From: Candidatus Electrothrix aestuarii
Lineage (GTDB): Bacteria > Desulfobacterota > Desulfobulbia > Desulfobulbales > Desulfobulbaceae
Assembly (NCBI GenBank): GCA_032595685.2
Contig: CP159373.1
Location: forward strand, 2,191,001 to 2,255,000
Direction: 5' to 3'
Length of the DNA stretch: 64,000 nt
In this document: positions 1 through 64,000 of the stretch, in pieces
Layout: each line of letters begins with the position of its first letter
Numbering within the stretch: the first letter of the stretch is position 1
Made by a program: the position numbers and the translations under genes
The notes under the pieces: model-generated
Told to the model about the DNA's origin: nothing
The model's database searches: none
What the model saw: the letters and a program-made list of their open reading frames with translations, nothing else

Positions 1-1047
1 CTTTTGAAGGGTGGCGGTATACAGGTGGGCAGAGCGGATCAGGTACTTGCGGAGTATAAGGAAAAAAGCAATCTGTTAGGCCTGCAATATACTTTAATGG
101 ACACGATCACCCAGGTTGTCTATGCCTACCGGCGTTTTCTTCTGGCGCAGCGAGGGCTGGAGATTAGCCGTTTATCCCTTGAGAGATCCAAAGATTTGTT
201 AGAAAAAAACAGGGTGCTTATTGAGGAGGGGCGCAAGGCCAAGGTGGAGCTCATCGAAACGGAAGCCAATGTTGCGAGTCAGGAGCTCGGTTTTATGGTC
301 AGTCAAAATTCGGTTGATACTGCGAGGCTTGATTTGCTCAAAATTCTCGATATTGATCGGCATCTTTTAATAGAACCCACTGAGTCAATCGAAGTGGAAC
401 CAGTTCAGATGAAAGAGGAAACCCTGTTGGACATTGCCTTGAAAAATAATCAGGATTATCAGAAGGCTTTGATTGCTGTGAAGGTGGCCCAAACCAATTT
501 GTTGTTAGCAGAGAATAAACAACGCTGGCAACTCGATCTGGAGGCCCAGTATAATATGACGAATTCCAGCGGATATACTGGAGACGCTTCAGAAGGGGAG
601 AGTGACGGGGCCGGTGATTATCTCGTTGCCATGAAACTGGAGATCCCCTTTGGCGATGACTCCATAAAACGTGACTTACTCTCTGCTCAAGTAGCTTGTC
701 GAAAAGCAGAGATCGACTTAAAGGAGCTGAAGGAAGACGTCGCTATCTCAGTCCAGGATATGTTTCGGGATATTGGCATGAAATGGAAGCAGGTTGAGCT
801 TTCTCAAAGGGCTCGTGACCTAGCGCAAAAACAACTTGATGTGGAGTTGGAAAAGTTTAAAAACGATAAGTCGGATAACTTTCAGGTCGTTTCGTATCAG
901 AACAGTTTGATTGTATCTGAAAATGCTGAGAATAGATCGAAAATTGACTATCTTAATACCTTGACCGCGTTGGATATGTATTTGGGCACAACGTTGGAGC
1001 ATTGGGGGGTAGATCCTGCAACAGCACGAAAGGTGGAACTGCCATGA
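1..1047 (+). CDS. TolC-family outer membrane efflux protein (5' end outside window)
   Basis: The reading frame is already open at base 1, so the N-terminus with the signal peptide lies upstream and the TTG at base 4 need not be the start. About 348 residues are visible. They are long charged amphipathic helices around an alternating hydrophobic beta-like section (near 190-230), which fits the two outer-membrane-efflux repeats of TolC. TolC trimers form the outer-membrane channel of tripartite exporters. The stop overlaps the next ATG (ATGA), so it is translationally coupled to an HlyD-like adaptor, followed by an ABC ATPase and permease. Family call is strong; the substrate is unknown. Confidence 0.85.
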   Translation, partial: LLKGGGIQVGRADQVLAEYKEKSNLLGLQYTLMDTITQVVYAYRRFLLAQRGLEISRLSLERSKDLLEKNRVLIEEGRKAKVELIETEANVASQELGFMVSQNSVDTARLDLLKILDIDRHLLIEPTESIEVEPVQMKEETLLDIALKNNQDYQKALIAVKVAQTNLLLAENKQRWQLDLEAQYNMTNSSGYTGDASEGESDGAGDYLVAMKLEIPFGDDSIKRDLLSAQVACRKAEIDLKELKEDVAISVQDMFRDIGMKWKQVELSQRARDLAQKQLDVELEKFKNDKSDNFQVVSYQNSLIVSENAENRSKIDYLNTLTALDMYLGTTLEHWGVDPATARKVELP

Positions 1048-2465
1048 GTAATGGACAAAATTCTCCAGGAAAGGAAGCCGATCTTGAGGAAAAATATCAT
1101 CAACTCCAGGCAAATCATTATCAGCTTGAGGATGAGCATTTTGCCTTACAACATCAGCTTAAGCGGGTAAGGCTGCGCTATAGGCTGTTTTTCCTCTTGC
1201 TGTTTATAGTCGGGATTGGAAGCTGCGCTTATTTCTGGCGCGGAGAGTTATCACCTTTGCTTCCAGGTGGTTCTGATCAAAAAGAAAAAAACGAGGGGTC
1301 CAAGGAAGATGTCGTGACCGTTAAGCGGGAGACCTTGCGGAATACCCTTTCTCTCACCGGTAAAATTGAACCTCGCGGGCAAGTTGAAGTGGTTGCTCCT
1401 TTGGAAGGGAAGGTGTTGGAGAAGAATTTTCAGTACGGAGACTTTGTCACAAAAGGTACCTTGCTCCTGACTCTTGATACCAGTAACGAAGAGGCCAAGT
1501 ATCGGAACGCGCAGGCTGAGTATCTGGAAGCGGAAGATACATTAAAATCCTTGAGAGGTTGGAAAGAAGGTCTGGAGGTAGTCACAGTACGGCATGAGCT
1601 GGCGAAAAAGCAAGAGGAGTTGAAAACTACTCGAACAAAATTAGAACAAACGCGACGGTTGCTTGAAAAGGGCATTGTGTCAAGCTCAGAGGTGGATGAA
1701 CTTGAGGAAAGTTATCGGCAATTACAGAGTGATATTGCATTTACAAAGAAAAAACTCACTTATACCTTAGAGAAGGGCAGTGAAGAAAAGGTGCATTTGG
1801 TAGAACTCAAAAAAGAAAATGCTTTTCTGGCAATGAAAGTTTTTGAGGAACGTATGGCAAAAGCACAACTGATGAGCCCTATGGATGGAGTTATTCTCTT
1901 GCCTGTCAGTCGCAAGAATGAAGAATCGGTTGAGCTTCAGACCGGAAGTTTTGTGAAACAGGATGATGTATTGTTCACCATTGCCGATCTGGGCGGGTAC
2001 AATATTCGAGCGCAAGTGGATGAAAATGATATTCTGAAGCTCCAGCTGGAACAGGATGTCACTATAACGGGAGATGCCTTTCAGGATGACCTGATCTTGA
2101 AGGGAACTGTTCAGTATATTTCCTTTCAGGCGGATAAAGAAAAACCAGGGAAAGCCTCCTCTTTTTCCGCGCGTATTTCGGTGGACTCGCCAACCGAAGA
2201 ACAGAAAAAACGACTGCTTCTGGGAATGTCAGCCGATATGGAGGTGCTTCTCTCTGAGAAACCGGACGCCATTATTATCCCTTTTGCTTTTGTCACCCTT
2301 GATGAGAAAAAAAAGGCCTGGGTCAGGAAGGTTACTGGAGAAGACGGCAAATCGGAAAAGGTGCCAGTGAAAATCGGGGTTACAGAGGCTAATCGCGTGG
2401 AGATTCTTGAAGGACTTGAGGTCGGTGACAAGATTATGCGAGAGCCTCTTCCGCCTCCGATGTAG
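1044..2465 (+). CDS. HlyD/MacA-family periplasmic adaptor subunit
   Basis: 473 residues. I chose the ATG at 1044 because it overlaps the upstream stop and has an AAGGTGG ribosome site; an in-frame TTG at 1002 is less likely. A charged cytoplasmic N-terminus of about 40 residues with heptad character precedes one membrane helix (about 46-65). Then follow half a lipoyl-like domain (GKIEPRGQVEVVAPLEGKV), a long alpha-hairpin coiled coil, the second lipoyl half (SPMDGVIL), and beta-barrel and membrane-proximal domains. Such adaptors bridge an inner-membrane ABC permease and TolC. The longer than usual N-terminal coil is slightly unusual. Its stop codon lies inside a palindromic repeat (2462-2489). 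Confidence 0.88.
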   Translation: MSNGQNSPGKEADLEEKYHQLQANHYQLEDEHFALQHQLKRVRLRYRLFFLLLFIVGIGSCAYFWRGELSPLLPGGSDQKEKNEGSKEDVVTVKRETLRNTLSLTGKIEPRGQVEVVAPLEGKVLEKNFQYGDFVTKGTLLLTLDTSNEEAKYRNAQAEYLEAEDTLKSLRGWKEGLEVVTVRHELAKKQEELKTTRTKLEQTRRLLEKGIVSSSEVDELEESYRQLQSDIAFTKKKLTYTLEKGSEEKVHLVELKKENAFLAMKVFEERMAKAQLMSPMDGVILLPVSRKNEESVELQTGSFVKQDDVLFTIADLGGYNIRAQVDENDILKLQLEQDVTITGDAFQDDLILKGTVQYISFQADKEKPGKASSFSARISVDSPTEEQKKRLLLGMSADMEVLLSEKPDAIIIPFAFVTLDEKKKAWVRKVTGEDGKSEKVPVKIGVTEANRVEILEGLEVGDKIMREPLPPPM

Positions 2466-2489
2466 GGTCACGGCATGCCGTAACCCTAC
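2462..2489. repeat. Palindromic repeat overlapping the adaptor stop codon
   Basis: GTAGGGT-C-ACGGC / AT / GCCGT-A-ACCCTAC forms a 13-position stem with one C/A mismatch and a 2-base centre. There is no T run, so it is not an intrinsic terminator. It resembles dispersed palindromes ending in GTAGGG/CCCTAC seen in other bacteria (from memory). It sits between adaptor and ATPase genes and contains the TAG stop of the adaptor. Confidence 0.6.
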
Positions 2490-2516
2490 GGTACCTCTAT
2501 CCAGCTATAAGAAATT

Positions 2517-3179
2517 ATGTTGAAAATACGTGATCTGTACAAGTCTTATCAGGTCGGCCATGCCATGATGCCTGTTCTCAAGGGGATTAATCTTGATGTT
2601 CATCAAGGGGACCTGCTGGCAGTTACTGGTTCTTCGGGAAGTGGAAAATCCACGTTGATGAGCATTATGGGGCTGCTTGATAAACCGACACGCGGGCGCT
2701 ACTGGCTGGATAAGAAGGAGGTGCAGCATTGCAGTGATGATGAACTGGCTGCGATGAGAAATCAGAAAATCGGCTTTGTGTTCCAATCATTCTACCTTCT
2801 GCAACGCCTGACTGCGGTTGAAAATGTAGGCTGCCCGTTACGCTACAGCAAAGTCCCTCCCAAGGAGATACATCGTCGTTCTCTGGCTATGCTGGAGAAA
2901 GTCGGCCTGGCTGATCGTGCTACTCATCGTCCTGATGAGTTGTCTGGTGGGCAGCAGCAGCGTGTAGCCGTTGCCCGCGCCCTGATAGGTAAACCGGCAA
3001 TCGTCCTGGCTGATGAACCCACCGGAGCCCTGGATTCTCATGTCAGTAAGGAGATAATGGATTTGTTCATAAGCCTTAATCAGGAAGAGGGGATTACTAT
3101 TATTATCATTACTCATGATGAAAAGATTGCCCGGCAATGCTCCCGCCATGTGATGATGGAAGACGGGGTGTTGAGATAG
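2517..3179 (+). CDS. ABC transporter ATP-binding protein (MacB/LolD type)
   Basis: 220 residues, the normal size for a stand-alone LolD/MacB-type ATPase. Visible motifs are Walker A GSSGSGKS at 38-45, a Q-loop glutamine at 90, the signature LSGGQQQR at 142-149, Walker B IVLADE at 162-167, and the switch histidine at 200. ATP hydrolysis on the cytoplasmic face would drive the FtsX-type permease encoded 3 bases downstream. The order TolC, adaptor, ATPase, permease indicates a MacAB-TolC-like machine with MacB split into two chains. Substrate (drug, peptide, siderophore or lipid) cannot be told from sequence. Confidence 0.93.
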
Positions 3180-3182
3180 CCC

Positions 3183-4352
3183 ATGTTCTTGACCTATGTG
3201 CGAGAAGCGGTCCGTAGCTTATATACCGCAAAACAAAGGACTCTGCTGGCCTTGATCGGTATAAGTATTGCTATCGGTGCGGTTATCGCCTTGGTGTCCA
3301 TTGGGATTATCTGGGGTGAGGAGATGTTGCGCAAGGCTTCAGAGGCTGACCCTGATGTTTTAAAAATTACTGTTTACTCAGAGAAAGACTATGAAGGAAT
3401 TACGCTGGAAGATGCATTTTCTTTGCTTGAGCAGAGTCGGACCCTTACAGAAGTGCTTCCAGTTATTCACAGATACCTTAAGTACAATTTTCGCGGTGAA
3501 CAGGGAATGGTCAGTGCAATAGGAACCATTCCCTTACATAAAGATATGAGTAGATTGCGCCTTCAAGAGGGGCGTTTTATCTCTCCATTGGATAAGGAAA
3601 AACCCTATGTGGTTGTTGGAGCAGGGGCTTTGGAGAAAAAGGCGTTTAAAAGTAGTCGAGATAACATTGTTGGAAGTGTCGTCAAACTTAGTAACAGGCC
3701 GTATACCATAATCGGTATGTTGGAGAGTACAGTGCATGATTGGCTTGCTAACCGTGCGATGATTATGCCTATCTCTACAGCAACGCGTTATTTAGGAGTG
3801 AAACATGTTCATTATGTGCTGGCTAGAATGCGACCAAATGTAGATTTTCGGGTTGCAACGAAGGAAATTAAAGAATATTTCAAGCGCAGCAATCCTCGTA
3901 GTAACATGGTAGTACGCGTTCAGGCCAATGAACAAAAGATTGAGGAAATTAGAGAGCAGGCCTCCATGCAGACCTTATTGCTTGGGGTTATCAGTATAAT
4001 TTCTCTTCTAGTTGGCGGAGTCGGCATTATGAATGTCATGCTCACTTCCGTGATCGACCGACGGCGGGAAATCGGCATCCTCCGTGCCATCGGGGCCAGA
4101 CAACGTGATATTCGTCGCCAATTCTTAACCGAGGCTGTTATTCTCTCGTTGATCGGCGGCGTCCTGGGAGCTGGGATAGGTGTTCTGGCCTGTTATATAG
4201 TCTGCTCTGTCAATGAATGGACCTTTTTTGTGCCCAAGATAGGACTCTGGCTAGGCTTGGGTGTGTCATCCCTGGTTGGGATTTTTTTCGGTTTTTATCC
4301 TGCTCATAAGGCGGCTAAGCTGGATCCTATCACGGCCTTGCGCTCGGAGTGA
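3183..4352 (+). CDS. ABC transporter permease, MacB/FtsX family
   Basis: 389 residues. There is one membrane helix near 21-43, a periplasmic MacB-type core domain of about 200 residues, and three C-terminal helices in an FtsX domain. The cytoplasmic coupling segment reads RRREIGILRAIGARQRDI, typical of the family. MacB-like permeases act by mechanotransmission: they push periplasmic substrate through adaptor and TolC rather than across the inner membrane. Last gene of the exporter operon; a hairpin follows 4 bases after the stop. Confidence 0.9.
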   Translation: MFLTYVREAVRSLYTAKQRTLLALIGISIAIGAVIALVSIGIIWGEEMLRKASEADPDVLKITVYSEKDYEGITLEDAFSLLEQSRTLTEVLPVIHRYLKYNFRGEQGMVSAIGTIPLHKDMSRLRLQEGRFISPLDKEKPYVVVGAGALEKKAFKSSRDNIVGSVVKLSNRPYTIIGMLESTVHDWLANRAMIMPISTATRYLGVKHVHYVLARMRPNVDFRVATKEIKEYFKRSNPRSNMVVRVQANEQKIEEIREQASMQTLLLGVISIISLLVGGVGIMNVMLTSVIDRRREIGILRAIGARQRDIRRQFLTEAVILSLIGGVLGAGIGVLACYIVCSVNEWTFFVPKIGLWLGLGVSSLVGIFFGFYPAHKAAKLDPITALRSE

Positions 4353-4356
4353 TGGG

Positions 4357-4376
4357 GGCGCAGTTTTCACTGCGCC
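4357..4376. terminator. Hairpin after the exporter operon
   Basis: GGCGCAGT / TTTC / ACTGCGCC is a perfect 8-bp stem directly downstream of the permease stop. It is followed by A residues rather than T on this strand, so it is not a canonical intrinsic terminator. It also lies 3' of the convergent repeat-protein gene. Confidence 0.4.
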
Positions 4377-4399
4377 AAAAAAGATGGGCTTTGCCTTGA

Positions 4400-4852
4400 T
4401 TATGCTAATTCAGAAGGCACGTTGATGGAGGAATACCCATTCTGGGTCTCAATTCCTTTCAGTGGAACTTCTCGGTAGCCATTTTGTACTTCGTGACCTT
4501 GTTCTCTGATTTTTCGCTTCCCATTTTTAGTTTCTTGACCAGCAACTGTATACTCAGTGTGTTGAGATGTGATGCCCTCTTTCAGTGCAAACGTCTCGGT
4601 TTGATCCAGTTTGGTTTCTCGATAGCCGTTTTGGGTTTCTCTCCCTTCTCTTTCGCTTTCTTGTATGCCATTTGTCGTTTCCTGACCAGCAATTGTATAC
4701 TCAGTGTGTTGAGATGGGAGCTGCTCTTGCAATGCAAATGTCTCGGCTTGAGATCGCATTGATACGGCTGAAAATGCATAAAATGCCAAGGCAGAAAATG
4801 ACAGTATGCAGAGATGTTTGTGCTGCTGGAGTATTATCTTACACTGTTTCAT
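4400..4852 (-). CDS. Secreted protein with a duplicated 49-residue unit and ETxNGY motifs
   Basis: 150 residues, family not recognised. The basic N-terminus plus hydrophobic stretch (about 16-33) looks like a Sec signal peptide with cleavage near an Ala-Glu. The mature part is a near-perfect duplication: ETFALxE...SQHTEYT(I/V)AGQET appears twice exactly 49 residues apart, and the matching DNA copies lie 147 bases apart (4537 and 4684). Short motifs of the form ETxNGY recur about every 16 residues and close the protein. It is hydrophilic with no cysteine in the mature part. A good promoter and an AGGAG ribosome site lie upstream, so it is probably expressed. It could be a surface or matrix repeat protein; function unknown. 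Confidence 0.65.
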   Translation of the reverse strand: MKQCKIILQQHKHLCILSFSALAFYAFSAVSMRSQAETFALQEQLPSQHTEYTIAGQETTNGIQESEREGRETQNGYRETKLDQTETFALKEGITSQHTEYTVAGQETKNGKRKIREQGHEVQNGYREVPLKGIETQNGYSSINVPSELA

Positions 4853-4920
4853 AATGTTGGCTCCTGTTGTAGCCCCTTTTGGGGGATATGAGTTCTTTTG
4901 CCTTTAGTTCTCTTTATTAA

Positions 4921-4950
4921 ATTAAAGTTGGCCAGGAGCTTTCTTGTCAA
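4921..4950 (-). promoter_or_regulatory. Sigma70-like promoter for the repeat protein gene
   Basis: On the minus strand TTGACA (4945-4950) is separated by 18 bases from TTTAAT (4921-4926). The start codon is about 70 bases downstream, preceded by AGGAG. The leader includes a CCCC/GGGG mini-hairpin near 4870-4887. Confidence 0.5.
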
Positions 4951-4999
4951 GTCGTAATATTAATGAGATGAGCCTTGGTGCTCGCTTTTTCCGGTTGAA

Positions 5000-6124
5000 C
5001 TACGACTTGAAACTGTAGATGGGCTTCATCTCTGAAACAATCGCCACCGTATCGCCGATCAGCCCCGACAGCTCTGTTGCATCCTTGTAAGCCATCGGTG
5101 ATTCGTCAATGGTATCCTGGCGGATACAGGAGCTGTAGATGCCCTGCATGGATTTTTGGTAATCCTCCAGGCTGATCAACTCCTTTGTTTCGCTTCTTTT
5201 CAGTAATCTGCCAGCCCCGTGCGGTGCAGAGTAGTTCCAATCCTTATTACCTTTGCCTTTGGCCAGAAGACAGCCATCCCGCATGTTGAGGGGAATAATG
5301 ACCAACTCGTCTTTATGGGCGGAGATAGCTCCTTTGCGGATGATCATGTCATCAAAGTTGACGTAATTGTGGATACTGGCAACGCGCTCGCAGTGAGCAG
5401 GCTGTTTTTTGAAAAAGCCCTCAATAATGATCGCTGCCATTGCATCGCGGTTTTCTTCTGCATAGGCCTGTGCAATCTGCATATCATGCAGGTATTCCTC
5501 ACCTCCGTTTTTCAGCGGCATATATTCCATGCCGTGAAAGGCCCCTGCCCCCTGAAAGCGTTCTTTGATGCTCCTGCGGGCAGCATTTTGATGATATCTA
5601 CACACCTGGAGGCCTAGATTCCTGCTCCCACTGTGGATAATCAGCCAAATATTCCCCTTTCTATCACGGTCCAGCTCAAGAAAATGGTTACCGCCACCGA
5701 GGGTCCCGATGCTGAGCAGAATCCTTCTATGTTCGGCAGGCGCAACCTTCTGGATCAAGGCATCCAGTGCGTGATTCTCTCTGACCAGCTTCTTGGAAAT
5801 ATCACGATGGACGTTGCTGCCTGCTGGTACTGATGCGTGGATAAATGCATCAAAGGTCGCCAGATCGATATCTTGTTCTCCCAGGTTATAGGCGACCACG
5901 CCACAGCCGATATCCACCCCGATGACGTGCGGATTGATGAAATCATTACAGGTCATTGTGAATCCGACAACTGAGCCTCTCCCGAGATGGACATCTGGCA
6001 TGACGGCGATTCTGGTGTCTGCAAAGCAGGGAATATTCAGCATGCTGTAGAGCTGATTCAGCGACGCGCTGTCGATATTATCCGTATAAACGGTCGCGGA
6101 GTTGTATTTGCCTTGGATTTTCAT
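5000..6124 (-). CDS. rtcB: RNA-splicing ligase RtcB
   Basis: 374 residues, in the shorter RtcB class. RtcB joins RNA 2',3'-cyclic phosphate or 3'-phosphate ends to 5'-OH ends with GTP and Mn2+. Visible landmarks are GVDIGCG with metal-binding Asp71 and Cys74, GGGNHFLE at 143-150, HSGSRNLG at 164-171, the conserved RKGAISAH segment, and SAPHGAGR with the expected guanylylated His302. No archease, RtcA or RtcR lies next to it; the following gene on the same strand is the unrelated repeat protein with its own promoter. Likely roles are tRNA or rRNA repair after cleavage. Confidence 0.95.
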   Translation of the reverse strand: MKIQGKYNSATVYTDNIDSASLNQLYSMLNIPCFADTRIAVMPDVHLGRGSVVGFTMTCNDFINPHVIGVDIGCGVVAYNLGEQDIDLATFDAFIHASVPAGSNVHRDISKKLVRENHALDALIQKVAPAEHRRILLSIGTLGGGNHFLELDRDRKGNIWLIIHSGSRNLGLQVCRYHQNAARRSIKERFQGAGAFHGMEYMPLKNGGEEYLHDMQIAQAYAEENRDAMAAIIIEGFFKKQPAHCERVASIHNYVNFDDMIIRKGAISAHKDELVIIPLNMRDGCLLAKGKGNKDWNYSAPHGAGRLLKRSETKELISLEDYQKSMQGIYSSCIRQDTIDESPMAYKDATELSGLIGDTVAIVSEMKPIYSFKS

Positions 6125-6224
6125 AATATTTTACTCATGGGGCTGGAAAAGGCGGAAGAGGAGAGACAGCGGATAAGAGGCAATGAGTTGTAACTATATC
6201 AGACGGCTAGGGATAAAAGGAATA

Positions 6225-6401
6225 TTAGTCCTGCCGCAGCTTCTTCCTGTCGGGGGGCTGCTGCATTCGGTCGGGTAAGGTTTCCGTATTGCCTAGCTTT
6301 TTTCTTAATCTATCGCCACCCAGAGATATGCACAGTCGTCTCAGTTCGCTTGTTTTTTTTAGTCGTGCCGTGACTGCCTCCGGGTTCATATCAGTCTTCA
6401 T
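6225..6401 (-). CDS. Small basic protein (58 aa) coupled to a nucleotidyltransferase
   Basis: The ATG at 6401 lies inside the end of the nucleotidyltransferase gene, overlapping its stop by 11 bases, and the frame stops at 6225. The product starts MKTDMNPEAVTARLKKTSEL and is rich in Arg and Lys. It has the look of the tiny partner proteins often encoded directly after stand-alone nucleotidyltransferase genes (recalled, not searched). The overlap suggests translational coupling. Function unknown; an antitoxin-like or substrate-binding partner are possibilities. Confidence 0.6.
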   Translation of the reverse strand: MKTDMNPEAVTARLKKTSELRRLCISLGGDRLRKKLGNTETLPDRMQQPPDRKKLRQD

Positions 6402-6855
6402 CTAATAGGCTCCGAAGATTCATAATATCATCCTGATCCTGACCGCTGAGTCGTTTTGATTTTAATTCGATCAGACCTCTTGGGGAAACCACAGGTAGCT
6501 CTCCTTCATCCCAGGATACCCTTTGTCTGCCTGCCCAGACGTGTTTCATTTCCTGAGTGACCAGCAGCATATCCAGCATCAGGGTGTCGCCCTTGTTCGG
6601 TGATATCTTCATCAATCGGTAGATCTGTATAGCATCTCCGCTCAAACGCATCAGGCCTGCATCAAAGTTGAAACCGAGCTGTTCAGCAATTTTTTTGGTT
6701 TTTTCCAGACGTTCCGGCTCGATCAGGATATCAATGTCAAGTGTGGCCCGAGGAAATGCATAGACTGCCATAGCCAGACCACCGCAGAGGGCATAATCTA
6801 CCTGTTTTTTGTTCAGTTCTTTAACAAGTCGGGAAAATTCTGTAAAGAGATCCAT
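6391..6855 (-). CDS. Nucleotidyltransferase-fold protein (AbiEii/MNT-like)
   Basis: 154 residues. The nucleotidyltransferase signature is present: GG at 25-26 (YALCGGLAMAVYAFPR), followed by the metal-binding pair Asp40 and Asp42 in TLDIDIL. The later part (LDMLLVTQ, and LIELKSKRLSGQDQDDIMNL) matches the pattern of AbiEii/AbiGii-type and minimal nucleotidyltransferase proteins. Substrate unknown; relatives include type IV toxins and tRNA-modifying toxins. A 58-residue ORF overlaps its 3' end. There is no recognisable AbiEi antitoxin or HEPN gene beside it, so the toxin interpretation is tentative. Confidence 0.75.
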   Translation of the reverse strand: MDLFTEFSRLVKELNKKQVDYALCGGLAMAVYAFPRATLDIDILIEPERLEKTKKIAEQLGFNFDAGLMRLSGDAIQIYRLMKISPNKGDTLMLDMLLVTQEMKHVWAGRQRVSWDEGELPVVSPRGLIELKSKRLSGQDQDDIMNLRSLLDED

Positions 6856-6885
6856 TTGTTAGAGGGAGTGGTGAGGTGTTGAGCT

Positions 6886-6912
6886 CCCCAGCCAGAGCAG
6901 ATCTGGCCGGGG
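6886..6912. terminator. Stem-loop between the aminotransferase and nucleotidyltransferase genes
   Basis: CCCC-A-GCCAGA pairs with TCTGGC-C-GGGG around a 5-base loop. It lies just after the aminotransferase stop on the minus strand. No T run follows, so termination is uncertain. Confidence 0.35.
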
Positions 6913-6926
6913 GAGGGGCTTCTTCT

Positions 6927-8138
6927 CTACCCCTCAAGCGCGGTCAAGGCCTTCTTAATTCGTTCCATACCCTCTTTGATGACCTCCATAGAGGTAGCAA
7001 AAGAGAAACGCACAAAGTCATCTGAGCCAAAGGCAATGCCAGGCACGGAAGCAACTTTTGCCTCGTCCAGGAAGTAGGCAGCCATGTCTGTGGAATTGTT
7101 CAGCTGAACTCCGTTAAAGGACTTTCCGTAATAAGCAGAAAAATTTGGGAAGACATAAAAGGCACCGCTGGGGTTAACACAGGTCACGCCTTCGATGGAC
7201 TCCAAATCGCTGACAAAAAAATCACGGCGGGGCAGGAAGGCCTTCTTCATTACTCCAGGGAAATCCTGCGGTCCGGTCAGGGCGGCCAGGGCCGCATACT
7301 GGGAGGGCGCGGCAGGGTTGGAGGTGGATTGGCTCTGCACCTTATTCATGGCTTTGATCAGGTGCAGCGGTCCGGCAGAATAGCCGATACGCCAGCCGGT
7401 CATGGCGAAGGATTTGGAAACACCGTTCAGGACCACGGTCTGTGCTTGTAACGCAGGCTCTACATCCAGGATATGGGGCAGCTTGCCGTCCATATAGGTG
7501 ACAGTCTCGTAGATATCATCGGTAATAATCAGCCAGCCGTTTTTCAGGGCCATCTCGGCCACAGCCTTGAGGGCGGTGGTGGAAAAGACAGAACCTGTGG
7601 GGTTGGATGGGCTGTTGAGGAAGATGGCTCGGGTTTTGTCGGTGACCTTGGAAGCCAGGGTTTCTGGATTGAGGTCAAAGTCCATAGACTCGTCCAGGGG
7701 AACGATAACCGGAACACCGCCTGCCAACTGAACCATAGGCGGGTAAGAAACCCAATACGGGGCCGGAATCAGGACCTCGTCACCGGGATTAAGCATAGCC
7801 TGAAAGATATTGTACAGACCATGCTTGCCACCACAACAGACTTGGATCTCATCCGGGGTATAATCCCAGCCATGATCCTCCTTAAAACGCATGCAGATGG
7901 CCTCCCGTAACTCTGGGATGCCAGGAACAGCAGTATATCGGGTATGCCCGTCATCGATGGCCTTTTTCCCGGCTTCGCATACATGTTTCGGAGTATCGAA
8001 ATCCGGTTCGCCAACGCTGAAATTCAGAATATCTTCACCAGCCGCTTTCAGTGCCTTGGCTTTGGCATTGATCGCTAAGGTCGGAGAGGGCGGTACCTGT
8101 AATACACGATCAGCGAGAGTGATTATTTCCTGGGACAT
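6927..8138 (-). CDS. Pyridoxal-phosphate aminotransferase, aspartate aminotransferase class Ib
   Basis: 403 residues, full length for this class. It transfers an amino group between aspartate (or related amino acids) and 2-oxoglutarate. Evident features are SVGEPDFDTP near 41-50, Tyr/Trp contacts in PAPYWVSYP, SPSNPTG with cofactor-contacting Asn (176-182), and SKSFAMTGWRIG with Lys242 as the Schiff-base lysine. A late Arg in FVRFSFA would bind the alpha-carboxylate. An AGAGG ribosome site precedes the ATG. It stands alone, so the exact amino acid cannot be fixed; AspC/AspB is the best guess. Confidence 0.92.
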   Translation of the reverse strand: MSQEIITLADRVLQVPPSPTLAINAKAKALKAAGEDILNFSVGEPDFDTPKHVCEAGKKAIDDGHTRYTAVPGIPELREAICMRFKEDHGWDYTPDEIQVCCGGKHGLYNIFQAMLNPGDEVLIPAPYWVSYPPMVQLAGGVPVIVPLDESMDFDLNPETLASKVTDKTRAIFLNSPSNPTGSVFSTTALKAVAEMALKNGWLIITDDIYETVTYMDGKLPHILDVEPALQAQTVVLNGVSKSFAMTGWRIGYSAGPLHLIKAMNKVQSQSTSNPAAPSQYAALAALTGPQDFPGVMKKAFLPRRDFFVSDLESIEGVTCVNPSGAFYVFPNFSAYYGKSFNGVQLNNSTDMAAYFLDEAKVASVPGIAFGSDDFVRFSFATSMEVIKEGMERIKKALTALEG

Positions 8139-8479
8139 GTTTTTTCCTCTTTAAGCAGATTGGATAAAATGTGCTTGTGTCTCCACAAGATAAATTTTAC
8201 CCTGCTCTAGCAGGTTCCGCCTTTTTTATCAAGGGCAATCGTGCCTATTCTGCGGAATTTTTCTTTGTTGTGGTAGAGGAGAAAGGCTGTCAATAGTATA
8301 ATCCTTCTGCCTTGGGGCGTGGTCTGGACAGGAAGGAATGAAGAATATAGGAAGCCTTGTATGCAACTGCTGAGAAGATTTTTTTCGAAAAGGGCTTTAT
8401 TTTTTCAGATGAAGGAACTACTATGGAAATGTAAGGATGATTATTTTTCCTATTTAATAATATACAACGGAGGCTAGCT

Positions 8480-8650
8480 ATGAGTGAAATAAATACAGGT
8501 GGCTATGAATCGATGGTTTGGATCTCCGATAAAGATGGCAGGGAATATGCCTGCTATCTGAACGATATTAAAGATAAAGGGCAGCTGACCGATGAGGAGA
8601 AAGCAAAATGCATAGACGTAAGCCTGCTTGTCGGCACTGAGCGGTGGTAA
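8480..8650 (+). CDS. Small acidic protein (56 aa), unknown
   Basis: ATG at 8480 with a good GGAGG site 6 bases upstream; stops at 8650. The product begins MSEINTGGYESMVWISDKDG and continues with an EYACYLNDIKDKG stretch and a C-terminal Cys, ending in ERW. It is acidic and soluble, with two cysteines. A strong stem-loop with a T run follows, which supports a real, separately transcribed gene. Family not recognised. Confidence 0.6.
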   Translation: MSEINTGGYESMVWISDKDGREYACYLNDIKDKGQLTDEEKAKCIDVSLLVGTERW

Positions 8651-8672
8651 TAAGCCGCCCATTTCTTCCTCT

Positions 8673-8701
8673 AAACGCCTTCATTGTGGGGGCGTTTTTT
8701 T
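8673..8701 (+). terminator. Rho-independent terminator after the 56-aa gene
   Basis: AAACGCC (8673-8679) pairs with GGCGTTT (8691-8697), followed by more T residues. It ends the small plus-strand transcript and may also act weakly on the converging regulator gene. Confidence 0.75.
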
Positions 8702-8746
8702 ATGCAGTGCATCGCTTTCCTTGATGGAATAGTGAATCCCTTCTGT

Positions 8747-9904
8747 TCAGAGCTCACTCACGTCCCTGTTTTCATCTACATATTGGAGCCCTTCCATGAG
8801 CAGGGCCATAAAATCGCCCAAACGTTGTTTTTTCCTGTAAGCATCTGGTAAGCGTTCCGATGTATAGGTGAAGGTCCCATCTTCACGGGCCAATAGGGCA
8901 AATAATGCCTCCTTATCCTGTAATTGGCCACAGGACGCATGAATGATTTCTCCTTCATCAAAGAGCACCGTCGCTTTTCCATCTGGGAGTATCAGGGCCA
9001 CCTTGCCGGTCTTTCCACCGGAATTGATCATCTGAAAGAGATCCACCAGGCTGATGCAGGCCAGCTCGCCGCTCATACCGGAACTGAGCTGACTGGAGCG
9101 AACAAGATTGGTTTTGGCCCGATTCATCACGATGTTCCAGAAAAACGTGTTGAGAGTGGGATGAGTTGAAAGTGCCTGTCGGAATTCTCTCGAATTAAGT
9201 ACGATAAGCTGCACCGGTGTCAGTGAACACACGGAGGGATAGGCGGGCTCTCCGGTGAGCAGGCTTGTTTCTCCGAACACCTCTCCCCGGTTCAATCTGG
9301 CGAAGATCTCGCCATTTTTATTCACGACCGCTGCTTCTCCTGCAAGAAGAATATACAGGTGTGTCCCTGGGAGGCCTTCTTCAATAAGCATTTTTCCTGC
9401 CTCATAACGGCGTAATTGCATCAGGAGGGCAAGGGCTTGGAGAGTATCCGCGTCAAGTTGATCAAAGAGCTTTATCTCACACAAGAAGGAATAAATCTTC
9501 TTTTTTACCAACTCACTTGTTTGTTTCTCAGCTTCTTTGTTCTTTGCTTCGATGAGCTTTTTCTGTATTTCAATATCCTGTTCTGCCTGAATATCCTTGT
9601 CTAGTTCAACCTTTTTGCACTCAAACCGGATCAGCCCAGTGCAGCCGCCGCATTCAAGTTGCATCTGCTGCATTCCCGGTTCCTTGGGGAGCATGGGGTT
9701 GATAGCGGAGTCCAGCCATGATTGTAAAAGGTCCGAAGGAATATCAATTACTTCCATGAATTCCTTTACCAGGCGCAGGCAGATTTTCTTATCTCCCTTA
9801 GGCGACAGCATAAAATTCTGGACGGTAAACTCTTCTCCCTCTTTATAGATAGGGCAGGAATATGCTTTCGTTACGACAAAAACAATGTTTAGTAAGTCAC
9901 TCAT
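8747..9904 (-). CDS. Regulator: TIGR04076-like domain, cyclic-nucleotide-binding domain, DUF4388
   Basis: 385 residues in three parts. Residues 1-98 resemble the small TIGR04076-type domain and hold Cys17, Cys85, Cys88 (CGGC) and Cys96, which could bind metal. A charged helical linker (100-137) leads to a cNMP-binding fold (about 140-262) with the phosphate-binding-type loop RGEVFGETSLLTGEP at 206-220. Residues 278-375 match a DUF4388/PatA-N-like domain (SGELACISLVDLFQMI...GKTGKVAL). There is no DNA-binding helix-turn-helix or enzymatic output, so it probably works by protein contacts. The combination is an adaptor-like sensor; ligand unknown. Confidence 0.75.
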   Translation of the reverse strand: MSDLLNIVFVVTKAYSCPIYKEGEEFTVQNFMLSPKGDKKICLRLVKEFMEVIDIPSDLLQSWLDSAINPMLPKEPGMQQMQLECGGCTGLIRFECKKVELDKDIQAEQDIEIQKKLIEAKNKEAEKQTSELVKKKIYSFLCEIKLFDQLDADTLQALALLMQLRRYEAGKMLIEEGLPGTHLYILLAGEAAVVNKNGEIFARLNRGEVFGETSLLTGEPAYPSVCSLTPVQLIVLNSREFRQALSTHPTLNTFFWNIVMNRAKTNLVRSSQLSSGMSGELACISLVDLFQMINSGGKTGKVALILPDGKATVLFDEGEIIHASCGQLQDKEALFALLAREDGTFTYTSERLPDAYRKKQRLGDFMALLMEGLQYVDENRDVSEL

Positions 9905-10352
9905 TGAAGTATTGGAGAAAATATCGGCGGTAGGCAGCTCTCAATGGAGCAGGTCAGCATAAGATGCGACAAGGCTGCTCAGCCTGGGCTACCCTGTTGG
10001 GTTATGTGGTTAATTTGTATCGCACATCCAGTTGTTCAGCCTATCCTTAGGTGCAGTCCCTCTTGGTTTCTATTCGCCAAAAGAACAGGCGAGTTTTTGC
10101 GTTAACTCGGCCAATCTTAAGCGCTTAGTCTGTCGTGTTTGGAGGGGATAATGTACAAATACGGTAGAAAACTGATACGTTAGAAGGGTATTTCCATACG
10201 GGGTTGTTGTCAAGCAGTTTGTTGTTGCAGCTTATGCTTATCAGGCTAGAAAAAAGGATTATTCGATGGATTGAAAATGATTTTTTTATTTTTTAGGAAA
10301 TGGTGGAGGAGTGAGATTTGCTCAGTGTTCAGAGTGTTTCGAATCTACAGTG
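9905..10352. other. Intergenic stretch without a gene
   Basis: About 450 bases between two minus-strand genes. No ORF with a ribosome site was found on either strand. It should contain the promoter of the cNMP/DUF4388 gene. The only structure noted is the 10-base palindrome TAAGCGCTTA at 10118-10127. Confidence 0.5.
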
Positions 10353-10393
10353 AAAAGGAGGAGGGAGGACTTCGTGCTCCCTTCCTCCTTTTT
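10353..10393 (-). terminator. Strong bidirectional-looking terminator after purL
   Basis: AAAAGGAGGAGGGAG, a 9-base loop, and CTCCCTTCCTCCTTTTT form a long GC-rich stem with one bulge. Both ends carry A/T tracts, so it can terminate the minus-strand purL transcript, whose stop is at 10400. Confidence 0.8.
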
Positions 10394-10399
10394 CCGTTT

Positions 10400-13300
10400 C
10401 TACTTCACACACCACTCATAGGCATTGCGGAACATCTTCAGCCAGGGTGATACCTCCAGGTCCTTCATCTCCTGTGGTAACCAATGGCATTGCCAGGGCA
10501 GGAAGGCCCGTTCCGGGTGGGGCATCATGGCAAGATGGCGGCCATCGGGTGAGCACAACCCGGCAAAGCCGTCCGGTGATCCGTTCGGGTTGAAAGGATA
10601 CTGCTCAGTCACGGCACCGCTGTCATCGGTGTAGACCAATGGTACCAGTTTTTTCTCAAGCACCTCTGAACGCACCGCAGCATCCGGGAAGTGCAGCTTG
10701 CCCTCACCGTGATCCACATGGATACCAAAGACCAGCTCGGACATCCCCTTGAGCATAATGGCCGGGCTGTCTTGCACCCGTACTGTAGTCCAGCGGGATT
10801 CAAAACGACCTGAGGTGTTGTGGATAAAGCGGGGTTGGTTCTCGGCGCTCAGGCCCTGCCAAGGCACCCAACCCAGCAGACCGAAGAGCTGGCAGCCGTT
10901 GCAGATACCCAGGGTAAAGGTGTCCGGTCGGTTATAGAAGGCGTTAAACATCTCTTTTATCCGGTCATTGAACAGGATGGTGGCGGCCCAGCCCTTGGCT
11001 GATTCGGGTACGTCCGCGTAGGAGAAACCACCCACTGCCGCAATACCCCGGAAGTCATCCAGGGTGATGCGCTCGGCCAGCAGGTCGGTCATGGTGATGT
11101 CCCAGGGCTCAAAGCCCGCAGCGTAGAAGGCGGAGCTCATCTCACGATCTGAGTTGGAACCCTCATCACGGAGGATAGCCACCTTGGGCTTATTGGTGGC
11201 AGTCAACAGGGCCTGGGGTGCAGGTTCCGGGGTGAAGGGCAGGGTGTAGGCCGGGGCTGTCCTGTCAAAGATATTCGCTTTTTCTTCATCAGCGCAGGCA
11301 GGGTTCACCTGGAGGCGTTCCAGCTGATAGCTGGTTTCCTCCCATTCCTGTCGCAGAACACGCATGTCCTCATTTAGTACGGACTGACCGTTATATTGGA
11401 TGCTGATTTGTTTTTCCGTAGTGCTGCTTCCCAGCTGGATGCTTTGTACCTCGGCTGCCTTGAGGATTTCCTGCACCTGATAAAGCTCTTTCTCGCGACA
11501 TTCTATTACGAGGCCCAGTTCCTCGTTAAACAGGACGGACAGCGCTTCTGCCTCGCCTTCCAAAGCGAGTTCCAGCCCGCAGTTACCGGCAAAAGCCATT
11601 TCTAGTAGAGTTGTGATCAGACCACCGTCAGAACGGTCATGACCGGACAGGATGAGTCCCTGATCAATGAGCTGCTGGATGGCAGCAAAGGCCCGTCGTA
11701 ACAGGGCTGGATCATCCATGTCCGGGCAGTCGTTGCCGAGACTCTTCAGAGTATGGGCCAGAGCAGAACCGCCCAAGCGTGCCTTGTCCGGAGCCAGATC
11801 AATGAGCAGCAGAACAGAGCCCGGTTCCTTGATATCCGGTGTGATGATCTTGCGGATATCGCTCATTGCGGCATAGGCAGAGATGACCAGCTCGCGGGGG
11901 GACTTCACGGTTTCGTCTCCGACCACAGCAGCCATTGAGAGCGAGTCCTTACCTCCGTCCACAGCCATACCCGTGGCGATCATGGCATCACGCATGGCCC
12001 GGGCCGCGTCGTTCAGGGCTGCGCCCTCACCCTTGAGTTTAGGAGCCCACATCCAGTTAGCGGAACATTTTACCTGATCTGGATCATCAATCCTGGCCCA
12101 GACCAGATTGGTCCAGGCCTCACCCACTGCCATTCTTGCACCCGCAGCTGGATTGACCAGCATTTTGATGGGCTGCTCACCAATGGCTGTTGCTCCGCCG
12201 GTCAGGCCAAAATGGGATTGGGCCACCACAGCCACATCGGCAACTGTGAGTTGGAGCGGGCCGCAGCATTGCTGTTGGGCGATCAGGCCAGTGACGGCCC
12301 GGTCTACCTTATTGGTGAGGAAACGTTTAGACCCCACTGAAACCAGGCGCAGGACATTGCGCAGGTGATCACGCACCTCCCCGGTCGGGGTGAAATCTGT
12401 GTTTTCTCCAACGGGAATCCGCTGGTCCTCAAAGGTCTTCTGTGGAATGTCTCCCAGAACCTCGTTTAGCTCAACATCCACCGGGGTGGAGTCGTCCTGC
12501 TCATCATGCACAACAAAGCGCAGGTCGCCGGTAACCTCTCCCAGCACCTCGCAGCCCACCTTTTCCCGCTCGCAGATAGCTAGGAATTGTTCGATGTTTT
12601 TCGGGCTGATCAAGAAACCGTTTCGCTCCTGGTACTCGGCCACGTAGATCTCCAGCACGGACATGGTGGGGTCACCGACCCGAACTTTACGGATTTCGAT
12701 ACGACCACCGGAATGCTCTACCAGCTCCTTGAGCACGTTGGCCGGGCCGCCAGCGCCCTGATCGTGGATGACCTCAATCAGGGTCTTGTCGCCCATCTCA
12801 TTACAGGCCCGGATAACCCGGTTCATCTTTTGCTCCATCTCCGCGTCGCCGCGCTGGACCGCGTTGAAGTCCAGTTCCTCGGCGTTTTCACCCTGAAGCA
12901 TGGAAGAGGCCGCCCCGCCGCCGAAACCGACGCGATAGGCCGGGCCGCCCACCTGGACGATGAGCATGCCCTTTTCTTCCTTTTCCTTTTCCGTGTGCCG
13001 ATCATCAATCTGACCGATACCGCCGGTAAACATGATGGGCTTGAGGAAGCCCCAGCGCTCACCGTTTTTTAGGCGTAGGTCAAAGGAGCGGGTAAAACCC
13101 TGGATCAGGGGCTCGCCGAATTTATTACCGTAATCCGAGGCCCCGTTGCTGGCTTCAATTTCGATGGTTAGGGCCGAGGCCAGGTTGGAGGGGCAGGTAT
13201 ATTGCTCTTCCCAAGGCATTTCGTAGCCGGGGAAGTGCAGGTTGGCCACGCAATAACCTGCGGTACCTGCCATGACAAAACCACCCTTGCCGGTTCCCTG

Positions 13301-14191
13301 CACGTCGCGGATACGACCGCCGGTGCCGGTTTCCGCGCCGGGAAAAGGTGCCACGCCGGTGGGGAAGTTATGGGTCTCAGCGGTGAGTAAGGGGTGATAG
13401 ACCGCTTGGCTTGCTTGCAGAGGGGAGGGGTGACCCGGTTCCTTGGGCAGCAAGGTGGTGATTTTATGCCCGGCCACCACGCTGGAGTTATCTTTAAAGG
13501 CCACCAAGGATCCCTTAGGATTGGCGCTCAGGGTTTCCTTGACCACCTGGAACAGGGTGCCCTCTTGTTCCTCGCCGTCCACGATCTGCTTGCCGCCGAA
13601 ATACCCGTGTCGGGAATGCTCGGAGTTGGCGTTGTTCAGATCCATGATCTCCACGATGGTGGGATTGCGCTGATGCTTTTTGACGAAGTAATCGTAATAG
13701 AAATTACGATCCCAATCGTCCATCGAGATGCCAGGCAGATCAAGCAGGGCATCCGGCCCCTTGCCCATGAGATCCACTTCGTAGACAGGTTCCGGCTCAA
13801 TGCCAGTCTCAAAGGTGGTCAGTGGCTCCGGGTAGGGGCACTCGGTCATCCGGTCGTGGTGCTCTGCGATGAATGCCTGCATATCCTGGTCCTCTGGAAC
13901 CAGGTAACGGCGGGAACGCTCCACCCGGCTGACGCAGTCCAACCCGGTAGCCCGACAGATGGAGACCATATTGGATGACCAGGCAGTCGCAAAGTTGAGC
14001 CTCGGCCCAACCTCGGCAACTCGCTCCCCGTCCAGGATTGGGGACTGAGAAACTGTGTCTGCGAGAAAACCGTCTGCCAGCAATAGGCGCAGTTGGTGCA
14101 GCTCCTGGTCAGTCAGGGTGCGGGAGGATTCTATATTAAAGCAATAGGCGCGGGTTGCGTCGATGCGGCGGTATAAGCGGGTGATGGTCAT
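10400..14191 (-). CDS. purL: Phosphoribosylformylglycinamidine synthase, large one-chain type
   Basis: 1263 residues from the preferred ATG at 14191 (AAAGGA site upstream); the in-frame ATG at 14230 would add 13 residues. The enzyme converts FGAR, glutamine and ATP to FGAM in purine synthesis. N-terminal PurS-like and linker parts come first, then two ATP-binding AIRS-like halves (LTAETHNFPTGVAPFPGAETGTGGRI region; VDGGKDSLSMAA), and a C-terminal class I glutaminase. The glutaminase shows the nucleophile elbow GICNGCQ and the His-Glu pair MPHPERAF. It is noticeably GC-richer than the next 22 kb. It is single, with its own promoter and terminator. Confidence 0.97.
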   Translation of the reverse strand: MTITRLYRRIDATRAYCFNIESSRTLTDQELHQLRLLLADGFLADTVSQSPILDGERVAEVGPRLNFATAWSSNMVSICRATGLDCVSRVERSRRYLVPEDQDMQAFIAEHHDRMTECPYPEPLTTFETGIEPEPVYEVDLMGKGPDALLDLPGISMDDWDRNFYYDYFVKKHQRNPTIVEIMDLNNANSEHSRHGYFGGKQIVDGEEQEGTLFQVVKETLSANPKGSLVAFKDNSSVVAGHKITTLLPKEPGHPSPLQASQAVYHPLLTAETHNFPTGVAPFPGAETGTGGRIRDVQGTGKGGFVMAGTAGYCVANLHFPGYEMPWEEQYTCPSNLASALTIEIEASNGASDYGNKFGEPLIQGFTRSFDLRLKNGERWGFLKPIMFTGGIGQIDDRHTEKEKEEKGMLIVQVGGPAYRVGFGGGAASSMLQGENAEELDFNAVQRGDAEMEQKMNRVIRACNEMGDKTLIEVIHDQGAGGPANVLKELVEHSGGRIEIRKVRVGDPTMSVLEIYVAEYQERNGFLISPKNIEQFLAICEREKVGCEVLGEVTGDLRFVVHDEQDDSTPVDVELNEVLGDIPQKTFEDQRIPVGENTDFTPTGEVRDHLRNVLRLVSVGSKRFLTNKVDRAVTGLIAQQQCCGPLQLTVADVAVVAQSHFGLTGGATAIGEQPIKMLVNPAAGARMAVGEAWTNLVWARIDDPDQVKCSANWMWAPKLKGEGAALNDAARAMRDAMIATGMAVDGGKDSLSMAAVVGDETVKSPRELVISAYAAMSDIRKIITPDIKEPGSVLLLIDLAPDKARLGGSALAHTLKSLGNDCPDMDDPALLRRAFAAIQQLIDQGLILSGHDRSDGGLITTLLEMAFAGNCGLELALEGEAEALSVLFNEELGLVIECREKELYQVQEILKAAEVQSIQLGSSTTEKQISIQYNGQSVLNEDMRVLRQEWEETSYQLERLQVNPACADEEKANIFDRTAPAYTLPFTPEPAPQALLTATNKPKVAILRDEGSNSDREMSSAFYAAGFEPWDITMTDLLAERITLDDFRGIAAVGGFSYADVPESAKGWAATILFNDRIKEMFNAFYNRPDTFTLGICNGCQLFGLLGWVPWQGLSAENQPRFIHNTSGRFESRWTTVRVQDSPAIMLKGMSELVFGIHVDHGEGKLHFPDAAVRSEVLEKKLVPLVYTDDSGAVTEQYPFNPNGSPDGFAGLCSPDGRHLAMMPHPERAFLPWQCHWLPQEMKDLEVSPWLKMFRNAYEWCVK

Positions 14192-14294
14192 GGTTTGTGT
14201 CCTTTGCTTGCGGATCAAGGGTATTTTCAAAATTGATGGCTTGGCGACGTCATGGGCTGCTGCCCGGATTTTCGATTACTTGAGAAGAAGAGGA

Positions 14295-14324
14295 ACGATA
14301 ACATGGGGGAAAAAACGTTGTCAA
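14295..14324 (-). promoter_or_regulatory. Sigma70-like promoter for purL
   Basis: On the minus strand TTGACA (14319-14324) is followed after 18 bases by TATCGT (14295-14300), or after 17 bases by TTATCG. It lies about 105 bases upstream of the purL ATG. No PurR-type operator was recognised. Confidence 0.5.
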
Positions 14325-14727
14325 TCTATTCTGGGTATTTGAATAAAGCAGGAGTGCTTATCGATAGTACAAGCAAAGGCATTCAGGAATAAACTACCTC
14401 TCTCCATATATTGTTATGATCAGTAATAAATAGGGCTCTTTGCAGATGAGTGGGGAAAGGTGCTCGCGTAATTCAGGCTCTCAATCCCGGAATATTGTAT
14501 CACCTGTCGCGATAATCCTTCGTTACGGCTTGTGAACGCATAACGTTTGGAGAGAGCAGTTAAACGAAAAAGGCTTTTTTCCCACTAATCTGCGATGAGC
14601 CATAAATAGGAGGAGACAGTATTGGATTACCAGGGAGGAAAAGATTCTTATTGTCTTCGAGGTACGGTGGGCAGCTATGGGGGTAAAACGTGATATGTCG
14701 CTGACGTGTAACCTCTCTAATTGCCTA
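14325..14727. other. Intergenic stretch between purL promoter and polysaccharide locus
   Basis: About 400 bases. Open frames here lack ribosome sites and recognisable protein character (for example a minus-strand frame running into the GT2 gene). It marks the boundary where base composition turns AT-rich. Nothing else was seen. Confidence 0.45.
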
Positions 14728-15678
14728 TTAACTATAGTGATTGTACGATTTAAATCGTTTCCATAGTGTTCGGAAAAAATGTAACTGGACACATAAGGTG
14801 CAGTCGATCCAGATGATAGGATTTCTTTCTCCTAGAAGGAGCTGTATATATTGTTTGGTTTCAGAGAGGCTGAAAGCGTTTTTGTAGCCCACCAGGCCAG
14901 CGAGGTGGCCGAAACTTCGAGAAAAAAGGCGGTTGGAGAACGGTTTAGATTCTGGGTACCTGCGTTGCAGATACCACGCGGTTCGAATACGTATTTCAGC
15001 ACCGGTGCGCAGCATGTTGGCATCATATTCGTAAAGATTTTTGCCGTGTATTCGATGTATGGCCAGTTCCTGCGGACAGACAACCCCGGGAGAGTTACAT
15101 ATAGAAGCAAGGCATAAAAATGAATCGGCTGAGATTCGGAATGCTTCAGGCATTGGGAAGATTTTTTTCAGCAAACTCGTCCGAAACGAAAGACCTGTTG
15201 TGGCAGGATTAACGAAAGGTAGCTTCTGCACATTTTTTATAGCCTGACGAAGGTCAATAAACCGCAACTCTTCAATAGCTCCTTGTCGAGGTATACAATT
15301 CCCTTCAGGGTCAACACGCGGAAGTTTATGGAAAATCCAGTCAGCATCAGGGTACTGACCAAACAGTTCGGCAATACCGGATACTTTATTGGGCTTGAAG
15401 GTGTCATCTGCGTCAAGAAAGCAGATTATCTCTCCATGAGAGACTTCAACTCCAGCATTAAAAGCGGACGCTTGCCCTCCGTTTTCTTTTATTACTGATC
15501 GAATAGAGTCTCCGTATTTATCGATAATATTGTGAGAGTCGTCTTGAGAACCGTCATCTACAACGATAACTTCCGTATTCGTGTAGTCCTGATTCAAGGC
15601 GCTTTCAATAGCATCGTCTAAAAAGTCAGCGTAATTATAATTATTAATGAGGATTGTAACCAGTGGTGTTTTTTTCAT
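14728..15678 (-). CDS. Family 2 glycosyltransferase (GT-A fold)
   Basis: 316 residues. The N-terminus VTILINNYNYADFL, VDDGS at 40-44, and the metal-binding FLDADD at 87-92 are classical GT2 features. Such enzymes transfer a sugar from a nucleotide donor to a lipid-linked acceptor at the cytoplasmic membrane face. The last 90 residues are helical and basic, with no clear transmembrane helix. It is third in a leftward unit after the deacetylase-like and WecG/TagA genes, 4 bases after the latter. Donor and acceptor unknown. Confidence 0.9.
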   Translation of the reverse strand: MKKTPLVTILINNYNYADFLDDAIESALNQDYTNTEVIVVDDGSQDDSHNIIDKYGDSIRSVIKENGGQASAFNAGVEVSHGEIICFLDADDTFKPNKVSGIAELFGQYPDADWIFHKLPRVDPEGNCIPRQGAIEELRFIDLRQAIKNVQKLPFVNPATTGLSFRTSLLKKIFPMPEAFRISADSFLCLASICNSPGVVCPQELAIHRIHGKNLYEYDANMLRTGAEIRIRTAWYLQRRYPESKPFSNRLFSRSFGHLAGLVGYKNAFSLSETKQYIQLLLGERNPIIWIDCTLCVQLHFFRTLWKRFKSYNHYS

Positions 15679-15682
15679 ACGG

Positions 15683-16459
15683 TCATGTTACCTCATTCGT
15701 CGAGTTATTTTTGTTACGGTATAAGCCACATTTTTCACGCAATACATTTAAAATAAATAAAGGGTTACCAATTAGGTAGCGTTTGTACCCTCTTTTAGGA
15801 TCTTGCAGAAATAGCCAAAGCCATTCCATATGAAGATTGATGAAAAGCTGCGGGCTTCTCTTTAACAAGCCCGCCATATGCTTAAAGGCACCACCGCAAA
15901 TCATATATACCTTTACATTGAGCTTTGGATGATTATCCATAAGCCAGTTCTCCTGGATCGGCATTCCCATACCTATCCATATAATATCGGGTGCTGCATC
16001 GTTAATTTTTTGAAGAACGGCATCGTTCTCTGGCCCATGTTTCTGGAAATACCCATGATGCATTCCGACAATATTCAATTCAGGAGCATGCGCCTTTAAG
16101 CGGAAGGCAACTTTTTCGGCCAGTCCTTCAGGACCCCCCAACAGGAAAAGGCTATATTTTTTTTCAGTGATATAGTCAGTCAGCGGCCATACCCAATCAG
16201 CCCAAGTCAAGCGCTCATAAAGATTGTAGCCCAGGATTTTCCCTCCCCAGATCACACCGTGCCCGTCAATGGGAACCATGTCGGCCTGATTATAAAAATT
16301 ACGTAAGCGAGGGTCATTACAAGCATGATTTATACCGTGGATATTCGATGAAAGCACAAAACCAGGGCTGTCGTGTTCAATAATTCCGCTGATTTTGTCA
16401 TGAATTTCCTGCATGAAAGCGCAAGTTACTTTAACTCCAAGTATTTTGTAGTGTCGCAT
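15683..16459 (-). CDS. WecG/TagA/CpsF-family glycosyltransferase
   Basis: 258 residues, normal family size. The family pattern is clear: FVLSSNIHGINHA, PIDGHGVIWGG with conserved Asp65, RLTWADWVWPL, FLLGGPEGLAEKVA, and WIGMGMPIQENWL, ending in a basic amphipathic tail (LFINLHMEWLWLFLQDPKRGYKRYL) that docks relatives on the membrane. TagA uses UDP-ManNAc and WecG UDP-ManNAcA; either kind of sugar is possible here. It is the middle gene of a three-gene unit and probably adds an early sugar of the repeat unit. Confidence 0.93.
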   Translation of the reverse strand: MRHYKILGVKVTCAFMQEIHDKISGIIEHDSPGFVLSSNIHGINHACNDPRLRNFYNQADMVPIDGHGVIWGGKILGYNLYERLTWADWVWPLTDYITEKKYSLFLLGGPEGLAEKVAFRLKAHAPELNIVGMHHGYFQKHGPENDAVLQKINDAAPDIIWIGMGMPIQENWLMDNHPKLNVKVYMICGGAFKHMAGLLKRSPQLFINLHMEWLWLFLQDPKRGYKRYLIGNPLFILNVLREKCGLYRNKNNSTNEVT

Positions 16460-16513
16460 GTTGAATCCAAGAAAAAGGAAAAGTCAAATACGCTGCATCC
16501 GATAGCTGAGCAG

Positions 16514-17806
16514 TTACGAATAATCTATTAGCTCAGTTTTCGGAGGTAAGGGAGGGGGGAAACCTATCCAGCCGCTACCTGTTGACTCTAGTCCGAAAAG
16601 TTCAGTCGCTACTTTCTGGTCGCGCAACTGAATGTAAGTATCCCTAGCGATAGGGGTATAAAAGCATATCCCGGCCAGCTCATCAACAGAAGGAATACGT
16701 TTACCTTCAACGGGGTCTTTCAGTCCATTTATTTTGATTATTATCTTTTTCTTTTCACGAACCACCTGCCATTCAAGAAAATCATGTACATTTTTATATT
16801 GAAGGAGTTTTGCTGTCGGAGTCACCCAAATAAGTTTCTTCTTATAATAGTCTGCCAAGCAGTTCAATACTTCTTCTTCCTCAGACGGAAAAAAAATTTT
16901 GCCTTGATCCTGAATAACGGCCTTGGCCAGATGCGTATAAATTATTATATATCCCTGCTGCTGGATCAGCTCGTCCAATATTTTTTTTGCTAAAGAGTGC
17001 CGGAGACTGTTTGGTCCAGCTCCCCAAAGATCAGCTCTATTTGGATGCTGCGCGAAGCGAGTGAAAGCAATTAACGGACTTCCGTCACGGAGGGTAATGG
17101 TCTTCATCAGATCAGTGACAGTATCTGATGTTTTTATGCGGGTTGATTTCCCAAGAAGAATCTTAACCATATTTTTGAAATGGTTTAATGTAATCCTCTG
17201 TAGTTCTTTTCCTGATATTCTCTGCCTAGCAGAAGAAAGTGGCCATTGCACGATTTCTGACCACCAATGATATTTGATCCCTATTTTTTTGGCGAATTTA
17301 GCTGTATATAGGGGTGAGTGCGGATCGTCCCCTTGATACTGAGGCCAAAGTCTGGCGATCAAATTTTGATGATTATTTGGGGATCCATGATTAATCCATA
17401 TCGGAACCTCTAACCCGACTTTGGTAAGCTCTTCTGTTAGCTGCCGGGCGATTGTTTGTAAAAAAAGGGGATTAGGCGGAGCATCGTTAAAATCTCCCCA
17501 AGAGTGCAACGAGTCGATTAAACCATCCTGTATAGCCTGCCGAATAAACTCTGCCTCTCTGGGTCTGGAGGAACCATCAGGGTTAAAATAAGCCATATGT
17601 GCTTGATCTTTTGCGACCCCAAAAAAAGAATCGGCAACAGGAAGTCCGAGGCCATATTTTTCTGAATTGATAAATTGATGTATGGCTATAAAGGTATCAA
17701 GGTCACAGTTATCAATGTCCGAGCAGACGGCAAGAGCTGCCCTGAACGGATAGGGAAATTCTCTGATTTTCACAGGTTCTTTGCTTGATGATAAAAAAGT
17801 ATTCAT
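16514..17806 (-). CDS. Polysaccharide-deacetylase-like protein of the EPS locus
   Basis: 430 residues. The N-terminal part resembles a NodB-like (CE4-like) barrel: AALAVCSDIDNCD with candidate metal ligands Asp30 and Asp32, HSWGDF, and INHGSPNNHQN as possible His motifs, then IIIYTHLA and PTAKLLQY near the end of the barrel. The last 90 residues are beta-rich and end in a proline-rich FPPPLPPKTE tail. No signal peptide, so it would act in the cytoplasm unless exported otherwise. First gene of the leftward unit. The family call is moderate because the standard HxxxH motif is not clean. Confidence 0.55.
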   Translation of the reverse strand: MNTFLSSSKEPVKIREFPYPFRAALAVCSDIDNCDLDTFIAIHQFINSEKYGLGLPVADSFFGVAKDQAHMAYFNPDGSSRPREAEFIRQAIQDGLIDSLHSWGDFNDAPPNPLFLQTIARQLTEELTKVGLEVPIWINHGSPNNHQNLIARLWPQYQGDDPHSPLYTAKFAKKIGIKYHWWSEIVQWPLSSARQRISGKELQRITLNHFKNMVKILLGKSTRIKTSDTVTDLMKTITLRDGSPLIAFTRFAQHPNRADLWGAGPNSLRHSLAKKILDELIQQQGYIIIYTHLAKAVIQDQGKIFFPSEEEEVLNCLADYYKKKLIWVTPTAKLLQYKNVHDFLEWQVVREKKKIIIKINGLKDPVEGKRIPSVDELAGICFYTPIARDTYIQLRDQKVATELFGLESTGSGWIGFPPPLPPKTELIDYS

Positions 17807-18095
17807 TATTTTTAAATAAAAGTCTATAACACTTTTGCTTTACTCTTATTTCTATGCTCCATAGGAGATGAAAAAAGCAGAGAGATCATTAATAGTAAAG
17901 TAGTGATAAGCCCGATAGCTTTCCGGGATTTTTAATTATTTGGTACATGCTTTTCGTATAGGAAAAGAGCAAAAAAAACTCTTATGTCAACATAATGCTG
18001 TACTGTTCAGGATAGGTTCCACTCTTGAAGAATCATATAAAGAACGTCAGAAGCTTTTTGTCGCTTTACATACCATGCTAAGTAGTCATCCTTAA

Positions 18096-18165
18096 ATAAT
18101 CGACACTTCTTGTACTCTAACATGCCGATAAATCGGTTCGGTAGCTAACCTGGAGTGTCGATTAT
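18096..18165. repeat. Long inverted repeat with inner hairpin
   Basis: ATAATCGACACT (18096-18107) and AGTGTCGATTAT (18154-18165) are perfect 12-base complements. Between them lies CCGAT-AA-ATCGG (18125-18136). As RNA this would fold into a stem with a nested hairpin. No T run follows. Confidence 0.55.
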
Positions 18166-18233
18166 ATTTAGTCGGGTACTTACTGGAAAATTAAATTACA
18201 TTTATAGTTATATGTACAGAATTTTTTAGGGCG

Positions 18234-18252
18234 TATCATACTCGGTATGATA
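18234..18252. promoter_or_regulatory. Operator-like palindrome
   Basis: TATCATAC-TCG-GTATGATA is a perfect 8-base inverted repeat with a 3-base centre, the form expected for a dimeric regulator. It lies between the two divergent polysaccharide units. The cognate regulator is unknown. Confidence 0.45.
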
Positions 18253-18509
18253 TAAACTAAAGAAGTGGTACAAGCAGCAAAATGGAAAGGGAGGTTGTTT
18301 GGAAAAAGTTTGAAGGCTGTATTGGCTTGCTGTATATAGTATGTGTTTTAATTGTATACTCGCCTTAAATTGCTGTTATTATTGTAAATTAAGTGTGCTG
18401 CAACCACGAACCGTCAGCTTCTTCAGGAAGAAGAAAAAATATTGTAATTGGAAATATCTATCAAGTCAACAGACAAAAATATACTTGAGATTCAGTGCGA
18501 TTAGTAAAG

Positions 18510-19532
18510 ATGCCTTATCCATTTTTTTGTAGATATTTTGTTACGGTCTCTGTTATTTGCTGTTTTCTTTTTTCCGGCTGCGCAAAAGAAAAAGAAAAGA
18601 TTCATGCTCCGACTGCTGTTGATTTTAAGGAGGAATCTATAAAAGAACGTATTATTCCTGCAAGTTATATGGTTGGTCCGTCTGATGAGCTGGAAGTGCT
18701 GTACTACATGGACCCGGAATATTCCATGGGCGATTATATTATTGATGCAGAAGACAAGCTGCGTGTTGATTTTTATTATTATCCAGAACTAAGTAAAAGT
18801 GTACAAGTCAGACCGGATGGATTTATTACCCTTCCCAGGGTGGGAGATATAAAGGCGGCAGGTGAGGTTCCCAGTGTCCTTGCGAAAAAGATATCGGAGA
18901 CTTTTTCGGAGTATCTCTCCCAGCCTGTTGTGACTGTCGAATTGACAGAATTTAATGCAAAAATTAACAAGCTGAAAGCTGCTGTCAGCTCAGTAAATAG
19001 AGGACAGGCAAAATATGCAGTTGTTCGACCGGATGGTAAAATTTCTCTTCCTTATCTTAAAGAGCCTATTTTTGCGGCTGGCAGTACTACCATAGAGCTC
19101 GGTAAAAAAATTGAAAATGCTTACAGAAGTTATATTAAAAATATCAGCATAACTATTTCCCTATTGAAGGCAAATTCGTATCGTGCTTGTGTTATCGGAG
19201 AGGTCGTGAAATCAGATTGTTATTCCTTGTCTGGGAATACATCTTTTTTGGATATCCTTGCTCGTGCCGGTGGGGTAACTACTAAAGCGAATACGCAGCA
19301 AATTGTTATTATTAGTCGGGGAGATAAAGGTCGCCCTGTTTCGTCTGTGATAGATCTGCAGAACATAATCAAAAAGCAAGAGTACTATCCGATGGTCCAA
19401 CAATACGATGTTATCTATGTTCCCCGTACTTGGCTTTCAGAAACAGCATTAACAGCACATGAAATTTGGAAAATAATACCACTGAGCGTATCTGCCAGTT
19501 ATAATCTTGCCAATATATTTAATAAAGAATAA
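18510..19532 (+). CDS. Wza-like polysaccharide export lipoprotein
   Basis: 340 residues from the ATG at 18510; a GTG at 18495 is an alternative, and neither has a strong ribosome site. A lipoprotein signal ends at the lipobox FLFSGC. Two polysaccharide-export modules follow, each with the RPDG(F/K)I(T/S)LP motif (near 100 and 170), then an SLBB-like region (YRACVIGEV...LDILARAGGV). The C-terminus (HEIWKIIPLSVSASYNLANIF) could form the amphipathic outer-membrane helix of Wza. The duplicated export module makes it longer before the SLBB part than a minimal protein. It heads the rightward operon. Confidence 0.88.
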   Translation: MPYPFFCRYFVTVSVICCFLFSGCAKEKEKIHAPTAVDFKEESIKERIIPASYMVGPSDELEVLYYMDPEYSMGDYIIDAEDKLRVDFYYYPELSKSVQVRPDGFITLPRVGDIKAAGEVPSVLAKKISETFSEYLSQPVVTVELTEFNAKINKLKAAVSSVNRGQAKYAVVRPDGKISLPYLKEPIFAAGSTTIELGKKIENAYRSYIKNISITISLLKANSYRACVIGEVVKSDCYSLSGNTSFLDILARAGGVTTKANTQQIVIISRGDKGRPVSSVIDLQNIIKKQEYYPMVQQYDVIYVPRTWLSETALTAHEIWKIIPLSVSASYNLANIFNKE

Positions 19533-19712
19533 CAAGAAAATATCAAGGTCCTGCAACGAGGTCATGGTGTTCGCTCCAGTCGCCCGTTTTATGGAGGGGT
19601 GGCCGCATCACTTGAGCTACCCCATTATCTCATGCAGGGTGCCAAAATAGAACGAGTTCAAATCGCTGAGTGATTTCGACTTACTGTAAATAAATAACAT
19701 AGGAAGGCTGTG

Positions 19713-20615
19713 ATGAAAATTGCATATCTCATTCTTGCGCATAACAATCCAAAACAACTGCATCGATTGGTTAAATCTCTAGCATCTTCTTCCAGTGGTA
19801 TTTTTGTTCATATTGACCGAAAATCTGATATAAAAAATTTTTCAGAGGTGATGAATGAAAGTGTTTCTTTCTCTAGAGAGAGAGTAGCTGTTTATTGGCG
19901 TGATTTTTCAATAGTGGAGGCGACACTTATCTTGCTAAGAGAAGCAGTTGCTCATATTGATCAGTTTGACTACTATGTTGTTTTAAGTGGTAATGATTAT
20001 CCTTTGCGGTCTCAGGCGTATATTATTAATTTTTTCAATAAAAATAAGGGAAGAGAATTCATGAATATAATTCAGATGCCCTGCAAGAGAGCCGGAAAAC
20101 CTCTTTTTCGGCTGACCACATATAAACCACGTCCTGGAGACTCAAAACTTTCCAAGACAATTTGCAAAATACCGAGCAGGTTACTTAGTGCGCTTTCCTA
20201 TCGTCGTGATTATCAATTGTATTTCCAAGGATTACAACCTTATGCCGGGAGTGCTTGGTGGGCTTTATCCCGTGAAGCGTGTCAGCATATTCTTCATTTT
20301 ATAGAAGAAGAAAAACAGTTAATTGATTTCTACAAAAATACCATAAATCCTGATGAATCGCTGTTTCAAACAATTTTAGGGAACTCGCCGTATCAATCTC
20401 GTATAGTGAGAAATGTTACTTATACGGATTGGAGTGGTGGACGAGCACATCCCATTAATTTAACAGAAAGACACCTTGAATTTTTTCAAAAAAAGCCAAT
20501 TATTTTAGAGGATATATATGGAAAAGGGGAACTTCTTTTTGCCAGAAAATTTTCTAATGACGCCGAAAAATTAATCAGAAAGCTGGATCAGATTATTAGA
20601 GAATCTGAGGATTAG
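19713..20615 (+). CDS. Core-2/I-branching-type glycosyltransferase (GT14)
   Basis: 300 residues from the ATG at 19713 (AGGAAGG at 19701-19707; a GTG one codon earlier is less likely). It begins KIAYLILAHNNPKQLHRLV and contains IFVHIDRKS, YYVVLSGNDYPLRS, and the late GSAWWALSREACQHI and NPDESLFQTIL motifs, all characteristic of bacterial members of the beta-1,6-N-acetylglucosaminyl or xylosyltransferase family. It likely adds a branch sugar in the cytoplasm. Second gene of the rightward operon, 180 bases after the Wza gene. Donor sugar not determinable. Confidence 0.87.
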   Translation: MKIAYLILAHNNPKQLHRLVKSLASSSSGIFVHIDRKSDIKNFSEVMNESVSFSRERVAVYWRDFSIVEATLILLREAVAHIDQFDYYVVLSGNDYPLRSQAYIINFFNKNKGREFMNIIQMPCKRAGKPLFRLTTYKPRPGDSKLSKTICKIPSRLLSALSYRRDYQLYFQGLQPYAGSAWWALSREACQHILHFIEEEKQLIDFYKNTINPDESLFQTILGNSPYQSRIVRNVTYTDWSGGRAHPINLTERHLEFFQKKPIILEDIYGKGELLFARKFSNDAEKLIRKLDQIIRESED

Positions 20616-20776
20616 ATGGTCTCCCTGCTGAGTATTGTTGGATCTGGAAGTATTTTACCTTGCAGGTCGCATGAGTCTTATGTTGTTGTAATGGCAATAT
20701 ACTTTATTGAAAAATATTCAAGAGCGCAACCATATCAATTTGTCAATTTGTATCATGGCGAATATAAAGAAGAGTT

Positions 20777-22207
20777 ATGAATACATGGGAACCAGAAACA
20801 ATACGTATTTCTCTTCGCGAAATTTTTTATGTTATCTTTTTAAAAATTCATATAGCGGCTGGGATATTTTCTATAGTTGTTATATTAACAAGTTTTTATA
20901 TTTTTTCTTTAAAACCAGAATATTTCGCAGCCGGACAGATATTGGTCAAACCATTCGTTGATACTCGCCAGGAGGTTTTTGCAGGAAACGCTTTCCGGGT
21001 TGATTCCCCTTCTGAAACACGTATGAATACAGAAAAAGAAATCTTAACCTCCCATGAATTGACTGAAGATGTAATTAAAGTGTTAGACCTGAAACCACCC
21101 CCCCCGAAACCTCCTGGCCTTCTTGTTCGTATAGGCCTTTCATCACCCCCATTGCCCCCTCATCAAGCACTTATTCGGTATGTAAAAAAGGGGGTAAAAG
21201 TAAAGCTTGTTACTAATTCACAATTAATCACTGTAAGCAAGAAAGGAGATGATCCTGAAGCTATTACTAAGATATTGAATGCCTATATGCAGTGCTATAT
21301 TAAGCGCCATATTCAGGTGCATAAGTCGATCAGCGGGGTAGCTTTTTATGAAAAATGGATACAGAAGTATGAACAGGAATTGGAAGATGCAGAAGGCAGT
21401 TTAGAGAGTAAAATAGCAAAATGGGACATTATACATATTAGAGAACAGAAAGTCCAGAATCTTGCTCTGTTACGGGTTCTGCACCAGAATTTGAGCGAAG
21501 TGAAAGGGGAGTTAGCCAGCAACAATGTCGTTATAAAAAATATTACGAATGGAATAGGTCGTGATGGCTACCTTACTACCATTCCGAATGTACTACGAAA
21601 TAATATTTTGTTAGCAGCATTGACCCGAGGTAGTATCCCATTAATTATTGAAAAAGGAAAAGTTACGAGCCTGTACCGGAAAACTTCTACAGAGTGGATT
21701 GATGCAGACAAGCAGTTAAGAAATTTTATGAATGAAATAAAAAATATGCAGGAGGGATTGCGGGAAGGGATGATTGTTGATTTTCAGGCACTGGAAGCAA
21801 AGAAGAAAAGCATTGAACAAGATATCAGCAATACTCATGTTGAGTTACAGAAACTCGCTAGAATAGAAAATGAATATCAAAATTCAGTTATTAAAGTAGA
21901 GCAGGCCAGAGAAACCTACAAGCTCTACCTGAATCGTTTGGAACAGGAACGCATAGAAGAACAGAGGGACATTGCTGGTGTCTCGAATGTTTCCATTCTC
22001 AGTAAAGCAACTGTACCTTCCAGTCCAGATGGCCCGAGTAAAAAAATTTTGCTTTTTGTCTCCATTGTTATAGGTGGAATTGCAGGCATAGGTTCAGCAT
22101 TTGCCACTTATTATCTTGATCATACGGTTAAAAGAGCAAGTGACCTAGAAGGTCTTTTGCATCAGCCGGTTTTATCTGAATTGGGTAATATCAAGGTGCG
22201 GAGGTAA
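20777..22207 (+). CDS. Wzz/GumC-type polysaccharide chain-length and co-polymerase protein
   Basis: 476 residues with two membrane helices (about 19-45 and 425-450) flanking a large periplasmic coiled-coil domain, the standard PCP arrangement. A proline-rich LKPPPPKPPG and SSPPLPPHQ stretch near 110-140 interrupts the first periplasmic part. A Pro-Ser rich ATVPSSPDGPSKK precedes the second helix, as in GumC-like PCPs. It controls chain length and links Wzy, Wza and the kinase. The ATPase gene starts 3 bases after its stop with the ribosome site at its 3' end. Confidence 0.9.
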   Translation: MNTWEPETIRISLREIFYVIFLKIHIAAGIFSIVVILTSFYIFSLKPEYFAAGQILVKPFVDTRQEVFAGNAFRVDSPSETRMNTEKEILTSHELTEDVIKVLDLKPPPPKPPGLLVRIGLSSPPLPPHQALIRYVKKGVKVKLVTNSQLITVSKKGDDPEAITKILNAYMQCYIKRHIQVHKSISGVAFYEKWIQKYEQELEDAEGSLESKIAKWDIIHIREQKVQNLALLRVLHQNLSEVKGELASNNVVIKNITNGIGRDGYLTTIPNVLRNNILLAALTRGSIPLIIEKGKVTSLYRKTSTEWIDADKQLRNFMNEIKNMQEGLREGMIVDFQALEAKKKSIEQDISNTHVELQKLARIENEYQNSVIKVEQARETYKLYLNRLEQERIEEQRDIAGVSNVSILSKATVPSSPDGPSKKILLFVSIVIGGIAGIGSAFATYYLDHTVKRASDLEGLLHQPVLSELGNIKVRR

Positions 22208-22210
22208 CCT

Positions 22211-22894
22211 TTGAAAAAAAAAAGGAATACGCCTCGTCTTTGGGTGAAAGAAGCTGGAAAATATCAAAAAGCTGTCGAAAGCTTCAGAACACTGGAAAAT
22301 ACAATTTTCCGGTACAAAGAAAAAGAGAATGTACAGACAATCCTGATAACAGGTGTTGAAAGGAGAGTAGGAACCTCGACAGCTGCCTTTAACCTTGCGT
22401 TGATTTGTGCAAAAGACATGCCCCAACAAAAAATTCTCCTGATTGACACCGATATATCTTCACCAAGCCTACATAAATCTTTTGACTTTCCTCCTTCGCC
22501 GGGAGCTATAGATTTTTTTTATGGAGAAGCAATGCTATCCGAGGTTGTACAAGAATCTTTTCTGCCGAACCTGAAATTGATAGGCTTAGGGGGGAATAGT
22601 AAAGAGTCCATTTCGCCTTTTACTCGTCAATCCTTTCAGGATTTTCTGCAATTTGTGAAAAAACACTACGATTTTATTTTTATTGATTCAGCACCGTGGC
22701 TTAATTCATCGCATACACAACGCGTTTCTTTACAGACGGACGGTGTCATCGTAGTAGCTGAAGCTTATAGGACACATATAGAAACTGTTACCGAATTGTA
22801 TCATAAGTTGCAGCTTAATAATATTTTTCTTCTCGGCAGTTTTTTGAATCGCAGGCGACATCCTGTTCCTCAATGGTTATATAATCGTATATGA
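22211..22894 (+). CDS. BY-kinase/CpsD-like ATPase lacking the Walker A lysine
   Basis: 227 residues starting at TTG (22211) with GGAGG 6 bases upstream; no earlier start fits. It matches cytoplasmic tyrosine-kinase domains paired with Wzz: SFRTLENTI, the nucleotide loop GVERRVGTSTAAFNLAL (48-64), Walker A' ILLIDTD (75-81), and Walker B FIFIDSAP. In the loop the usual Gly-Lys-Ser/Thr reads Gly-Thr-Ser, so the catalytic lysine is missing. The C-terminus has one Tyr instead of a tyrosine cluster. It is therefore probably a non-phosphorylating regulator of the PCP, or has very different nucleotide use. Confidence 0.85.
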   Translation: MKKKRNTPRLWVKEAGKYQKAVESFRTLENTIFRYKEKENVQTILITGVERRVGTSTAAFNLALICAKDMPQQKILLIDTDISSPSLHKSFDFPPSPGAIDFFYGEAMLSEVVQESFLPNLKLIGLGGNSKESISPFTRQSFQDFLQFVKKHYDFIFIDSAPWLNSSHTQRVSLQTDGVIVVAEAYRTHIETVTELYHKLQLNNIFLLGSFLNRRRHPVPQWLYNRI

Positions 22895-23015
22895 GATAAT
22901 GGGATTGAAACGAAGTGTTCTTTGTTGCTACCTCTCAAAGAAATAAATATGTTGCGGGCGTACTATTATCTTGCTGAATTAATGTTGCTACCACGCACCC
23001 CTCTTCCTTGTTATC

Positions 23016-23462
23016 ATGATGCATTTTTTGAGAAGCCGAAATTCTTTTTTTGAATTTTGCCTTATTCTTTTTGTCGGAATTGCCGCTGCCTCTGCGGTAA
23101 TCCGCGTCTCAGGTATGGAACCGAAATGGTTTAAAGTGCTTATTATCGGGGCACTCGGTTCAGCGTTTTTGAGTATCCTCCTTCCCCGTCATGAAAAAAT
23201 ATTTCTTCTCACTTTAGCTTTTTTGCTTCCGCTTACAATTTGTACTGATCTTTATAAAGAAAGCGTTCCTTATGAACGTTCAATCAACGCATTGAAAATT
23301 TCCGCTTTTGATTTGTTGTTTTTTCCTCTTCTGCTGGAATGGTTGTATAGAATTGTTACTGATTATAGAGTTCGTGTATCTTTATTCCCGCATATCACAA
23401 TACCTTTTTTCTTATTGTTATGTTATGCATTGCCGGATTGTACCCGGTTGAGCATACTCTGA
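23016..23462 (+). CDS. O-antigen ligase/Wzy-like protein, N-terminal fragment (frameshifted)
   Basis: 148 residues with four hydrophobic segments, ending at a stop within what should be a membrane helix. The continuation is in the frame of the next ORF (23420-24553), which starts upstream of this stop. The two frames together give a polytopic protein of about 510 residues. A T6 run at 23405-23410 lies in the open overlap; loss of one base there would account for the shift. Either a real inactivation or phase-variable site, or a sequencing error. Confidence 0.65.
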   Translation: MMHFLRSRNSFFEFCLILFVGIAAASAVIRVSGMEPKWFKVLIIGALGSAFLSILLPRHEKIFLLTLAFLLPLTICTDLYKESVPYERSINALKISAFDLLFFPLLLEWLYRIVTDYRVRVSLFPHITIPFFLLLCYALPDCTRLSIL

Positions 23463-24553
23463 TCATAAAAATCACTTCCATTTGGAAATTATTAAGATGT
23501 TGGTTAATTACAATATATGTGGCAAATAATCTTGATACACCGGGAAAAATTTATATCGTCATCGGAATGGTTTTACTTTCTGGTATGTTTCAAGGTGCAA
23601 TCGGCACAGGACAATATGTCAAAGGAGCCCCGTTGGGCCTAACATTTCTTGGTGAAAAAACATCATTCTGGGGGGCTCAGGAGGGCGTAAACAGAATAGG
23701 CGGCACAATCGGTCATCCCAATAAATTTGCTCTTTTTCTTGGGGTATTGCTGCAGGTGAATATATCTTCTTTTTTTGCCCGATTTCCTAAAAATTCCAAA
23801 TGGTATCTCCGCCTGACCTATCTTCTGCCATTTGCCCCTATGTTATTTGCATTACTAGTCAGTTTTTCAAGAAGTGGTTGGGCCTCCTTTTTGATAGGAG
23901 GTGTAATTAACTGCTCTTGGTGTATGGGGAAACGCACAGGAAAAAAAATACTTTCCTTTCTGTTGGTTTCAGGTTTTTTTGTATGTTTTGCGATTTTGAT
24001 ATTCCTTACTGTAGAATCAGTAAGAAATAGATTGCTTATGGATGACAAAGGAGCTGCTGAAGTCCGGCATCCCCTGGCCCAGGTAGCTTGGAATATCATC
24101 GAAGATAAACCATGGTTGGGGATAGGGTTAAATAACTATTGCTCAGGTTATCCAGAATATGACGACACAGAGTTTGCTGTTAGTATTGTTTTTCCGTTAA
24201 TGGTTCATAATGAATTTTTATTGATCGCCGCTGAAACAGGTATTCCGGCCTTTCTTTGCTTTATTTATATCCTTTGCTGGTTGTTTTTTACCTTATGGCG
24301 TATTTCTCGTATTGAATATAGTCCGGTCATACCGTATCTTGCCATTGGTTTTTTTAGCGGATTTACCGGTTGGTGTATTCATAACCAAAAAGAATTTGCA
24401 TATGTTCTTTTTTCAACTCGTACTTGGTTCTATATAGGCATTATATTGTCCATGAAATTTTTTCTCGAAAAAGAGATAAAAGAGCGATTCGTGGTTGCTC
24501 GGCAGCATCTGCCTGTTGAATCGTGCCTCATTTCCTTTCAAGTAACGAGGTGA
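23420..24553 (+). CDS. O-antigen ligase/Wzy-like protein, C-terminal part (frameshifted)
   Basis: 377 residues, polytopic. It carries the Wzy_C/ligase-type periplasmic loop: GGTIGHPNKFALFL, SFSRSGWASFL, and the large loop around PWLGIGLNNYCSGYPEY and MVHNEFLLIAAETGI, where HNEFL matches the conserved His-Asn/His motif of ligases and polymerases. It would polymerise or ligate the undecaprenyl-linked repeat units on the periplasmic side. No ribosome site precedes the ATG at 23420, supporting a frameshift rather than a separate gene. It overlaps the convergent Wzx gene by 26 bases. Confidence 0.75.
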   Translation: MLCIAGLYPVEHTLIIKITSIWKLLRCWLITIYVANNLDTPGKIYIVIGMVLLSGMFQGAIGTGQYVKGAPLGLTFLGEKTSFWGAQEGVNRIGGTIGHPNKFALFLGVLLQVNISSFFARFPKNSKWYLRLTYLLPFAPMLFALLVSFSRSGWASFLIGGVINCSWCMGKRTGKKILSFLLVSGFFVCFAILIFLTVESVRNRLLMDDKGAAEVRHPLAQVAWNIIEDKPWLGIGLNNYCSGYPEYDDTEFAVSIVFPLMVHNEFLLIAAETGIPAFLCFIYILCWLFFTLWRISRIEYSPVIPYLAIGFFSGFTGWCIHNQKEFAYVLFSTRTWFYIGIILSMKFFLEKEIKERFVVARQHLPVESCLISFQVTR

Positions 24554-25961
24554 GTTCTTTCCTGGTGATCAAGCCGGTTATCAGCATAAAAGGAAAGAAA
24601 GACACTCCAGCTCCTATAAGTTGAAACCACACACCGGCAGCTTGTGTTACGTACAAAAATATGACTAAAAGAAGAGGAAATATTAAAATCCTAATAATTT
24701 GATCCAGCTTAAAAAGCAGTTTTATGTGCTCTTTTACTGCAACTGTATATATGCCAGCCATGATCATTTCAGTAGCAAGTGTGGCCCAAGCTGCCCCTAA
24801 AAGAGAATATTTAGGGATCAGAAGTAAATTGAGCACGATATTAAATATCACGCCTCCTCCTGCGATAATTGCGCTGAGAGACTGACGGTCTGAGGCACGG
24901 ACAACAGTATTACAGATACTCCCTGGCATAATACATGCTACACCAAAAATTAACACCGGCAGGACATCCGCTGCTGCTGCGTATTCTTCTCCGTAGATAA
25001 TTGATATCAGATCGTCAGCCAGAAACGCCGCTGTTATTGAAATAAATAATCCTGTTGCTAAAATTTTTTTAAATGATTCTGATATCAATTTTTGTAATTT
25101 TTGGTTCTCCTTTTTGTAATATAGACGAGAAATTGCCGGGAAGAGTGCTGTTGTGACTGACATACTGATAAAAAGCGGAGCATCTATCAGTCTATAGGCT
25201 GCGTTATATTGCCCGACAACTTTGTAACCGTCAAATACTTGTAACATGACACTGTCTACATGATAATAAATTGTAACAAAGATATTCATCAGAGAGAACG
25301 GAATGCTTTTTTTCAATAAGTCCCAAAGGGAGAATCGATTGAAATTATTAAATTCCGGCATCCCGTATTTTTTTATACACCAGAACACATTGAAACTTAA
25401 ACGGAGAAAGGCACCGATAACAAAAGCAAGGCAAAATAGAAGGATATCCTTCGAGTAATATAAGAAAGTAAAACCGACCAGGCACATGGTCAAATTACTT
25501 ACAGAAATAATTACGGCGGAATATTCCATCTTTTGATGGGCACCGAATACAGAGCCAAAAGGCAAGGCAAGGTTATCGAACACTGCCACTGCTGCCAGAA
25601 GAAATAGGACCTTCATGCTGAGAGCATCGCCGTTCATTATATAACCGGTGCCTATGATGAGAAGATAACCGGATATAATAAGAAAGATTTTTATGGTTAA
25701 ACTTGCTCCTAAATATTGAGGAGCCTTTTGGAGGTCTCGACTTACCTGTTGAACGCTGTACCGTGAAACGCCCATATCCATTGATATTTCCAGTATCCTG
25801 ACGAGGACATAGGCAAAAGAGAATATTCCGAAATACTTTGGACCTAGAGAGCGGGCTGCATATATGAAAAAGAAGAATTGAAGTATCCTGCTAAAAAGTC
25901 GTGCCGCTGTCAGCACAACAGTATTTTTAAATATAACTTTGTATGGATTAGGGCTTGCCAT
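24528..25961 (-). CDS. Wzx-type oligosaccharide flippase (MOP superfamily)
   Basis: 477 residues with about 12-14 hydrophobic helices. It opens with a basic cytoplasmic end and ARLFSRILQFFFFIYAARSLGPKYFGIFSFAYV, typical of RfbX/Wzx, and includes conserved polar helices (YYHVDSVMLQ, YNAAYRLID). It flips the lipid-linked repeat unit to the periplasmic face. It converges with the Wzy-like gene (26-base overlap). It is last in a leftward series after the sugar transferases and the Calx-beta lipoprotein, but a 530-base gap separates it from that lipoprotein. Confidence 0.92.
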   Translation of the reverse strand: MASPNPYKVIFKNTVVLTAARLFSRILQFFFFIYAARSLGPKYFGIFSFAYVLVRILEISMDMGVSRYSVQQVSRDLQKAPQYLGASLTIKIFLIISGYLLIIGTGYIMNGDALSMKVLFLLAAVAVFDNLALPFGSVFGAHQKMEYSAVIISVSNLTMCLVGFTFLYYSKDILLFCLAFVIGAFLRLSFNVFWCIKKYGMPEFNNFNRFSLWDLLKKSIPFSLMNIFVTIYYHVDSVMLQVFDGYKVVGQYNAAYRLIDAPLFISMSVTTALFPAISRLYYKKENQKLQKLISESFKKILATGLFISITAAFLADDLISIIYGEEYAAAADVLPVLIFGVACIMPGSICNTVVRASDRQSLSAIIAGGGVIFNIVLNLLLIPKYSLLGAAWATLATEMIMAGIYTVAVKEHIKLLFKLDQIIRILIFPLLLVIFLYVTQAAGVWFQLIGAGVSFFPFMLITGLITRKELTSLLERK

Positions 25962-26492
25962 AATTTCTGATTAATTTTCAATATCAAAAAGATATACACT
26001 GGTTCCCGTATATTTTTTTGTGTCAATGAGTTCGGGCTTGGTTCTAAGTTCGGCCACCTTGGTGAAGTCACCTACTTCGTATGGATAAATCTCTATTTTT
26101 TACAACCTTTTTACTGTGCCAGATGTCAGTCGTAAATCAATTGGCCGAAGTTAAAACCAAGCCCATGAGTTCTGCTCCATCCGTGAACAGAAGGCTGATC
26201 ATCCAAAATACATTCAGCATTTTTTGAAAAAAATCTACCTTAAATGCCTGTCCTAAAAGATGAGTCCATTATACTCGGAACCCGGCAAAAGCCCCGCGAT
26301 GAGCAGGCAAGGCTTACGTGATTATTTGACTGTCGAAGCTGTTTTGCCTTAAGTTGGTAGCCATATTGCAATCAAAATTGCTGACGCCCAGTCACGGTTT
26401 TCATTGCGAAGCTCCGGGGATGGTGGTACCCCGCTAATTCCGACGTTTTTTTTTAAACTCAACGACTTTTAGCGGGTGATTCTTTAGCTCTT
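25962..26492. other. Intergenic stretch with decayed sequence
   Basis: About 530 bases between two leftward genes. No ORF with protein character was found. It contains a 131-bp element bounded by inverted repeats (26034-26164). The rest looks like decayed intergenic or mobile-element sequence but no transposase remnant could be read. Confidence 0.5.
26034..26164. repeat. MITE-like element bounded by 22-bp imperfect inverted repeats
   Basis: The left arm (26034-26055) begins GGGCTTGGTT and ends AGTTCGGCC. The right arm (26143-26164) is its complement with 20 of 22 matches. The 87-base interior has no ORF. The size and layout suit a miniature non-autonomous element, but no target duplication was identified. 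Confidence 0.45.
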
Positions 26493-28163
26493 TTACGGAA
26501 AGAGCCAATCTGTAAATGCCAGACCCCGTCCCCTACTTGGTGGCTGAGTCGGTAGATTAAGTCCGTAAAAGTGGTTGGCAATCCATATAATGTGTCTTTC
26601 ACATTCATAATTATTAATACTCGGTATCTGGCCTTGCCTGTTAATCCACAATATAGCTCTTTTGAGCGCCTCATTGCTCCATGAAAATGCTGGCTCTCCA
26701 TGTCGTTCTAGGAGGATAGCGGCCAAATACAATCCTGAAAGAGTTTCATAGGCATAACTGATCCCCTTAGCATCCCAATCTGGATAAGCACCTTTAGAGC
26801 GTCCAATATCTTCAACAACAATACCATCCATTTCAGAACCACATGCACTCGAATTAATTGGATGCCAACCTCCTGTTTCTGTTTTGAAATTACATGCCCA
26901 GGAGGAGTCAAAACCGTTGGTGGGTATGAAGCCTGGGGTGCCGACAGGCGGAGAGGTAGGGTATGAAGCTGTATCACCAAGAAACCCTTTCATGACAGTA
27001 ATTGCCTTCTCAAGCTGTGCTGTATCATTAAGATACAAGCAAGCCGCTATACGTGAAGCTGTACTGTGAGCGGCCCAGTTGGCTGCGGAGTCTTCCTGTG
27101 TTCCGACAATCGTCGTCCACCTCGGACTTTCTCCGATCTCTTTAGTCATCAAGCTGGAGAGCCATTCTTCAAATGTCGTTTTTGTCCAATCTGTACCGGT
27201 AGAACTACCAAGTTTTGTACGTGTCCCTGTAAGGGTCCGATCAAAACCAATAAGATCAGCCGCCATAATCCAAGCGGGCAACTGACGTGCTGTCGCAAGC
27301 ATTGCGTCATATGCAGGTACACCATCTGTACTCGGTTCCTCCTCGGAACCTATAATGTGCCGTAGTGCATTTTTTACAGCCTGTTTGTAGGGCTCCTTGT
27401 CTCCACTATAGGAGCTGGCATACACAAGTGCCGCTCCAAGGTATTTTGCAGGAAGTCTATTCCTATCATTAAAATTCGGAAGCCACGGAGAATATTCTGA
27501 TGATGCGTCAAGCACAAATCCTACTGCTTTATCAGCTTGATCTTTAAGGTAGTCCCATTCGGGCCCATTAGTTGGAAGATTTTCCAGATCATTTTTTTTA
27601 ATTAACATATAATTATCGCTAATAGGTGTGGGATCTGGAATCTGAGATATTTCGGAATCATCATTGATGATCAATGCCTCGCCAATACTATTCGCAATAA
27701 TCGCATTAACAGGCTGCTCAAGGGTTACTATGAATATTTCGTCCTCTTCCACATTAACATCACCTTTTACGGAGATTGCTATTTGCTGTTGCAAGCTCTC
27801 GCCATTTTTAAAGGTTATGCTTCCGTTGCTTGGCGTGTAGTCCTCACCGGCTGTGGCTTGAGCTTCACTCGTTCCTGTTGCATCAGATGTTGACCATTTC
27901 ACGGTGACGTCCCTGTTTTTACGAGGTTCCACTGAACAGGTAACCGGAAGAACAAGAGTGCTAGTTATCCCCTCTCCACCTTCTGTAACGGAACTCGTAC
28001 TAATAGAGATTTGAGCTGGTTCGTTATTTCTACTATATATATTAGATAGTTGGTTTGTTGTTGCGGCTGTTTGAGATACCTTTTGCTTGTTCTCTTTATC
28101 TTTTTTACATCCCGCTGATGTTAGAATCAGCATCATTAACAATAAGATGCAAGATCGTTTCAT
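26493..28163 (-). CDS. Calx-beta lipoprotein with alginate-lyase-like helical domain
   Basis: 556 residues. Lipoprotein signal with lipobox near TSAGC (Cys19). Residues about 50-170 form a Calx-beta domain (ISISTSSVTEGGEG...TAGEDYTPSNGSITFKNGES...VNVEEDEIFIVTLEQP), which usually binds calcium. The remainder is an alpha-helical region rich in Trp, Tyr, Asn and His (ADKAVGFVLDASSEYSPW, WAAHSTASRIAACLYLND, ISYAYETLSGLYLAAILLERHGE, NNYECERHIIWIANHFYG) resembling the alpha/alpha barrel of alginate lyases. It could cut or trim the polymer in the periplasm or at the surface. The enzyme call is tentative. Confidence 0.65.
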   Translation of the reverse strand: MKRSCILLLMMLILTSAGCKKDKENKQKVSQTAATTNQLSNIYSRNNEPAQISISTSSVTEGGEGITSTLVLPVTCSVEPRKNRDVTVKWSTSDATGTSEAQATAGEDYTPSNGSITFKNGESLQQQIAISVKGDVNVEEDEIFIVTLEQPVNAIIANSIGEALIINDDSEISQIPDPTPISDNYMLIKKNDLENLPTNGPEWDYLKDQADKAVGFVLDASSEYSPWLPNFNDRNRLPAKYLGAALVYASSYSGDKEPYKQAVKNALRHIIGSEEEPSTDGVPAYDAMLATARQLPAWIMAADLIGFDRTLTGTRTKLGSSTGTDWTKTTFEEWLSSLMTKEIGESPRWTTIVGTQEDSAANWAAHSTASRIAACLYLNDTAQLEKAITVMKGFLGDTASYPTSPPVGTPGFIPTNGFDSSWACNFKTETGGWHPINSSACGSEMDGIVVEDIGRSKGAYPDWDAKGISYAYETLSGLYLAAILLERHGEPAFSWSNEALKRAILWINRQGQIPSINNYECERHIIWIANHFYGLNLPTQPPSRGRGLAFTDWLFP

Positions 28164-28426
28164 AACTACCTCTCTTTGTTTCTATTACTTTTTTCTGATA
28201 CGCACATATAGCTTTGTTAAGTTGAGCGCTTCTTTTATGCTAGTATAATGCGGTGTAAAGGAGGTAGAAAATAATATCTGTACAGTTGTTAAAATACTCT
28301 ATGAGTATCTAGCTGGAATTACAGCCGTGCTGACAAGTTGATACAGTTCACAGGCAGTATGTTCTGGATGATATTATTCTCTTCCGCCTCCTTAATGGGT
28401 GTCGATTTTTCAGATTTTTCTCAATA

Positions 28427-28448
28427 CGACCTACGCACTGCGTGGTCG
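28427..28448. terminator. Stem-loop downstream of the sugar transferase gene
   Basis: CGACC-T-ACGCA pairs with TGCGT-GGTCG (10 bp with one bulged T) about 10 bases after the transferase stop on the minus strand. No clean T run follows. Confidence 0.35.
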
Positions 28449-28457
28449 CATTGTAGT

Positions 28458-29927
28458 TTACTTGCCCTTGCACCCTACGACTTCTCGCACTGTTTTGAAT
28501 AGAATTTCAAAATCATCCATTAATTTCCAGTTGTCAATATAGTTAAGATCTAATTCCATCCATTTATCAAAATCTGCTTCATTTCTTCCCTCAGTCTGCC
28601 ATCGGCCTGTGATACCCGGCTTAGCGCTGAATCGTCTTCTGTGGCTATTACTAAAAAAACGCTCAAAATCTCTAATCGGCAAGGGTCTTGGGCCTACAAG
28701 ACTCATAGTACCGAAAAGAACGTTTATAAGTTGTGGCAGCTCATCCAAGCTGGTTTTTCGAAGGAATTTTCCCAATCTCGTGACTCTGGGATCGTTTGTC
28801 AATTTGAACGCTGCTCCCTGCACTTCATTGAAACGTTCCAGTTCTGCAAGACGTTGTTCGGCATCTTTGACCATTGTCCGGAATTTAAACATCTTGAACC
28901 TTCTCTTATTTAGCCCGACACGTTCCTGAACAAAAAATGCTGGCCATCCGTCGTCAATGTAAATAGCGAGCGCGATCACAGCAAAGAGAGGAGAGAGTAG
29001 AGCAAGCCCTAAAAAGGAGAAAATCAAGTCAAAGAGGCGTTTGAAGTCATGTTCAAGAGAAAATTTCCTATTGAAATCGCAAGGCAGAAAGTTTTCTTCG
29101 ATGCGTCTCGGTTGGATAAATGGCAACTTAAAGAAATCATTAACTAATTGCGCCTCTGTTCCTTGGACTCTACATTCTTTTAAAATTTTGGCTATGGTAT
29201 CATAAAATCCTCTTAAAGGAAGCATTATAAATACTATATCTACCCTGTTTTCTGAGAGATATTTTTCAATGTTGTTAAGTGAGCAAAGCAAAAGATGCTG
29301 CGGGGCAGGGGAACGAGAAGCCTCATCAGCATATCCTAGAATAACATATTTTTTTATTGGATAATTTATCTCTTCGGCAAAAGCAAGGGAGCGTTCGTTT
29401 ACACCTACAATAAGAGCGTGGGGCAGGTCATCTTGCTGCCGAATATTCTTGTCAAAACGCAGAATGGTTGCCCCTGCTACTCTATATATAAAGAATATGC
29501 CTGTCCATGTTGCCAGTGATATGAGAACATTTTGAAGAACCGGCGTGCTGTTGTTCAAGAGGAAATTAAGTATGCTCAACAAGGGGAACTGACAGCTGAG
29601 TGCTGCTGCTATGGAGACTATTATGCGCAGGATAAAGTGCTTCCGCCTCTCTTCCACTATAATAGTGTATTGATACAGCCCCATGTCAGTCAATATGCTA
29701 TGCCAAAGCCAGACCGAGAAAATGAGCATAAGCCATTGGCTTAGAGATAAACCCCGGAGCTGGATAAAATCACTCAGGAAGGCTTGAGTCGACTCCAGGG
29801 AGCAAAGTATTTTTCCAGAAATCGTTATTTTATCTATAAGCGCAAGAGGCAGAAAAAGGAACAGGATGCCGTCAATATATTGAAACGCCTTTTCGATAAT
29901 CGAGATTTTTATATTAGTTTGGTTCAT
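28458..29927 (-). CDS. Polyprenyl-phosphate sugar phosphotransferase (WbaP/PglC-like, intact)
   Basis: 489 residues. An N-terminal set of membrane helices and a Rossmann-like domain (about 168-265, ALIVGVNERSLAFAEEI) precede the catalytic bacterial sugar transferase domain (about 295-485). Catalytic-domain motifs are FVQERVGLNKRRFKMFKFRTM, DPRVTRLGKFLRKTSLDELPQL with the Asp395-Glu396 dyad, and GPRP at 412-415. The enzyme moves a hexose-1-phosphate to undecaprenyl phosphate and so starts each repeat unit. It overlaps the upstream paralogue's 3' end by 14 bases. Confidence 0.94.
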   Translation of the reverse strand: MNQTNIKISIIEKAFQYIDGILFLFLPLALIDKITISGKILCSLESTQAFLSDFIQLRGLSLSQWLMLIFSVWLWHSILTDMGLYQYTIIVEERRKHFILRIIVSIAAALSCQFPLLSILNFLLNNSTPVLQNVLISLATWTGIFFIYRVAGATILRFDKNIRQQDDLPHALIVGVNERSLAFAEEINYPIKKYVILGYADEASRSPAPQHLLLCSLNNIEKYLSENRVDIVFIMLPLRGFYDTIAKILKECRVQGTEAQLVNDFFKLPFIQPRRIEENFLPCDFNRKFSLEHDFKRLFDLIFSFLGLALLSPLFAVIALAIYIDDGWPAFFVQERVGLNKRRFKMFKFRTMVKDAEQRLAELERFNEVQGAAFKLTNDPRVTRLGKFLRKTSLDELPQLINVLFGTMSLVGPRPLPIRDFERFFSNSHRRRFSAKPGITGRWQTEGRNEADFDKWMELDLNYIDNWKLMDDFEILFKTVREVVGCKGK

Positions 29928-31329
29928 TACACGTAAGACGTGTCAGGTTGGTTTTTATGAATTTTTTCAATATCTTGTAGTCTGTTATGGCCCCCTGGTG
30001 AACGATATAATTAAGTTCCATCTGAATATTTTTTTCAGGGAGCACGGAGCCTTCTTTATTAATAGAGTATGGAGAAATTAAGCCGGGTTTGACTTCGAAG
30101 AGGCGTGGATCAAGGGCCTGATGTGTATCTGGATTATGAGCATCTTGAACAGATATAGGCTTTGGGCCTATAATGCTCATATCACCCTGAAGAATATTAA
30201 ACAGTTGGGGGATATTTAAGAGGCCTCTTTTTTTGAGAAAAACAATTGCTTGTATATCTTTAAACTGCACCATCCTGAAAGTTTTTTTGTTGAGGCCGAT
30301 ATATTCTTTCAGGGAAAACGGCCAATAAAAAGAATTTAAGACCCACACGGTAAGAAGAAGAGGAGTTACAAAAAATAATGCGCACAAAGAGATAATTTTA
30401 TCCGCCAGAAATTTGATACTGATTTGAATTTCCTCTTCTCTGCCGGGAGTAGAAGTCGGTGAGTCCACAGTGAAATTGGAAAGGTCACCATCGATATAGT
30501 TAAATGCTCCAGCTTCAAATGTAAAGAAGTCGTTGAGCACCCGGACAGTAAGACCTGTTGCTAGAGAATATTGAATAATACTTTTAAGCTCATCATAGAA
30601 ACTTCTGACTGGGAGCGTAAGGAAGATTTCATCTACACGGTGCGTTTTAATATATTCTTCCACTCCTTGCAGGGAACATACTACATCAAGAGCTTTAGCA
30701 TATTCTTCTGGAAGGTCTTCTGGAAGGGCATCAGTAAAACCTAGGAGTTTGTAACCTGATGCATGGTTTCTGAGATTTTCAGCCAGAGCAAGAGAACGGA
30801 CATTCAGTCCAACAATCAGAGCATTTGTTACTGGCTGATGAATGTTTTTTTTTCTGAGGAGCAATGCAAACGATATTCTGTACAGAAGAAAAAGAAGCAG
30901 TAAAGCTCCCAGGCAAGCAAAAGCGGATTGTATCGTACTGAAATATAAAAAATGTCTTTCCTTGCTTGGAAGATCAAAGATAAGTATACTTTTCTTGATC
31001 AGGATAAGAGATAAGAGTATGAGACCCCATCCCAAGGTTATTGCTATACAACTCCTTATAATAATATCTTTCCATGCTTTTTCATACCACACCTCTTTGT
31101 TCAGGATCGGAGAGGATTTTGTATGCATGAAGAAGGAGAAAATAGATTTCCAGCAAAAGACAAGCAGCGTCATTATGCCTCCTTCCCATAATGATACCAA
31201 TGTAATGTCAGGGAAAGCCAATCCGTTTTTCCCCGTACAAACGAGAAAAAAGAGAATCAGCAGAACGGAATCAATCCAATGCAGCAGGATGGTGCCGAGA
31301 GAATATCCCGATGTTGGTCTATACGTCAT
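29914..31329 (-). CDS. Degenerate sugar-transferase paralogue (probable pseudoenzyme)
   Basis: 471 residues with the same architecture as the following gene: N-terminal helices, Rossmann-like domain (LIVGLNVRSLALAENL), and a short C-terminal transferase-like domain. In that domain the KFRTM motif reads VQFKDI, about 28 residues including the DPR segment are missing, the Asp-Glu dyad of SLDELPQL is replaced (GLLNIPQL, Leu371 and Asn372), and GPRP is GPKP. Catalysis by the known PglC mechanism should be impossible. The frame is intact and translationally coupled to the active paralogue, so a partner or regulatory role is plausible. Confidence 0.85.
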   Translation of the reverse strand: MTYRPTSGYSLGTILLHWIDSVLLILFFLVCTGKNGLAFPDITLVSLWEGGIMTLLVFCWKSIFSFFMHTKSSPILNKEVWYEKAWKDIIIRSCIAITLGWGLILLSLILIKKSILIFDLPSKERHFLYFSTIQSAFACLGALLLLFLLYRISFALLLRKKNIHQPVTNALIVGLNVRSLALAENLRNHASGYKLLGFTDALPEDLPEEYAKALDVVCSLQGVEEYIKTHRVDEIFLTLPVRSFYDELKSIIQYSLATGLTVRVLNDFFTFEAGAFNYIDGDLSNFTVDSPTSTPGREEEIQISIKFLADKIISLCALFFVTPLLLTVWVLNSFYWPFSLKEYIGLNKKTFRMVQFKDIQAIVFLKKRGLLNIPQLFNILQGDMSIIGPKPISVQDAHNPDTHQALDPRLFEVKPGLISPYSINKEGSVLPEKNIQMELNYIVHQGAITDYKILKKFIKTNLTRLTCNEPN

Positions 31330-31619
31330 GTATCTTCAGCTTATGTATATACATTAAGTAGGTGGCCAAAAATAAATTAACTTTTTGATTTGCCTATCTA
31401 TCTGTAAATAGGAGGATCAATCGAATTGCTTTTGTTGAAATAATTTTGGTCGGGTACTTAAAGAAAGAATTTATAACGAATGTACAACGAAAGATACTCG
31501 ATTGGCAAGATATATAGCTCGTGAGGAGGAGAAGAGAGAAATACTGCCATTTGACTGTCAATAGTTTTTCCGAGCAAAAACGACTGGTTTATGGATTGGT
31601 TGCTATCTTGCCAACTCGT

Positions 31620-31967
31620 TCAGGCCGCTTTTTTGAATTTTTCTGTACTCGTTTTTTGTTGAAGCGTTTCGATTGCGGCGCTGACAGAAGAGTAAAGGGG
31701 AAGAACTGAATGAAGACGTGTCAATTCCATAATTCTTCGAATATCTTCTTTAATTCCAGAAATGAGTAGTTCAGTTTTGCCCCATGTACTGTTTGCAACA
31801 GCAATAATAGCTCCCAGTCCCGTGCTGTCTATAAAATCTATACCGGTAAAATCTAGAACAATAGCATCGTTATCTGTGGTGACCTGTGCTAACTTCTCTC
31901 GGAAAATTCTCACGCTACTGCTATCTAAACGACCCAGCTCGTCAAAAGAAATCACTGTATATTTCAT
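31620..31967 (-). CDS. STAS-domain anti-sigma factor antagonist
   Basis: 115 residues, full length for SpoIIAA/RsbV-like proteins. The central DAIVLDFTGIDFIDSTGLGAII has the phosphorylatable serine (Ser48) in the DSTG motif. Such proteins bind a HATPase anti-sigma kinase when unphosphorylated and release its target. The divergently encoded HATPase protein (32431-33717) is the obvious partner. Its ATG overlaps a doubtful 75-residue ORF upstream. The Lys-rich tail (QQKTSTEKFKKAA) is unremarkable. Confidence 0.9.
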   Translation of the reverse strand: MKYTVISFDELGRLDSSSVRIFREKLAQVTTDNDAIVLDFTGIDFIDSTGLGAIIAVANSTWGKTELLISGIKEDIRRIMELTRLHSVLPLYSSVSAAIETLQQKTSTEKFKKAA

Positions 31968-32191
31968 CGGGCGCCCTTGCTTTTCGGATTATTGATAATA
32001 TCTTCCTTTAGATTTATAATATCTGAATACAGGAGAGAGTTCAAGTTTTTATACAGATGGTTTTGTTTTTTGTATATCGCGAATGAAGTCTTTATGCCTT
32101 TCGTGTTGAATTTAGAATTAATGGACACAGTGGGCCGTTTTATAGGCTTTTTTGAGAAGAGGTTATTTTTTACATCACCACTCCTTTCCAC
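31964..32191 (-). CDS. Doubtful 75-residue basic ORF ahead of the STAS gene
   Basis: GTG start at 32191, ending in a 4-base overlap with the STAS start codon, which is typical of coupled genes. The product is strongly basic (many Lys and Asn) with no recognisable family. A true ribosome site is not obvious. It could be a small coupled gene or simply the STAS leader. Confidence 0.25.
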   Translation of the reverse strand: MERSGDVKNNLFSKKPIKRPTVSINSKFNTKGIKTSFAIYKKQNHLYKNLNSLLYSDIINLKEDIINNPKSKGAR

Positions 32192-32430
32192 TTTCGCAGG
32201 GCTACATATTTGAGCTCGTTTTAAAAAGATGTTTAAAATAACCTAGTTGCGAGGTGGTTCGTAAAAAGGTTTCGTCATGTGCGGAATGTCGGTTAAAAGC
32301 AAACCCGGAAAAAAAATCGAATTCTGACGACAAGTCTAAATTGCTGCATATTTTAGTAGAGGCAAAAGTCGAAGTGAAGGTCAGGTTTTTTCTACGGAAC
32401 GGAAGCCCTCCCGGATAAAAAGGTAACTGA

Positions 32431-33717
32431 ATGAACAAGTATTGTGTTATTACTACTGATGAAATGCTATTTGAAACAATATCCGTGAGTATTGCTTCGT
32501 CAGATATTCAACAGTGCCTCGCTTTGAGCAATATCACCTGTTTTTCTGAAGCTGTTGAGTACATTAATACAGAGCTCCCGGACGTTGTGTTGATAAATTT
32601 TTCAGACAACACCATGAATAGCTTTGCTTTACTGGATATGATGATCAAGGATCAGTGGCTTCTCAATACCGGTATTATTGCTATATCGAATTGTTCTAAC
32701 GATACAAAAAAATTGGAAGAACTTCGGTGTGCTAATATTATTGTTGTCATAGAAGAACGGCTGATTGTATCAGCGTTGCCTAAAATACTGTCCATTGTAT
32801 TGAAAAACAGACGTATTCTCTTTCAGCGTGGGCTGGGGATGGGCATCATGGAAAATATTTCCGGGTCATTCTGGCTGGAGAACGACCCTCTGGAAGTTAC
32901 ATCTTATGCCAACCTTATTGCAAATTTTTTATTTAATGCAAAAAAAATAGACAGTAAGGGGAAATTCGATCTTCAGCTAGCCCTTACTGAAATGTTTATG
33001 AACGCCGTTGAACACGGTAATTGCGCAATTGGGTTTGAAGATAAAAAACAATGGATTGAAAGTGGAGGGAACATGGGAGAACTGATATTGCAACGTAATC
33101 AGCAACCCGATATCCTGAAGAAACGAGTCCGTTTCGAGTATACGCTCAAACCGATGGAAGGATATTTTTCTATTACCGATCAGGGAGAAGGGTTTGATTG
33201 GCCTGGAATTATGGAACGTATAGAACAGCAGGGACTTCTTTCTTTAAATGGGCGGGGGATTTTGCTGGCGCAGAGTGTAACGCGGGACCTCACATATAAT
33301 GAAAAGGGGAATGCTGTGACATTTAAATTTTTCTATAACGAGGAAATGGCTGAGCTTGTTCCGGCGCTCTTTAAAAATATCGAACCTCGGAAGGTAGATC
33401 AGGGAGATATAGTTTTTCAACAGGGAGAATCAAGCAGCTCTCTCTATTATATAGTCAATGGCTCTTATGATATTATTGTTAATGGAAAAATTGTTTCCTG
33501 TTTAAACTCCGACGATATTTTTATGGGTGAAATGTCTTTTCTTCTCAATAACAGACGTTCTGCAACAGTACGGGCTAAGGTAAAAGGACAGCTTATCAAG
33601 ATCTCGAAAAAGGAATTTGTTCGGGCCATTAAGGAAAAGCCTCATTATGCGCTTTTTCTAACCCGGCTTCTTGCCCAACGTATACATCGTGGAAATCATT
33701 TTGAGCGAATGGACTAA
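32431..33717 (+). CDS. Partner-switch regulator: pseudo-receiver, HATPase (RsbW-like), cNMP-binding domain
   Basis: 428 residues. Residues 1-125 look like a receiver domain, but the acceptor position in PDVVLINFSDN is Asn56 instead of Asp. Residues 150-305 form an RsbW/SpoIIAB-type HATPase: N box ExxxNAVEHG (187-196), G1 DQGEG (250-254), and G2 NGRGI (273-277). Residues 312-420 are a cyclic-nucleotide-binding fold (GDIVFQQGESSSSLYYIVNG, FMGEMSFL). It should phosphorylate or sequester the STAS protein encoded divergently. No sigma factor is nearby, so the output may be another protein of the locus. Confidence 0.85.
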   Translation: MNKYCVITTDEMLFETISVSIASSDIQQCLALSNITCFSEAVEYINTELPDVVLINFSDNTMNSFALLDMMIKDQWLLNTGIIAISNCSNDTKKLEELRCANIIVVIEERLIVSALPKILSIVLKNRRILFQRGLGMGIMENISGSFWLENDPLEVTSYANLIANFLFNAKKIDSKGKFDLQLALTEMFMNAVEHGNCAIGFEDKKQWIESGGNMGELILQRNQQPDILKKRVRFEYTLKPMEGYFSITDQGEGFDWPGIMERIEQQGLLSLNGRGILLAQSVTRDLTYNEKGNAVTFKFFYNEEMAELVPALFKNIEPRKVDQGDIVFQQGESSSSLYYIVNGSYDIIVNGKIVSCLNSDDIFMGEMSFLLNNRRSATVRAKVKGQLIKISKKEFVRAIKEKPHYALFLTRLLAQRIHRGNHFERMD

Positions 33718-33746
33718 TAGACGTGACACCGGTCAGGCGGAGCTCA

Positions 33747-34691
33747 TTATCCGTTAGTAGACTGTTCAAAAAGAGAGAGAGCAAAGGGTTTGTCTTTGTC
33801 CTCGCCTATTTTTTCTGCAAAAAGTTCTTCTTGCTTTATCGTGACTCCTGAGAGGCGCCTTAGCTGTTCTTTTTTGAAAAAAGAAGCCAACTCTGGGTCA
33901 TCCAACCTCTCCTCCTGCTTTAGGAGCGCGACGATATATCCTATAAAAATAAAGAGCCCGCTGAAATAGGGGCGTTCCATAGATCGGTAGATCGCCCTGC
34001 CAAGGGCGAAGAGAAGACCTTCACGTAAGTAGTAGCAGGATTTTCCATAACTAAGATACGTTTTCACCGCGCCCATTTCACCACCCATTTGTCTCAGATG
34101 ATAGACAGGGAGTTCGCGGGCGGAATGTGTTCTCCAGCCTTTCATTCTCGCTTTTGCTCCGTCTAATTTATCCCAGCCTAAAATCGGAATAAGTCCTCCG
34201 ATATCGCGAAAACACTCCAGACGGTACATTTTACATGGTCCTACAGTATGTACATTCGGGCATCGTTCCATCTGCCAACGGTCATTTTTCAGAATAAAAG
34301 TTTTTCCTGACGCTATACCCAGTTTTTCGTCGGCAGCAAATTTTTTTAGTAAAAATTCGAAATATTGTTTTGGTAAAACCACATCCGCATCCATTTTTAC
34401 AGTAAAGTCAAGCTGATCAACCTTGGTGCAGTCATATCCCTTATTAAAAACATGCACCACGTTAGGGCCCAATCGTCGGGCAGTATCTCCTGAAAGGCTT
34501 ACTGGTTGGATAAGCGGATATTTTTCTGCTGCCTCCGTTATAAGAGACCAAGTGTTATCCGTCGATCGATCATCAACGATAACCCACTGTTCAGGAGGGT
34601 GGGTTTGGTCGATAATTGACCGGATTACAAACGGAAGGAATCGAGCTTCATTATAAACCGGAGTGATTATATTGTATTTATATTGAGTCAT
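33747..34691 (-). CDS. Family 2 glycosyltransferase
   Basis: 314 residues. NIITPVYNEARFLPFVIRSII, VDDRST at 39-44, and MDADV at 100-104 define a GT-A fold GT2 enzyme. Later parts include GWDKLDGAKARMKGW and HLRQMGG, as in membrane-associated GT2 proteins without a transmembrane channel. A hydrophobic segment (about 244-260) may touch the membrane. It ends a three-gene leftward unit, 24 bases after the GT4 gene, and converges with the regulator gene. Confidence 0.9.
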   Translation of the reverse strand: MTQYKYNIITPVYNEARFLPFVIRSIIDQTHPPEQWVIVDDRSTDNTWSLITEAAEKYPLIQPVSLSGDTARRLGPNVVHVFNKGYDCTKVDQLDFTVKMDADVVLPKQYFEFLLKKFAADEKLGIASGKTFILKNDRWQMERCPNVHTVGPCKMYRLECFRDIGGLIPILGWDKLDGAKARMKGWRTHSARELPVYHLRQMGGEMGAVKTYLSYGKSCYYLREGLLFALGRAIYRSMERPYFSGLFIFIGYIVALLKQEERLDDPELASFFKKEQLRRLSGVTIKQEELFAEKIGEDKDKPFALSLFEQSTNG

Positions 34692-34715
34692 ATCTCGTAT
34701 TTGTTGATATATTTA

Positions 34716-35939
34716 TTAATGTGAAGGATCGCTGGCAATGACCTGTTCAAACACAGGGACAAGTCTTCTAACATTTTGTTGTATATTGAACATCTGTTGG
34801 GCACGTTTTCGGCCTTCTCTCCCCATCCGTAAAGCCAGTTCAGGTCGCGTTGCGAGGATCGCTAATTTGTCAGCCAACTCATTATAATTTTCCCTGGTGA
34901 AAAGAAAACCGGTTTCTTCCTCAATAACCATTTCAGGAATTGCGGTGATGCGAGGCGCTACCACAGGGCGTGCTTTGAGCATAGCTTCGATAATTGTCAT
35001 AGGAGTGCCTTCGCTAAGTGAAGAGAGCACCATGATTTGAGACCAGTCAAATAATGACGCGACATCGGACTCATAGCATGCCCCTAAAAGAATAACGGAA
35101 TCGTTCAGCCCCAATTTATCAATCAACGCTGTTATTTCTTCACGTTTTGATCCCTCTCCAGCAATTCGACATTCAAACACAATACCCTTTTTTTTGAGGC
35201 GCGCACAGGCCCGAATCAGAATGTCGTGTCCTTTGACCTCTTCCAAGCGTGCTACGTTTAGGATACGGAGAGGAGATGTTTCGGGAATCCGGGTTTGTTT
35301 TGACCACAGTGCTGAATCGTTATCTATGCCCAGGTACACAAGATGAAATTTTTGTTTTTCAAGGGAAGGATAACGTCTGACCAGATTGTGTATATGGAAT
35401 TTGCAGTTAGAAATGATAAATCGGGCGTATTGCAGCTTTTCTTCCGTGAAAGGCTGTGGAAGTAAAACATCAGAGCCATGAATGCTGATACTGTAGGAAA
35501 TGTTGCTGATAGTTTGTAAGAAAATTGCGACCCCTGCCGCTCCAAAAGCGAAATGTACGTGGACATGAGAAATGTTTTTTTCTTCCAAAAAATCTACCAG
35601 GAGGACAGCTCCAAGAAATCTGGTTATATTTCTGAAGCGCATCCTGGGGAATTCTTCATCCACTAGGGAGAACGCAAAAAGGAAACCTTTGATATAGCGA
35701 AGAGGGGCTTGTATAAGACGCTTACAGTTGCTTTTGATGTACAGGTTCAACGGTGCTGATTTGAGATAAAATGTTTCTTCAAGCAAATCTTGGTCCGCTG
35801 GGTGGTGCTCTCCAGCCTGAGGGCGTTGATTAGAGACAAGAACAGGATGTATTCCGATATTTCTCAGTGCCCTGACTTCCCGTTGCAGAAAGGTTGTTGA
35901 AATTATCGGGAAGCTGGAAAAAAAGTAAGCGATTTTCAT
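34716..35939 (-). CDS. Family 4 glycosyltransferase (GT-B fold)
   Basis: 407 residues, typical length. KIAYFFSSFPIISTTFLQREV opens the N-terminal domain and VHVHFAFGAAGVAIFL lies in it. The C-terminal domain starts PLRILNVARLEEVKGHDILIRA. It carries the donor-binding motif SEGTPMTIIEAMLKARPVVA with the paired Glu residues of GT4 enzymes. Retaining transfer from a nucleotide sugar to the growing lipid-linked unit is expected. The gene follows the membrane protein gene by 12 bases. Confidence 0.93.
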   Translation of the reverse strand: MKIAYFFSSFPIISTTFLQREVRALRNIGIHPVLVSNQRPQAGEHHPADQDLLEETFYLKSAPLNLYIKSNCKRLIQAPLRYIKGFLFAFSLVDEEFPRMRFRNITRFLGAVLLVDFLEEKNISHVHVHFAFGAAGVAIFLQTISNISYSISIHGSDVLLPQPFTEEKLQYARFIISNCKFHIHNLVRRYPSLEKQKFHLVYLGIDNDSALWSKQTRIPETSPLRILNVARLEEVKGHDILIRACARLKKKGIVFECRIAGEGSKREEITALIDKLGLNDSVILLGACYESDVASLFDWSQIMVLSSLSEGTPMTIIEAMLKARPVVAPRITAIPEMVIEEETGFLFTRENYNELADKLAILATRPELALRMGREGRKRAQQMFNIQQNVRRLVPVFEQVIASDPSH

Positions 35940-35951
35940 TGAATGGAGAAC

Positions 35952-36701
35952 TTATTGATTATCAGGTATTTTTAAGCTTTTTTTCAGGGTATTGGGAAGA
36001 AAGTTATCAATAAAAGAAAACGTATCATCATTCTGATTTGTTAAGGACTGGAAAAAGATATAGTAAAGCATCAAACTGGCAGAAAACATTTCTCCTCCGT
36101 CTTCTGCGACACCAAAGATCCCGGTTGTAATTCTTCCGATGTGTATGGAACTGTGTGCTATATCAAAAAAGATACTCATAAACGCCGAGACGCTCAGGAG
36201 AACGAACATGTCCCTGGATATTTTTCTAAATCTTTCATTGCCGTGCATATAACTAAATGCAATAAAAAAAAGCAAAATTATACCGGCGAAACTTGATATA
36301 ACAAGTTCCCCGATATCTTGAATTCTTAACCCCAACGGCTGAAGGAAGGTGAGATATTCTGTTATGTTTCTTCCCAAATTTTCATGAATTTCAAAAGCAT
36401 CATCAAAAAGAATATATGTAAAAATCAGAACCCATGATCCGTAATGTATTGATTTGTTGGTGATAGACAGGTAACTTATCAGGATTATTATCCAAAACCA
36501 TTTTATATATTGATATATCTCCGAATATCCACCATCTTTATAAAGAGAATAAAGATCATTTTCTATTAACGAAGTTAATGCTTCAATAGAATGCAGGGCA
36601 ATAAAGACGAAATCCGCAAGAAAAAGAAGCATGAGAAAGAGGAGCAATCTCTTTTTTAAAATTTTTATTGTATATTGAGGTGGTATTTTTTTCTGAATCA
36701 T
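35952..36701 (-). CDS. Six-helix membrane protein of unknown function
   Basis: 249 residues, no family recognised. About six transmembrane segments (near 16-35, 66-83, 87-101, 130-152, 163-184, 202-220). Several acidic and His residues lie in or next to helices: DDAFEIHENLG, FDIAHSSIH and AEDGGEMF. Such an arrangement could bind metal, as in membrane-embedded hydrolases of the ceramidase/CREST kind, but similarity is only suggestive. First gene of a leftward unit with two glycosyltransferases, which points to a role in polymer or lipid-linked sugar metabolism. Confidence 0.6.
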   Translation of the reverse strand: MIQKKIPPQYTIKILKKRLLLFLMLLFLADFVFIALHSIEALTSLIENDLYSLYKDGGYSEIYQYIKWFWIIILISYLSITNKSIHYGSWVLIFTYILFDDAFEIHENLGRNITEYLTFLQPLGLRIQDIGELVISSFAGIILLFFIAFSYMHGNERFRKISRDMFVLLSVSAFMSIFFDIAHSSIHIGRITTGIFGVAEDGGEMFSASLMLYYIFFQSLTNQNDDTFSFIDNFLPNTLKKSLKIPDNQ

Positions 36702-37164
36702 AAGTAGAGCCTCCTTAGAAGATGTTTTAACATTAAGAAATCCTTCTTTTTTTGAAAAAAGCTATTCTTAGAAACAAAAAATGAAATAATTACAGGGGGG
36801 CCTCCCTGAAGGGGCAGCGGCATAATTCTATTTCGGCAATGCAGGTTTTTGTAGCTCACTAGCAACCTCCTGAAATATATCGGTACTTATTTTCAGAATA
36901 TACCTAGGTTTTACTTTACTCAAAGATATTTTTTGCTCTATGGAAGCCTAGCTTGATCACTTGTTACAAGAATTTAGGTCATTGTACAATATCGTCTTGT
37001 AAAAAAGTAGTGCTTAATTTAATCGTGCTGTGCTAGTCCGAAGCGGTTGGCATCTTGCTGGAGCTGATACGTAAGAAAAAGTGGTACGGGCGTGGGAATT
37101 TTTGCATCCCGACTGGTGTTCATCCCTCGCACGCAAAAGCTACCTCATCTCTGCGTAGCATGCT
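36702..37164. other. Intergenic stretch at the edge of the polysaccharide locus
   Basis: About 460 bases between two leftward genes. No supported ORF. It should contain the promoter of the membrane-protein/GT4/GT2 unit. Base composition becomes less AT-rich towards its right end. No repeat or RNA was recognised. Confidence 0.45.
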
Positions 37165-37554
37165 TTACCGTAGCGACTCAATTCCTGGGCAATCATGCAT
37201 CAATTCTCTGAAAGCCGTTTTTAACTGCTCCCAAAAAGGAAATGTTCTGCACTGCTCAGGCCGCTGCTGATAAATGGTGCAGTAATGATCAACAGGATCC
37301 AGGAAGCAGCAGAGATGTTCGTTATTAATGATTCGTTCTTGAAGAGATAATCCCCCGTTTACTTGCCGAACATATTGCCGGGCAAAGGCGTCCGGTGATA
37401 TTCCCCTTGCCTTTGCCATATTTTCCAGTTCTTCCATGTTGAGCCAGATATACCCTTGGCTGCCTCGGCAACATTTTCCTCCGCAGTCAGTACAGGCATC
37501 GCTATTGAAAAAATAGGGAAAGTCGTTATGGTAATGAAGATTTTTTTGAGGCAT
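37165..37554 (-). CDS. YkgJ-family cysteine-cluster protein
   Basis: 129 residues. The cysteine pattern CTDCGGKCC near the N-terminus and CCFLD...CTIYQQRPEQCRTFPF near the middle matches the YkgJ (CxxCxnCxxC) family, which binds zinc or an iron-sulfur cluster. Function in the family is unsettled. It is encoded divergently from the Bat-type operon, without visible link. Confidence 0.88.
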   Translation of the reverse strand: MPQKNLHYHNDFPYFFNSDACTDCGGKCCRGSQGYIWLNMEELENMAKARGISPDAFARQYVRQVNGGLSLQERIINNEHLCCFLDPVDHYCTIYQQRPEQCRTFPFWEQLKTAFRELMHDCPGIESLR

Positions 37555-37812
37555 ATACTTTGATATTTGCTTGTTGGCGGAAAATGTGCTGTTTTACCTG
37601 GTATGTGAAGGTGCTCCTCTCTGAACAGGTAAAAAAGAGAAAAAATCGCAAAACATAACACTGGTGAAAAAATACTGTCAATGATTTCTGCTGAGTGGTA
37701 GAAAGAAAAAGCGATCTTATTAAGTGAGAGGAGTCCTGAAAGAGAATAATGACTTCCTGGGAGGATAACAGGAAGAGATGGCTCCTGAACGTTGCTTGTG
37801 GAGTTTTGTCTG

Positions 37813-39873
37813 ATGTCCCTGATACCTACTTTTGCTGAACCTTTTTGGCTGTTGATTGGTTGTGTTTGCTGTGTAGCGGTCTTATTCTTTCTTTTGCTCA
37901 ATACACGGCGGAGAAAAAAAGAGCTGGAGAAATTTGTTGCGCCAAAGCTTCTGAGAGGATTGACAGGGAATGTGTCCCGCTCCCGTCGGCGCATGAAAAA
38001 TATTGTTTTTGTTCTCGGGTTAGCCTTCCTTTTTCTTGCCTTAGCCAGGCCCCAATATGGAGAACGCTGGATTGAGGTCCGGCGTAAGGGGATTGATATC
38101 CTTATTGGTGTGGATGTGTCCAAGTCCATGCTTGTGCAGGATATCAAGCCGAGCCGTTTGGAAAGGTCCAAATTGGCTATCCGTGATTTTGTTGCTAAAT
38201 TAGAGGGAGATCGGGTGGGGCTGCTACCTTTTGCCGGAAGCGCCTTTCTTATGTGTCCGCTAACAACGGATTACGATGCCTTTACGGCCTCCCTGGATAC
38301 CCTGGATGTGAACAGTATCCCGAAAGGAGGGACTGATATCGGGGCTGCAATCAGGCAAGGGGCAGAGATCTTATCCAATGAAACCAATCATAAAATTCTG
38401 GTTTTGGTCACTGATGGTGAGGATCTCAGTGAAGACGCGCTGAAAGCTGCTGAAGAGGCCAAAGGGCATAATATGACAGTCTATGCCCTTGGTGTGGGGA
38501 CACCGGAGGGCGAACTCGTTCCCGCCCCAGAAGGGCAGGTCGGGCGTTTTGTGAAAGATGAGCAGGGAAATTTTATTACCTCCAGATTGGATGAGCAAAC
38601 GTTGGCCAGCCTTGCGGAGACCACCAGTGGACTTTATGTGCCTCTGGGCAATATGGGGCAGGGGTTTGATGTTATTTATGAGCGAAAACTCTCCTTAATT
38701 CCTCAGGAAGAGCATGGGCAACGGAGGCGTAAAATTCCTATAGAGCGTTTTCCTTGGCCCGTGGCCATGTCGGTGCTTTTTTTAGGAGTGGAGTTCCTTT
38801 TATCTGGGCGAAAAAGTGAGTTGGCCTTGCGCTTACCCTTTGTGAAGACAGCAGGCAGGCGAAAGAAGCGGAGTGCAACAGGCCTACGTCTTGGGCTGGC
38901 AATCACGGCACTTGCTACGCTTGCCACATTGAGCGGTGTATTGCTGCCCCAAGCACAGGCTTCAGAAGGAGAGGAGCTTTTCCATGCCGGTGATTATGTT
39001 GGAGCAGAGGCCTATTATCAAAAAAAACTGGAAAATGAGAAGAGCGACCCTGCCTTATATTTTAATCTAGGGGGGGCCCTCTATCGTCAGGAGAAGTATG
39101 AGCAGGCGGCAGGTGCTTTTACGCAGGCCTTGCTGACAGATGACCTCTCACTTCAGGCTCGGAGTTATTATAATCGTGGGAATAGCCAGTTTTTTCTCGG
39201 TGCATCAGCCGCAGGAAAGGATAAGGAACAGGCTTTGAATTTGTGGAATGAGGCCAAGAAATCTTTTGAGTCGGCCCTGAAGTTGGAGCCGGAGGACAAG
39301 GCGGCTGCCCATAACCTGGAGATGGTGAAGAAGAAGATGGATCAGCTCAAGGAGCAGATGAACCAATCCGGGCAGCAATCTGATAAACCGCAGGAAGGAA
39401 AAGAGGGCGAGCAGAAAAAGGACGAGAAGCAGCAGAGCCCAGAGCAACAAAAGAATCAGGGCGAACAGGGAGAGCAAGGAGAGCAAGGAGAGCAAGGAGA
39501 GCAAGGAGATCAGAGCGGTTCTCCAGATGAAAAGGACGACGCTGGGCAGCAGGATCAGGAAGCGGCAGAGCAGCAAGAGAAGAAGGAAAAGCAACAGCCT
39601 GATGTTGAGCAGAACGCTGCCTCAGAGGCCGAGCAGAACAAGGAGACGCCTACCGCAGAAGATATTCAGAAAGCCGCAGCTGCCCAGGAGAAGCAGGGAG
39701 CGCAGCCGGATAAGGACAAACAGATGAGTGCCGAGGATATAGAACGTCGCATGATGGGGAAGATGACCGAAGAGGAGGCAAAAAATCTGTTGGATAGCCT
39801 AAAGGAGGAGCAGGGTGAATTGAATTTCCTTCCTCAGGGAGGGAGCAATGACTCTGTGGATAAAGATTGGTGA
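37813..39873 (+). CDS. BatB/BatC-like fusion: membrane VWA domain plus TPR and Gln/Glu-rich tail
   Basis: 686 residues from the ATG at 37813 (GGAG 9 bases upstream); a TTG at 37792 is less likely. Two N-terminal helices (about 11-29 and 63-79) precede a von Willebrand A domain with MIDAS motif DVSKS (101-105) and VTDGED. A third helix follows, then a fourth near LATLSGVLLPQAQA that may act as an internal signal, two to three TPR units, and a low-complexity Gln/Glu/Lys tail with a perfect 9-base repeat. In Bacteroides Bat proteins BatB and BatC are often separate; here they are joined. First gene of bat-like operon. Confidence 0.88.
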   Translation: MSLIPTFAEPFWLLIGCVCCVAVLFFLLLNTRRRKKELEKFVAPKLLRGLTGNVSRSRRRMKNIVFVLGLAFLFLALARPQYGERWIEVRRKGIDILIGVDVSKSMLVQDIKPSRLERSKLAIRDFVAKLEGDRVGLLPFAGSAFLMCPLTTDYDAFTASLDTLDVNSIPKGGTDIGAAIRQGAEILSNETNHKILVLVTDGEDLSEDALKAAEEAKGHNMTVYALGVGTPEGELVPAPEGQVGRFVKDEQGNFITSRLDEQTLASLAETTSGLYVPLGNMGQGFDVIYERKLSLIPQEEHGQRRRKIPIERFPWPVAMSVLFLGVEFLLSGRKSELALRLPFVKTAGRRKKRSATGLRLGLAITALATLATLSGVLLPQAQASEGEELFHAGDYVGAEAYYQKKLENEKSDPALYFNLGGALYRQEKYEQAAGAFTQALLTDDLSLQARSYYNRGNSQFFLGASAAGKDKEQALNLWNEAKKSFESALKLEPEDKAAAHNLEMVKKKMDQLKEQMNQSGQQSDKPQEGKEGEQKKDEKQQSPEQQKNQGEQGEQGEQGEQGEQGDQSGSPDEKDDAGQQDQEAAEQQEKKEKQQPDVEQNAASEAEQNKETPTAEDIQKAAAAQEKQGAQPDKDKQMSAEDIERRMMGKMTEEEAKNLLDSLKEEQGELNFLPQGGSNDSVDKDW
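39472..39507 (+). repeat. Four perfect 9-bp tandem repeats inside the VWA/TPR gene
   Basis: GAGCAAGGA is repeated four times in frame, with degenerate copies on each side, encoding a run of Gly-Glu-Gln. Copy number changes would keep the frame, so length variation of the tail is possible. Confidence 0.85.
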
Positions 39874-41780
39874 TGAAACAATTAATAAATTCATTCTTTA
39901 GGATCAGGACCTGGAAAATGCGCATCCTCTTGTTTTTTATTGTGCTGAGTTGCTTTTTCTCCGCATTCTCTGCTGTAACCACGCTTGCCGCGGATGTTCA
40001 GGTAACAGCGGAGATTAATCCCACAAGTTTTTCCGAGGATCAGGCGGCCAGCTTTGTTCTGACGGTGAGCGGTGCCCGGTCAGCAGAACCAGAGATGCCT
40101 CGAACTGAAGGTCTGCATATTGTTTATCAGGGGCAGAGCAGTCAGACCTCCTGGGTTAATGGGGAAGTTTCTTCAGCAATATCGTATAATTTTTTGGTTC
40201 AGGCTGAAAAACCTGGCAAGTTCACTATTCCACCTGTCAACGTCACGATCAAAGGCGAAACCTATACCACTGAGTCTGTGCAGTGTACGGTGTTGCCCAC
40301 CCAAAATGCTGGAGGGCAGATCCGGGGAAACTCTGGGGGAGCTCGGGGCTCTTCTTCGGGGGCGAATCCAAATATTGTTGAGATAAAGGATATCGGTTTT
40401 ATGCGCATCGTTCCAGAAACAAAGCGCATGTATTCCGGCCAAGTGGTCCCTTTTATCCTGAAAGCCTATTTTCGGGCAGGGCAACGAGTCACTCTTAAAT
40501 CAGCGCCTCGATTGAGTGGAGAAGATTTCCTTCTTCAGTCTTTGGATGAAGAGCCGATTCAGCAACAGGAGCATGTGAAGGGAAAATTATACACCTCTCT
40601 GACCTGGAAGGGGACTCTTTCAGCTGTTAAAGAAGGTTCATTTCCCCTGACTGTGGAAATGGATGCAGAAGTATTGGTGCGTTCAAGAAGTCGGCTCCGA
40701 GGCAGCCCCTTTGGCTCATCTTTGTTGGATGATCCTTTTTTTGCTGATATTTTAGGGAACTATTCCCGTCGTAATATTACGGTTTCCAGCCCGGAAAACA
40801 CAGTGACTGTCCTGGACCTGCCAACGGAGAATCGACCTGCTGATTTCAGTGGTGCTATTGGCACCTTTAGCCTGAACGTTGCAGCCTCACCCTTGGACGG
40901 TAAAATCGGTGACCCTATTACAATGAAGATGCAGCTTGATGGGAGCGGTAATTTTGCCTTGGTTCAGGCACCAACACTGAGCGACGAACAAGGTTGGAAA
41001 ACCTATCCAGCCTCGGGCTCGGTGAAAGATTTAGGTGGAGGAAAGGGTGAAAAGACCTTTGAGCAAGCTCTTATCCCCACTGATCAGAGCCTGAATTCCA
41101 TCCCTCCTGTTCGATTTTCTTATTTTGATCCGAAGATTGAGGAATATGTAACCTTAAACAGTGATCCCATTTTTTTGCATTTACAGAAGGCTGATAATGT
41201 CTCGGCAGCTCCGGTCGATGCTCAGAGTACGCCGCAAGCAAAAGCTCCCTTGTCTGCCGGACAGGAGGGGCAAAAGAATCTTGAATCAGCGAATAAATTG
41301 CACCTTGCTTCCTTGAAACCTGATTTAGGTAGACTGGTTCCATCGATTGAGCCCCTATATCATAAGCTCTCGTTTGTCCTTTTGCTGGGAATAGCTCTGC
41401 TCTTGATTTTGCTGTCTTTGCTGTTCTTTTTGCGACAGAGAAGGCTGGCAAAGGATCCGAGTATTTTGCGGCGTAGAGAGGTACAAGGACGCCTGGCTAC
41501 GCATTATGAGGGCATGAAAAAGGCTCTGGCGAGCCAGAGTCAAAAGGATTTTCTCCAGCATTGCCGGGCAGCTATTCAGCAAGGGACCGGTCAAGCATGG
41601 GGGCTGTCCCCTGAGGCGGTGACGCTTGCTGATCTGGAGCAACGCTTACCGGTTGAGGATCCCCTACGGGCTATTTTTGTCCGTTTGGAGCAGAGTGAGT
41701 ATGCGGGTGAGCAATTGCCTCAGGCTGATTTAGAGAAGATGTTGCAAACGACCAGAAAGGAATTGGGTAAGCTGGTATGA
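39873..41780 (+). CDS. BatD-like membrane-anchored protein
   Basis: 635 residues from the ATG at 39873, which overlaps the previous stop by one base. A signal peptide ends near TTLAADVQVTAEINPTSFSEDQ; the following beta-rich repeats (LTVSGARSAEPEMP, FTIPPVNVTIKGETY) are typical of the oxygen-tolerance (BatD) family. A Gly/Ser-rich linker lies near 150. One membrane helix (about 490-515) and a basic cytoplasmic end (ASQSQKDFLQHCRAAIQQGTGQAWG) complete it. It would act with the VWA proteins in the envelope stress or aerotolerance complex. Confidence 0.88.
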   Translation: MKQLINSFFRIRTWKMRILLFFIVLSCFFSAFSAVTTLAADVQVTAEINPTSFSEDQAASFVLTVSGARSAEPEMPRTEGLHIVYQGQSSQTSWVNGEVSSAISYNFLVQAEKPGKFTIPPVNVTIKGETYTTESVQCTVLPTQNAGGQIRGNSGGARGSSSGANPNIVEIKDIGFMRIVPETKRMYSGQVVPFILKAYFRAGQRVTLKSAPRLSGEDFLLQSLDEEPIQQQEHVKGKLYTSLTWKGTLSAVKEGSFPLTVEMDAEVLVRSRSRLRGSPFGSSLLDDPFFADILGNYSRRNITVSSPENTVTVLDLPTENRPADFSGAIGTFSLNVAASPLDGKIGDPITMKMQLDGSGNFALVQAPTLSDEQGWKTYPASGSVKDLGGGKGEKTFEQALIPTDQSLNSIPPVRFSYFDPKIEEYVTLNSDPIFLHLQKADNVSAAPVDAQSTPQAKAPLSAGQEGQKNLESANKLHLASLKPDLGRLVPSIEPLYHKLSFVLLLGIALLLILLSLLFFLRQRRLAKDPSILRRREVQGRLATHYEGMKKALASQSQKDFLQHCRAAIQQGTGQAWGLSPEAVTLADLEQRLPVEDPLRAIFVRLEQSEYAGEQLPQADLEKMLQTTRKELGKLV

Positions 41781-42601
41781 AACCAACTGTTTTTATCTCT
41801 GATTTTATTTTTGATGTAGTGCAGGTCGCGAAGCGGACGAGCTTCCTGCTCTTCGTCCCTTTGTGTTGTCTGTTGCTCTCCGTCGGAGCAAGAGCTGATG
41901 ATCAGAATAAGCAGGCTGCCGTAGCCCTGTTCGAGCAGGCGAATATTCTCTCTACCCAAGGGAAATTTCAGCAGGCGATTGAGCAGTATTCGGGCCTGAT
42001 TGATAAATATGGAGTCTCGGCTTCCTTGCTATATAATCTGGCCAATACCTATGCCGCAGCGGGGCAGATAGGCCCCGCAATATTGAACTATGAACGGGCA
42101 CTGCATTTGTCCCCGGGTGATGCAGATATCCAAGGGAATTTAGCCCAGGTGCGGAAGGACGCTGGTCTATATCAAGAAGAGCAATCGATCTTCAGGCATT
42201 TTGTGGAGTTACTTGGAGCCGATCAATGGTTGATGATCGCAGGTTGTGCCTTTCTCTGCTTAGGAGTAAGTGTTTTATTGGCAACCTTGGTTGCAGAGAA
42301 GAAAAAAAGAGGCCTCCTGCAATGGGGGGCAACATGCACGTTGCTCGTTGTTATTCTCACGCTTCCTCCTGCCTTCTTTCGTTATCAGGACTGGAATGTC
42401 GGGGTTGTGTTGACAGAGGATGCACACCTAGTTATTTCTCCTTTTGCTGATGCTACGCCAGCTGGTGATATCAAGGCAGGAAGACTGATTCAAGTGGAGA
42501 GGGAGCACGGAGACTATGTGTTGGTAAAAACGGATAACGGGAAGTCTGGTTGGTTGGCTAAGGACTGTTTTGCCTTGGTTGCCGATATACCGAGAAAATG
42601 A
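41777..42601 (+). CDS. BatE-like TPR and SH3 domain protein
   Basis: 274 residues, overlapping the BatD stop by 4 bases. A basic leader with hydrophobic helix (SFLLFVPLCCLLLSVGARA) looks like a signal peptide or anchor. TPR units (AVALFEQANILSTQGKFQQAIEQYSGLID...GPAILNYERALHLSPGDAD) follow, then two membrane helices (about 148-195) and a bacterial SH3 domain ending GKSGWLAKDCFALV. This is the usual BatE layout. No BatA, DUF58 or MoxR gene is adjacent, so the operon is partial. Confidence 0.88.
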   Translation: MKPTVFISDFIFDVVQVAKRTSFLLFVPLCCLLLSVGARADDQNKQAAVALFEQANILSTQGKFQQAIEQYSGLIDKYGVSASLLYNLANTYAAAGQIGPAILNYERALHLSPGDADIQGNLAQVRKDAGLYQEEQSIFRHFVELLGADQWLMIAGCAFLCLGVSVLLATLVAEKKKRGLLQWGATCTLLVVILTLPPAFFRYQDWNVGVVLTEDAHLVISPFADATPAGDIKAGRLIQVEREHGDYVLVKTDNGKSGWLAKDCFALVADIPRK

Positions 42602-42641
42602 TGTTCCCTGCTGACTTTTTTTGGGGGGGCGCTGGGAGGGA

Positions 42642-43283
42642 TCAGTCCTTTTTCGGTGGTTGGCCTCCTGGAGGCTTGGAGTTCAACGAGCCTATTTGGG
42701 CCATGTGCTCTTCACGACGTCGTTCCTGCCAATAGATCTGCTTATCTTTTAACACACGGTAGATACTGGACGCTTCTTCCTTGTTCAGTTGTTCCAGGCG
42801 CCACGGATCAAGCTTAAATTCGGTCTCCTCCATGTACGGGCTGGTATCCTTATAGGGATTATGATAAAAGAGCGTATCATGATATCGGAAGAAGGAGAGC
42901 TCTAACGTGGAGCAGAAGTTCCCTTCAATGAGGCGGACAGAGACGAACTGGCGCCATACCTTATCACTTTTATCTTCCAGTTTTCTGAAGCATCCCGCCT
43001 TGAACAATATGGCCCGATAATAGGTAAGCACGAGTATCTTATAGTGTCTTTTCCCGATTTCCCTGATAATAAAGGGCCGGTCTCCCTGCTCCTCGGCTGT
43101 GAACCACTGTTTGATTCTTTTTTCCAGCTTTGTTTCCGGTTCTTCTGTCGGGTTGAAGATTCGTCGTTTCTTGTCGCCCTTAGGGGGTGTTCGTTTCTCG
43201 TCGGTTTTGTTTTCTTCCTTATCAGCAGGAAGCAACTTACCCAGTTTTCTTCCTAAGCGAGAGTTCGTGTCAGCCAGTTTCAT
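42642..43283 (-). CDS. Conserved-looking protein with PH-like segment, unknown
   Basis: 213 residues, family not recognised. The charged N-terminal 65 residues are probably disordered (KTDEKRTPPKGDKKRR). The centre (KRHYKILVLTYYRAILFKAGC ... WRQFVSVRLIEGNFCSTLELSFF) has the strand pattern of bacterial pleckstrin-homology-like domains. The C-terminal part is helical (DPWRLEQLNKEEASSIYRVLKDKQIYWQERRR) and ends proline-rich. No signal peptide, so cytoplasmic. It lies between the Bat operon (convergent) and the thioredoxin gene. Confidence 0.5.
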   Translation of the reverse strand: MKLADTNSRLGRKLGKLLPADKEENKTDEKRTPPKGDKKRRIFNPTEEPETKLEKRIKQWFTAEEQGDRPFIIREIGKRHYKILVLTYYRAILFKAGCFRKLEDKSDKVWRQFVSVRLIEGNFCSTLELSFFRYHDTLFYHNPYKDTSPYMEETEFKLDPWRLEQLNKEEASSIYRVLKDKQIYWQERRREEHMAQIGSLNSKPPGGQPPKKD

Positions 43284-43317
43284 GGAAGGTGCCTCCCCGG
43301 TTGCAGTCTTTGTTTTA

Positions 43318-43770
43318 TTAGCTTTCCCCTTTCAGGGCAGCTTCTAGCTCCTGAATGAATTCTTTTACTGTGAGTGAGCCACTTCTCTTAAATGGGTGAA
43401 CTTTAATGGATATACCGCTAGGGTGAACAACCCTGAAATCAGGAAAGCCCTGAACACCTTTTTTCTGTGCCAAGTTTCCTTCTGCCTCCCCTTTCTCCGG
43501 GTTTATTTTAATCCTATAATACTTGGAGAGGATGTGCTGAATTTTTTCCTTGCTCAGATAATTTTTGTTCATTTTCTTACAGTAACCGCACCAGTCTGTA
43601 TAGAAGAAAAGAATATATGGCTTGTTCTTTTTCTTTGCCGCTTTTTCTATTTTTTTGAAACTGGAGGCTTTGGTGTACCACTGGTTGGTTGTCACTGCCT
43701 CAGCTGTCGTGCTGAGAAAAAGTACGCTGATAAGCGTAAGGAGCAACAGGGGCATGAAGCGTTTTTTCAT
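43318..43770 (-). CDS. Periplasmic thioredoxin-fold protein
   Basis: 150 residues. A Sec signal peptide (1-25, cut after TTAEA) precedes a thioredoxin fold with the redox motif WCGYC (Cys61, Cys64) and the cis-proline region QGFPDF. The layout fits DUF255/SoxW-like or DsbE-like small periplasmic thiol proteins. It may reduce or oxidise envelope proteins; the cytochrome c pathway is one option. It precedes the PH-like gene by 34 bases on the same strand. Confidence 0.82.
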   Translation of the reverse strand: MKKRFMPLLLLTLISVLFLSTTAEAVTTNQWYTKASSFKKIEKAAKKKNKPYILFFYTDWCGYCKKMNKNYLSKEKIQHILSKYYRIKINPEKGEAEGNLAQKKGVQGFPDFRVVHPSGISIKVHPFKRSGSLTVKEFIQELEAALKGES

Positions 43771-44083
43771 TTTTTCATCCTTTAGGGTTGTAGAGCCAAC
43801 TTTGCTAAAATAGAGGGAAATATCAATTGGGAATGCATTAGGGGCGTTATGGGAGATTGGTGAGAAAGGCGCTGAGTTTTTTTTAGGTGAGATTTCCCAT
43901 CTGCTGTTGGATAGAGCATAAACTCAGTAACAGCTTGCACTTATTTCATGCGGCAGTGTAGGTGTCTGCACTGGTTTTGTCAACAGGAAAAGGGCGAGGG
44001 CAGGGGGGCACTATAGAGGTGGGGGTTTCCGTCTATGCTGCATCGGAGTTTTTCTCGATGCCAGCATGTAGAGACTCTCAAAG
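43771..44083. other. Intergenic stretch with short repeats at its left-hand neighbour
   Basis: About 310 bases. No supported ORF. It carries the promoter side of the thioredoxin gene. From 44060 it runs into the array of GC(C/T)AGCATG repeats described separately. Confidence 0.4.
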
Positions 44084-44142
44084 CTAGCATGTAGAGTCAC
44101 CCAATGCTAGTGCTAGCATGGAGAATCGCTTCATGCTGGCAT
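44060..44142. repeat. Short degenerate repeat array with AGCATG cores
   Basis: Three direct 18-base units start at 44060, 44083 and 44112. All share GC(C/T)AGCATG(T/G)AGA. An inverted partial copy (ATGCTGGCAT, 44133-44142) follows. Spacing is 23 and 29 bases, irregular and too short for CRISPR. The array covers the 3' end of the truncated nuclease ORF, suggesting that repeats were inserted there. Confidence 0.55.
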
Positions 44143-44398
44143 CCACTTTTTTATCACCTGTGTCCCACCCACTCCGTGCCTGGGATGTGATGATAAGGAT
44201 GCGATGTTTTCGAGGGGGGGGATTATGAAGGGGATGGTAGGTCTTGGCCGGGAGGCGAAACCAAGCCGCAAGCTTGACCAGGGCTTCCCCGGAAAAACCT
44301 TTGAACCAAGGAGAGCGCAGGAAGCCCAGGAAGAGCATTATAGGGATGAGCCAACAAAATGTTTGCAGAAATGCAGTGATGATTGGTGAGAAATCCAT
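44084..44398 (-). pseudogene. Truncated NERD-type nuclease-related gene
   Basis: From the ATG at 44398 the product starts MDFSPIITAFLQTFCWLIPI and continues through a membrane helix to SPWFKGFSGEALVKLAAWFRLPAKTYHPLHN. This is the characteristic N-terminus of membrane-anchored NERD-domain (nuclease-related) proteins (from memory). Right after HN the expected VTLP and TTQIDHI motifs are absent. A C8 run (44213-44220 on the plus strand as G8) and unrelated sequence follow, and the frame ends in short repeats. None of the catalytic part is present. The gene sits 26 bases after gpmI on the same strand. Confidence 0.6.
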
Positions 44399-44424
44399 AG
44401 GGGCCTTGGAGAGTATTTTTAGTC

Positions 44425-45984
44425 TCAGGCAATCAGATTCTCTCCCTCCATCTCCTCCGGTTGCTTCAGCCCCAGCAGGTGCATCAGGGTCGGGGCAATA
44501 TCCTTGAGCGCACCGCCATCTTTGAGGGTGCAACCCTTATGCGCCTCACTAACCAGGATCAGCGGCACCGGATTCAGAGTATGGGCCGTATGCGGTTGCC
44601 CGGTCTCCAGGTTGACCATCGTCTCCGCATTGCCATGATCCGCTGTGACCAGCAGGACGCCACCCATTGCCTGTACCTGCTCCGCGATTCGTCCCAGGCA
44701 GGTGTCAACCGTTTCACAGGCCTGCACTGCTGCGTTCAGTATTCCGGTATGCCCTACCATATCGGTATTGGCAAAATTGAGAATCACCAGATCATAAGGA
44801 GTACCTGCTTCTTCCTGATCTTTTAACGCAGCCAACAAACGGTCGGTTACCTCTATCGCGCTCATGGCCGGTTTTTGGTCATAAGTGGCCACATCCCGTG
44901 GTGACTCGATAAGGATACGGTCTTCACCGGGAAAGGGCGTCTCTGCTCCACCGTTAAAGAAATAGGTGACGTGGGCATATTTTTCTGTCTCGGCTATGCG
45001 CAACTGGTGCAGGCCCGCCTCACTGGCCTCTTCTCCGAGGATGCGGGTCAGGCTGACCGGAGGAAAGACGATGGGAAAATCGAAATCCGCCTCGTACTCG
45101 GTCATGGTAACCAACTCCAGTAGCTTAGGTCGGTTGCTGACATCAAAGCCCTGGAAATCTGCATCGGAAAAGGCATGGCAGAGTTCCCGGACTCGGTCGG
45201 CCCGGAAGTTGAAAAAGACAATGGCGTTTCCATCGCTGATCCTGCCCACCGCTTCTCCCGCATCATTCAGCAGAACCGTGGGCTTGATGAACTCATCGGT
45301 CTCTTCTCGGGAGTAGGAATCCTTGACTGCTTGCAGGGGATCTTCTGCCGTTATTCCCTGACCATCGACCAATGCCTGCCAGGCTTTTTCCACCCGGTCC
45401 CAGCGGGTGTCCCGATCCATAGCCCAGTAGCGGCCTGAGACCGTTGCCACCTGCCCGCAACCGATGCGTTTGATAGCGGCAAGCAGCTCTTCCATATAGC
45501 CCGCGCCACTGGAGGGCGGGGTATCCCGACCATCCATAAAACAATGGATTTTGGCCTCAAGTCCTCTGCTTCCTGCCATTGCCAACAGGGCCTCCAAGTG
45601 CTTGAGATGGGAATGGACACCACCGTCCGAGAGCAGCCCGCAGAAGTGAATCCGGCTTCCTGCCGCCTTGACCTGATCCATGACTTTGTTCAGAACCGGG
45701 TTTTTGGCAAATTCTTCCTGCTCAACAGCGCGGTTAATCCGGGTGTAGTCCTGATACACGATCCGTCCAGAACCGATATTAAGATGCCCGACTTCTGAAT
45801 TCCCCATCTGCCCCTTGGGCAAACCTACCAAACCATTATGTGCGATCAGGCTTGTGGAAGGGTAGTCAGCAACCCATTGATCCATATTCGGGGTTTTGGC
45901 CACAGAAACCGCATTACTTGCTGATGCTGGGGCGATACCCCAGCCGTCCAGGATTGCCAGGATTACCGGTCTGTTCTTTGCCAT
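44425..45984 (-). CDS. gpmI: Cofactor-independent phosphoglycerate mutase
   Basis: 519 residues, normal length. It interconverts 3- and 2-phosphoglycerate in glycolysis and gluconeogenesis using two Mn2+ ions. Visible motifs are ILDGWG with metal Asp13, GNSEVGHLNIG with the phospho-serine Ser63, HCFMDGRDTPP, FFNFRADRVRE, the late NFANTDMVGHTG, and VTADHGNAE with further metal ligands. It follows rsfS with a one-base overlap of stop and start. Translational coupling is likely. Confidence 0.97.
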   Translation of the reverse strand: MAKNRPVILAILDGWGIAPASASNAVSVAKTPNMDQWVADYPSTSLIAHNGLVGLPKGQMGNSEVGHLNIGSGRIVYQDYTRINRAVEQEEFAKNPVLNKVMDQVKAAGSRIHFCGLLSDGGVHSHLKHLEALLAMAGSRGLEAKIHCFMDGRDTPPSSGAGYMEELLAAIKRIGCGQVATVSGRYWAMDRDTRWDRVEKAWQALVDGQGITAEDPLQAVKDSYSREETDEFIKPTVLLNDAGEAVGRISDGNAIVFFNFRADRVRELCHAFSDADFQGFDVSNRPKLLELVTMTEYEADFDFPIVFPPVSLTRILGEEASEAGLHQLRIAETEKYAHVTYFFNGGAETPFPGEDRILIESPRDVATYDQKPAMSAIEVTDRLLAALKDQEEAGTPYDLVILNFANTDMVGHTGILNAAVQACETVDTCLGRIAEQVQAMGGVLLVTADHGNAETMVNLETGQPHTAHTLNPVPLILVSEAHKGCTLKDGGALKDIAPTLMHLLGLKQPEEMEGENLIA

Positions 45985-46385
45985 CAGTCTTCCTCCTGCT
46001 CCTCAATTCCCAATTCGCGTAAATCGACCTGTGGGGCATCATGCCAGAGCCCTTCCAAATCGTAGAATCCCCGTTGCTCCTTATAGAAGATATGGGCCAC
46101 GATATCGCCGAAATCAAGCAGAACCCACATACCTTCCTTTAGGCCTTCCGAATGCTTGCTGGTTACCCGTTTGGAACGCAACTCCTCCTCAATAGCGTCG
46201 GCCAGACCCTGAACATGGCGGCTGGAACGTCCGCTCATGATGACAAAGTAATCAGTAAACGAGGAATAGGCATGAACGTCCAGGATAACCAGGTCTTCCG
46301 CCTTGGTGTCCAGCGCAGTGCGGGCACAGATCTCAGCCAGTTCCAGAGAGGTTCGTTCGCGGTGTTCTTTTTTCAGCTGTCGCAT
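45984..46385 (-). CDS. rsfS: Ribosome silencing factor
   Basis: 133 residues, standard size. The RsfS/DUF143 signature is complete: LDVHAYSSFTDYFVIMSGRSSRHVQGLADAIEEEL, then GLKEGMWVLLDFGDIVAHIFYKEQRGFYDLEGLW. It binds ribosomal protein L14 and blocks subunit joining in starvation. It sits 54 bases after topB and is coupled to gpmI. RsfS is often paired with nadD in other genomes; here that neighbour is missing and gpmI follows. Confidence 0.95.
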   Translation of the reverse strand: MRQLKKEHRERTSLELAEICARTALDTKAEDLVILDVHAYSSFTDYFVIMSGRSSRHVQGLADAIEEELRSKRVTSKHSEGLKEGMWVLLDFGDIVAHIFYKEQRGFYDLEGLWHDAPQVDLRELGIEEQEED

Positions 46386-46439
46386 CGTATGATAATAAAA
46401 TGAAATTGTGAGGTTATAGGCGTGCCCTGACAGAAGAAC

Positions 46440-48905
46440 TCAGCTTTTCTTTTTTCTTGCCTTGGTCTGTCTTGGCGGAAACTCAAAGGTAATTTTTCCC
46501 TTGGAATCCATGCAGAGGTAAGCATCAAAGGGACGTTTTCTTTTGGAGATAAAACCTTTGATCAGCTCTGTTTTGCCCTTGGTCAATAATTGGGCAATAT
46601 TTTCTCGGGTGATGGTGCATTCCAGGATGATTTTTCCTATTCGCAGACCTTTTTTTCTATCCCCTTCCAGAGCGGATTCAGACATATAGGCCATCGGCGT
46701 TTCAAAAACCTTGGTCTGGTCAATGGGAGATATACCGATGGGGTCTTGTTTTTTAATGGCTTCCAGGTCCAGATCATCTGTGGAGTCGGCGAACTGAAAA
46801 GAAACCTTGGAGTTTTTGAGTACGATAGAGGCCGTAAAGGGTTTCCCTTTTTTGGAGCGAAAATTTGTGTATGGGCCGACGGTTTCGCCACGAATCAGTT
46901 GAACAATCTCCTCATGCTCCATGATTCTGCCACCAAGAATTTTACGGATCATCACTTTTCCGTCTTCTGATTGATAGGCTGTGGCGTTTTCAAAGAATTT
47001 CATACCTTCAACAGGGGAGAAAGGAGCCTCTTGAAGAGTCGCTTCCTCACCGGTTTTGACCTGTTCGACAATTTTTGCTGTCTGCTCCCTGATTTCCCGC
47101 ATGAACTGCTCACGAGTCATCTTGCCGCGCAGGATTTGGTTGAGCTTATACTCCCATTCCCCAGTCAGCTCCGGTGAGGCGAGTACATCAATGTCCCGTG
47201 CCTCTAAAAGGGCGACCAGCTCAAAGGCCTTACCTGTGGGCACCAGTTCCTTCTGCTCCCGGACAACATATTTTTCATTGAGCAGTTTTTCGATGATTGC
47301 GGCCCGGGTGGCTGGAGTGCCCAGTCCTCGCTCTTTCATGGCCTCTGCCAGTTCCTCGTCATCTACCAGTTTACCGGAATGCTCCATCGCAGAAAGCAGG
47401 GTGGCTTCAGAAAAACGGGCTGCCGGTTTGGTCACAAGTTTTTTCTGCTCTATTTCCTTGCAGAGTACAGACTTACCTTCTGGTAGGGCCACAAGGGTCT
47501 CTGCATCTCCGCCCCCGGCCTTGGCGCCATAAACGGCTTTCCAGCCAGGTTCTACCAGGATTTTTCCCTCGGTAAGAAAAGTTTCCTGTTCCACAATGGA
47601 AAGGCGGCGGGTGTTATGAAAAACAGCCGCAGGAAAGAGGATAGCCAGGAAACGTTGCACGATCATTTGGTAGATCTTTAATTCCGGTTCACTGAGCGTT
47701 TTGGGAAGGCCAGCTGTGGGAATGATTGCAAAGTGATCGCTGATTTTTTTGTTATTAAACAGGCGCTTGTTTTTGAGATTTTTTTTCAGATAATCCTTTG
47801 CAAGGGCCTCGGAGGCAAAAGCATTGTACTGCCAGCCTTGTTGGCGTTCCAGGACGGCATGAACGGACTGTGCATAATCTTCAGGCAGGCAACGGCTGTC
47901 TGTTCTGGGGTAGGTGACCAGCTTATGGCGCTCGTACAGGGCCTGCGCAAGTGCCAAAGTGTTCTTGGCTGAAAAACCAAACCTGGAGTTGGCCTCACGC
48001 TGTAGAGAGGTCAAATCATAGAGTTGGGGAGGTGCTTGCTGAGAGTTCTTATGGCTTTCCTCAACCTGGGCTGGTTTACCGAGACATTTTTGGGCAATTT
48101 CTGCTGCCTGCTCTTCTTTCCAGATGCGTTTCTTATTAGCATGAGGATTTTCTGGATCTTTTTTGAAGGCAGTGTCTATCCAAGTGCCCTGGTAGGTTGC
48201 ATTTTCACAGTGAAACTGGGCATGCAACTCCCAATAATCTTTCGGGATAAAGGCGCGTCGTTCTTCTTCCCGCTTCACCAGCAAGGAGAGAGTAGGGGTT
48301 TGAACTCGTCCACAGGGTGTTTTGCGGAAACCACCGTGTCGGGAATTATAGCAGGTCAGGGCTCGGGTTGCATTGATGCCGATAAGCCAGTCCGCCTCGG
48401 AACGACAAAGGGCTGCGTCTTCCAGAGAAAGCATTTCTTCGTTTTCTCGAAGGTTCTGTAATCCCTCGCGGATGGCATCCAGGGTCATGGACTGGAGCCA
48501 AAGCCTGCGGATGGATTTTCCGGCAACAGATCGGGTATAGGCGTGCTTGAGTATGTATTTGAAGATGAGTTCACCTTCCCGGCCAGCATCACAGCCGTTA
48601 ACAATCACATGTACGTCTTTGCGCCGAATCAACTTGCTCAGTGCGTTATACTGAGTCTTTGTGTTAGGCAGGACAGACAGGGGAAACTCTTCCGGCAGAA
48701 TAGGGAGGTTCTCTAGGGTCCATTTCTGGAATTTAGGGTCAACCTCCTCAGGAAAACCAATAGAGACAAGATGGCCCACGGCATAGGAGACGATATATTC
48801 TCCCCCTTCGAAATGGGTTTTCGTTTTTTCGAATTTTCCTGGCAGGGCCTTGACAATGTCAGCTGCCACGCTAGGCTTTTCTGCAATGATGAGTGTTTTT
48901 CCCAT
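46440..48905 (-). CDS. topB: DNA topoisomerase III
   Basis: 821 residues. Type IA topoisomerase: Toprim motifs IIAEKPSVA with Glu9 and CDAGREGE (105-112), CGRVQTPTL, and the catalytic Tyr332 in TYPRTDSR. The core ends near 610. The C-terminal 200 residues hold three topoisomerase-III-type C-terminal repeats without cysteines (KVMIRKILGGRIMEHEEIVQLIRGETV...; LRIGKIILECTITRENIAQLLTKGKTE), followed by a basic tail KARKKKS. It decatenates single-stranded DNA during replication and repair. Confidence 0.94.
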   Translation of the reverse strand: MGKTLIIAEKPSVAADIVKALPGKFEKTKTHFEGGEYIVSYAVGHLVSIGFPEEVDPKFQKWTLENLPILPEEFPLSVLPNTKTQYNALSKLIRRKDVHVIVNGCDAGREGELIFKYILKHAYTRSVAGKSIRRLWLQSMTLDAIREGLQNLRENEEMLSLEDAALCRSEADWLIGINATRALTCYNSRHGGFRKTPCGRVQTPTLSLLVKREEERRAFIPKDYWELHAQFHCENATYQGTWIDTAFKKDPENPHANKKRIWKEEQAAEIAQKCLGKPAQVEESHKNSQQAPPQLYDLTSLQREANSRFGFSAKNTLALAQALYERHKLVTYPRTDSRCLPEDYAQSVHAVLERQQGWQYNAFASEALAKDYLKKNLKNKRLFNNKKISDHFAIIPTAGLPKTLSEPELKIYQMIVQRFLAILFPAAVFHNTRRLSIVEQETFLTEGKILVEPGWKAVYGAKAGGGDAETLVALPEGKSVLCKEIEQKKLVTKPAARFSEATLLSAMEHSGKLVDDEELAEAMKERGLGTPATRAAIIEKLLNEKYVVREQKELVPTGKAFELVALLEARDIDVLASPELTGEWEYKLNQILRGKMTREQFMREIREQTAKIVEQVKTGEEATLQEAPFSPVEGMKFFENATAYQSEDGKVMIRKILGGRIMEHEEIVQLIRGETVGPYTNFRSKKGKPFTASIVLKNSKVSFQFADSTDDLDLEAIKKQDPIGISPIDQTKVFETPMAYMSESALEGDRKKGLRIGKIILECTITRENIAQLLTKGKTELIKGFISKRKRPFDAYLCMDSKGKITFEFPPRQTKARKKKS

Positions 48906-48971
48906 GTTTAATATTTGAGCAAGTCTGTTACAAGAGCCTTTTGTTAAATGATTACTGGGCGTTTTTTAAGT

Positions 48972-49502
48972 TTATAGTATTTGCCAACCAAACCAAGCTA
49001 TCATCAGGCCGGAAATGATCAGATTTGCGATAACTCCTCCCATAAAACCAAGAAAAGAGCCAAAACCGGAATGCAAGGCCTGTTTGATCTGTTCGCCCAT
49101 GATCAGCTCCCCGATGATAGCCCCAATAAGTGGGCCGACTATAATGCCGATGGGGCCTAGGACAAAGACCAGCAAAGAACCGAATACCGCACCCCAAGCT
49201 GCTGCTTTTGAGCCACCGAACATTTTCACCCCAAAGGCTGTGGCAAGAAATTCAATCAGGTAACTCAAAGTAACCAGTACTGTCTGACCAGCAAAGAACC
49301 AGACAGAAAGGCTGTCAAATCCGGTCATCATGCCGTAGATCAGAAAGCCGACAAAAATCAGTACGGTTCCCGGAAGAGCCGGAAAAACAGTACCTATCAG
49401 TCCTCCGATGATAAATGGGAGGCTGGCCAGGAAGCCCCAAACATGGGAGTTCGCCAGCGTGACGGTATAGAGTGAAGAAAACCAGTCGACTATTGCTTGC
49501 AC
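48972..49502 (-). CDS. DUF456 membrane protein
   Basis: 176 residues with about four or five hydrophobic helices, rich in glycine: PFIIGGLIGTVFPALPGTVLIFVGFLIYG and VFGSLLVFVLGPIGIIVGPLIGAIIGELI. This matches DUF456, whose function is unknown; Gly-rich helices are glycine-zipper-like. It lies 66 bases before topB on the same strand and may be cotranscribed. Confidence 0.9.
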   Translation of the reverse strand: MQAIVDWFSSLYTVTLANSHVWGFLASLPFIIGGLIGTVFPALPGTVLIFVGFLIYGMMTGFDSLSVWFFAGQTVLVTLSYLIEFLATAFGVKMFGGSKAAAWGAVFGSLLVFVLGPIGIIVGPLIGAIIGELIMGEQIKQALHSGFGSFLGFMGGVIANLIISGLMIAWFGWQIL

Positions 49503-49579
49503 ATTTTTTCCCAGAGGACGAGAAAATGGACTGAAGAAAAAAGGTCTTTCATCTCTATTTTCTCTCCCAATGAAGCCGG

Positions 49580-49641
49580 GTAAACAACAAAGAGGCTCAG
49601 AATGTGCAACACATTACGTGATCTATGCACAGCCTGAGCCT
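49580..49641 (-). terminator. Long imperfect hairpin after the coiled-coil gene
   Basis: On the minus strand AGGCTCAG-TGTGCA pairs with TGCACA-CTGAGCCT with two-base internal loops and a 17-base terminal loop (49593-49641). A T-rich CTTTGTTG stretch follows. It lies 52 bases after the coiled-coil gene stop. A factor-independent terminator is likely. Confidence 0.5.
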
Positions 49642-49692
49642 TTCTCGCAAATCAAATGAGACCGACCAAAGCCGGTGAATAGAACATGAAGA

Positions 49693-50535
49693 TTATTCAG
49701 CCTGCTCTATTGCTTGTTCTTCCTGCTCTGGAGCTGGGCTTTCTTCTTGCGCGGCATCTTTAGAAAGATTCTCTACGATGTTACGCATTTGCTCTTCCAT
49801 ACCCAGCTGGGTATCTTCCTGTTCGGTAATTTTTCCGAGCAAAACCTTGGTATTGACCTCGCATGCATCCAAGTCGCTGTTTACCTCAGTAAGTGCCGCA
49901 TTGCGTTCTTCAACGACTTTCTCAAAACCAATCACCTGGGCACGGAGAGATTCAAGTTCGGTAGCTGCTTCTTCCTGTTGTTGCTGGAGCTGGACAAGCT
50001 GGGAACTTGCCTCCATCTGTATATTTTTCTGTTGTTGTTGGAGCTGGGCAATTTGGGACTCAGCTTCCTTGAGCTTTTTTTGCGCTTCCTTGAGGGTGGT
50101 CTGTGTCTTGTCACGCTCTGCAGCTATTTTCTGCATATCTTGTTGTGCAGAATCTGTCTGCTTCTGTTGGACTTTTGCTTGCTCTAAGGCCGATTCCAGC
50201 TCGCTAATTTTCTTCTGAAGACCTTCCTTTTCCATTTTCAGAGTTGTGGTCTTTGCCTGCTCATGAGAAAAGGATTTTGCTAATTTATCGCTGTTTTCCT
50301 GGGCTTGTTTTAATCTTTTTTTCGTTTCTTTGAGGGCAACTTCGTTTTCCTGTTGGGCCTGACGTGCTTCGATAGCCTCTGCCTCTATGGCGGCCAGCTG
50401 CACTTCAGCAACTTCTTTGTCCATAGCAAGCTGTCTACTGGTACCGGTCTTGCTTTGTCCCCACCAGGACGTCAATAATAACAGTACGATCAGTGCTCCA
50501 ATGAGAGAATTTTTGTTTAACAGGTTGTTCGTCAT
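49693..50535 (-). CDS. Membrane-anchored coiled-coil protein
   Basis: 280 residues. A single membrane helix (about 11-27) is followed by an almost unbroken coiled coil rich in Glu, Gln, Lys and Ala (KETKKRLKQAQENSDKLAKS ... LQQQQKNIQMEASSQLVQLQQQQEE), and an acidic tail of EEQAIEQAE type. It resembles no enzyme; envelope-spanning or structural roles are likely. AAAAGGAG precedes the ATG. It lies between a TPR-type lipoprotein and DUF456 genes, in a block of envelope genes on one strand. Confidence 0.65.
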   Translation of the reverse strand: MTNNLLNKNSLIGALIVLLLLTSWWGQSKTGTSRQLAMDKEVAEVQLAAIEAEAIEARQAQQENEVALKETKKRLKQAQENSDKLAKSFSHEQAKTTTLKMEKEGLQKKISELESALEQAKVQQKQTDSAQQDMQKIAAERDKTQTTLKEAQKKLKEAESQIAQLQQQQKNIQMEASSQLVQLQQQQEEAATELESLRAQVIGFEKVVEERNAALTEVNSDLDACEVNTKVLLGKITEQEDTQLGMEEQMRNIVENLSKDAAQEESPAPEQEEQAIEQAE

Positions 50536-50647
50536 GACATAACTCCTTTTCGTTATAAAAAACGTTATAAAAAAGTTGTTCCCTACATTTCCGCGTTATC
50601 TGTCCTAAGGAGTACTCTAAAGACAGTATACAACCACTCAAAAAGAA

Positions 50648-52600
50648 TCAATTCAATGTCGTGGGGTCAAGAGCGGCGAGTTCCTTATCAACACTACTAA
50701 GGTTCCGTTTTACTGTATTGTCCAACCCGGCGTAGGGATATTTCTGTAAAATATCTTCAAGAAGTGTTTTTGAAGTAAGAAGATGCTGCTTTTTTACCTT
50801 GGAATCTGTTGCATTTTTGGCACGGAGAAAGAATGTAGCTGCTTTTTTTCGTGCTTCCTCACCAGCTGCCTTTGATGCCTTTTCTACTTTTTTACGTGCC
50901 TTGGCTCCCCAAGAGGTATCTTGCAAGTCCGTGAACAGAGCAATTGCCTTATCGTATTCTGCTGCCAAAAAGGCTGCCTCTGCCTTGTCCCACTTTTCTT
51001 GTAATGCTGTATTGGCAGTCTGTCTAGGGGGAGGTGAAATTTTTTCTTTCTTTTCAGAGCGGACCTTCTCTTCCTTTGTTACAGTTTCTTCAGGTTGGCT
51101 GGCCTTTTCTGTGCTGGCAGCACCTGCTTGTCCCTGACTTTTTTGTGGGCTGTTTTCCCGGATTTCCGGTCTTGCTGTTTCTACGACAGCTGCTGGGGAA
51201 ACAGGGCGCTCGGTTTGCACAGGAACAGGTACCTCAACAAGAAGAGAATTCTTTTTTTTCTGAATAACATCTTGTTTATCCAAGGGAAGTATGTCGAGTG
51301 GCACCTTGTCAAGTAAGGCCAAGGCATCCTTGCGCTGGTCGTTCGCAACGAGTTGGTCAAAGTTCCGTAGGAGTCCCCGGAACCATTGCTCTGCTTCCCG
51401 TTCTGCCTTGCCAGCCAGATTTTCAGCGTTACTGCGAAGGGTGGAGCCGGGGTAGCTTTGAATAAAGGATTGGGCCTGCTGAACAACAGTGAATCCATCC
51501 TGCTCTGGGTTTGATGTTAATGAACTCAGAAGCAGTGCTGCGTAGGCATCGACTTTTTCTCTTTGGCTGTCAACGGATTGCAGGGCTGCCAGGTGTTGCT
51601 GGTCAAAAGGTGCGTTGAGCTGCTGGAGTTCTTCATACAGTATGCGGGCAGGGAGATAGTTTCTCAGTGCGAACTCAACCTCGGATATTTTTTTCAATAT
51701 TTTTATCTGAAGCGTTTTATTGCCTGTTTGACGTACGCTAGCGAGTAAATCACTGAGCATACTCCGAGCTTCCTGCTCTCTTCCTTGTTTTAGCAAGGAT
51801 TGGGCCTGTTGATACCTTTCTTCATAGTTTTGAGGAGGTTCAGCTGGCGGGAGCAGATTTACGTTTGTGCTATTTGGGACCTGCTCGTACGTTGTGTTGC
51901 TTTGTGGGGACTGACTAAAATCAGGCTGGGCTGCTTGCGAAGGAACGGAGCCTGGAAAAGTCATCGGAGAAGAAAAAATATTGGGCGTTACTATCTGCCG
52001 GGGGGGGCGAGATAATTGTTTGAATAAGTTCGGACACTCTCCCTCAAGATAGGCAAAATCTCTGTTTTGCAGATGTTGTAGAAGGACCACGAATTTTTCA
52101 CGAGAATCTGCCTGGGGACGATCATTAAAGAGCTGGATTTGCAATTCAGTGTAGGCATCATGCAAAGCAGACACTTTACTCTGGCAGGACAAGAGTTTTC
52201 TGGCCTGTTCAGGCGTGCGATATTGAAATTTTGCTTGTTCCAGTTCTTGCCAGGATTTTACCTGTTGGCCATAGAAGGATACTCTCCCGCGTACTGTTGC
52301 CCGAATGGGTTGGAGCACTTGTCTGCTGTAGGCCAGTTGTTCTGCTGGTGACAAATCCTGGTGTTCAATTTGGCGGGACGTATAAGGAGATGTTGGCTGC
52401 GAAGGCACTTGACCAGTATATACGTTTCTCTGTTGCAGAGGTGGTGGAGAGCTTTGAGGCGGGGGAGGCGCTGTCGGCCTTTCCCTATATGGTCGGACTA
52501 TCTGTCTGCTGGCTGTGCATCCAGAAAGAATGAATGCTGATGCTACTCCAAATAGCAGCAGTTTGAGATGAGTACTCAATGAGATAGGCGAGATATGCAT
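50648..52600 (-). CDS. Large lipoprotein with TPR-like helical repeats
   Basis: 650 residues. Lipoprotein signal with lipobox ILSGC (Cys about 28). A proline-rich stretch follows (ERPTAPPPPQSSPPP). Middle and C-terminal parts hold TPR-like helical pairs: YQQAQSLLKQGREQEARSMLSDLLASV, and WDKAEAAFLAAEYDKAIALFTDLQ. They flank a low-complexity Pro/Glu/Lys segment (about 470-530). It is probably a periplasmic scaffold for cell-wall enzymes; the PBP1A gene lies upstream on the same strand. Family not recognised more precisely. Confidence 0.65.
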   Translation of the reverse strand: MHISPISLSTHLKLLLFGVASAFILSGCTASRQIVRPYRERPTAPPPPQSSPPPLQQRNVYTGQVPSQPTSPYTSRQIEHQDLSPAEQLAYSRQVLQPIRATVRGRVSFYGQQVKSWQELEQAKFQYRTPEQARKLLSCQSKVSALHDAYTELQIQLFNDRPQADSREKFVVLLQHLQNRDFAYLEGECPNLFKQLSRPPRQIVTPNIFSSPMTFPGSVPSQAAQPDFSQSPQSNTTYEQVPNSTNVNLLPPAEPPQNYEERYQQAQSLLKQGREQEARSMLSDLLASVRQTGNKTLQIKILKKISEVEFALRNYLPARILYEELQQLNAPFDQQHLAALQSVDSQREKVDAYAALLLSSLTSNPEQDGFTVVQQAQSFIQSYPGSTLRSNAENLAGKAEREAEQWFRGLLRNFDQLVANDQRKDALALLDKVPLDILPLDKQDVIQKKKNSLLVEVPVPVQTERPVSPAAVVETARPEIRENSPQKSQGQAGAASTEKASQPEETVTKEEKVRSEKKEKISPPPRQTANTALQEKWDKAEAAFLAAEYDKAIALFTDLQDTSWGAKARKKVEKASKAAGEEARKKAATFFLRAKNATDSKVKKQHLLTSKTLLEDILQKYPYAGLDNTVKRNLSSVDKELAALDPTTLN

Positions 52601-52902
52601 TTTCTTTTTGTCGAATAAGGTTAAGCCGTTGGAGCTTAAGTGATTTTTTTAGTTCGATCCTGTTATCCGCTGCTATCGGCATTTTTTGCCAAAATGCGGG
52701 AGAAAAGGCAGGGCGGTTATTGCTGAATCCTGATGCTGAAGGCTGCTACCACGTGAGAAAGCTATCAGAAAACGGGAGTCTGTACAATTCCTTTTTTTAT
52801 TCGGTATGGAAAAAACGTACTCCTCCCTGTTCTGTTGCGTTTTTTAAAGGTGTTTCTGAGGTGCTGTGAGGACAAGGCATAATAAACAGTAAACACATAA
52901 GA
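52601..52902. other. Intergenic stretch between PBP1A and lipoprotein genes
   Basis: About 300 bases. No supported ORF on either strand. It should contain the promoter of the lipoprotein gene. A stem-loop at its right edge (52903-52936) closes the PBP1A transcript. Confidence 0.4.
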
Positions 52903-52936
52903 GTCAGAGGGGCTGAGAAGACCACCGCCCCCTGAC
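52903..52936 (-). terminator. Stem-loop after the PBP1A gene
   Basis: GTCAG-A-GGGGC pairs with GCCCC-CTGAC (10 bp, one bulged A) immediately after the PBP1A stop on the minus strand. A TCTTATGTGTTT stretch follows, a weak U tract. Confidence 0.45.
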
Positions 52937-52937
52937 G

Positions 52938-55900
52938 TTAGGGTTGTTGGTTGAGCCAGAAGGGAATGAAACGCCGTTCCAGAGTAAATCCATTGTTTCT
53001 GTCTATGATTCCGTGTCCTAAGGCAACAGGGCTATTGGGGGTGATGGTTGTCCGTTCCCCTGCGCTTCTTCCGCTTCTGATTCCTCCGTTATTATGCTGT
53101 ACCGGGAAGAAATATTGACCTGTGTCAGGATATTTTAAAGAGATACCGTCGAAAGCGAGATCAACCGGATCCAGTCGGTCTGCGACCCCTTCGAGAGAGT
53201 ACAAGGCTCCGGCTATAGAGCTCCAGGTGGGGAGGGCGCCCTGTGAACCGCTGATGCGGGTGGAATCTTTTTTCATAGGGTCGTTGTCATCAAAGCCAAC
53301 ATATACGCCGACAGTGTAGCCTGATTCAAGGAGAAGGTTTCCTCCCCCCTGCTCCGTTTTGGTGGGAACATATCCAAGAAAAGCTGCATTACGAAAATCG
53401 TTCGCTGTACCGGTTTTTCCCATGAGTGGGAGTGCAAGGTTCAGTTGCTGCAATTTGGTATTGCGTTCGTCATCTTGGCTTTCTAAGCGGACGTTTTTCT
53501 TCGCATAGCGTCCTGTACCGTACCGGACGACATTTTCGAGAATGCTGCTCACTTCATTGCTGGTTTTCCGGTCAATGACAGGGGTTGCCGCTGTTTCTCT
53601 CGCGTAAATTATCTCGCCATCTGCACCGACAATCTGTTCGATAATTGCTAAGCCTTCTTCCTCATGAAGAGCATCTTGATTTATTTCTTTATCATGGGCA
53701 GGGAGATGAACAGAGTAGTTTTTTCCAGAGACCAAGGTTTCATACATGCGGACTGCTTCCAAGAGCGATATCACATTGGACCCGAGAGGGAAGGAAAGGA
53801 CCGGATCAAGCTGGCTGGATACGCCACATTCGTGAGCAAGTCGTATCAGGTATTGCAGGCCGAGCATAACCCTGTAATCAGGAATTGCCGTAAGAACCTG
53901 CATGGAATAGTTATTCTGCGTTGCTAAGGTGGCCTGCTCCACGTGCATCTGTTGTTCAACCATTTGAAGGCCTGTTGAACTCACTTTACCTTCCAGCAGG
54001 ATATTATTCCATAAGGAATTTTTTTCAGAAGAAAACAGCCTTGCTAGGCGTTGGCGAAGGGTAAATTCACTGACCGGTCGCCATTCTTTCGGCAGCTTGC
54101 TTTTCATGGTGTAGATGAGACGTCCTTGCCCATTTTCCACAAGTGAGCCTGCTGGGCGTTCTCCTTCAAGCTCCTCCGGTGTCTGCTGGTTAAAAAAAGC
54201 AAAGGGGTTGCCGAACCATGTAGGGAGTTGCTCAAGGTACTGACGATATTTTTGCAGGGCCTGGTTCACTGCTTTGAGCTCCAGGTAGCTGCCATGCAGC
54301 ATGGAAAGGCGAGTCCAATATTCAGAGCGTTGGCGGGCTTTGAGGTTTTTCTTTTTCAGGTCCTGATAGATTTCTCCTCGGAATTTTGCAAAATTAAGCC
54401 CATAGTGGATCCTCTGCCATTCGCGGTATTCTTGAGCTCGCCCGTCAAAAAGAAAGTCGGCCTCTAATTTTTGAATGGCCTGTTCATAGGATGCCCGCTC
54501 AAGACTTCCTGAGGTGACACGGATGCCAAAGGTATCGCGCATGCGGCTGCTGAAGTGCTGGTAACTCTCTTTTTCTTTAGTCCTGGGGGCCATATCCAGG
54601 AAGGTGGCTAACTCCTGGATTTGTGCCGGATTGAGTCGGTCGGTGAGATGATACAGCAACCAGACAGCAGCGACATTTTCCGATTTTACCCCTGCCCAGC
54701 TCATGGAGACATGATGAAAGGGGCTTTTATGATCTGGGCGAGGAAAGTAGGGCTCTCCCAGGAAAAGAAAAATGTTTCTTTGGTTATCAAGTTTATCCAG
54801 CGGGTTCCAGCCGAGTTGCAGGGCAGCGGCAAAGAGAAAGGGTTTCAATGTTGATCCCATAAGGCGCTTAGCAGTAACAGCACGATTGAAGAAGCGATTT
54901 TCCATACCACCTGCCATAGAACGAATCATGCCTTGTTGTATAACAAGGGCCGCTCCTTGTAATTCTGGATACCGTTCAAGAGCTAAAGTGGGGGTGCCGT
55001 CAAAAAAATCAACCTCTTGGACGCTGACATAAACGCGATCCTTAGGCTGCAGGCGGGCGAGCAGGTCTCCCAGGTCTTTTTTTCCTGGCTTAGCCCAACG
55101 CCCTTTCCGGTATTTGACAAGAGCAACCAGCATGCGCTCAAGTCCCTGGCGATCAATGAATCCCTCTGGCTGTTTCGGACCAAAGCTCACAGAAATAATA
55201 GGTTGCTCAGGATTGCTGGTGTCGATTTCCTTGATATTGCCGAAAAGGAATCCTTGTTTAACGATATCCTTATCGCCTTTTTTATCCTTGTATTCTTGCT
55301 GCACTTCTTCTCTGGTATAACCGCGCAGGCGGACATCAAGACGGGAGAGCTCCCGGCGAAGACCGTATAAGGTCTCCGTTTGTAAGGTGTGATCAACTGT
55401 GCTGATAATCCGGGCTCCAGAGGTGGAGATATTGTCAATTCCATGTTGAGCCAAGGCCTTGGTGATGACCTCGGATTCCAATCCCTCTTTGACGAGATCC
55501 ATGATGGTATTCAGGGCAAAGCGAGTTTTGCCACGATTGAAGATAATTTCTTCTTTAGCTGCCGTGTCGTATTCGTTCTGGCTGATCATACCAAGTTTGA
55601 GCATGTTTCCCAGTACGTACTCTGCCCGTTCTTCTGCCCGTAACCTAGCTTTGAGGGTAGCTACCTTGTCTTTTTTAATAAATGGATTGTAATAATTGGG
55701 TTGCTTTACCGAGCCAGCTATGAAAGCTGCTTCCAGCAGGGTGAGCTCGCTTGGTTCTTTGTCGAAATAGTATCGAGCTGCGACGCCCAACCCATGTCCG
55801 TTGCCGCTGACGTAAAATTGATTGCAGTAAAATTCCAGGATCTGTTCTTTTGAAAAGCGGTATTCCAGGCGGAGGGCAAAGAGCATTTCCTTGAGTTTCG

Positions 55901-56342
55901 CCTCATAGCTGCGCGACTCACGTTTAAAAAGGTTTTTTGCTGTTTGCTGGGTGATGGTGCTGCCGCCCTGGACAATACGACCTGCTTTAAGGTTTGCCAA
56001 CATAGCTCGGGCAATACCATAAAAATCAATGCCGTAATGATTGAAAAACTGGTCATCCTCGGCCGCAACAATGGCATTAATGAATTTTTCCGGGATTTGG
56101 TCATATTTGAGATATTGGCGGTGAATATCCTCAAACAAAACACCAAGCTTATCTTTGCCATCGCGATAATAGACAGGGCTTTCTCTCCCCAGAATGGAAG
56201 ATATGTTCTCAGGGGCCATTTCCGGGCAGGGAACCTCGGTCACCAGATAATATACCCAGCCTAAGGCGCCAGCAGTTGCTAGGAGGCCTAGAAAAGAAAA
56301 AAAGAAAAATATCTTAAGGATAAATCTGAAAAAACGGCGCAT
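52938..56342 (-). CDS. Class A penicillin-binding protein 1A with a 250-residue insertion
   Basis: 1134 residues, much longer than the usual 750-850. A short cytoplasmic end and one membrane helix (11-33) are followed by the GT51 transglycosylase with Glu95 in VAAEDDQFF and GGSTITQQTAKNL. The transpeptidase has STLK (Ser497-Lys500), the SxN motif as SEN (554-556), and KTG at 976-978. Between SEN and KTG about 250 extra residues (565-815), helix-rich and charged, are inserted. Both catalytic activities should be intact, so it builds and cross-links peptidoglycan. An OB-like domain (about 340-460) is also present. Confidence 0.93.
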   Translation of the reverse strand: MRRFFRFILKIFFFFSFLGLLATAGALGWVYYLVTEVPCPEMAPENISSILGRESPVYYRDGKDKLGVLFEDIHRQYLKYDQIPEKFINAIVAAEDDQFFNHYGIDFYGIARAMLANLKAGRIVQGGSTITQQTAKNLFKRESRSYEAKLKEMLFALRLEYRFSKEQILEFYCNQFYVSGNGHGLGVAARYYFDKEPSELTLLEAAFIAGSVKQPNYYNPFIKKDKVATLKARLRAEERAEYVLGNMLKLGMISQNEYDTAAKEEIIFNRGKTRFALNTIMDLVKEGLESEVITKALAQHGIDNISTSGARIISTVDHTLQTETLYGLRRELSRLDVRLRGYTREEVQQEYKDKKGDKDIVKQGFLFGNIKEIDTSNPEQPIISVSFGPKQPEGFIDRQGLERMLVALVKYRKGRWAKPGKKDLGDLLARLQPKDRVYVSVQEVDFFDGTPTLALERYPELQGAALVIQQGMIRSMAGGMENRFFNRAVTAKRLMGSTLKPFLFAAALQLGWNPLDKLDNQRNIFLFLGEPYFPRPDHKSPFHHVSMSWAGVKSENVAAVWLLYHLTDRLNPAQIQELATFLDMAPRTKEKESYQHFSSRMRDTFGIRVTSGSLERASYEQAIQKLEADFLFDGRAQEYREWQRIHYGLNFAKFRGEIYQDLKKKNLKARQRSEYWTRLSMLHGSYLELKAVNQALQKYRQYLEQLPTWFGNPFAFFNQQTPEELEGERPAGSLVENGQGRLIYTMKSKLPKEWRPVSEFTLRQRLARLFSSEKNSLWNNILLEGKVSSTGLQMVEQQMHVEQATLATQNNYSMQVLTAIPDYRVMLGLQYLIRLAHECGVSSQLDPVLSFPLGSNVISLLEAVRMYETLVSGKNYSVHLPAHDKEINQDALHEEEGLAIIEQIVGADGEIIYARETAATPVIDRKTSNEVSSILENVVRYGTGRYAKKNVRLESQDDERNTKLQQLNLALPLMGKTGTANDFRNAAFLGYVPTKTEQGGGNLLLESGYTVGVYVGFDDNDPMKKDSTRISGSQGALPTWSSIAGALYSLEGVADRLDPVDLAFDGISLKYPDTGQYFFPVQHNNGGIRSGRSAGERTTITPNSPVALGHGIIDRNNGFTLERRFIPFWLNQQP

Positions 56343-56719
56343 GGATATTTAATAAAGGTGTTGGAAAGAATGAAAGGGACATGCCTTCCTGTATTTCTTG
56401 GGTGGAAAAAGCAAGGCGGAACAAGTCCTGTGGAGGACTGATTTATACCGCAAAGAAAATTTGAAACACAACGGGAAAGAGATGTTTTTTTCTTGCTGTA
56501 GGGAAAAGAGTAGATCCTGTCGTAACATAGTATATTTGTAAATCAAAATTGGAACAATTGTCAACAATATGTTTTTCCTTGTAAAATAATATTTGTCTAT
56601 GGTACCCTCTTGCATAGGGTATTTTTACGGTTTGGCGCTCGTTTATCCGACCGTTTAAATAAAAACGGTCGAGCCACGACTGAAAATTTATTTGTTATGA
56701 TACGATAGCGTAAGAAAGA
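56343..56719. promoter_or_regulatory. Divergent promoter region of PBP1A and MltD genes
   Basis: About 375 bases without a gene. A perfect hairpin CGACCGTTT-AAATAA-AAACGGTCG (56648-56671) lies in front of the MltD gene; TATGAT at 56696-56701 could be a -10 box. The hairpin could be an operator or a leader structure. Shared control of a wall synthase and a wall lyase would fit. Confidence 0.45.
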
Positions 56720-58675
56720 ATGAAAGTATCCTTAGTTGTCCCCCTTGTCTCGCTTCCTTTTTTTGTAGCCTGTTCTCCTGCTGTTCATAATACTGACCCC
56801 CTCAAGAATATCAATCAGGAAGAGCTTGCCCGTCATTCTTTTTTGCCGGAACAGGGTGAAGGAGAACGTGATGTGGTGCATGGGAAGGAAAAACAGCACC
56901 CTGTAGCTTCTGGGTCAGAAAAGAAGTTGTCTCAAACCACAGGAGTAAAGCAACAGGGAGGGGGAACAAGCGTGGTCAAATATCATGACCAGCATGCATA
57001 TCCAGCAGATAATCTTGGTAGAACTCCCATAAAATATGGATCAACAGGTATTCCGCAAGCGCGAGTTATATATAACTCAGAATTGGTTCCTATTGTTGAG
57101 GAGAAGGACCAAGGACAAGGTGAAGGGAGAAAGGAAGCCACAGCTTCCTCTGTACGTCCTCTTTTACAAAAAGAAGGTTTAGAAAAAATTTCTCGTCCAT
57201 CCCTCAGCAGTATAGGGCGTAGTGTTCGTCATGTTGATTATGTTGGCAATGAGGAGCCAGAAGAGGCCGCTCCCCTGTATATTCCTGTACAGTCGGAACA
57301 GGAGCTGAAAGAAGAATTGACAGCCTTAGAGAAGACCGGAGATTGGAGTGATGACGGGGCTGGAAAACAAACTGCGTTGGCCACCTATGGAATACAATGC
57401 GATCTGCCCAAATCCTTTGCTTCTCCTCGTGTCAATTTGAATCTGGATTTCCTGACTTCTATAGCAAAGGGAAAACAGGTCGTGCCGGAGAAAAAAGCTG
57501 AACAGCCTGAAGAGGCTGAGGAAGCTGAAGAGACAGGGAAGCTTGCTTGTGATTTTCCGGTAACTATTAATAAGCAGGTTGAATTTTATCTGGATCAATT
57601 TCAAAATCGACAACGAAGAACCTTCAGGACTTGGCTGAAGCGCGCGGCAAATTATTTGCCCGCCGTTGAAAAGGAATTGGAAGAAGCTGGCTTGCCTAAG
57701 TCACTGGCATATCTTGCGATGATTGAGTCAGGTTTTAATCCGGTCGCATATTCTCCGGCCCGTGCTGCTGGTTTATGGCAGTTTATGTCAAGTACAGCAA
57801 GGACCTACGGGTTACGTGTTGATTCCTGGGTGGATGAACGTCGTGATCCTGAAAAATCTACACAGGCAGCGGTGTCCTATCTGAATGCCTTGTATAAACG
57901 CTTTGGTGATTGGCAACTTGCGGTTGCTGCCTATAATGCGGGAGAAGGAAAGATTCAAAGGGGCTTAGATAACTATGGGGCAAAGACTTTCTGGGAGTTA
58001 GCGGCCAAAAAATATTTACCTCTTGAGACCAAACGTTATGTGCCCAAATTGATAGCTGCCATTATTATTGCTCATGACCCGAAACGCTATGGCTTTCAGC
58101 CAGTTCAAGGGAAGGAAGAACAATATGATGTTGTTGACGTTCCCTCGCGTACGTCATTGTCAGCAATTGCAGCTGCCGGTGGTTGCTCGGTGAAAAAGAT
58201 TCGCCAGCTGAATAATGAGTTACTCAAGAATAAGGTCCCGCCAACAAAAGGCATGTACCGAGTAAAGGTGCCAGCAGGAAGCAGTATGCGTATTGCTGCG
58301 AATCTTGAGAAAATTCGTGCTGCTGAAGAGCGAAAGATCGTGCATAAATTGCGTGCAGGTGAGACATTGTCCGGGGTCGGTAAACAATATAACGTTTCTG
58401 TTAATATGATTATGCAATGGAATGATATTAATGATGTGCGCCGGATTCGGGCTGGACGAAAGCTCGCCTTGTACTTAGGGGGGAAATCCGGTGTTGCTGC
58501 GGCAGATGTCGGTGAAGAGAAGGAGACCGTAAGTTATTATAAGGTTCGTAATGGAGACTCTCTCTGGTCTATAGCTCGTAAACATCAGGTTTCCACCAAG
58601 GAAATTAAACGCTGGAACAGTTTGGATAATAATTTGCTTCATCCCGGCAAAAAATTGGTTATTAAGAAAAGTTAA
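56720..58675 (+). CDS. mltD: Membrane-bound lytic transglycosylase with three LysM domains (MltD type)
   Basis: 651 residues. Lipoprotein signal with lipobox FVAC (Cys18). A long charged linker (20-275) is followed by a family 1 SLT domain with the catalytic Glu336 in YLAMIESGFNP, AAGLWQFMSSTA, and AVAAYNAGEGKIQRG. Three LysM modules (about 475-515, 545-590, 607-650) bind glycan: HKLRAGETLSGVGKQY and YKVRNGDSLWSIARKH are clear, the first is weaker. It cleaves peptidoglycan to 1,6-anhydro ends. Divergent from PBP1A, suggesting coordinated wall growth. Confidence 0.93.
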   Translation: MKVSLVVPLVSLPFFVACSPAVHNTDPLKNINQEELARHSFLPEQGEGERDVVHGKEKQHPVASGSEKKLSQTTGVKQQGGGTSVVKYHDQHAYPADNLGRTPIKYGSTGIPQARVIYNSELVPIVEEKDQGQGEGRKEATASSVRPLLQKEGLEKISRPSLSSIGRSVRHVDYVGNEEPEEAAPLYIPVQSEQELKEELTALEKTGDWSDDGAGKQTALATYGIQCDLPKSFASPRVNLNLDFLTSIAKGKQVVPEKKAEQPEEAEEAEETGKLACDFPVTINKQVEFYLDQFQNRQRRTFRTWLKRAANYLPAVEKELEEAGLPKSLAYLAMIESGFNPVAYSPARAAGLWQFMSSTARTYGLRVDSWVDERRDPEKSTQAAVSYLNALYKRFGDWQLAVAAYNAGEGKIQRGLDNYGAKTFWELAAKKYLPLETKRYVPKLIAAIIIAHDPKRYGFQPVQGKEEQYDVVDVPSRTSLSAIAAAGGCSVKKIRQLNNELLKNKVPPTKGMYRVKVPAGSSMRIAANLEKIRAAEERKIVHKLRAGETLSGVGKQYNVSVNMIMQWNDINDVRRIRAGRKLALYLGGKSGVAAADVGEEKETVSYYKVRNGDSLWSIARKHQVSTKEIKRWNSLDNNLLHPGKKLVIKKS

Positions 58676-58690
58676 TTTGGGTTTAGTTTA

Positions 58691-58705
58691 CACGCTTTAA
58701 GCGTG
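58691..58705 (+). terminator. Small stem-loop after mltD
   Basis: CACGCTT-T-AAGCGTG is a perfect 7-bp palindrome 16 bases after the stop. There is no T run, so it may only stabilise the 3' end. Confidence 0.35.
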
Positions 58706-58766
58706 CTTGCTCTCTTGAATATTTTTCTTCGAAGGGCCTTTTCGTTATGGTTGCTCATGAGTAATA

Positions 58767-59309
58767 ATGAATAAAAGAAGTTGGCGTCTGGTTCATCGAT
58801 GGGCCGGGCTTTTTTTGCTTGGCTTTGTGCTTTTTTACTGCCTGACCGGATTGTTGCTTAATCATAGGAAGTCGTTTGGTTATTTTCAAAACCGCCAGAC
58901 AACAAGTGCAACCATTGAAGTTCAGTCAGAGGATGTGCTGAACGATGTGGTTGAGAAGTATAAACAACTGATCGGGCGTGATGATGATCCCACCGTTATT
59001 CGTTTGAAACCGGAAGGGGTTGTAGAGTTTCTCTACGGCTCTCATGGGCGCACAACCTATGTTATTGATACAATGCAGGGGCTCATGACCCGCATTGGTA
59101 AGGAGGAACAGCAGCCCTGGTACTGGTTGAATAATCTGCATAAATCTTCCAAGGTTTCTTCGGCTTGGCTTGTACTGACCGATTGCATAGCCGTTCTGAT
59201 TATTATTCTTGCCCTGAGTGGATTGGTTATTTTTCGTTATACGCGCCTAGATATCCTATTACTTGCCTGCGGAGGGCTGGTTATGCTTGGTGGCATGCTC
59301 CTGTCATGA
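58767..59309 (+). CDS. PepSY-associated transmembrane protein
   Basis: 180 residues. An N-terminal helix follows the typical RLVHRWAGLFLLGFVLFYCLTGLLLNHR pattern, in which the His next to Arg-Trp-Ala-Gly and the His before Arg may bind heme or metal. A PepSY-like periplasmic domain (EVQSEDVLNDVVEKYKQL...TTYVIDTMQGLMTRI) leads to WYWLNNLHKSS. Two C-terminal helices end the protein. Similar proteins take part in iron or redox metabolism. It is 18 bases before the exonuclease gene, perhaps cotranscribed but functionally unrelated. Confidence 0.85.
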   Translation: MNKRSWRLVHRWAGLFLLGFVLFYCLTGLLLNHRKSFGYFQNRQTTSATIEVQSEDVLNDVVEKYKQLIGRDDDPTVIRLKPEGVVEFLYGSHGRTTYVIDTMQGLMTRIGKEEQQPWYWLNNLHKSSKVSSAWLVLTDCIAVLIIILALSGLVIFRYTRLDILLLACGGLVMLGGMLLS

Positions 59310-59327
59310 TTTCTTTTTATATGGTGT

Positions 59328-60746
59328 ATGGCTGATATTACTCTATTATGGCATGATTATGAGACTTGGGGGGTGAATCCTCGCAGGGATAGGCCTGCTC
59401 AGTTTGCCGCAATTCGAACGAATACAGTGTTGGAAGAGGTGGGCGAGCCGATTATGCTCTATTGTCGTCCATCTGACGATTTCCTTCCCCATCCGGAAGC
59501 AGCAATGCTGACCGGCATTTCCCCTCAGGAGGCGGCAGCAAAAGGTATTAACGAAGCAAACTTTTTTCAAAGGATTCATTCTGCTTTTTCAGCGCCTGGA
59601 ACCTGCGGAGTAGGGTATAACACGCTCCGTTTTGATGACGAAGTCACCCGCTTCGGTTTTTATCGTAATTTTATTGATCCATATGCCCGTGAATGGCAAA
59701 ACGGTAATAGCCGTTGGGATATTATAGATCTGATGCGATTGGCCTATGCCTTGCGGCCTGAGGATATCCATTGGCCGAGAAAAGAGGACGGTAGTGTCAG
59801 CTTCAAGCTGGAAGAACTCACCGCAACAAACGGAATTGAGCATGATGGGGCCCATGATGCCTTGGCCGATGTGCGGGCAACGATTGCTTTGGCCCGCCTC
59901 ATCAAGACACTCAAGCCACGCCTCTATGCATATTATTTCAACTTGCGCAGCAAGCATGAAGCGGCCAAATTGCTGGACCTGAGAGAGTACGGGGTGGTTC
60001 TCCATGTCAGTGGTATGTATCCTGTCGATCAGGGATGTATAGCCCCTGTCGTTCCTCTGCTTCAGCATCCACGGAATAAAAACGAAATTATTGTCTATGA
60101 TCTGCGTCGCGACCCGCAGTTCCTTTTAGGTATGAGCGTGGATGAGATGGAAGAAAATTTGTATACTCGTGCTGCGGACCTTCCTGAAAGTGTTGAGCGA
60201 ATCGCTCTCAAGGGAGTGCATCTGAATAAGTCTCCTGCCTTGGCTCCCACCAATACCCTGAGTCCAGAAATGGCAGCCCAATGGCAGATTGATTGGCAGG
60301 TGGTTGAGGAACATCGCCAGATGCTTCTTGCAGATTCCAGCCTTATATCTCGTCTTGAAGAACTCTATCTCCGCACAGCAGATATCGGGATACAGGATGT
60401 TGATCATGCCTTATATGCTGGCTTTATTCCTAATACTGATCGTAGACGCTGCGAAACCTTGCTAAGGAAGTCACCTGAACAGCTTGCGGAATGGGTGCCT
60501 GATTTTGAAGATAGCCGTTTGTCCGCTCTCTATTTTCGCTATCGGGCGAGAAATTGGCCTGAGACCCTTAATGAAAAAGAGAAGGATCAATGGCGACAGT
60601 TTTGCGAGGCTCGTTTGCTTGCTGGTGAATTCGGTAATGAGTTGACGCTACACGGGTATCAGCATATTTTAGAGGAGATGCTCCAGCAAGGTATACCAGA
60701 AAAGAGGCAGGAACTCTTTAGGCTGTTGGTGGAGTGGGTACAATGA
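59328..60746 (+). CDS. sbcB: Exodeoxyribonuclease I
   Basis: 472 residues, full length. DnaQ-like exonuclease motifs: HDYETWG with Asp10 and Glu12, NTLRFDDEVTRFGFYRN, and HDALADVRATIALARLI. The ExoI-specific SH3-like and C-terminal helical parts follow (LYLRTADIGIQDVDHALYAGFI, and PEQLAEWVPDFEDSRLSALYFRYRARNWPETL). It degrades single-stranded DNA from 3' ends in recombination and mismatch repair. The ATG overlaps no other gene. Confidence 0.97.
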   Translation: MADITLLWHDYETWGVNPRRDRPAQFAAIRTNTVLEEVGEPIMLYCRPSDDFLPHPEAAMLTGISPQEAAAKGINEANFFQRIHSAFSAPGTCGVGYNTLRFDDEVTRFGFYRNFIDPYAREWQNGNSRWDIIDLMRLAYALRPEDIHWPRKEDGSVSFKLEELTATNGIEHDGAHDALADVRATIALARLIKTLKPRLYAYYFNLRSKHEAAKLLDLREYGVVLHVSGMYPVDQGCIAPVVPLLQHPRNKNEIIVYDLRRDPQFLLGMSVDEMEENLYTRAADLPESVERIALKGVHLNKSPALAPTNTLSPEMAAQWQIDWQVVEEHRQMLLADSSLISRLEELYLRTADIGIQDVDHALYAGFIPNTDRRRCETLLRKSPEQLAEWVPDFEDSRLSALYFRYRARNWPETLNEKEKDQWRQFCEARLLAGEFGNELTLHGYQHILEEMLQQGIPEKRQELFRLLVEWVQ

Positions 60747-60872
60747 ATTCTCTGGTTTGTGGAAGGTTACGATAGAGATGTAGGACTGTAATGAGTACAG
60801 TACAATACGTACGATAGCGATGTCTTTGTGCATCGAAGTATGATTTTTTCGGGAGAAGGGTGCTGTCGGGGG

Positions 60873-61274
60873 ATGGAGAGAACGATAGAGGTTGAAAAAC
60901 GACGTTATACCAGGGTTATCTTTAACGAGAAAAATAGGGTGCTGGCTGTTGTTGCCCTGCCTGGGCAACAACAGCCAGAATTGGAAATGCCCGTATCTGT
61001 GCTCAATATGAGCGAAGGTGGAATGCAGATTTCCGTTGAACGAAAAAAATTCTGGGAAATGCGGCAGGGTGATACCGTCCTGTTATCCTGTATAACAGGG
61101 GTTTCAGATCTTGAGCCCTTGAAAGGGATTCCCATGAAAGTTATTTGGGCTATGGACAATGAATATCTGGAGCATGTTTTGTTCGGGATGTCTTTTTCTT
61201 TTCTTTCAGGGAAAGAACGAGGGGTTATCCGTGCCTTTGTCAAGAATCGTTTAGCCTTAGAGACAGAGCGCTAG
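60873..61274 (+). CDS. PilZ-domain c-di-GMP-binding protein
   Basis: 133 residues from the ATG at 60873; a GTG at 60828 would add 15 less typical residues. The PilZ signature is present: EKRRYTRV (RxxxR) near residue 10, and the second motif as NMSEGGMQI (D/NxSxxG). Little else is encoded, so it is a single-domain c-di-GMP effector that changes a partner's activity. A perfect 16-bp inverted repeat (60942-60978) lies within the gene. No cyclase or motility gene is adjacent. Confidence 0.85.
   Translation: MERTIEVEKRRYTRVIFNEKNRVLAVVALPGQQQPELEMPVSVLNMSEGGMQISVERKKFWEMRQGDTVLLSCITGVSDLEPLKGIPMKVIWAMDNEYLEHVLFGMSFSFLSGKERGVIRAFVKNRLALETER
60942..60978. repeat. Perfect 16-bp inverted repeat inside the PilZ gene
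   Basis: CTGGCTGTTGTTGCCC (60942-60957) and GGGCAACAACAGCCAG (60963-60978) are exact complements separated by 5 bases. In mRNA this is a very stable hairpin about 70 bases after the start codon. It encodes ALPGQQQP-like residues between the two PilZ motifs. Confidence 0.9.
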
Positions 61275-61447
61275 GAAAATATTATGGTGCTGGGTCGGCC
61301 TTCATGCCTTCAGTGAAGCTTTTTTATTTTTGGGATGTTGCTCTTCTGATGATATAATCTGCTATGAGGAAATTATTCATATTGTTATCGTGATCTCGCA
61401 AATACTCAGAGAGTGTTTCTGCTAACTCTTTATGTTAAGGTGTCTTC

Positions 61448-64000
61448 ATGAAAAAGCTAATCTCTCTGGCCCTTTTATTTCTCCTTCGTCTTCGGTATCG
61501 CATCAGGGTTGATGGGCTAAAAAAGCTCAAGGCCAATACCAAAGATAATCGCCCTCTGCTCTTTCTTCCCAACCATCAGGCCCTGATTGATCCGGTTGTC
61601 GTCATGAGCCTGCTCTTCCCCTCCTTTACTCCAAGACCTCTGGTTGATGAAAATCAGTCCAATCACCCCCTGGCAAAGTATCTCATGGATATGGTAGGGG
61701 CCATCTTTATCCCGGACTTGAATACCAGTAGCCGAGATGTCAAAGAGCAAGTCTTTGCCGGAATTGAGGAAATCGTGGCAAGTCTGAAACGTGGGGAAAA
61801 TGTCCTTATGTACCCTGCCGGGCGTATCTCAAGGGGGCATACCGAGGTTATCGGTGCCAATAGTGGGGCAGTTTCTGTGGTGCATGCGGTACCGGAAGCG
61901 AGAATCGTTCTTCTGCGCATCCGGGGATTATGGGGTAGTCGGTTCAGCAGGGCTCATGGTCTTCCCTCTTTGTTTGGAGATGTCGGAAAGCTTTTGTTTC
62001 GAGTGCTTGCCAATGCGGTCTTTTTTATGCCACGGCGACCCGTGCATATCGAGATTGTTGAGCCAGAGGACTTCCCGAGGTCTGGGGACAAAAAAGCCAT
62101 TAATCGCTATCTGGAAGAATTTTATAATTTCGAGCCGGATAGGAAGACAGAAATACCCTCATATTGGTGGCAGGGTCACAATCCTATCTACCATGATGAG
62201 GTGCAGGCTGAATTTGCCAGTCAGGATACCGGCACTATTCCAGACAGTATTCGTTCTTTGGTGCTCTCAAGATTGACTGAGCTTTCTGGTATAGAAAATA
62301 TCCAGGAAGAAGATAAATTAGCCGCTGACCTTGGTATGGACAGCTTGGTTCTGGCTGAGTTCGGTGCTTGGATGCACCAGGAATTTGGCGTGGCAACAGA
62401 AAATCTGGAAGTGCTGCAACGGGTTTCAGACTGTATCCTTGCAGCCGGTGGCATAATGCCTGCCCTCACGAGTGTGCCACTTAAGCCAGTTTCCTCCAAA
62501 TGGTTTGAGCCGGTTGAAGAGCAGGCGCTGTCTTTTTCTGAGGGAGATACTATTGCGGAGCTTTTCCTGCGTCGGGCCCGTCAATGTCCTGGACAGGTTG
62601 TTTTGTCCGATCAGGTCAGTGGCGACAAAACCTGGCGGCAGTTAATTATGGCCGTGTATGCGTTGTTGCCGGAAGTTACCAAGCTCCCCGAAAAAAGGGT
62701 CGGCATCATGATGCCTGCCTCGGTCAGTGCTGCTGTCAGCTGGCTGGTGGTGATGTTCAGTGGCAAAGAGCCGGTGATGGTTAACTGGACCAGTGGAACC
62801 GGCAATATGCAATACTCTTTACAAGCTGTTGGAGTACGGCAAGTGATTACAGCCAAGGCCCTGACGAGCCAATTGGAGCAACGGGGGATTGCATTGGATA
62901 CCGTTGGTGTGACCTGGTTGTATCTGGAAGATATGGCAACCCGGATAAGCGGCCTGCAGAAAGTGACAGCTCTGGTGAAAAGCTGGCTGCCCTGGAGAGC
63001 GTTGCAGCAGGCAAAGATCGCGGAAAATGCAGCGATCCTTTTTACCTCTGGATCGGAGGCTCGCCCCAAAGCTGTGCCCTTGACCCATGCTAATTTTCTT
63101 GCAAATGCCCGTGATTTTGCCCAGATCTTGTCGCTGACTTCAAACGATCGTCTTCTGGGGATTCTTCCGGTTTTTCATTCATTCGGTTTGGCCGGGGCCG
63201 TTGTTCTACCTCTTTGCACAGGCCTTCGGACTGTATATTGGCCTAATCCCACTGAGGGCTTGCAGTTGGCTCGGATAATCGGCGCTTACGGTGCCACGAC
63301 CTTGCTGGCTACGCCTACTTTCCTGAACGGAGTGCTCCGGGCGGGAAAACCGGATTTGCTCCACTCCTTACGCCTGGTTTTTTCCGGAGCTGAGAAGTGT
63401 CCGGATCATATCTTTGCTGCCTTGAAGGAGCAATGTCCTCACACCGTACTTTGCGAGGGTTACGGTGTGACCGAGTGTTCCCCTGTTGTTGCTGTGAATT
63501 CCCCAGAGGCCCCGCAGCCGGGTACCATTGGCCGTGTTTTATCCTCAATGGAGTACGTCTTATTAGACCCGGAAACCAACGAACCTGTTTCACAAGGGAA
63601 AAATGGTCGTCTTTTAGTGCGAGGCGGAAATGTTTTTTCTGGTTACCTTGGAGATGCGCCCTCACCCTTTGTCGACTTTGATGGCAAAGCTTGGTATGAT
63701 ACCGGAGATCTGATGTTTGAGCGAGATGGGGTGCTTGTCTTTGCCGGTCGTCTGAAGCGCTTTGTCAAAATAGGTGGAGAAATGGTCTCTCTGCCTGCAA
63801 TTGAGCAGGTTTTGGAAGCACATTACCCTACGGGAGATGGACCGGTTTTGGCTGTAGCTGCTACGGCTGATGAGCAGCATCCTGAACTTGTTCTGCTCAC
63901 AGTCTTTGAGACGGATAGGCAGGAGGCAAATCAGGCGATTCGGGATGCAGGGTTATCCCCTCTGCATAACATTCGTATGGTCCGACAAATTGATGAAATA
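61448..64000 (+). CDS. Fusion of lysophospholipid acyltransferase, acyl carrier domain and acyl-AMP ligase (3' end outside window)
   Basis: The frame is open from the ATG at 61448 to the last base, 851 residues so far. Residues 1-235 are a PlsC-type acyltransferase with HxxxxD as His43 to Asp48 (NHQALID) and PAGRISRG. Residues about 255-330 are an acyl carrier domain with GMDSL, so Ser299 would carry phosphopantetheine. From about 345 an AMP-forming ligase follows: the nucleotide loop near Thr533 (FTSGSEARPKAVP), YGVTECSPVV and YDTGDL. It resembles Aas (acyl-ACP synthetase/acyltransferase) with an ACP built in. It would activate a fatty acid, load it on its own carrier and acylate a lysophospholipid. 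Confidence 0.85.
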   Translation, partial: MKKLISLALLFLLRLRYRIRVDGLKKLKANTKDNRPLLFLPNHQALIDPVVVMSLLFPSFTPRPLVDENQSNHPLAKYLMDMVGAIFIPDLNTSSRDVKEQVFAGIEEIVASLKRGENVLMYPAGRISRGHTEVIGANSGAVSVVHAVPEARIVLLRIRGLWGSRFSRAHGLPSLFGDVGKLLFRVLANAVFFMPRRPVHIEIVEPEDFPRSGDKKAINRYLEEFYNFEPDRKTEIPSYWWQGHNPIYHDEVQAEFASQDTGTIPDSIRSLVLSRLTELSGIENIQEEDKLAADLGMDSLVLAEFGAWMHQEFGVATENLEVLQRVSDCILAAGGIMPALTSVPLKPVSSKWFEPVEEQALSFSEGDTIAELFLRRARQCPGQVVLSDQVSGDKTWRQLIMAVYALLPEVTKLPEKRVGIMMPASVSAAVSWLVVMFSGKEPVMVNWTSGTGNMQYSLQAVGVRQVITAKALTSQLEQRGIALDTVGVTWLYLEDMATRISGLQKVTALVKSWLPWRALQQAKIAENAAILFTSGSEARPKAVPLTHANFLANARDFAQILSLTSNDRLLGILPVFHSFGLAGAVVLPLCTGLRTVYWPNPTEGLQLARIIGAYGATTLLATPTFLNGVLRAGKPDLLHSLRLVFSGAEKCPDHIFAALKEQCPHTVLCEGYGVTECSPVVAVNSPEAPQPGTIGRVLSSMEYVLLDPETNEPVSQGKNGRLLVRGGNVFSGYLGDAPSPFVDFDGKAWYDTGDLMFERDGVLVFAGRLKRFVKIGGEMVSLPAIEQVLEAHYPTGDGPVLAVAATADEQHPELVLLTVFETDRQEANQAIRDAGLSPLHNIRMVRQIDEI

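Follow-up and report, generated by a model that had tools for sequence, protein, structure and literature searches.

The window analysed here, a 64-kb stretch of DNA from a cable bacterium (Ca. Electrothrix), holds a hypervariable Wzx/Wzy-type polysaccharide locus between purL and a gene for a VWA/BatA-like protein (Table 1). A sequence-only reading of this DNA had already described such a locus, and we recovered the same genes at the same coordinates: Wzx, Wzy, a Wza-type export protein, a polysaccharide co-polymerase (PCP), WecG, further glycosyltransferases and polyprenyl-phosphate glycosyl-1-phosphate transferases (PGTs). Flippase, polymerase (here a split gene), export protein, co-polymerase and initiating PGT, the set that defines a Wzx/Wzy-dependent system, are all present. 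A tyrosine autokinase with a Walker A lysine, which is usual but not obligatory in these loci, is not. We rejected assignment to the XrtA/PEP-CTERM exopolysaccharide system, judged by NCBIfam equivalog cut-offs, with the export, chain-length and kinase proteins scoring 144.7 vs 180, 83.4 vs 278.85 and 98.5 vs 230.65 bits.

Table 1. Features of the polysaccharide locus and its flanks
Feature	Coordinates	Strand	Evidence or remark
PurL-like protein (FGAR-AT), conserved left flank	10400..14230	-	Pfam GATase_5/FGAR-AT domains
Family 2 glycosyltransferase	14728..15678	-	PF00535, E=1.2e-28
WecG/TagA/CpsF glycosyltransferase	15683..16459	-	PF03808, E=3.8e-50
Orphan 430-aa protein	16514..17806	-	Sporadic relatives within the order
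Wza-like polysaccharide export protein	18495..19532	+	PF02563, E=2.9e-32; similar proteins in G007 and G003
Core-2/I-branching-type glycosyltransferase	19710..20615	+	PF02485, E=2.1e-27
Polysaccharide co-polymerase (Wzz/GNVR)	20777..22207	+	PF02706, PF13807
BY-kinase-like ATPase without Walker A lysine	22211..22894	+	PF13614
wzy/O-antigen-ligase gene, split	23016..24553	+	PF04932 in second part
Wzx flippase	24528..25961	-	PF01943, E=4.2e-37
Lipoprotein-like, Calx-beta and alginate-lyase-like C-terminal domain	26493..28163	-	PF03160; PF05426 weak, below cut-off
Intact PGT (initiating enzyme)	28458..29927	-	TIGR03025
Degenerate PGT (Bac_transf homologue) without catalytic Asp-Glu segment	29914..31329	-	
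Stand-alone STAS protein with DSTG serine	31620..31967	-	PF01740, E=2.3e-14
Regulator: pseudo-receiver (1-125), Bergerat/RsbW-type ATPase (~141-303), CRP-type cyclic-nucleotide domain (~305-425)	32431..33717	+	
Family 2 glycosyltransferase	33747..34691	-	PF00535, E=5e-16
Family 4 glycosyltransferase	34716..35939	-	PF00534, E=2.2e-35
Membrane protein	35952..36701	-	No Pfam match
VWA/BatA-TPR protein, conserved right flank	37792..39873	+	PF13519; 97% to G007

The gene content resembles that of Wzx/Wzy loci with a polyPGT of the WcaJ/WbaP type, which also have Wzx, Wzy, Wza, PCP, an initiating PGT and glycosyltransferases, but here there is an extra, dead PGT before the active one, a kinase-like protein lacking the Walker lysine, and a split wzy. 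The sequence-only reading had counted four altered proteins. Three are readily seen (the degenerate PGT, the kinase-like protein and the split wzy), the fourth having been left unnamed; the altered features are unrelated to each other, and a common mechanism is unsupported. The kinase-like protein has VGTST at the position of the canonical Walker A GK[ST]T, and versions without the lysine recur within the order. Judged from sequence comparison, the lack of the lysine is typical among related proteins, and we discarded it as a special feature.

The two parts of wzy (23016-23462 and 23420-24553) lie in overlapping frames, with a T6 run near 23405 at the junction. The split is specific to this genome, the relatives having one unsplit ORF of 514 aa (G007) or 488 aa (G003). 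With the frames meeting at a homopolymer and the gene intact in relatives, the split is probably an indel in the run, from sequencing, assembly or a recent mutation, with no special mechanism, although sequencing error, real mutation and programmed frameshifting look alike in an assembled sequence. The T run does form an in-frame -1 slippery heptamer, T TTT TTC. Such T_TTT_TTY heptamers occur in frame 21 times in the 18,760 codons of the window, so that this one is no evidence for programming, and a programmed -1 frameshift in wzy is unsupported.

The orphan protein had no match in Pfam and NCBIfam searches. Residues D30, D32, H101 and H140 are invariant in an alignment with its relatives, and carbohydrate deacetylases (COD/ChbG) are among the many weak Foldseek matches (best E 8.8e-3) to a low-confidence model (pLDDT 58); the protein is perhaps, and weakly, deacetylase-like. 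Either this protein or the receiver of the regulator described below, with its Asn56, is a candidate for the unnamed fourth altered protein. The lipoprotein-like product of 26493-28163 shares its N-terminus with the G007 protein and differs from it at the C-terminus.

A conserved block within an exchanged locus

The flanks of the locus are 96% identical in DNA to those of G007, up to position 14209 and again from 37220. Between these points only 27658-28012 and 28465-33707 could be aligned in the DNA comparison, the latter inverted in G007 as one block. The larger part of the locus is thus swapped out in close relatives, while a 5.3-kb block (28458-33717) is kept, comprising the regulator, the head-to-head STAS gene, the degenerate PGT and the intact PGT. 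Replacement of the locus between near-identical chromosomes, with these four genes staying together, is directly shown by the comparison. The GC content of the locus is below that of its flanks, and the locus was replaced as a unit. The VWA/BatA-TPR protein of the right flank is present in 6 of the 7 other Electrothrix genomes; G003 carries Wza, PCP and Wzy at the same site, but neither the regulator nor the degenerate PGT has a match there. We read the whole as a surface-polysaccharide locus of Wzx/Wzy type that is exchangeable and carries its own regulatory cassette, and give even odds to this reading with the proposed regulation included.

The intact PGT scores 327.1 bits against TIGR03025 (curated cut-off 295.55) and has its catalytic Asp-Glu in SLDELPQ. 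Its degenerate neighbor reaches 113.4 bits against the same cut-off and reads GLLNIPQ in place of SLDELPQ, and the catalytic dyad is missing from this copy in three species (this genome, G001 and G007). All four cassette genes are under purifying selection (dN/dS 0.12-0.30), the dead PGT domain included. For the degenerate PGT dN/dS is about 0.3 (0.29 for the whole gene, 0.25-0.31 in both halves, 0.25-0.30 in the dead domain), with bootstrap ranges for the halves well below 1. Because the block and the degenerate PGT recur in relatives with these dN/dS values, they represent more than chance. Most likely the dead PGT serves the adjoining active PGT as a non-catalytic partner or as a regulatory subunit; a literature search for a pseudo-PGT returned no matching paper among those covered.

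The regulator and its probable STAS partner

The sequence-only reading had also noticed an HATPase/cNMP protein head to head with a STAS protein, and this arrangement stands, with a gap of 463 bp. A promoter scan of the gap gave one sigma-70-like site matching at 11 of 12 positions (+ strand, 31992-32020); the total of 6 sites was not much above the 3.4 found in shuffled sequence, and we attach no importance to the site.

The regulator has Pfam matches to HATPase_c_2 (PF13581) and cNMP_binding (PF00027), and its AlphaFold model has a pLDDT of 81. The closest solved structure is LvrC of Leptospira (PDB 9QIH, PMC13269768), related in sequence (E=8.1e-12) and in fold (Z 19.9); SpoIIAB and the RsbV/RsbW complex follow with Z about 16. 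Across 19 regulator homologues the Bergerat residues E187, N191, H195, D250, G252 and G274 are invariant, as are G366, E367 and R376 of the cyclic-nucleotide domain (CNBD), whose phosphate-binding cassette (G-E ... R-S/T-A-T) reads GEMSFLLNNRRSAT. The phospho-Asp position of the receiver is Asn56 here, and among the 19 homologues it is N in 10, D in 5 and Y in 4. The receiver appears mostly non-phosphorylatable, and is probably an oligomerization surface. We infer that the regulator is a serine kinase of the RsbW/LvrC type gated by a cyclic nucleotide at its C-terminal domain.

Several known systems share parts of this architecture. Like RsbW/RsbV and SpoIIAB/SpoIIAA, the pair consists of adjacent genes for a Bergerat kinase with its ATP-site motifs (N, G1 and G2) and a single-domain STAS protein with a phosphorylatable serine, which is kept in relatives; unlike them, it has a multidomain kinase and divergent genes, and neither a PP2C-type phosphatase gene nor a sigma-factor gene was found within the locus. 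LvrC shares the order of receiver then Bergerat anti-sigma-type domain, but it has a canonical phospho-Asp (D53), lacks a cyclic-nucleotide domain, and differs further in that no neighboring hybrid histidine kinase was seen beside the Electrothrix regulator. The closest working precedent is SypE/SypA of the Vibrio fischeri syp locus (PMC8256260, PMC10120452), in which an RsbW-type serine kinase with a receiver is likewise found in a polysaccharide locus with a single-domain STAS protein carrying its serine in a DSxG loop. SypE joins kinase, central receiver and C-terminal PP2C phosphatase in one protein, whereas the regulator here has an N-terminal pseudo-receiver, a C-terminal CNBD and no PP2C domain. 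Dephosphorylation of the STAS protein would need an unlinked phosphatase or newly made STAS protein. Three unlinked SpoIIE-type genes occur in this genome and three in G007; in G001, which carries the pair, no match to SpoIIE or PP2C_2 was found. A literature search for a CNBD-fused RsbW-type regulator also returned no matching paper among those covered.

Proposed regulation of polymer output

The pair remains beside or near polysaccharide genes in close relatives. The regulator adjoins the STAS gene and PGT pair in this genome, G001 and G007, while in G002 the regulator/STAS pair adjoins a GT2/DUF3131 operon. Such an operon lies about 4.5 kb from the G006 regulator, which has a broken STAS remnant beside it; an intact STAS gene sits at the end of the operon away from the regulator. 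Five Electrothrix species thus have the regulator beside or near one of two unrelated machines (the PGT pair or the GT2/DUF3131 synthase operon), and the three species without either machine also lack it. This match of regulator to polymer machine in 8/8 genomes, which are related and include four fragmented drafts, favors a role of the regulator in controlling polymer output, although neighborhood by itself is no proof of target. It partly supports the earlier proposal that the switch controls polymer output in response to a cyclic nucleotide; binding between the two proteins, an active kinase, nucleotide sensing (the phosphate-cassette residues are conserved) and a complete partner switch are what that proposal would predict.

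An ordinary signaling pair could instead have been carried along with the exchanged locus, polymer regulation being incidental and the dead PGT a duplicate being lost. Replacement of the low-GC locus as a unit would fit this, as would the overlap of the degenerate and active PGT genes (29914-29927), by which the former could be kept for translational coupling. We consider this explanation improbable, given the dN/dS of both halves of the dead PGT and the association of the regulator with two unrelated polymer machines and its absence where both are absent.

Outside the cable bacteria, 13 regulator loci had no visible STAS or polysaccharide neighbors, as judged by reading the ORF translations, so its action does not require such neighbors, and on this basis we reject an inherent tie to polysaccharide genes in all taxa. 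The pairing with STAS and polysaccharide genes seems to have been recruited locally. In three Spirochaetota genomes the homologue adjoins, and is convergent with, a sigma-70 gene of the RpoD/RpoS type; these regulators are 83-87% identical, and as close relatives the three cases are not independent. They are nevertheless consistent with the regulator being a true anti-sigma factor that sequesters a sigma factor and the STAS protein an anti-anti-sigma factor, with the polysaccharide genes only part of the regulon, as is the kinship with LvrC, which is described as a receiver-regulated anti-sigma factor (PMC13269768). Set against this are the lack of a sigma-factor gene in the Electrothrix locus and the close linkage with either the PGT genes or the DUF3131 operon, which suggests a local target, and we regard the anti-sigma role as a minority possibility.

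In the regulatory-cassette explanation, cyclic nucleotide bound to the C-terminal domain would gate the kinase, which would phosphorylate the DSxG-loop serine of the STAS protein; the phosphorylation state would then set polymer output, as in the SypE/SypA system of Vibrio fischeri. The dead PGT is one candidate target of the STAS protein and a sigma factor the other. Taken as a whole this explanation seems to us evenly poised, with kinase activity, nucleotide sensing and target as its predicted parts. A bolder version, which we think unlikely, would have a cyclic-nucleotide-gated STAS kinase (pseudo-receiver/Bergerat/CNBD) of a previously undescribed type controlling polysaccharide initiation post-translationally; the phospho-STAS state would act on a pseudo-PGT serving the active PGT as an obligate regulatory subunit.

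The regulator defines a rare family that spans phyla and for which LvrC is the one partial structural relative. Cable-bacterial conductive fibers sit on a polysaccharide-rich layer (PMC11976967); the cassette points to specific surface-polymer control in these organisms, with no tie between locus and fiber layer implied. What SypA and other polysaccharide-linked STAS proteins act on has been described as unknown, and a cassette of kinase, STAS protein, dead PGT and active PGT that survives otherwise complete replacement of its locus is a testable lead to it. If the bolder version is true, a regulated pseudoenzyme/enzyme pair would stand at the committed step of cable-bacterial surface-polymer synthesis, and could point to the missing target class of SypA-like STAS proteins.

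A polysaccharide locus between conserved flanks

The window occupies positions 2,191,001-2,255,000 of a 5.11-Mb genome in one contig, and the host, judged from its relatives, appears to belong to the cable-bacterium genus Ca. Electrothrix. Gene calls and domain searches in the window recovered all of the genes listed by the sequence-only reading, whose structural observation on the locus was good. DNA identity to the close relative G007 is 96% in the left flank up to 14209, the end of purL, and starts again at 37220, ahead of a VWA/BatA-like gene. Between these points G007 aligned at two stretches only, the longer having 69-79% identity and lying inverted relative to the flanks as a whole block. 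GC content is 37-45% within the locus versus 44-58% in the flanks, and in other Electrothrix genomes (G006 and G003) this site holds different polysaccharide genes. The flank identity and the differing gene sets mark this, by sequence comparison, as a site of capsule-type locus exchange between conserved flanks. The inversion separates two genomes that are otherwise near-identical. Several short transposase-like ORFs, seen by eye at the right locus edge in G007, are consistent with a recombination-prone site. The G007 locus also encodes two huge proteins (1682 and 1098 aa) that by eye look like putative non-ribosomal-peptide-type condensation proteins.

Features of the locus and of the loci compared with it (PGT, polyprenyl-phosphate glycosyl-1-phosphate transferase)
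Feature	Source	Positions	Remark
Regulator	window	32431-33717 (+)	
STAS protein	window	31620-31967 (-)	head to head with regulator
Degenerate PGT	window	29914-31329 (-)	
Active PGT	window	28458-29927 (-)	
Cassette	window	28458-33717	order regulator, STAS, degenerate PGT, active PGT; survives locus exchange
Shorter stretch aligned with G007	window	27658-28012	start of Calx-beta lipoprotein
Longer stretch aligned with G007	window	28465-33707	cassette block
Its counterpart	G007	1269165-1274655	
Protein with acidic and histidine residues	window	16514-17806	
Calx-beta lipoprotein	window	26493-28163	
STAS remnant	G006 (L037)	4360997-4361275	adjoins regulator
Transposase-like ORFs	G007 (L079)	1304253-1312204	
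Two huge proteins	G007 (L034, L035)	1283535-1291891	
Regulator/sigma-70 pair	Spirochaetota (L072)	4542-7057	
Regulator/sigma-70 pair	Spirochaetota (L073)	467-2757	
Regulator/sigma-70 pair	Spirochaetota (L074)	9902-13034	

No support was found for treating the four altered proteins as parts of a single unusual mechanism. The BY-kinase-like protein has no Walker A lysine, a trait of several relatives in the order too, with T, V, A or C in its place, and wzy, split here at a T6 run, is intact in G007 and G003. The split may be an error, a mutation or frameshifting; the slippery heptamer occurs too often to be evidence for the last. The protein with conserved acidic and histidine residues had no family match; it shares these residues with sporadic relatives: two further genera of the order have ones at 50-54% identity and a third has one at 30%, a spread that suggests transfer. 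The N-terminal part of the Calx-beta lipoprotein is common to a G007 protein (59%), while the C-terminal domain resembles an alginate lyase in the window and a pectate-lyase/beta-helix protein in G007 and G003, a C-terminal domain swap within the variable locus.

The cassette and its degenerate PGT

Cassette gene order is identical in G007 and G001. In G002 the regulator and STAS genes face each other head to head, next to a GT2 synthase gene and three genes of DUF3131 type, and in G006 the regulator adjoins purL and a frame-disrupted STAS remnant, with a GT2/DUF3131 operon beginning 4.5 kb off and closed by an intact STAS gene 14 kb from the remnant. Pfam confirmed DUF3131 in one of the three genes in G002 and all three in G006. 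The pair was thus not found away from polysaccharide genes in close relatives, the arrangement named beforehand as speaking against a link. Among eight Electrothrix genomes, five carry the regulator (G000, the window's own, G001, G002, G006 and G007), three the degenerate PGT (G000, G001 and G007) and two the GT2 synthase (G002 and G006); G003, G004 and G005 had no match to any of these, and in G003 Wza, PCP and Wzy fill the site. This perfect 5/3 split would have a probability of 1/56 under independence; the genomes are related, and completeness is only 69% for G005. One further carrier, an Electronema genome, turned up across the wider family (74 genomes, 14 genera).

Relative to its active neighbor, the degenerate PGT is missing about 35 residues in one segment, along with the catalytic Asp-Glu motif: SLDELPQ has become GLLNIPQ, GLRNIPG or GIRDIPR, depending on which of the three species carries it. 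The gene is not decaying, with a dN/dS of 0.29 against both G007 and G001 (dS about 0.8-1.0) and, for the dead catalytic region alone, of 0.25 and 0.30 (bootstrap upper limits 0.41 and 0.47). A profile built from the three proteins found no further copy in a 395-genome phylum sample at E 1e-30. The gene precedes its active paralogue, with overlapping reading frames, and the predicted product is a genus-level pseudoenzyme retained ahead of that paralogue.

The regulator and its possible targets

An AlphaFold model of the regulator (mean pLDDT 81) has a (beta-alpha)5 receiver fold at residues 1-125 and an RsbW/SpoIIAB fold at about 141-303; the C-terminal region was assigned by sequence to a CRP-type cyclic-nucleotide domain. 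The phospho-acceptor position is Asn56 here and N, D or Y among 19 homologues, so that most members have a pseudo-receiver, and the ATP-site residues and cyclic-nucleotide phosphate cassette are invariant. A contig scan that demanded one of two motifs, and so missed divergent members, gave 16 regulator loci, the genomes bearing them including ones labeled Ca. Electrothrix gigas, Ca. Electronema and Desulfobulbaceae. Thirteen of the 16 come from organisms other than cable bacteria (Fibrobacterota, Planctomycetota, Spirochaetota and related MAGs), with 37-51% identity along most of the regulator, and their translations, when read, revealed no STAS or polysaccharide neighbors.

The regulator could also be an anti-sigma factor, a reading almost as open as the SypE/SypA-like one set out below. 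The top solved relative is 9QIH (E 8e-12 for the sequence of the first 300 residues, Z 19.9 for the fold), in which the molecule is named 'SenB' and the title gives response regulator LvrC from Leptospira; LvrC has been proposed as a receiver-regulated anti-sigma factor (PMC13269768). At three Spirochaetota loci a sigma-70 gene of RpoD/RpoS type is convergent with the regulator homologue, a lead to the ancestral target of the family.

The STAS protein keeps the DSxG-loop serine (DSTG in the window, DSRG in G007 and G001, DSSG in G002 and G006), which corresponds in position to the phosphorylated serine of RsbV/SpoIIAA. Three SpoIIE-type genes occur in both G000 and G007, away from the locus, and a PP2C_2-type gene in G002, G006 and G034; neither model matched in G001. 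The canonical three-part switch is therefore only putative here.

The best reading, partly inferred in its steps, is SypE/SypA-like control of polymer output with a proposed cyclic-nucleotide input. In that precedent the STAS protein is the downstream actor, with an unknown target (PMC8256260, PMC10120452). Tight retention of the PGT pair beside the regulator suggests that initiation may be the controlled step of polymer synthesis.
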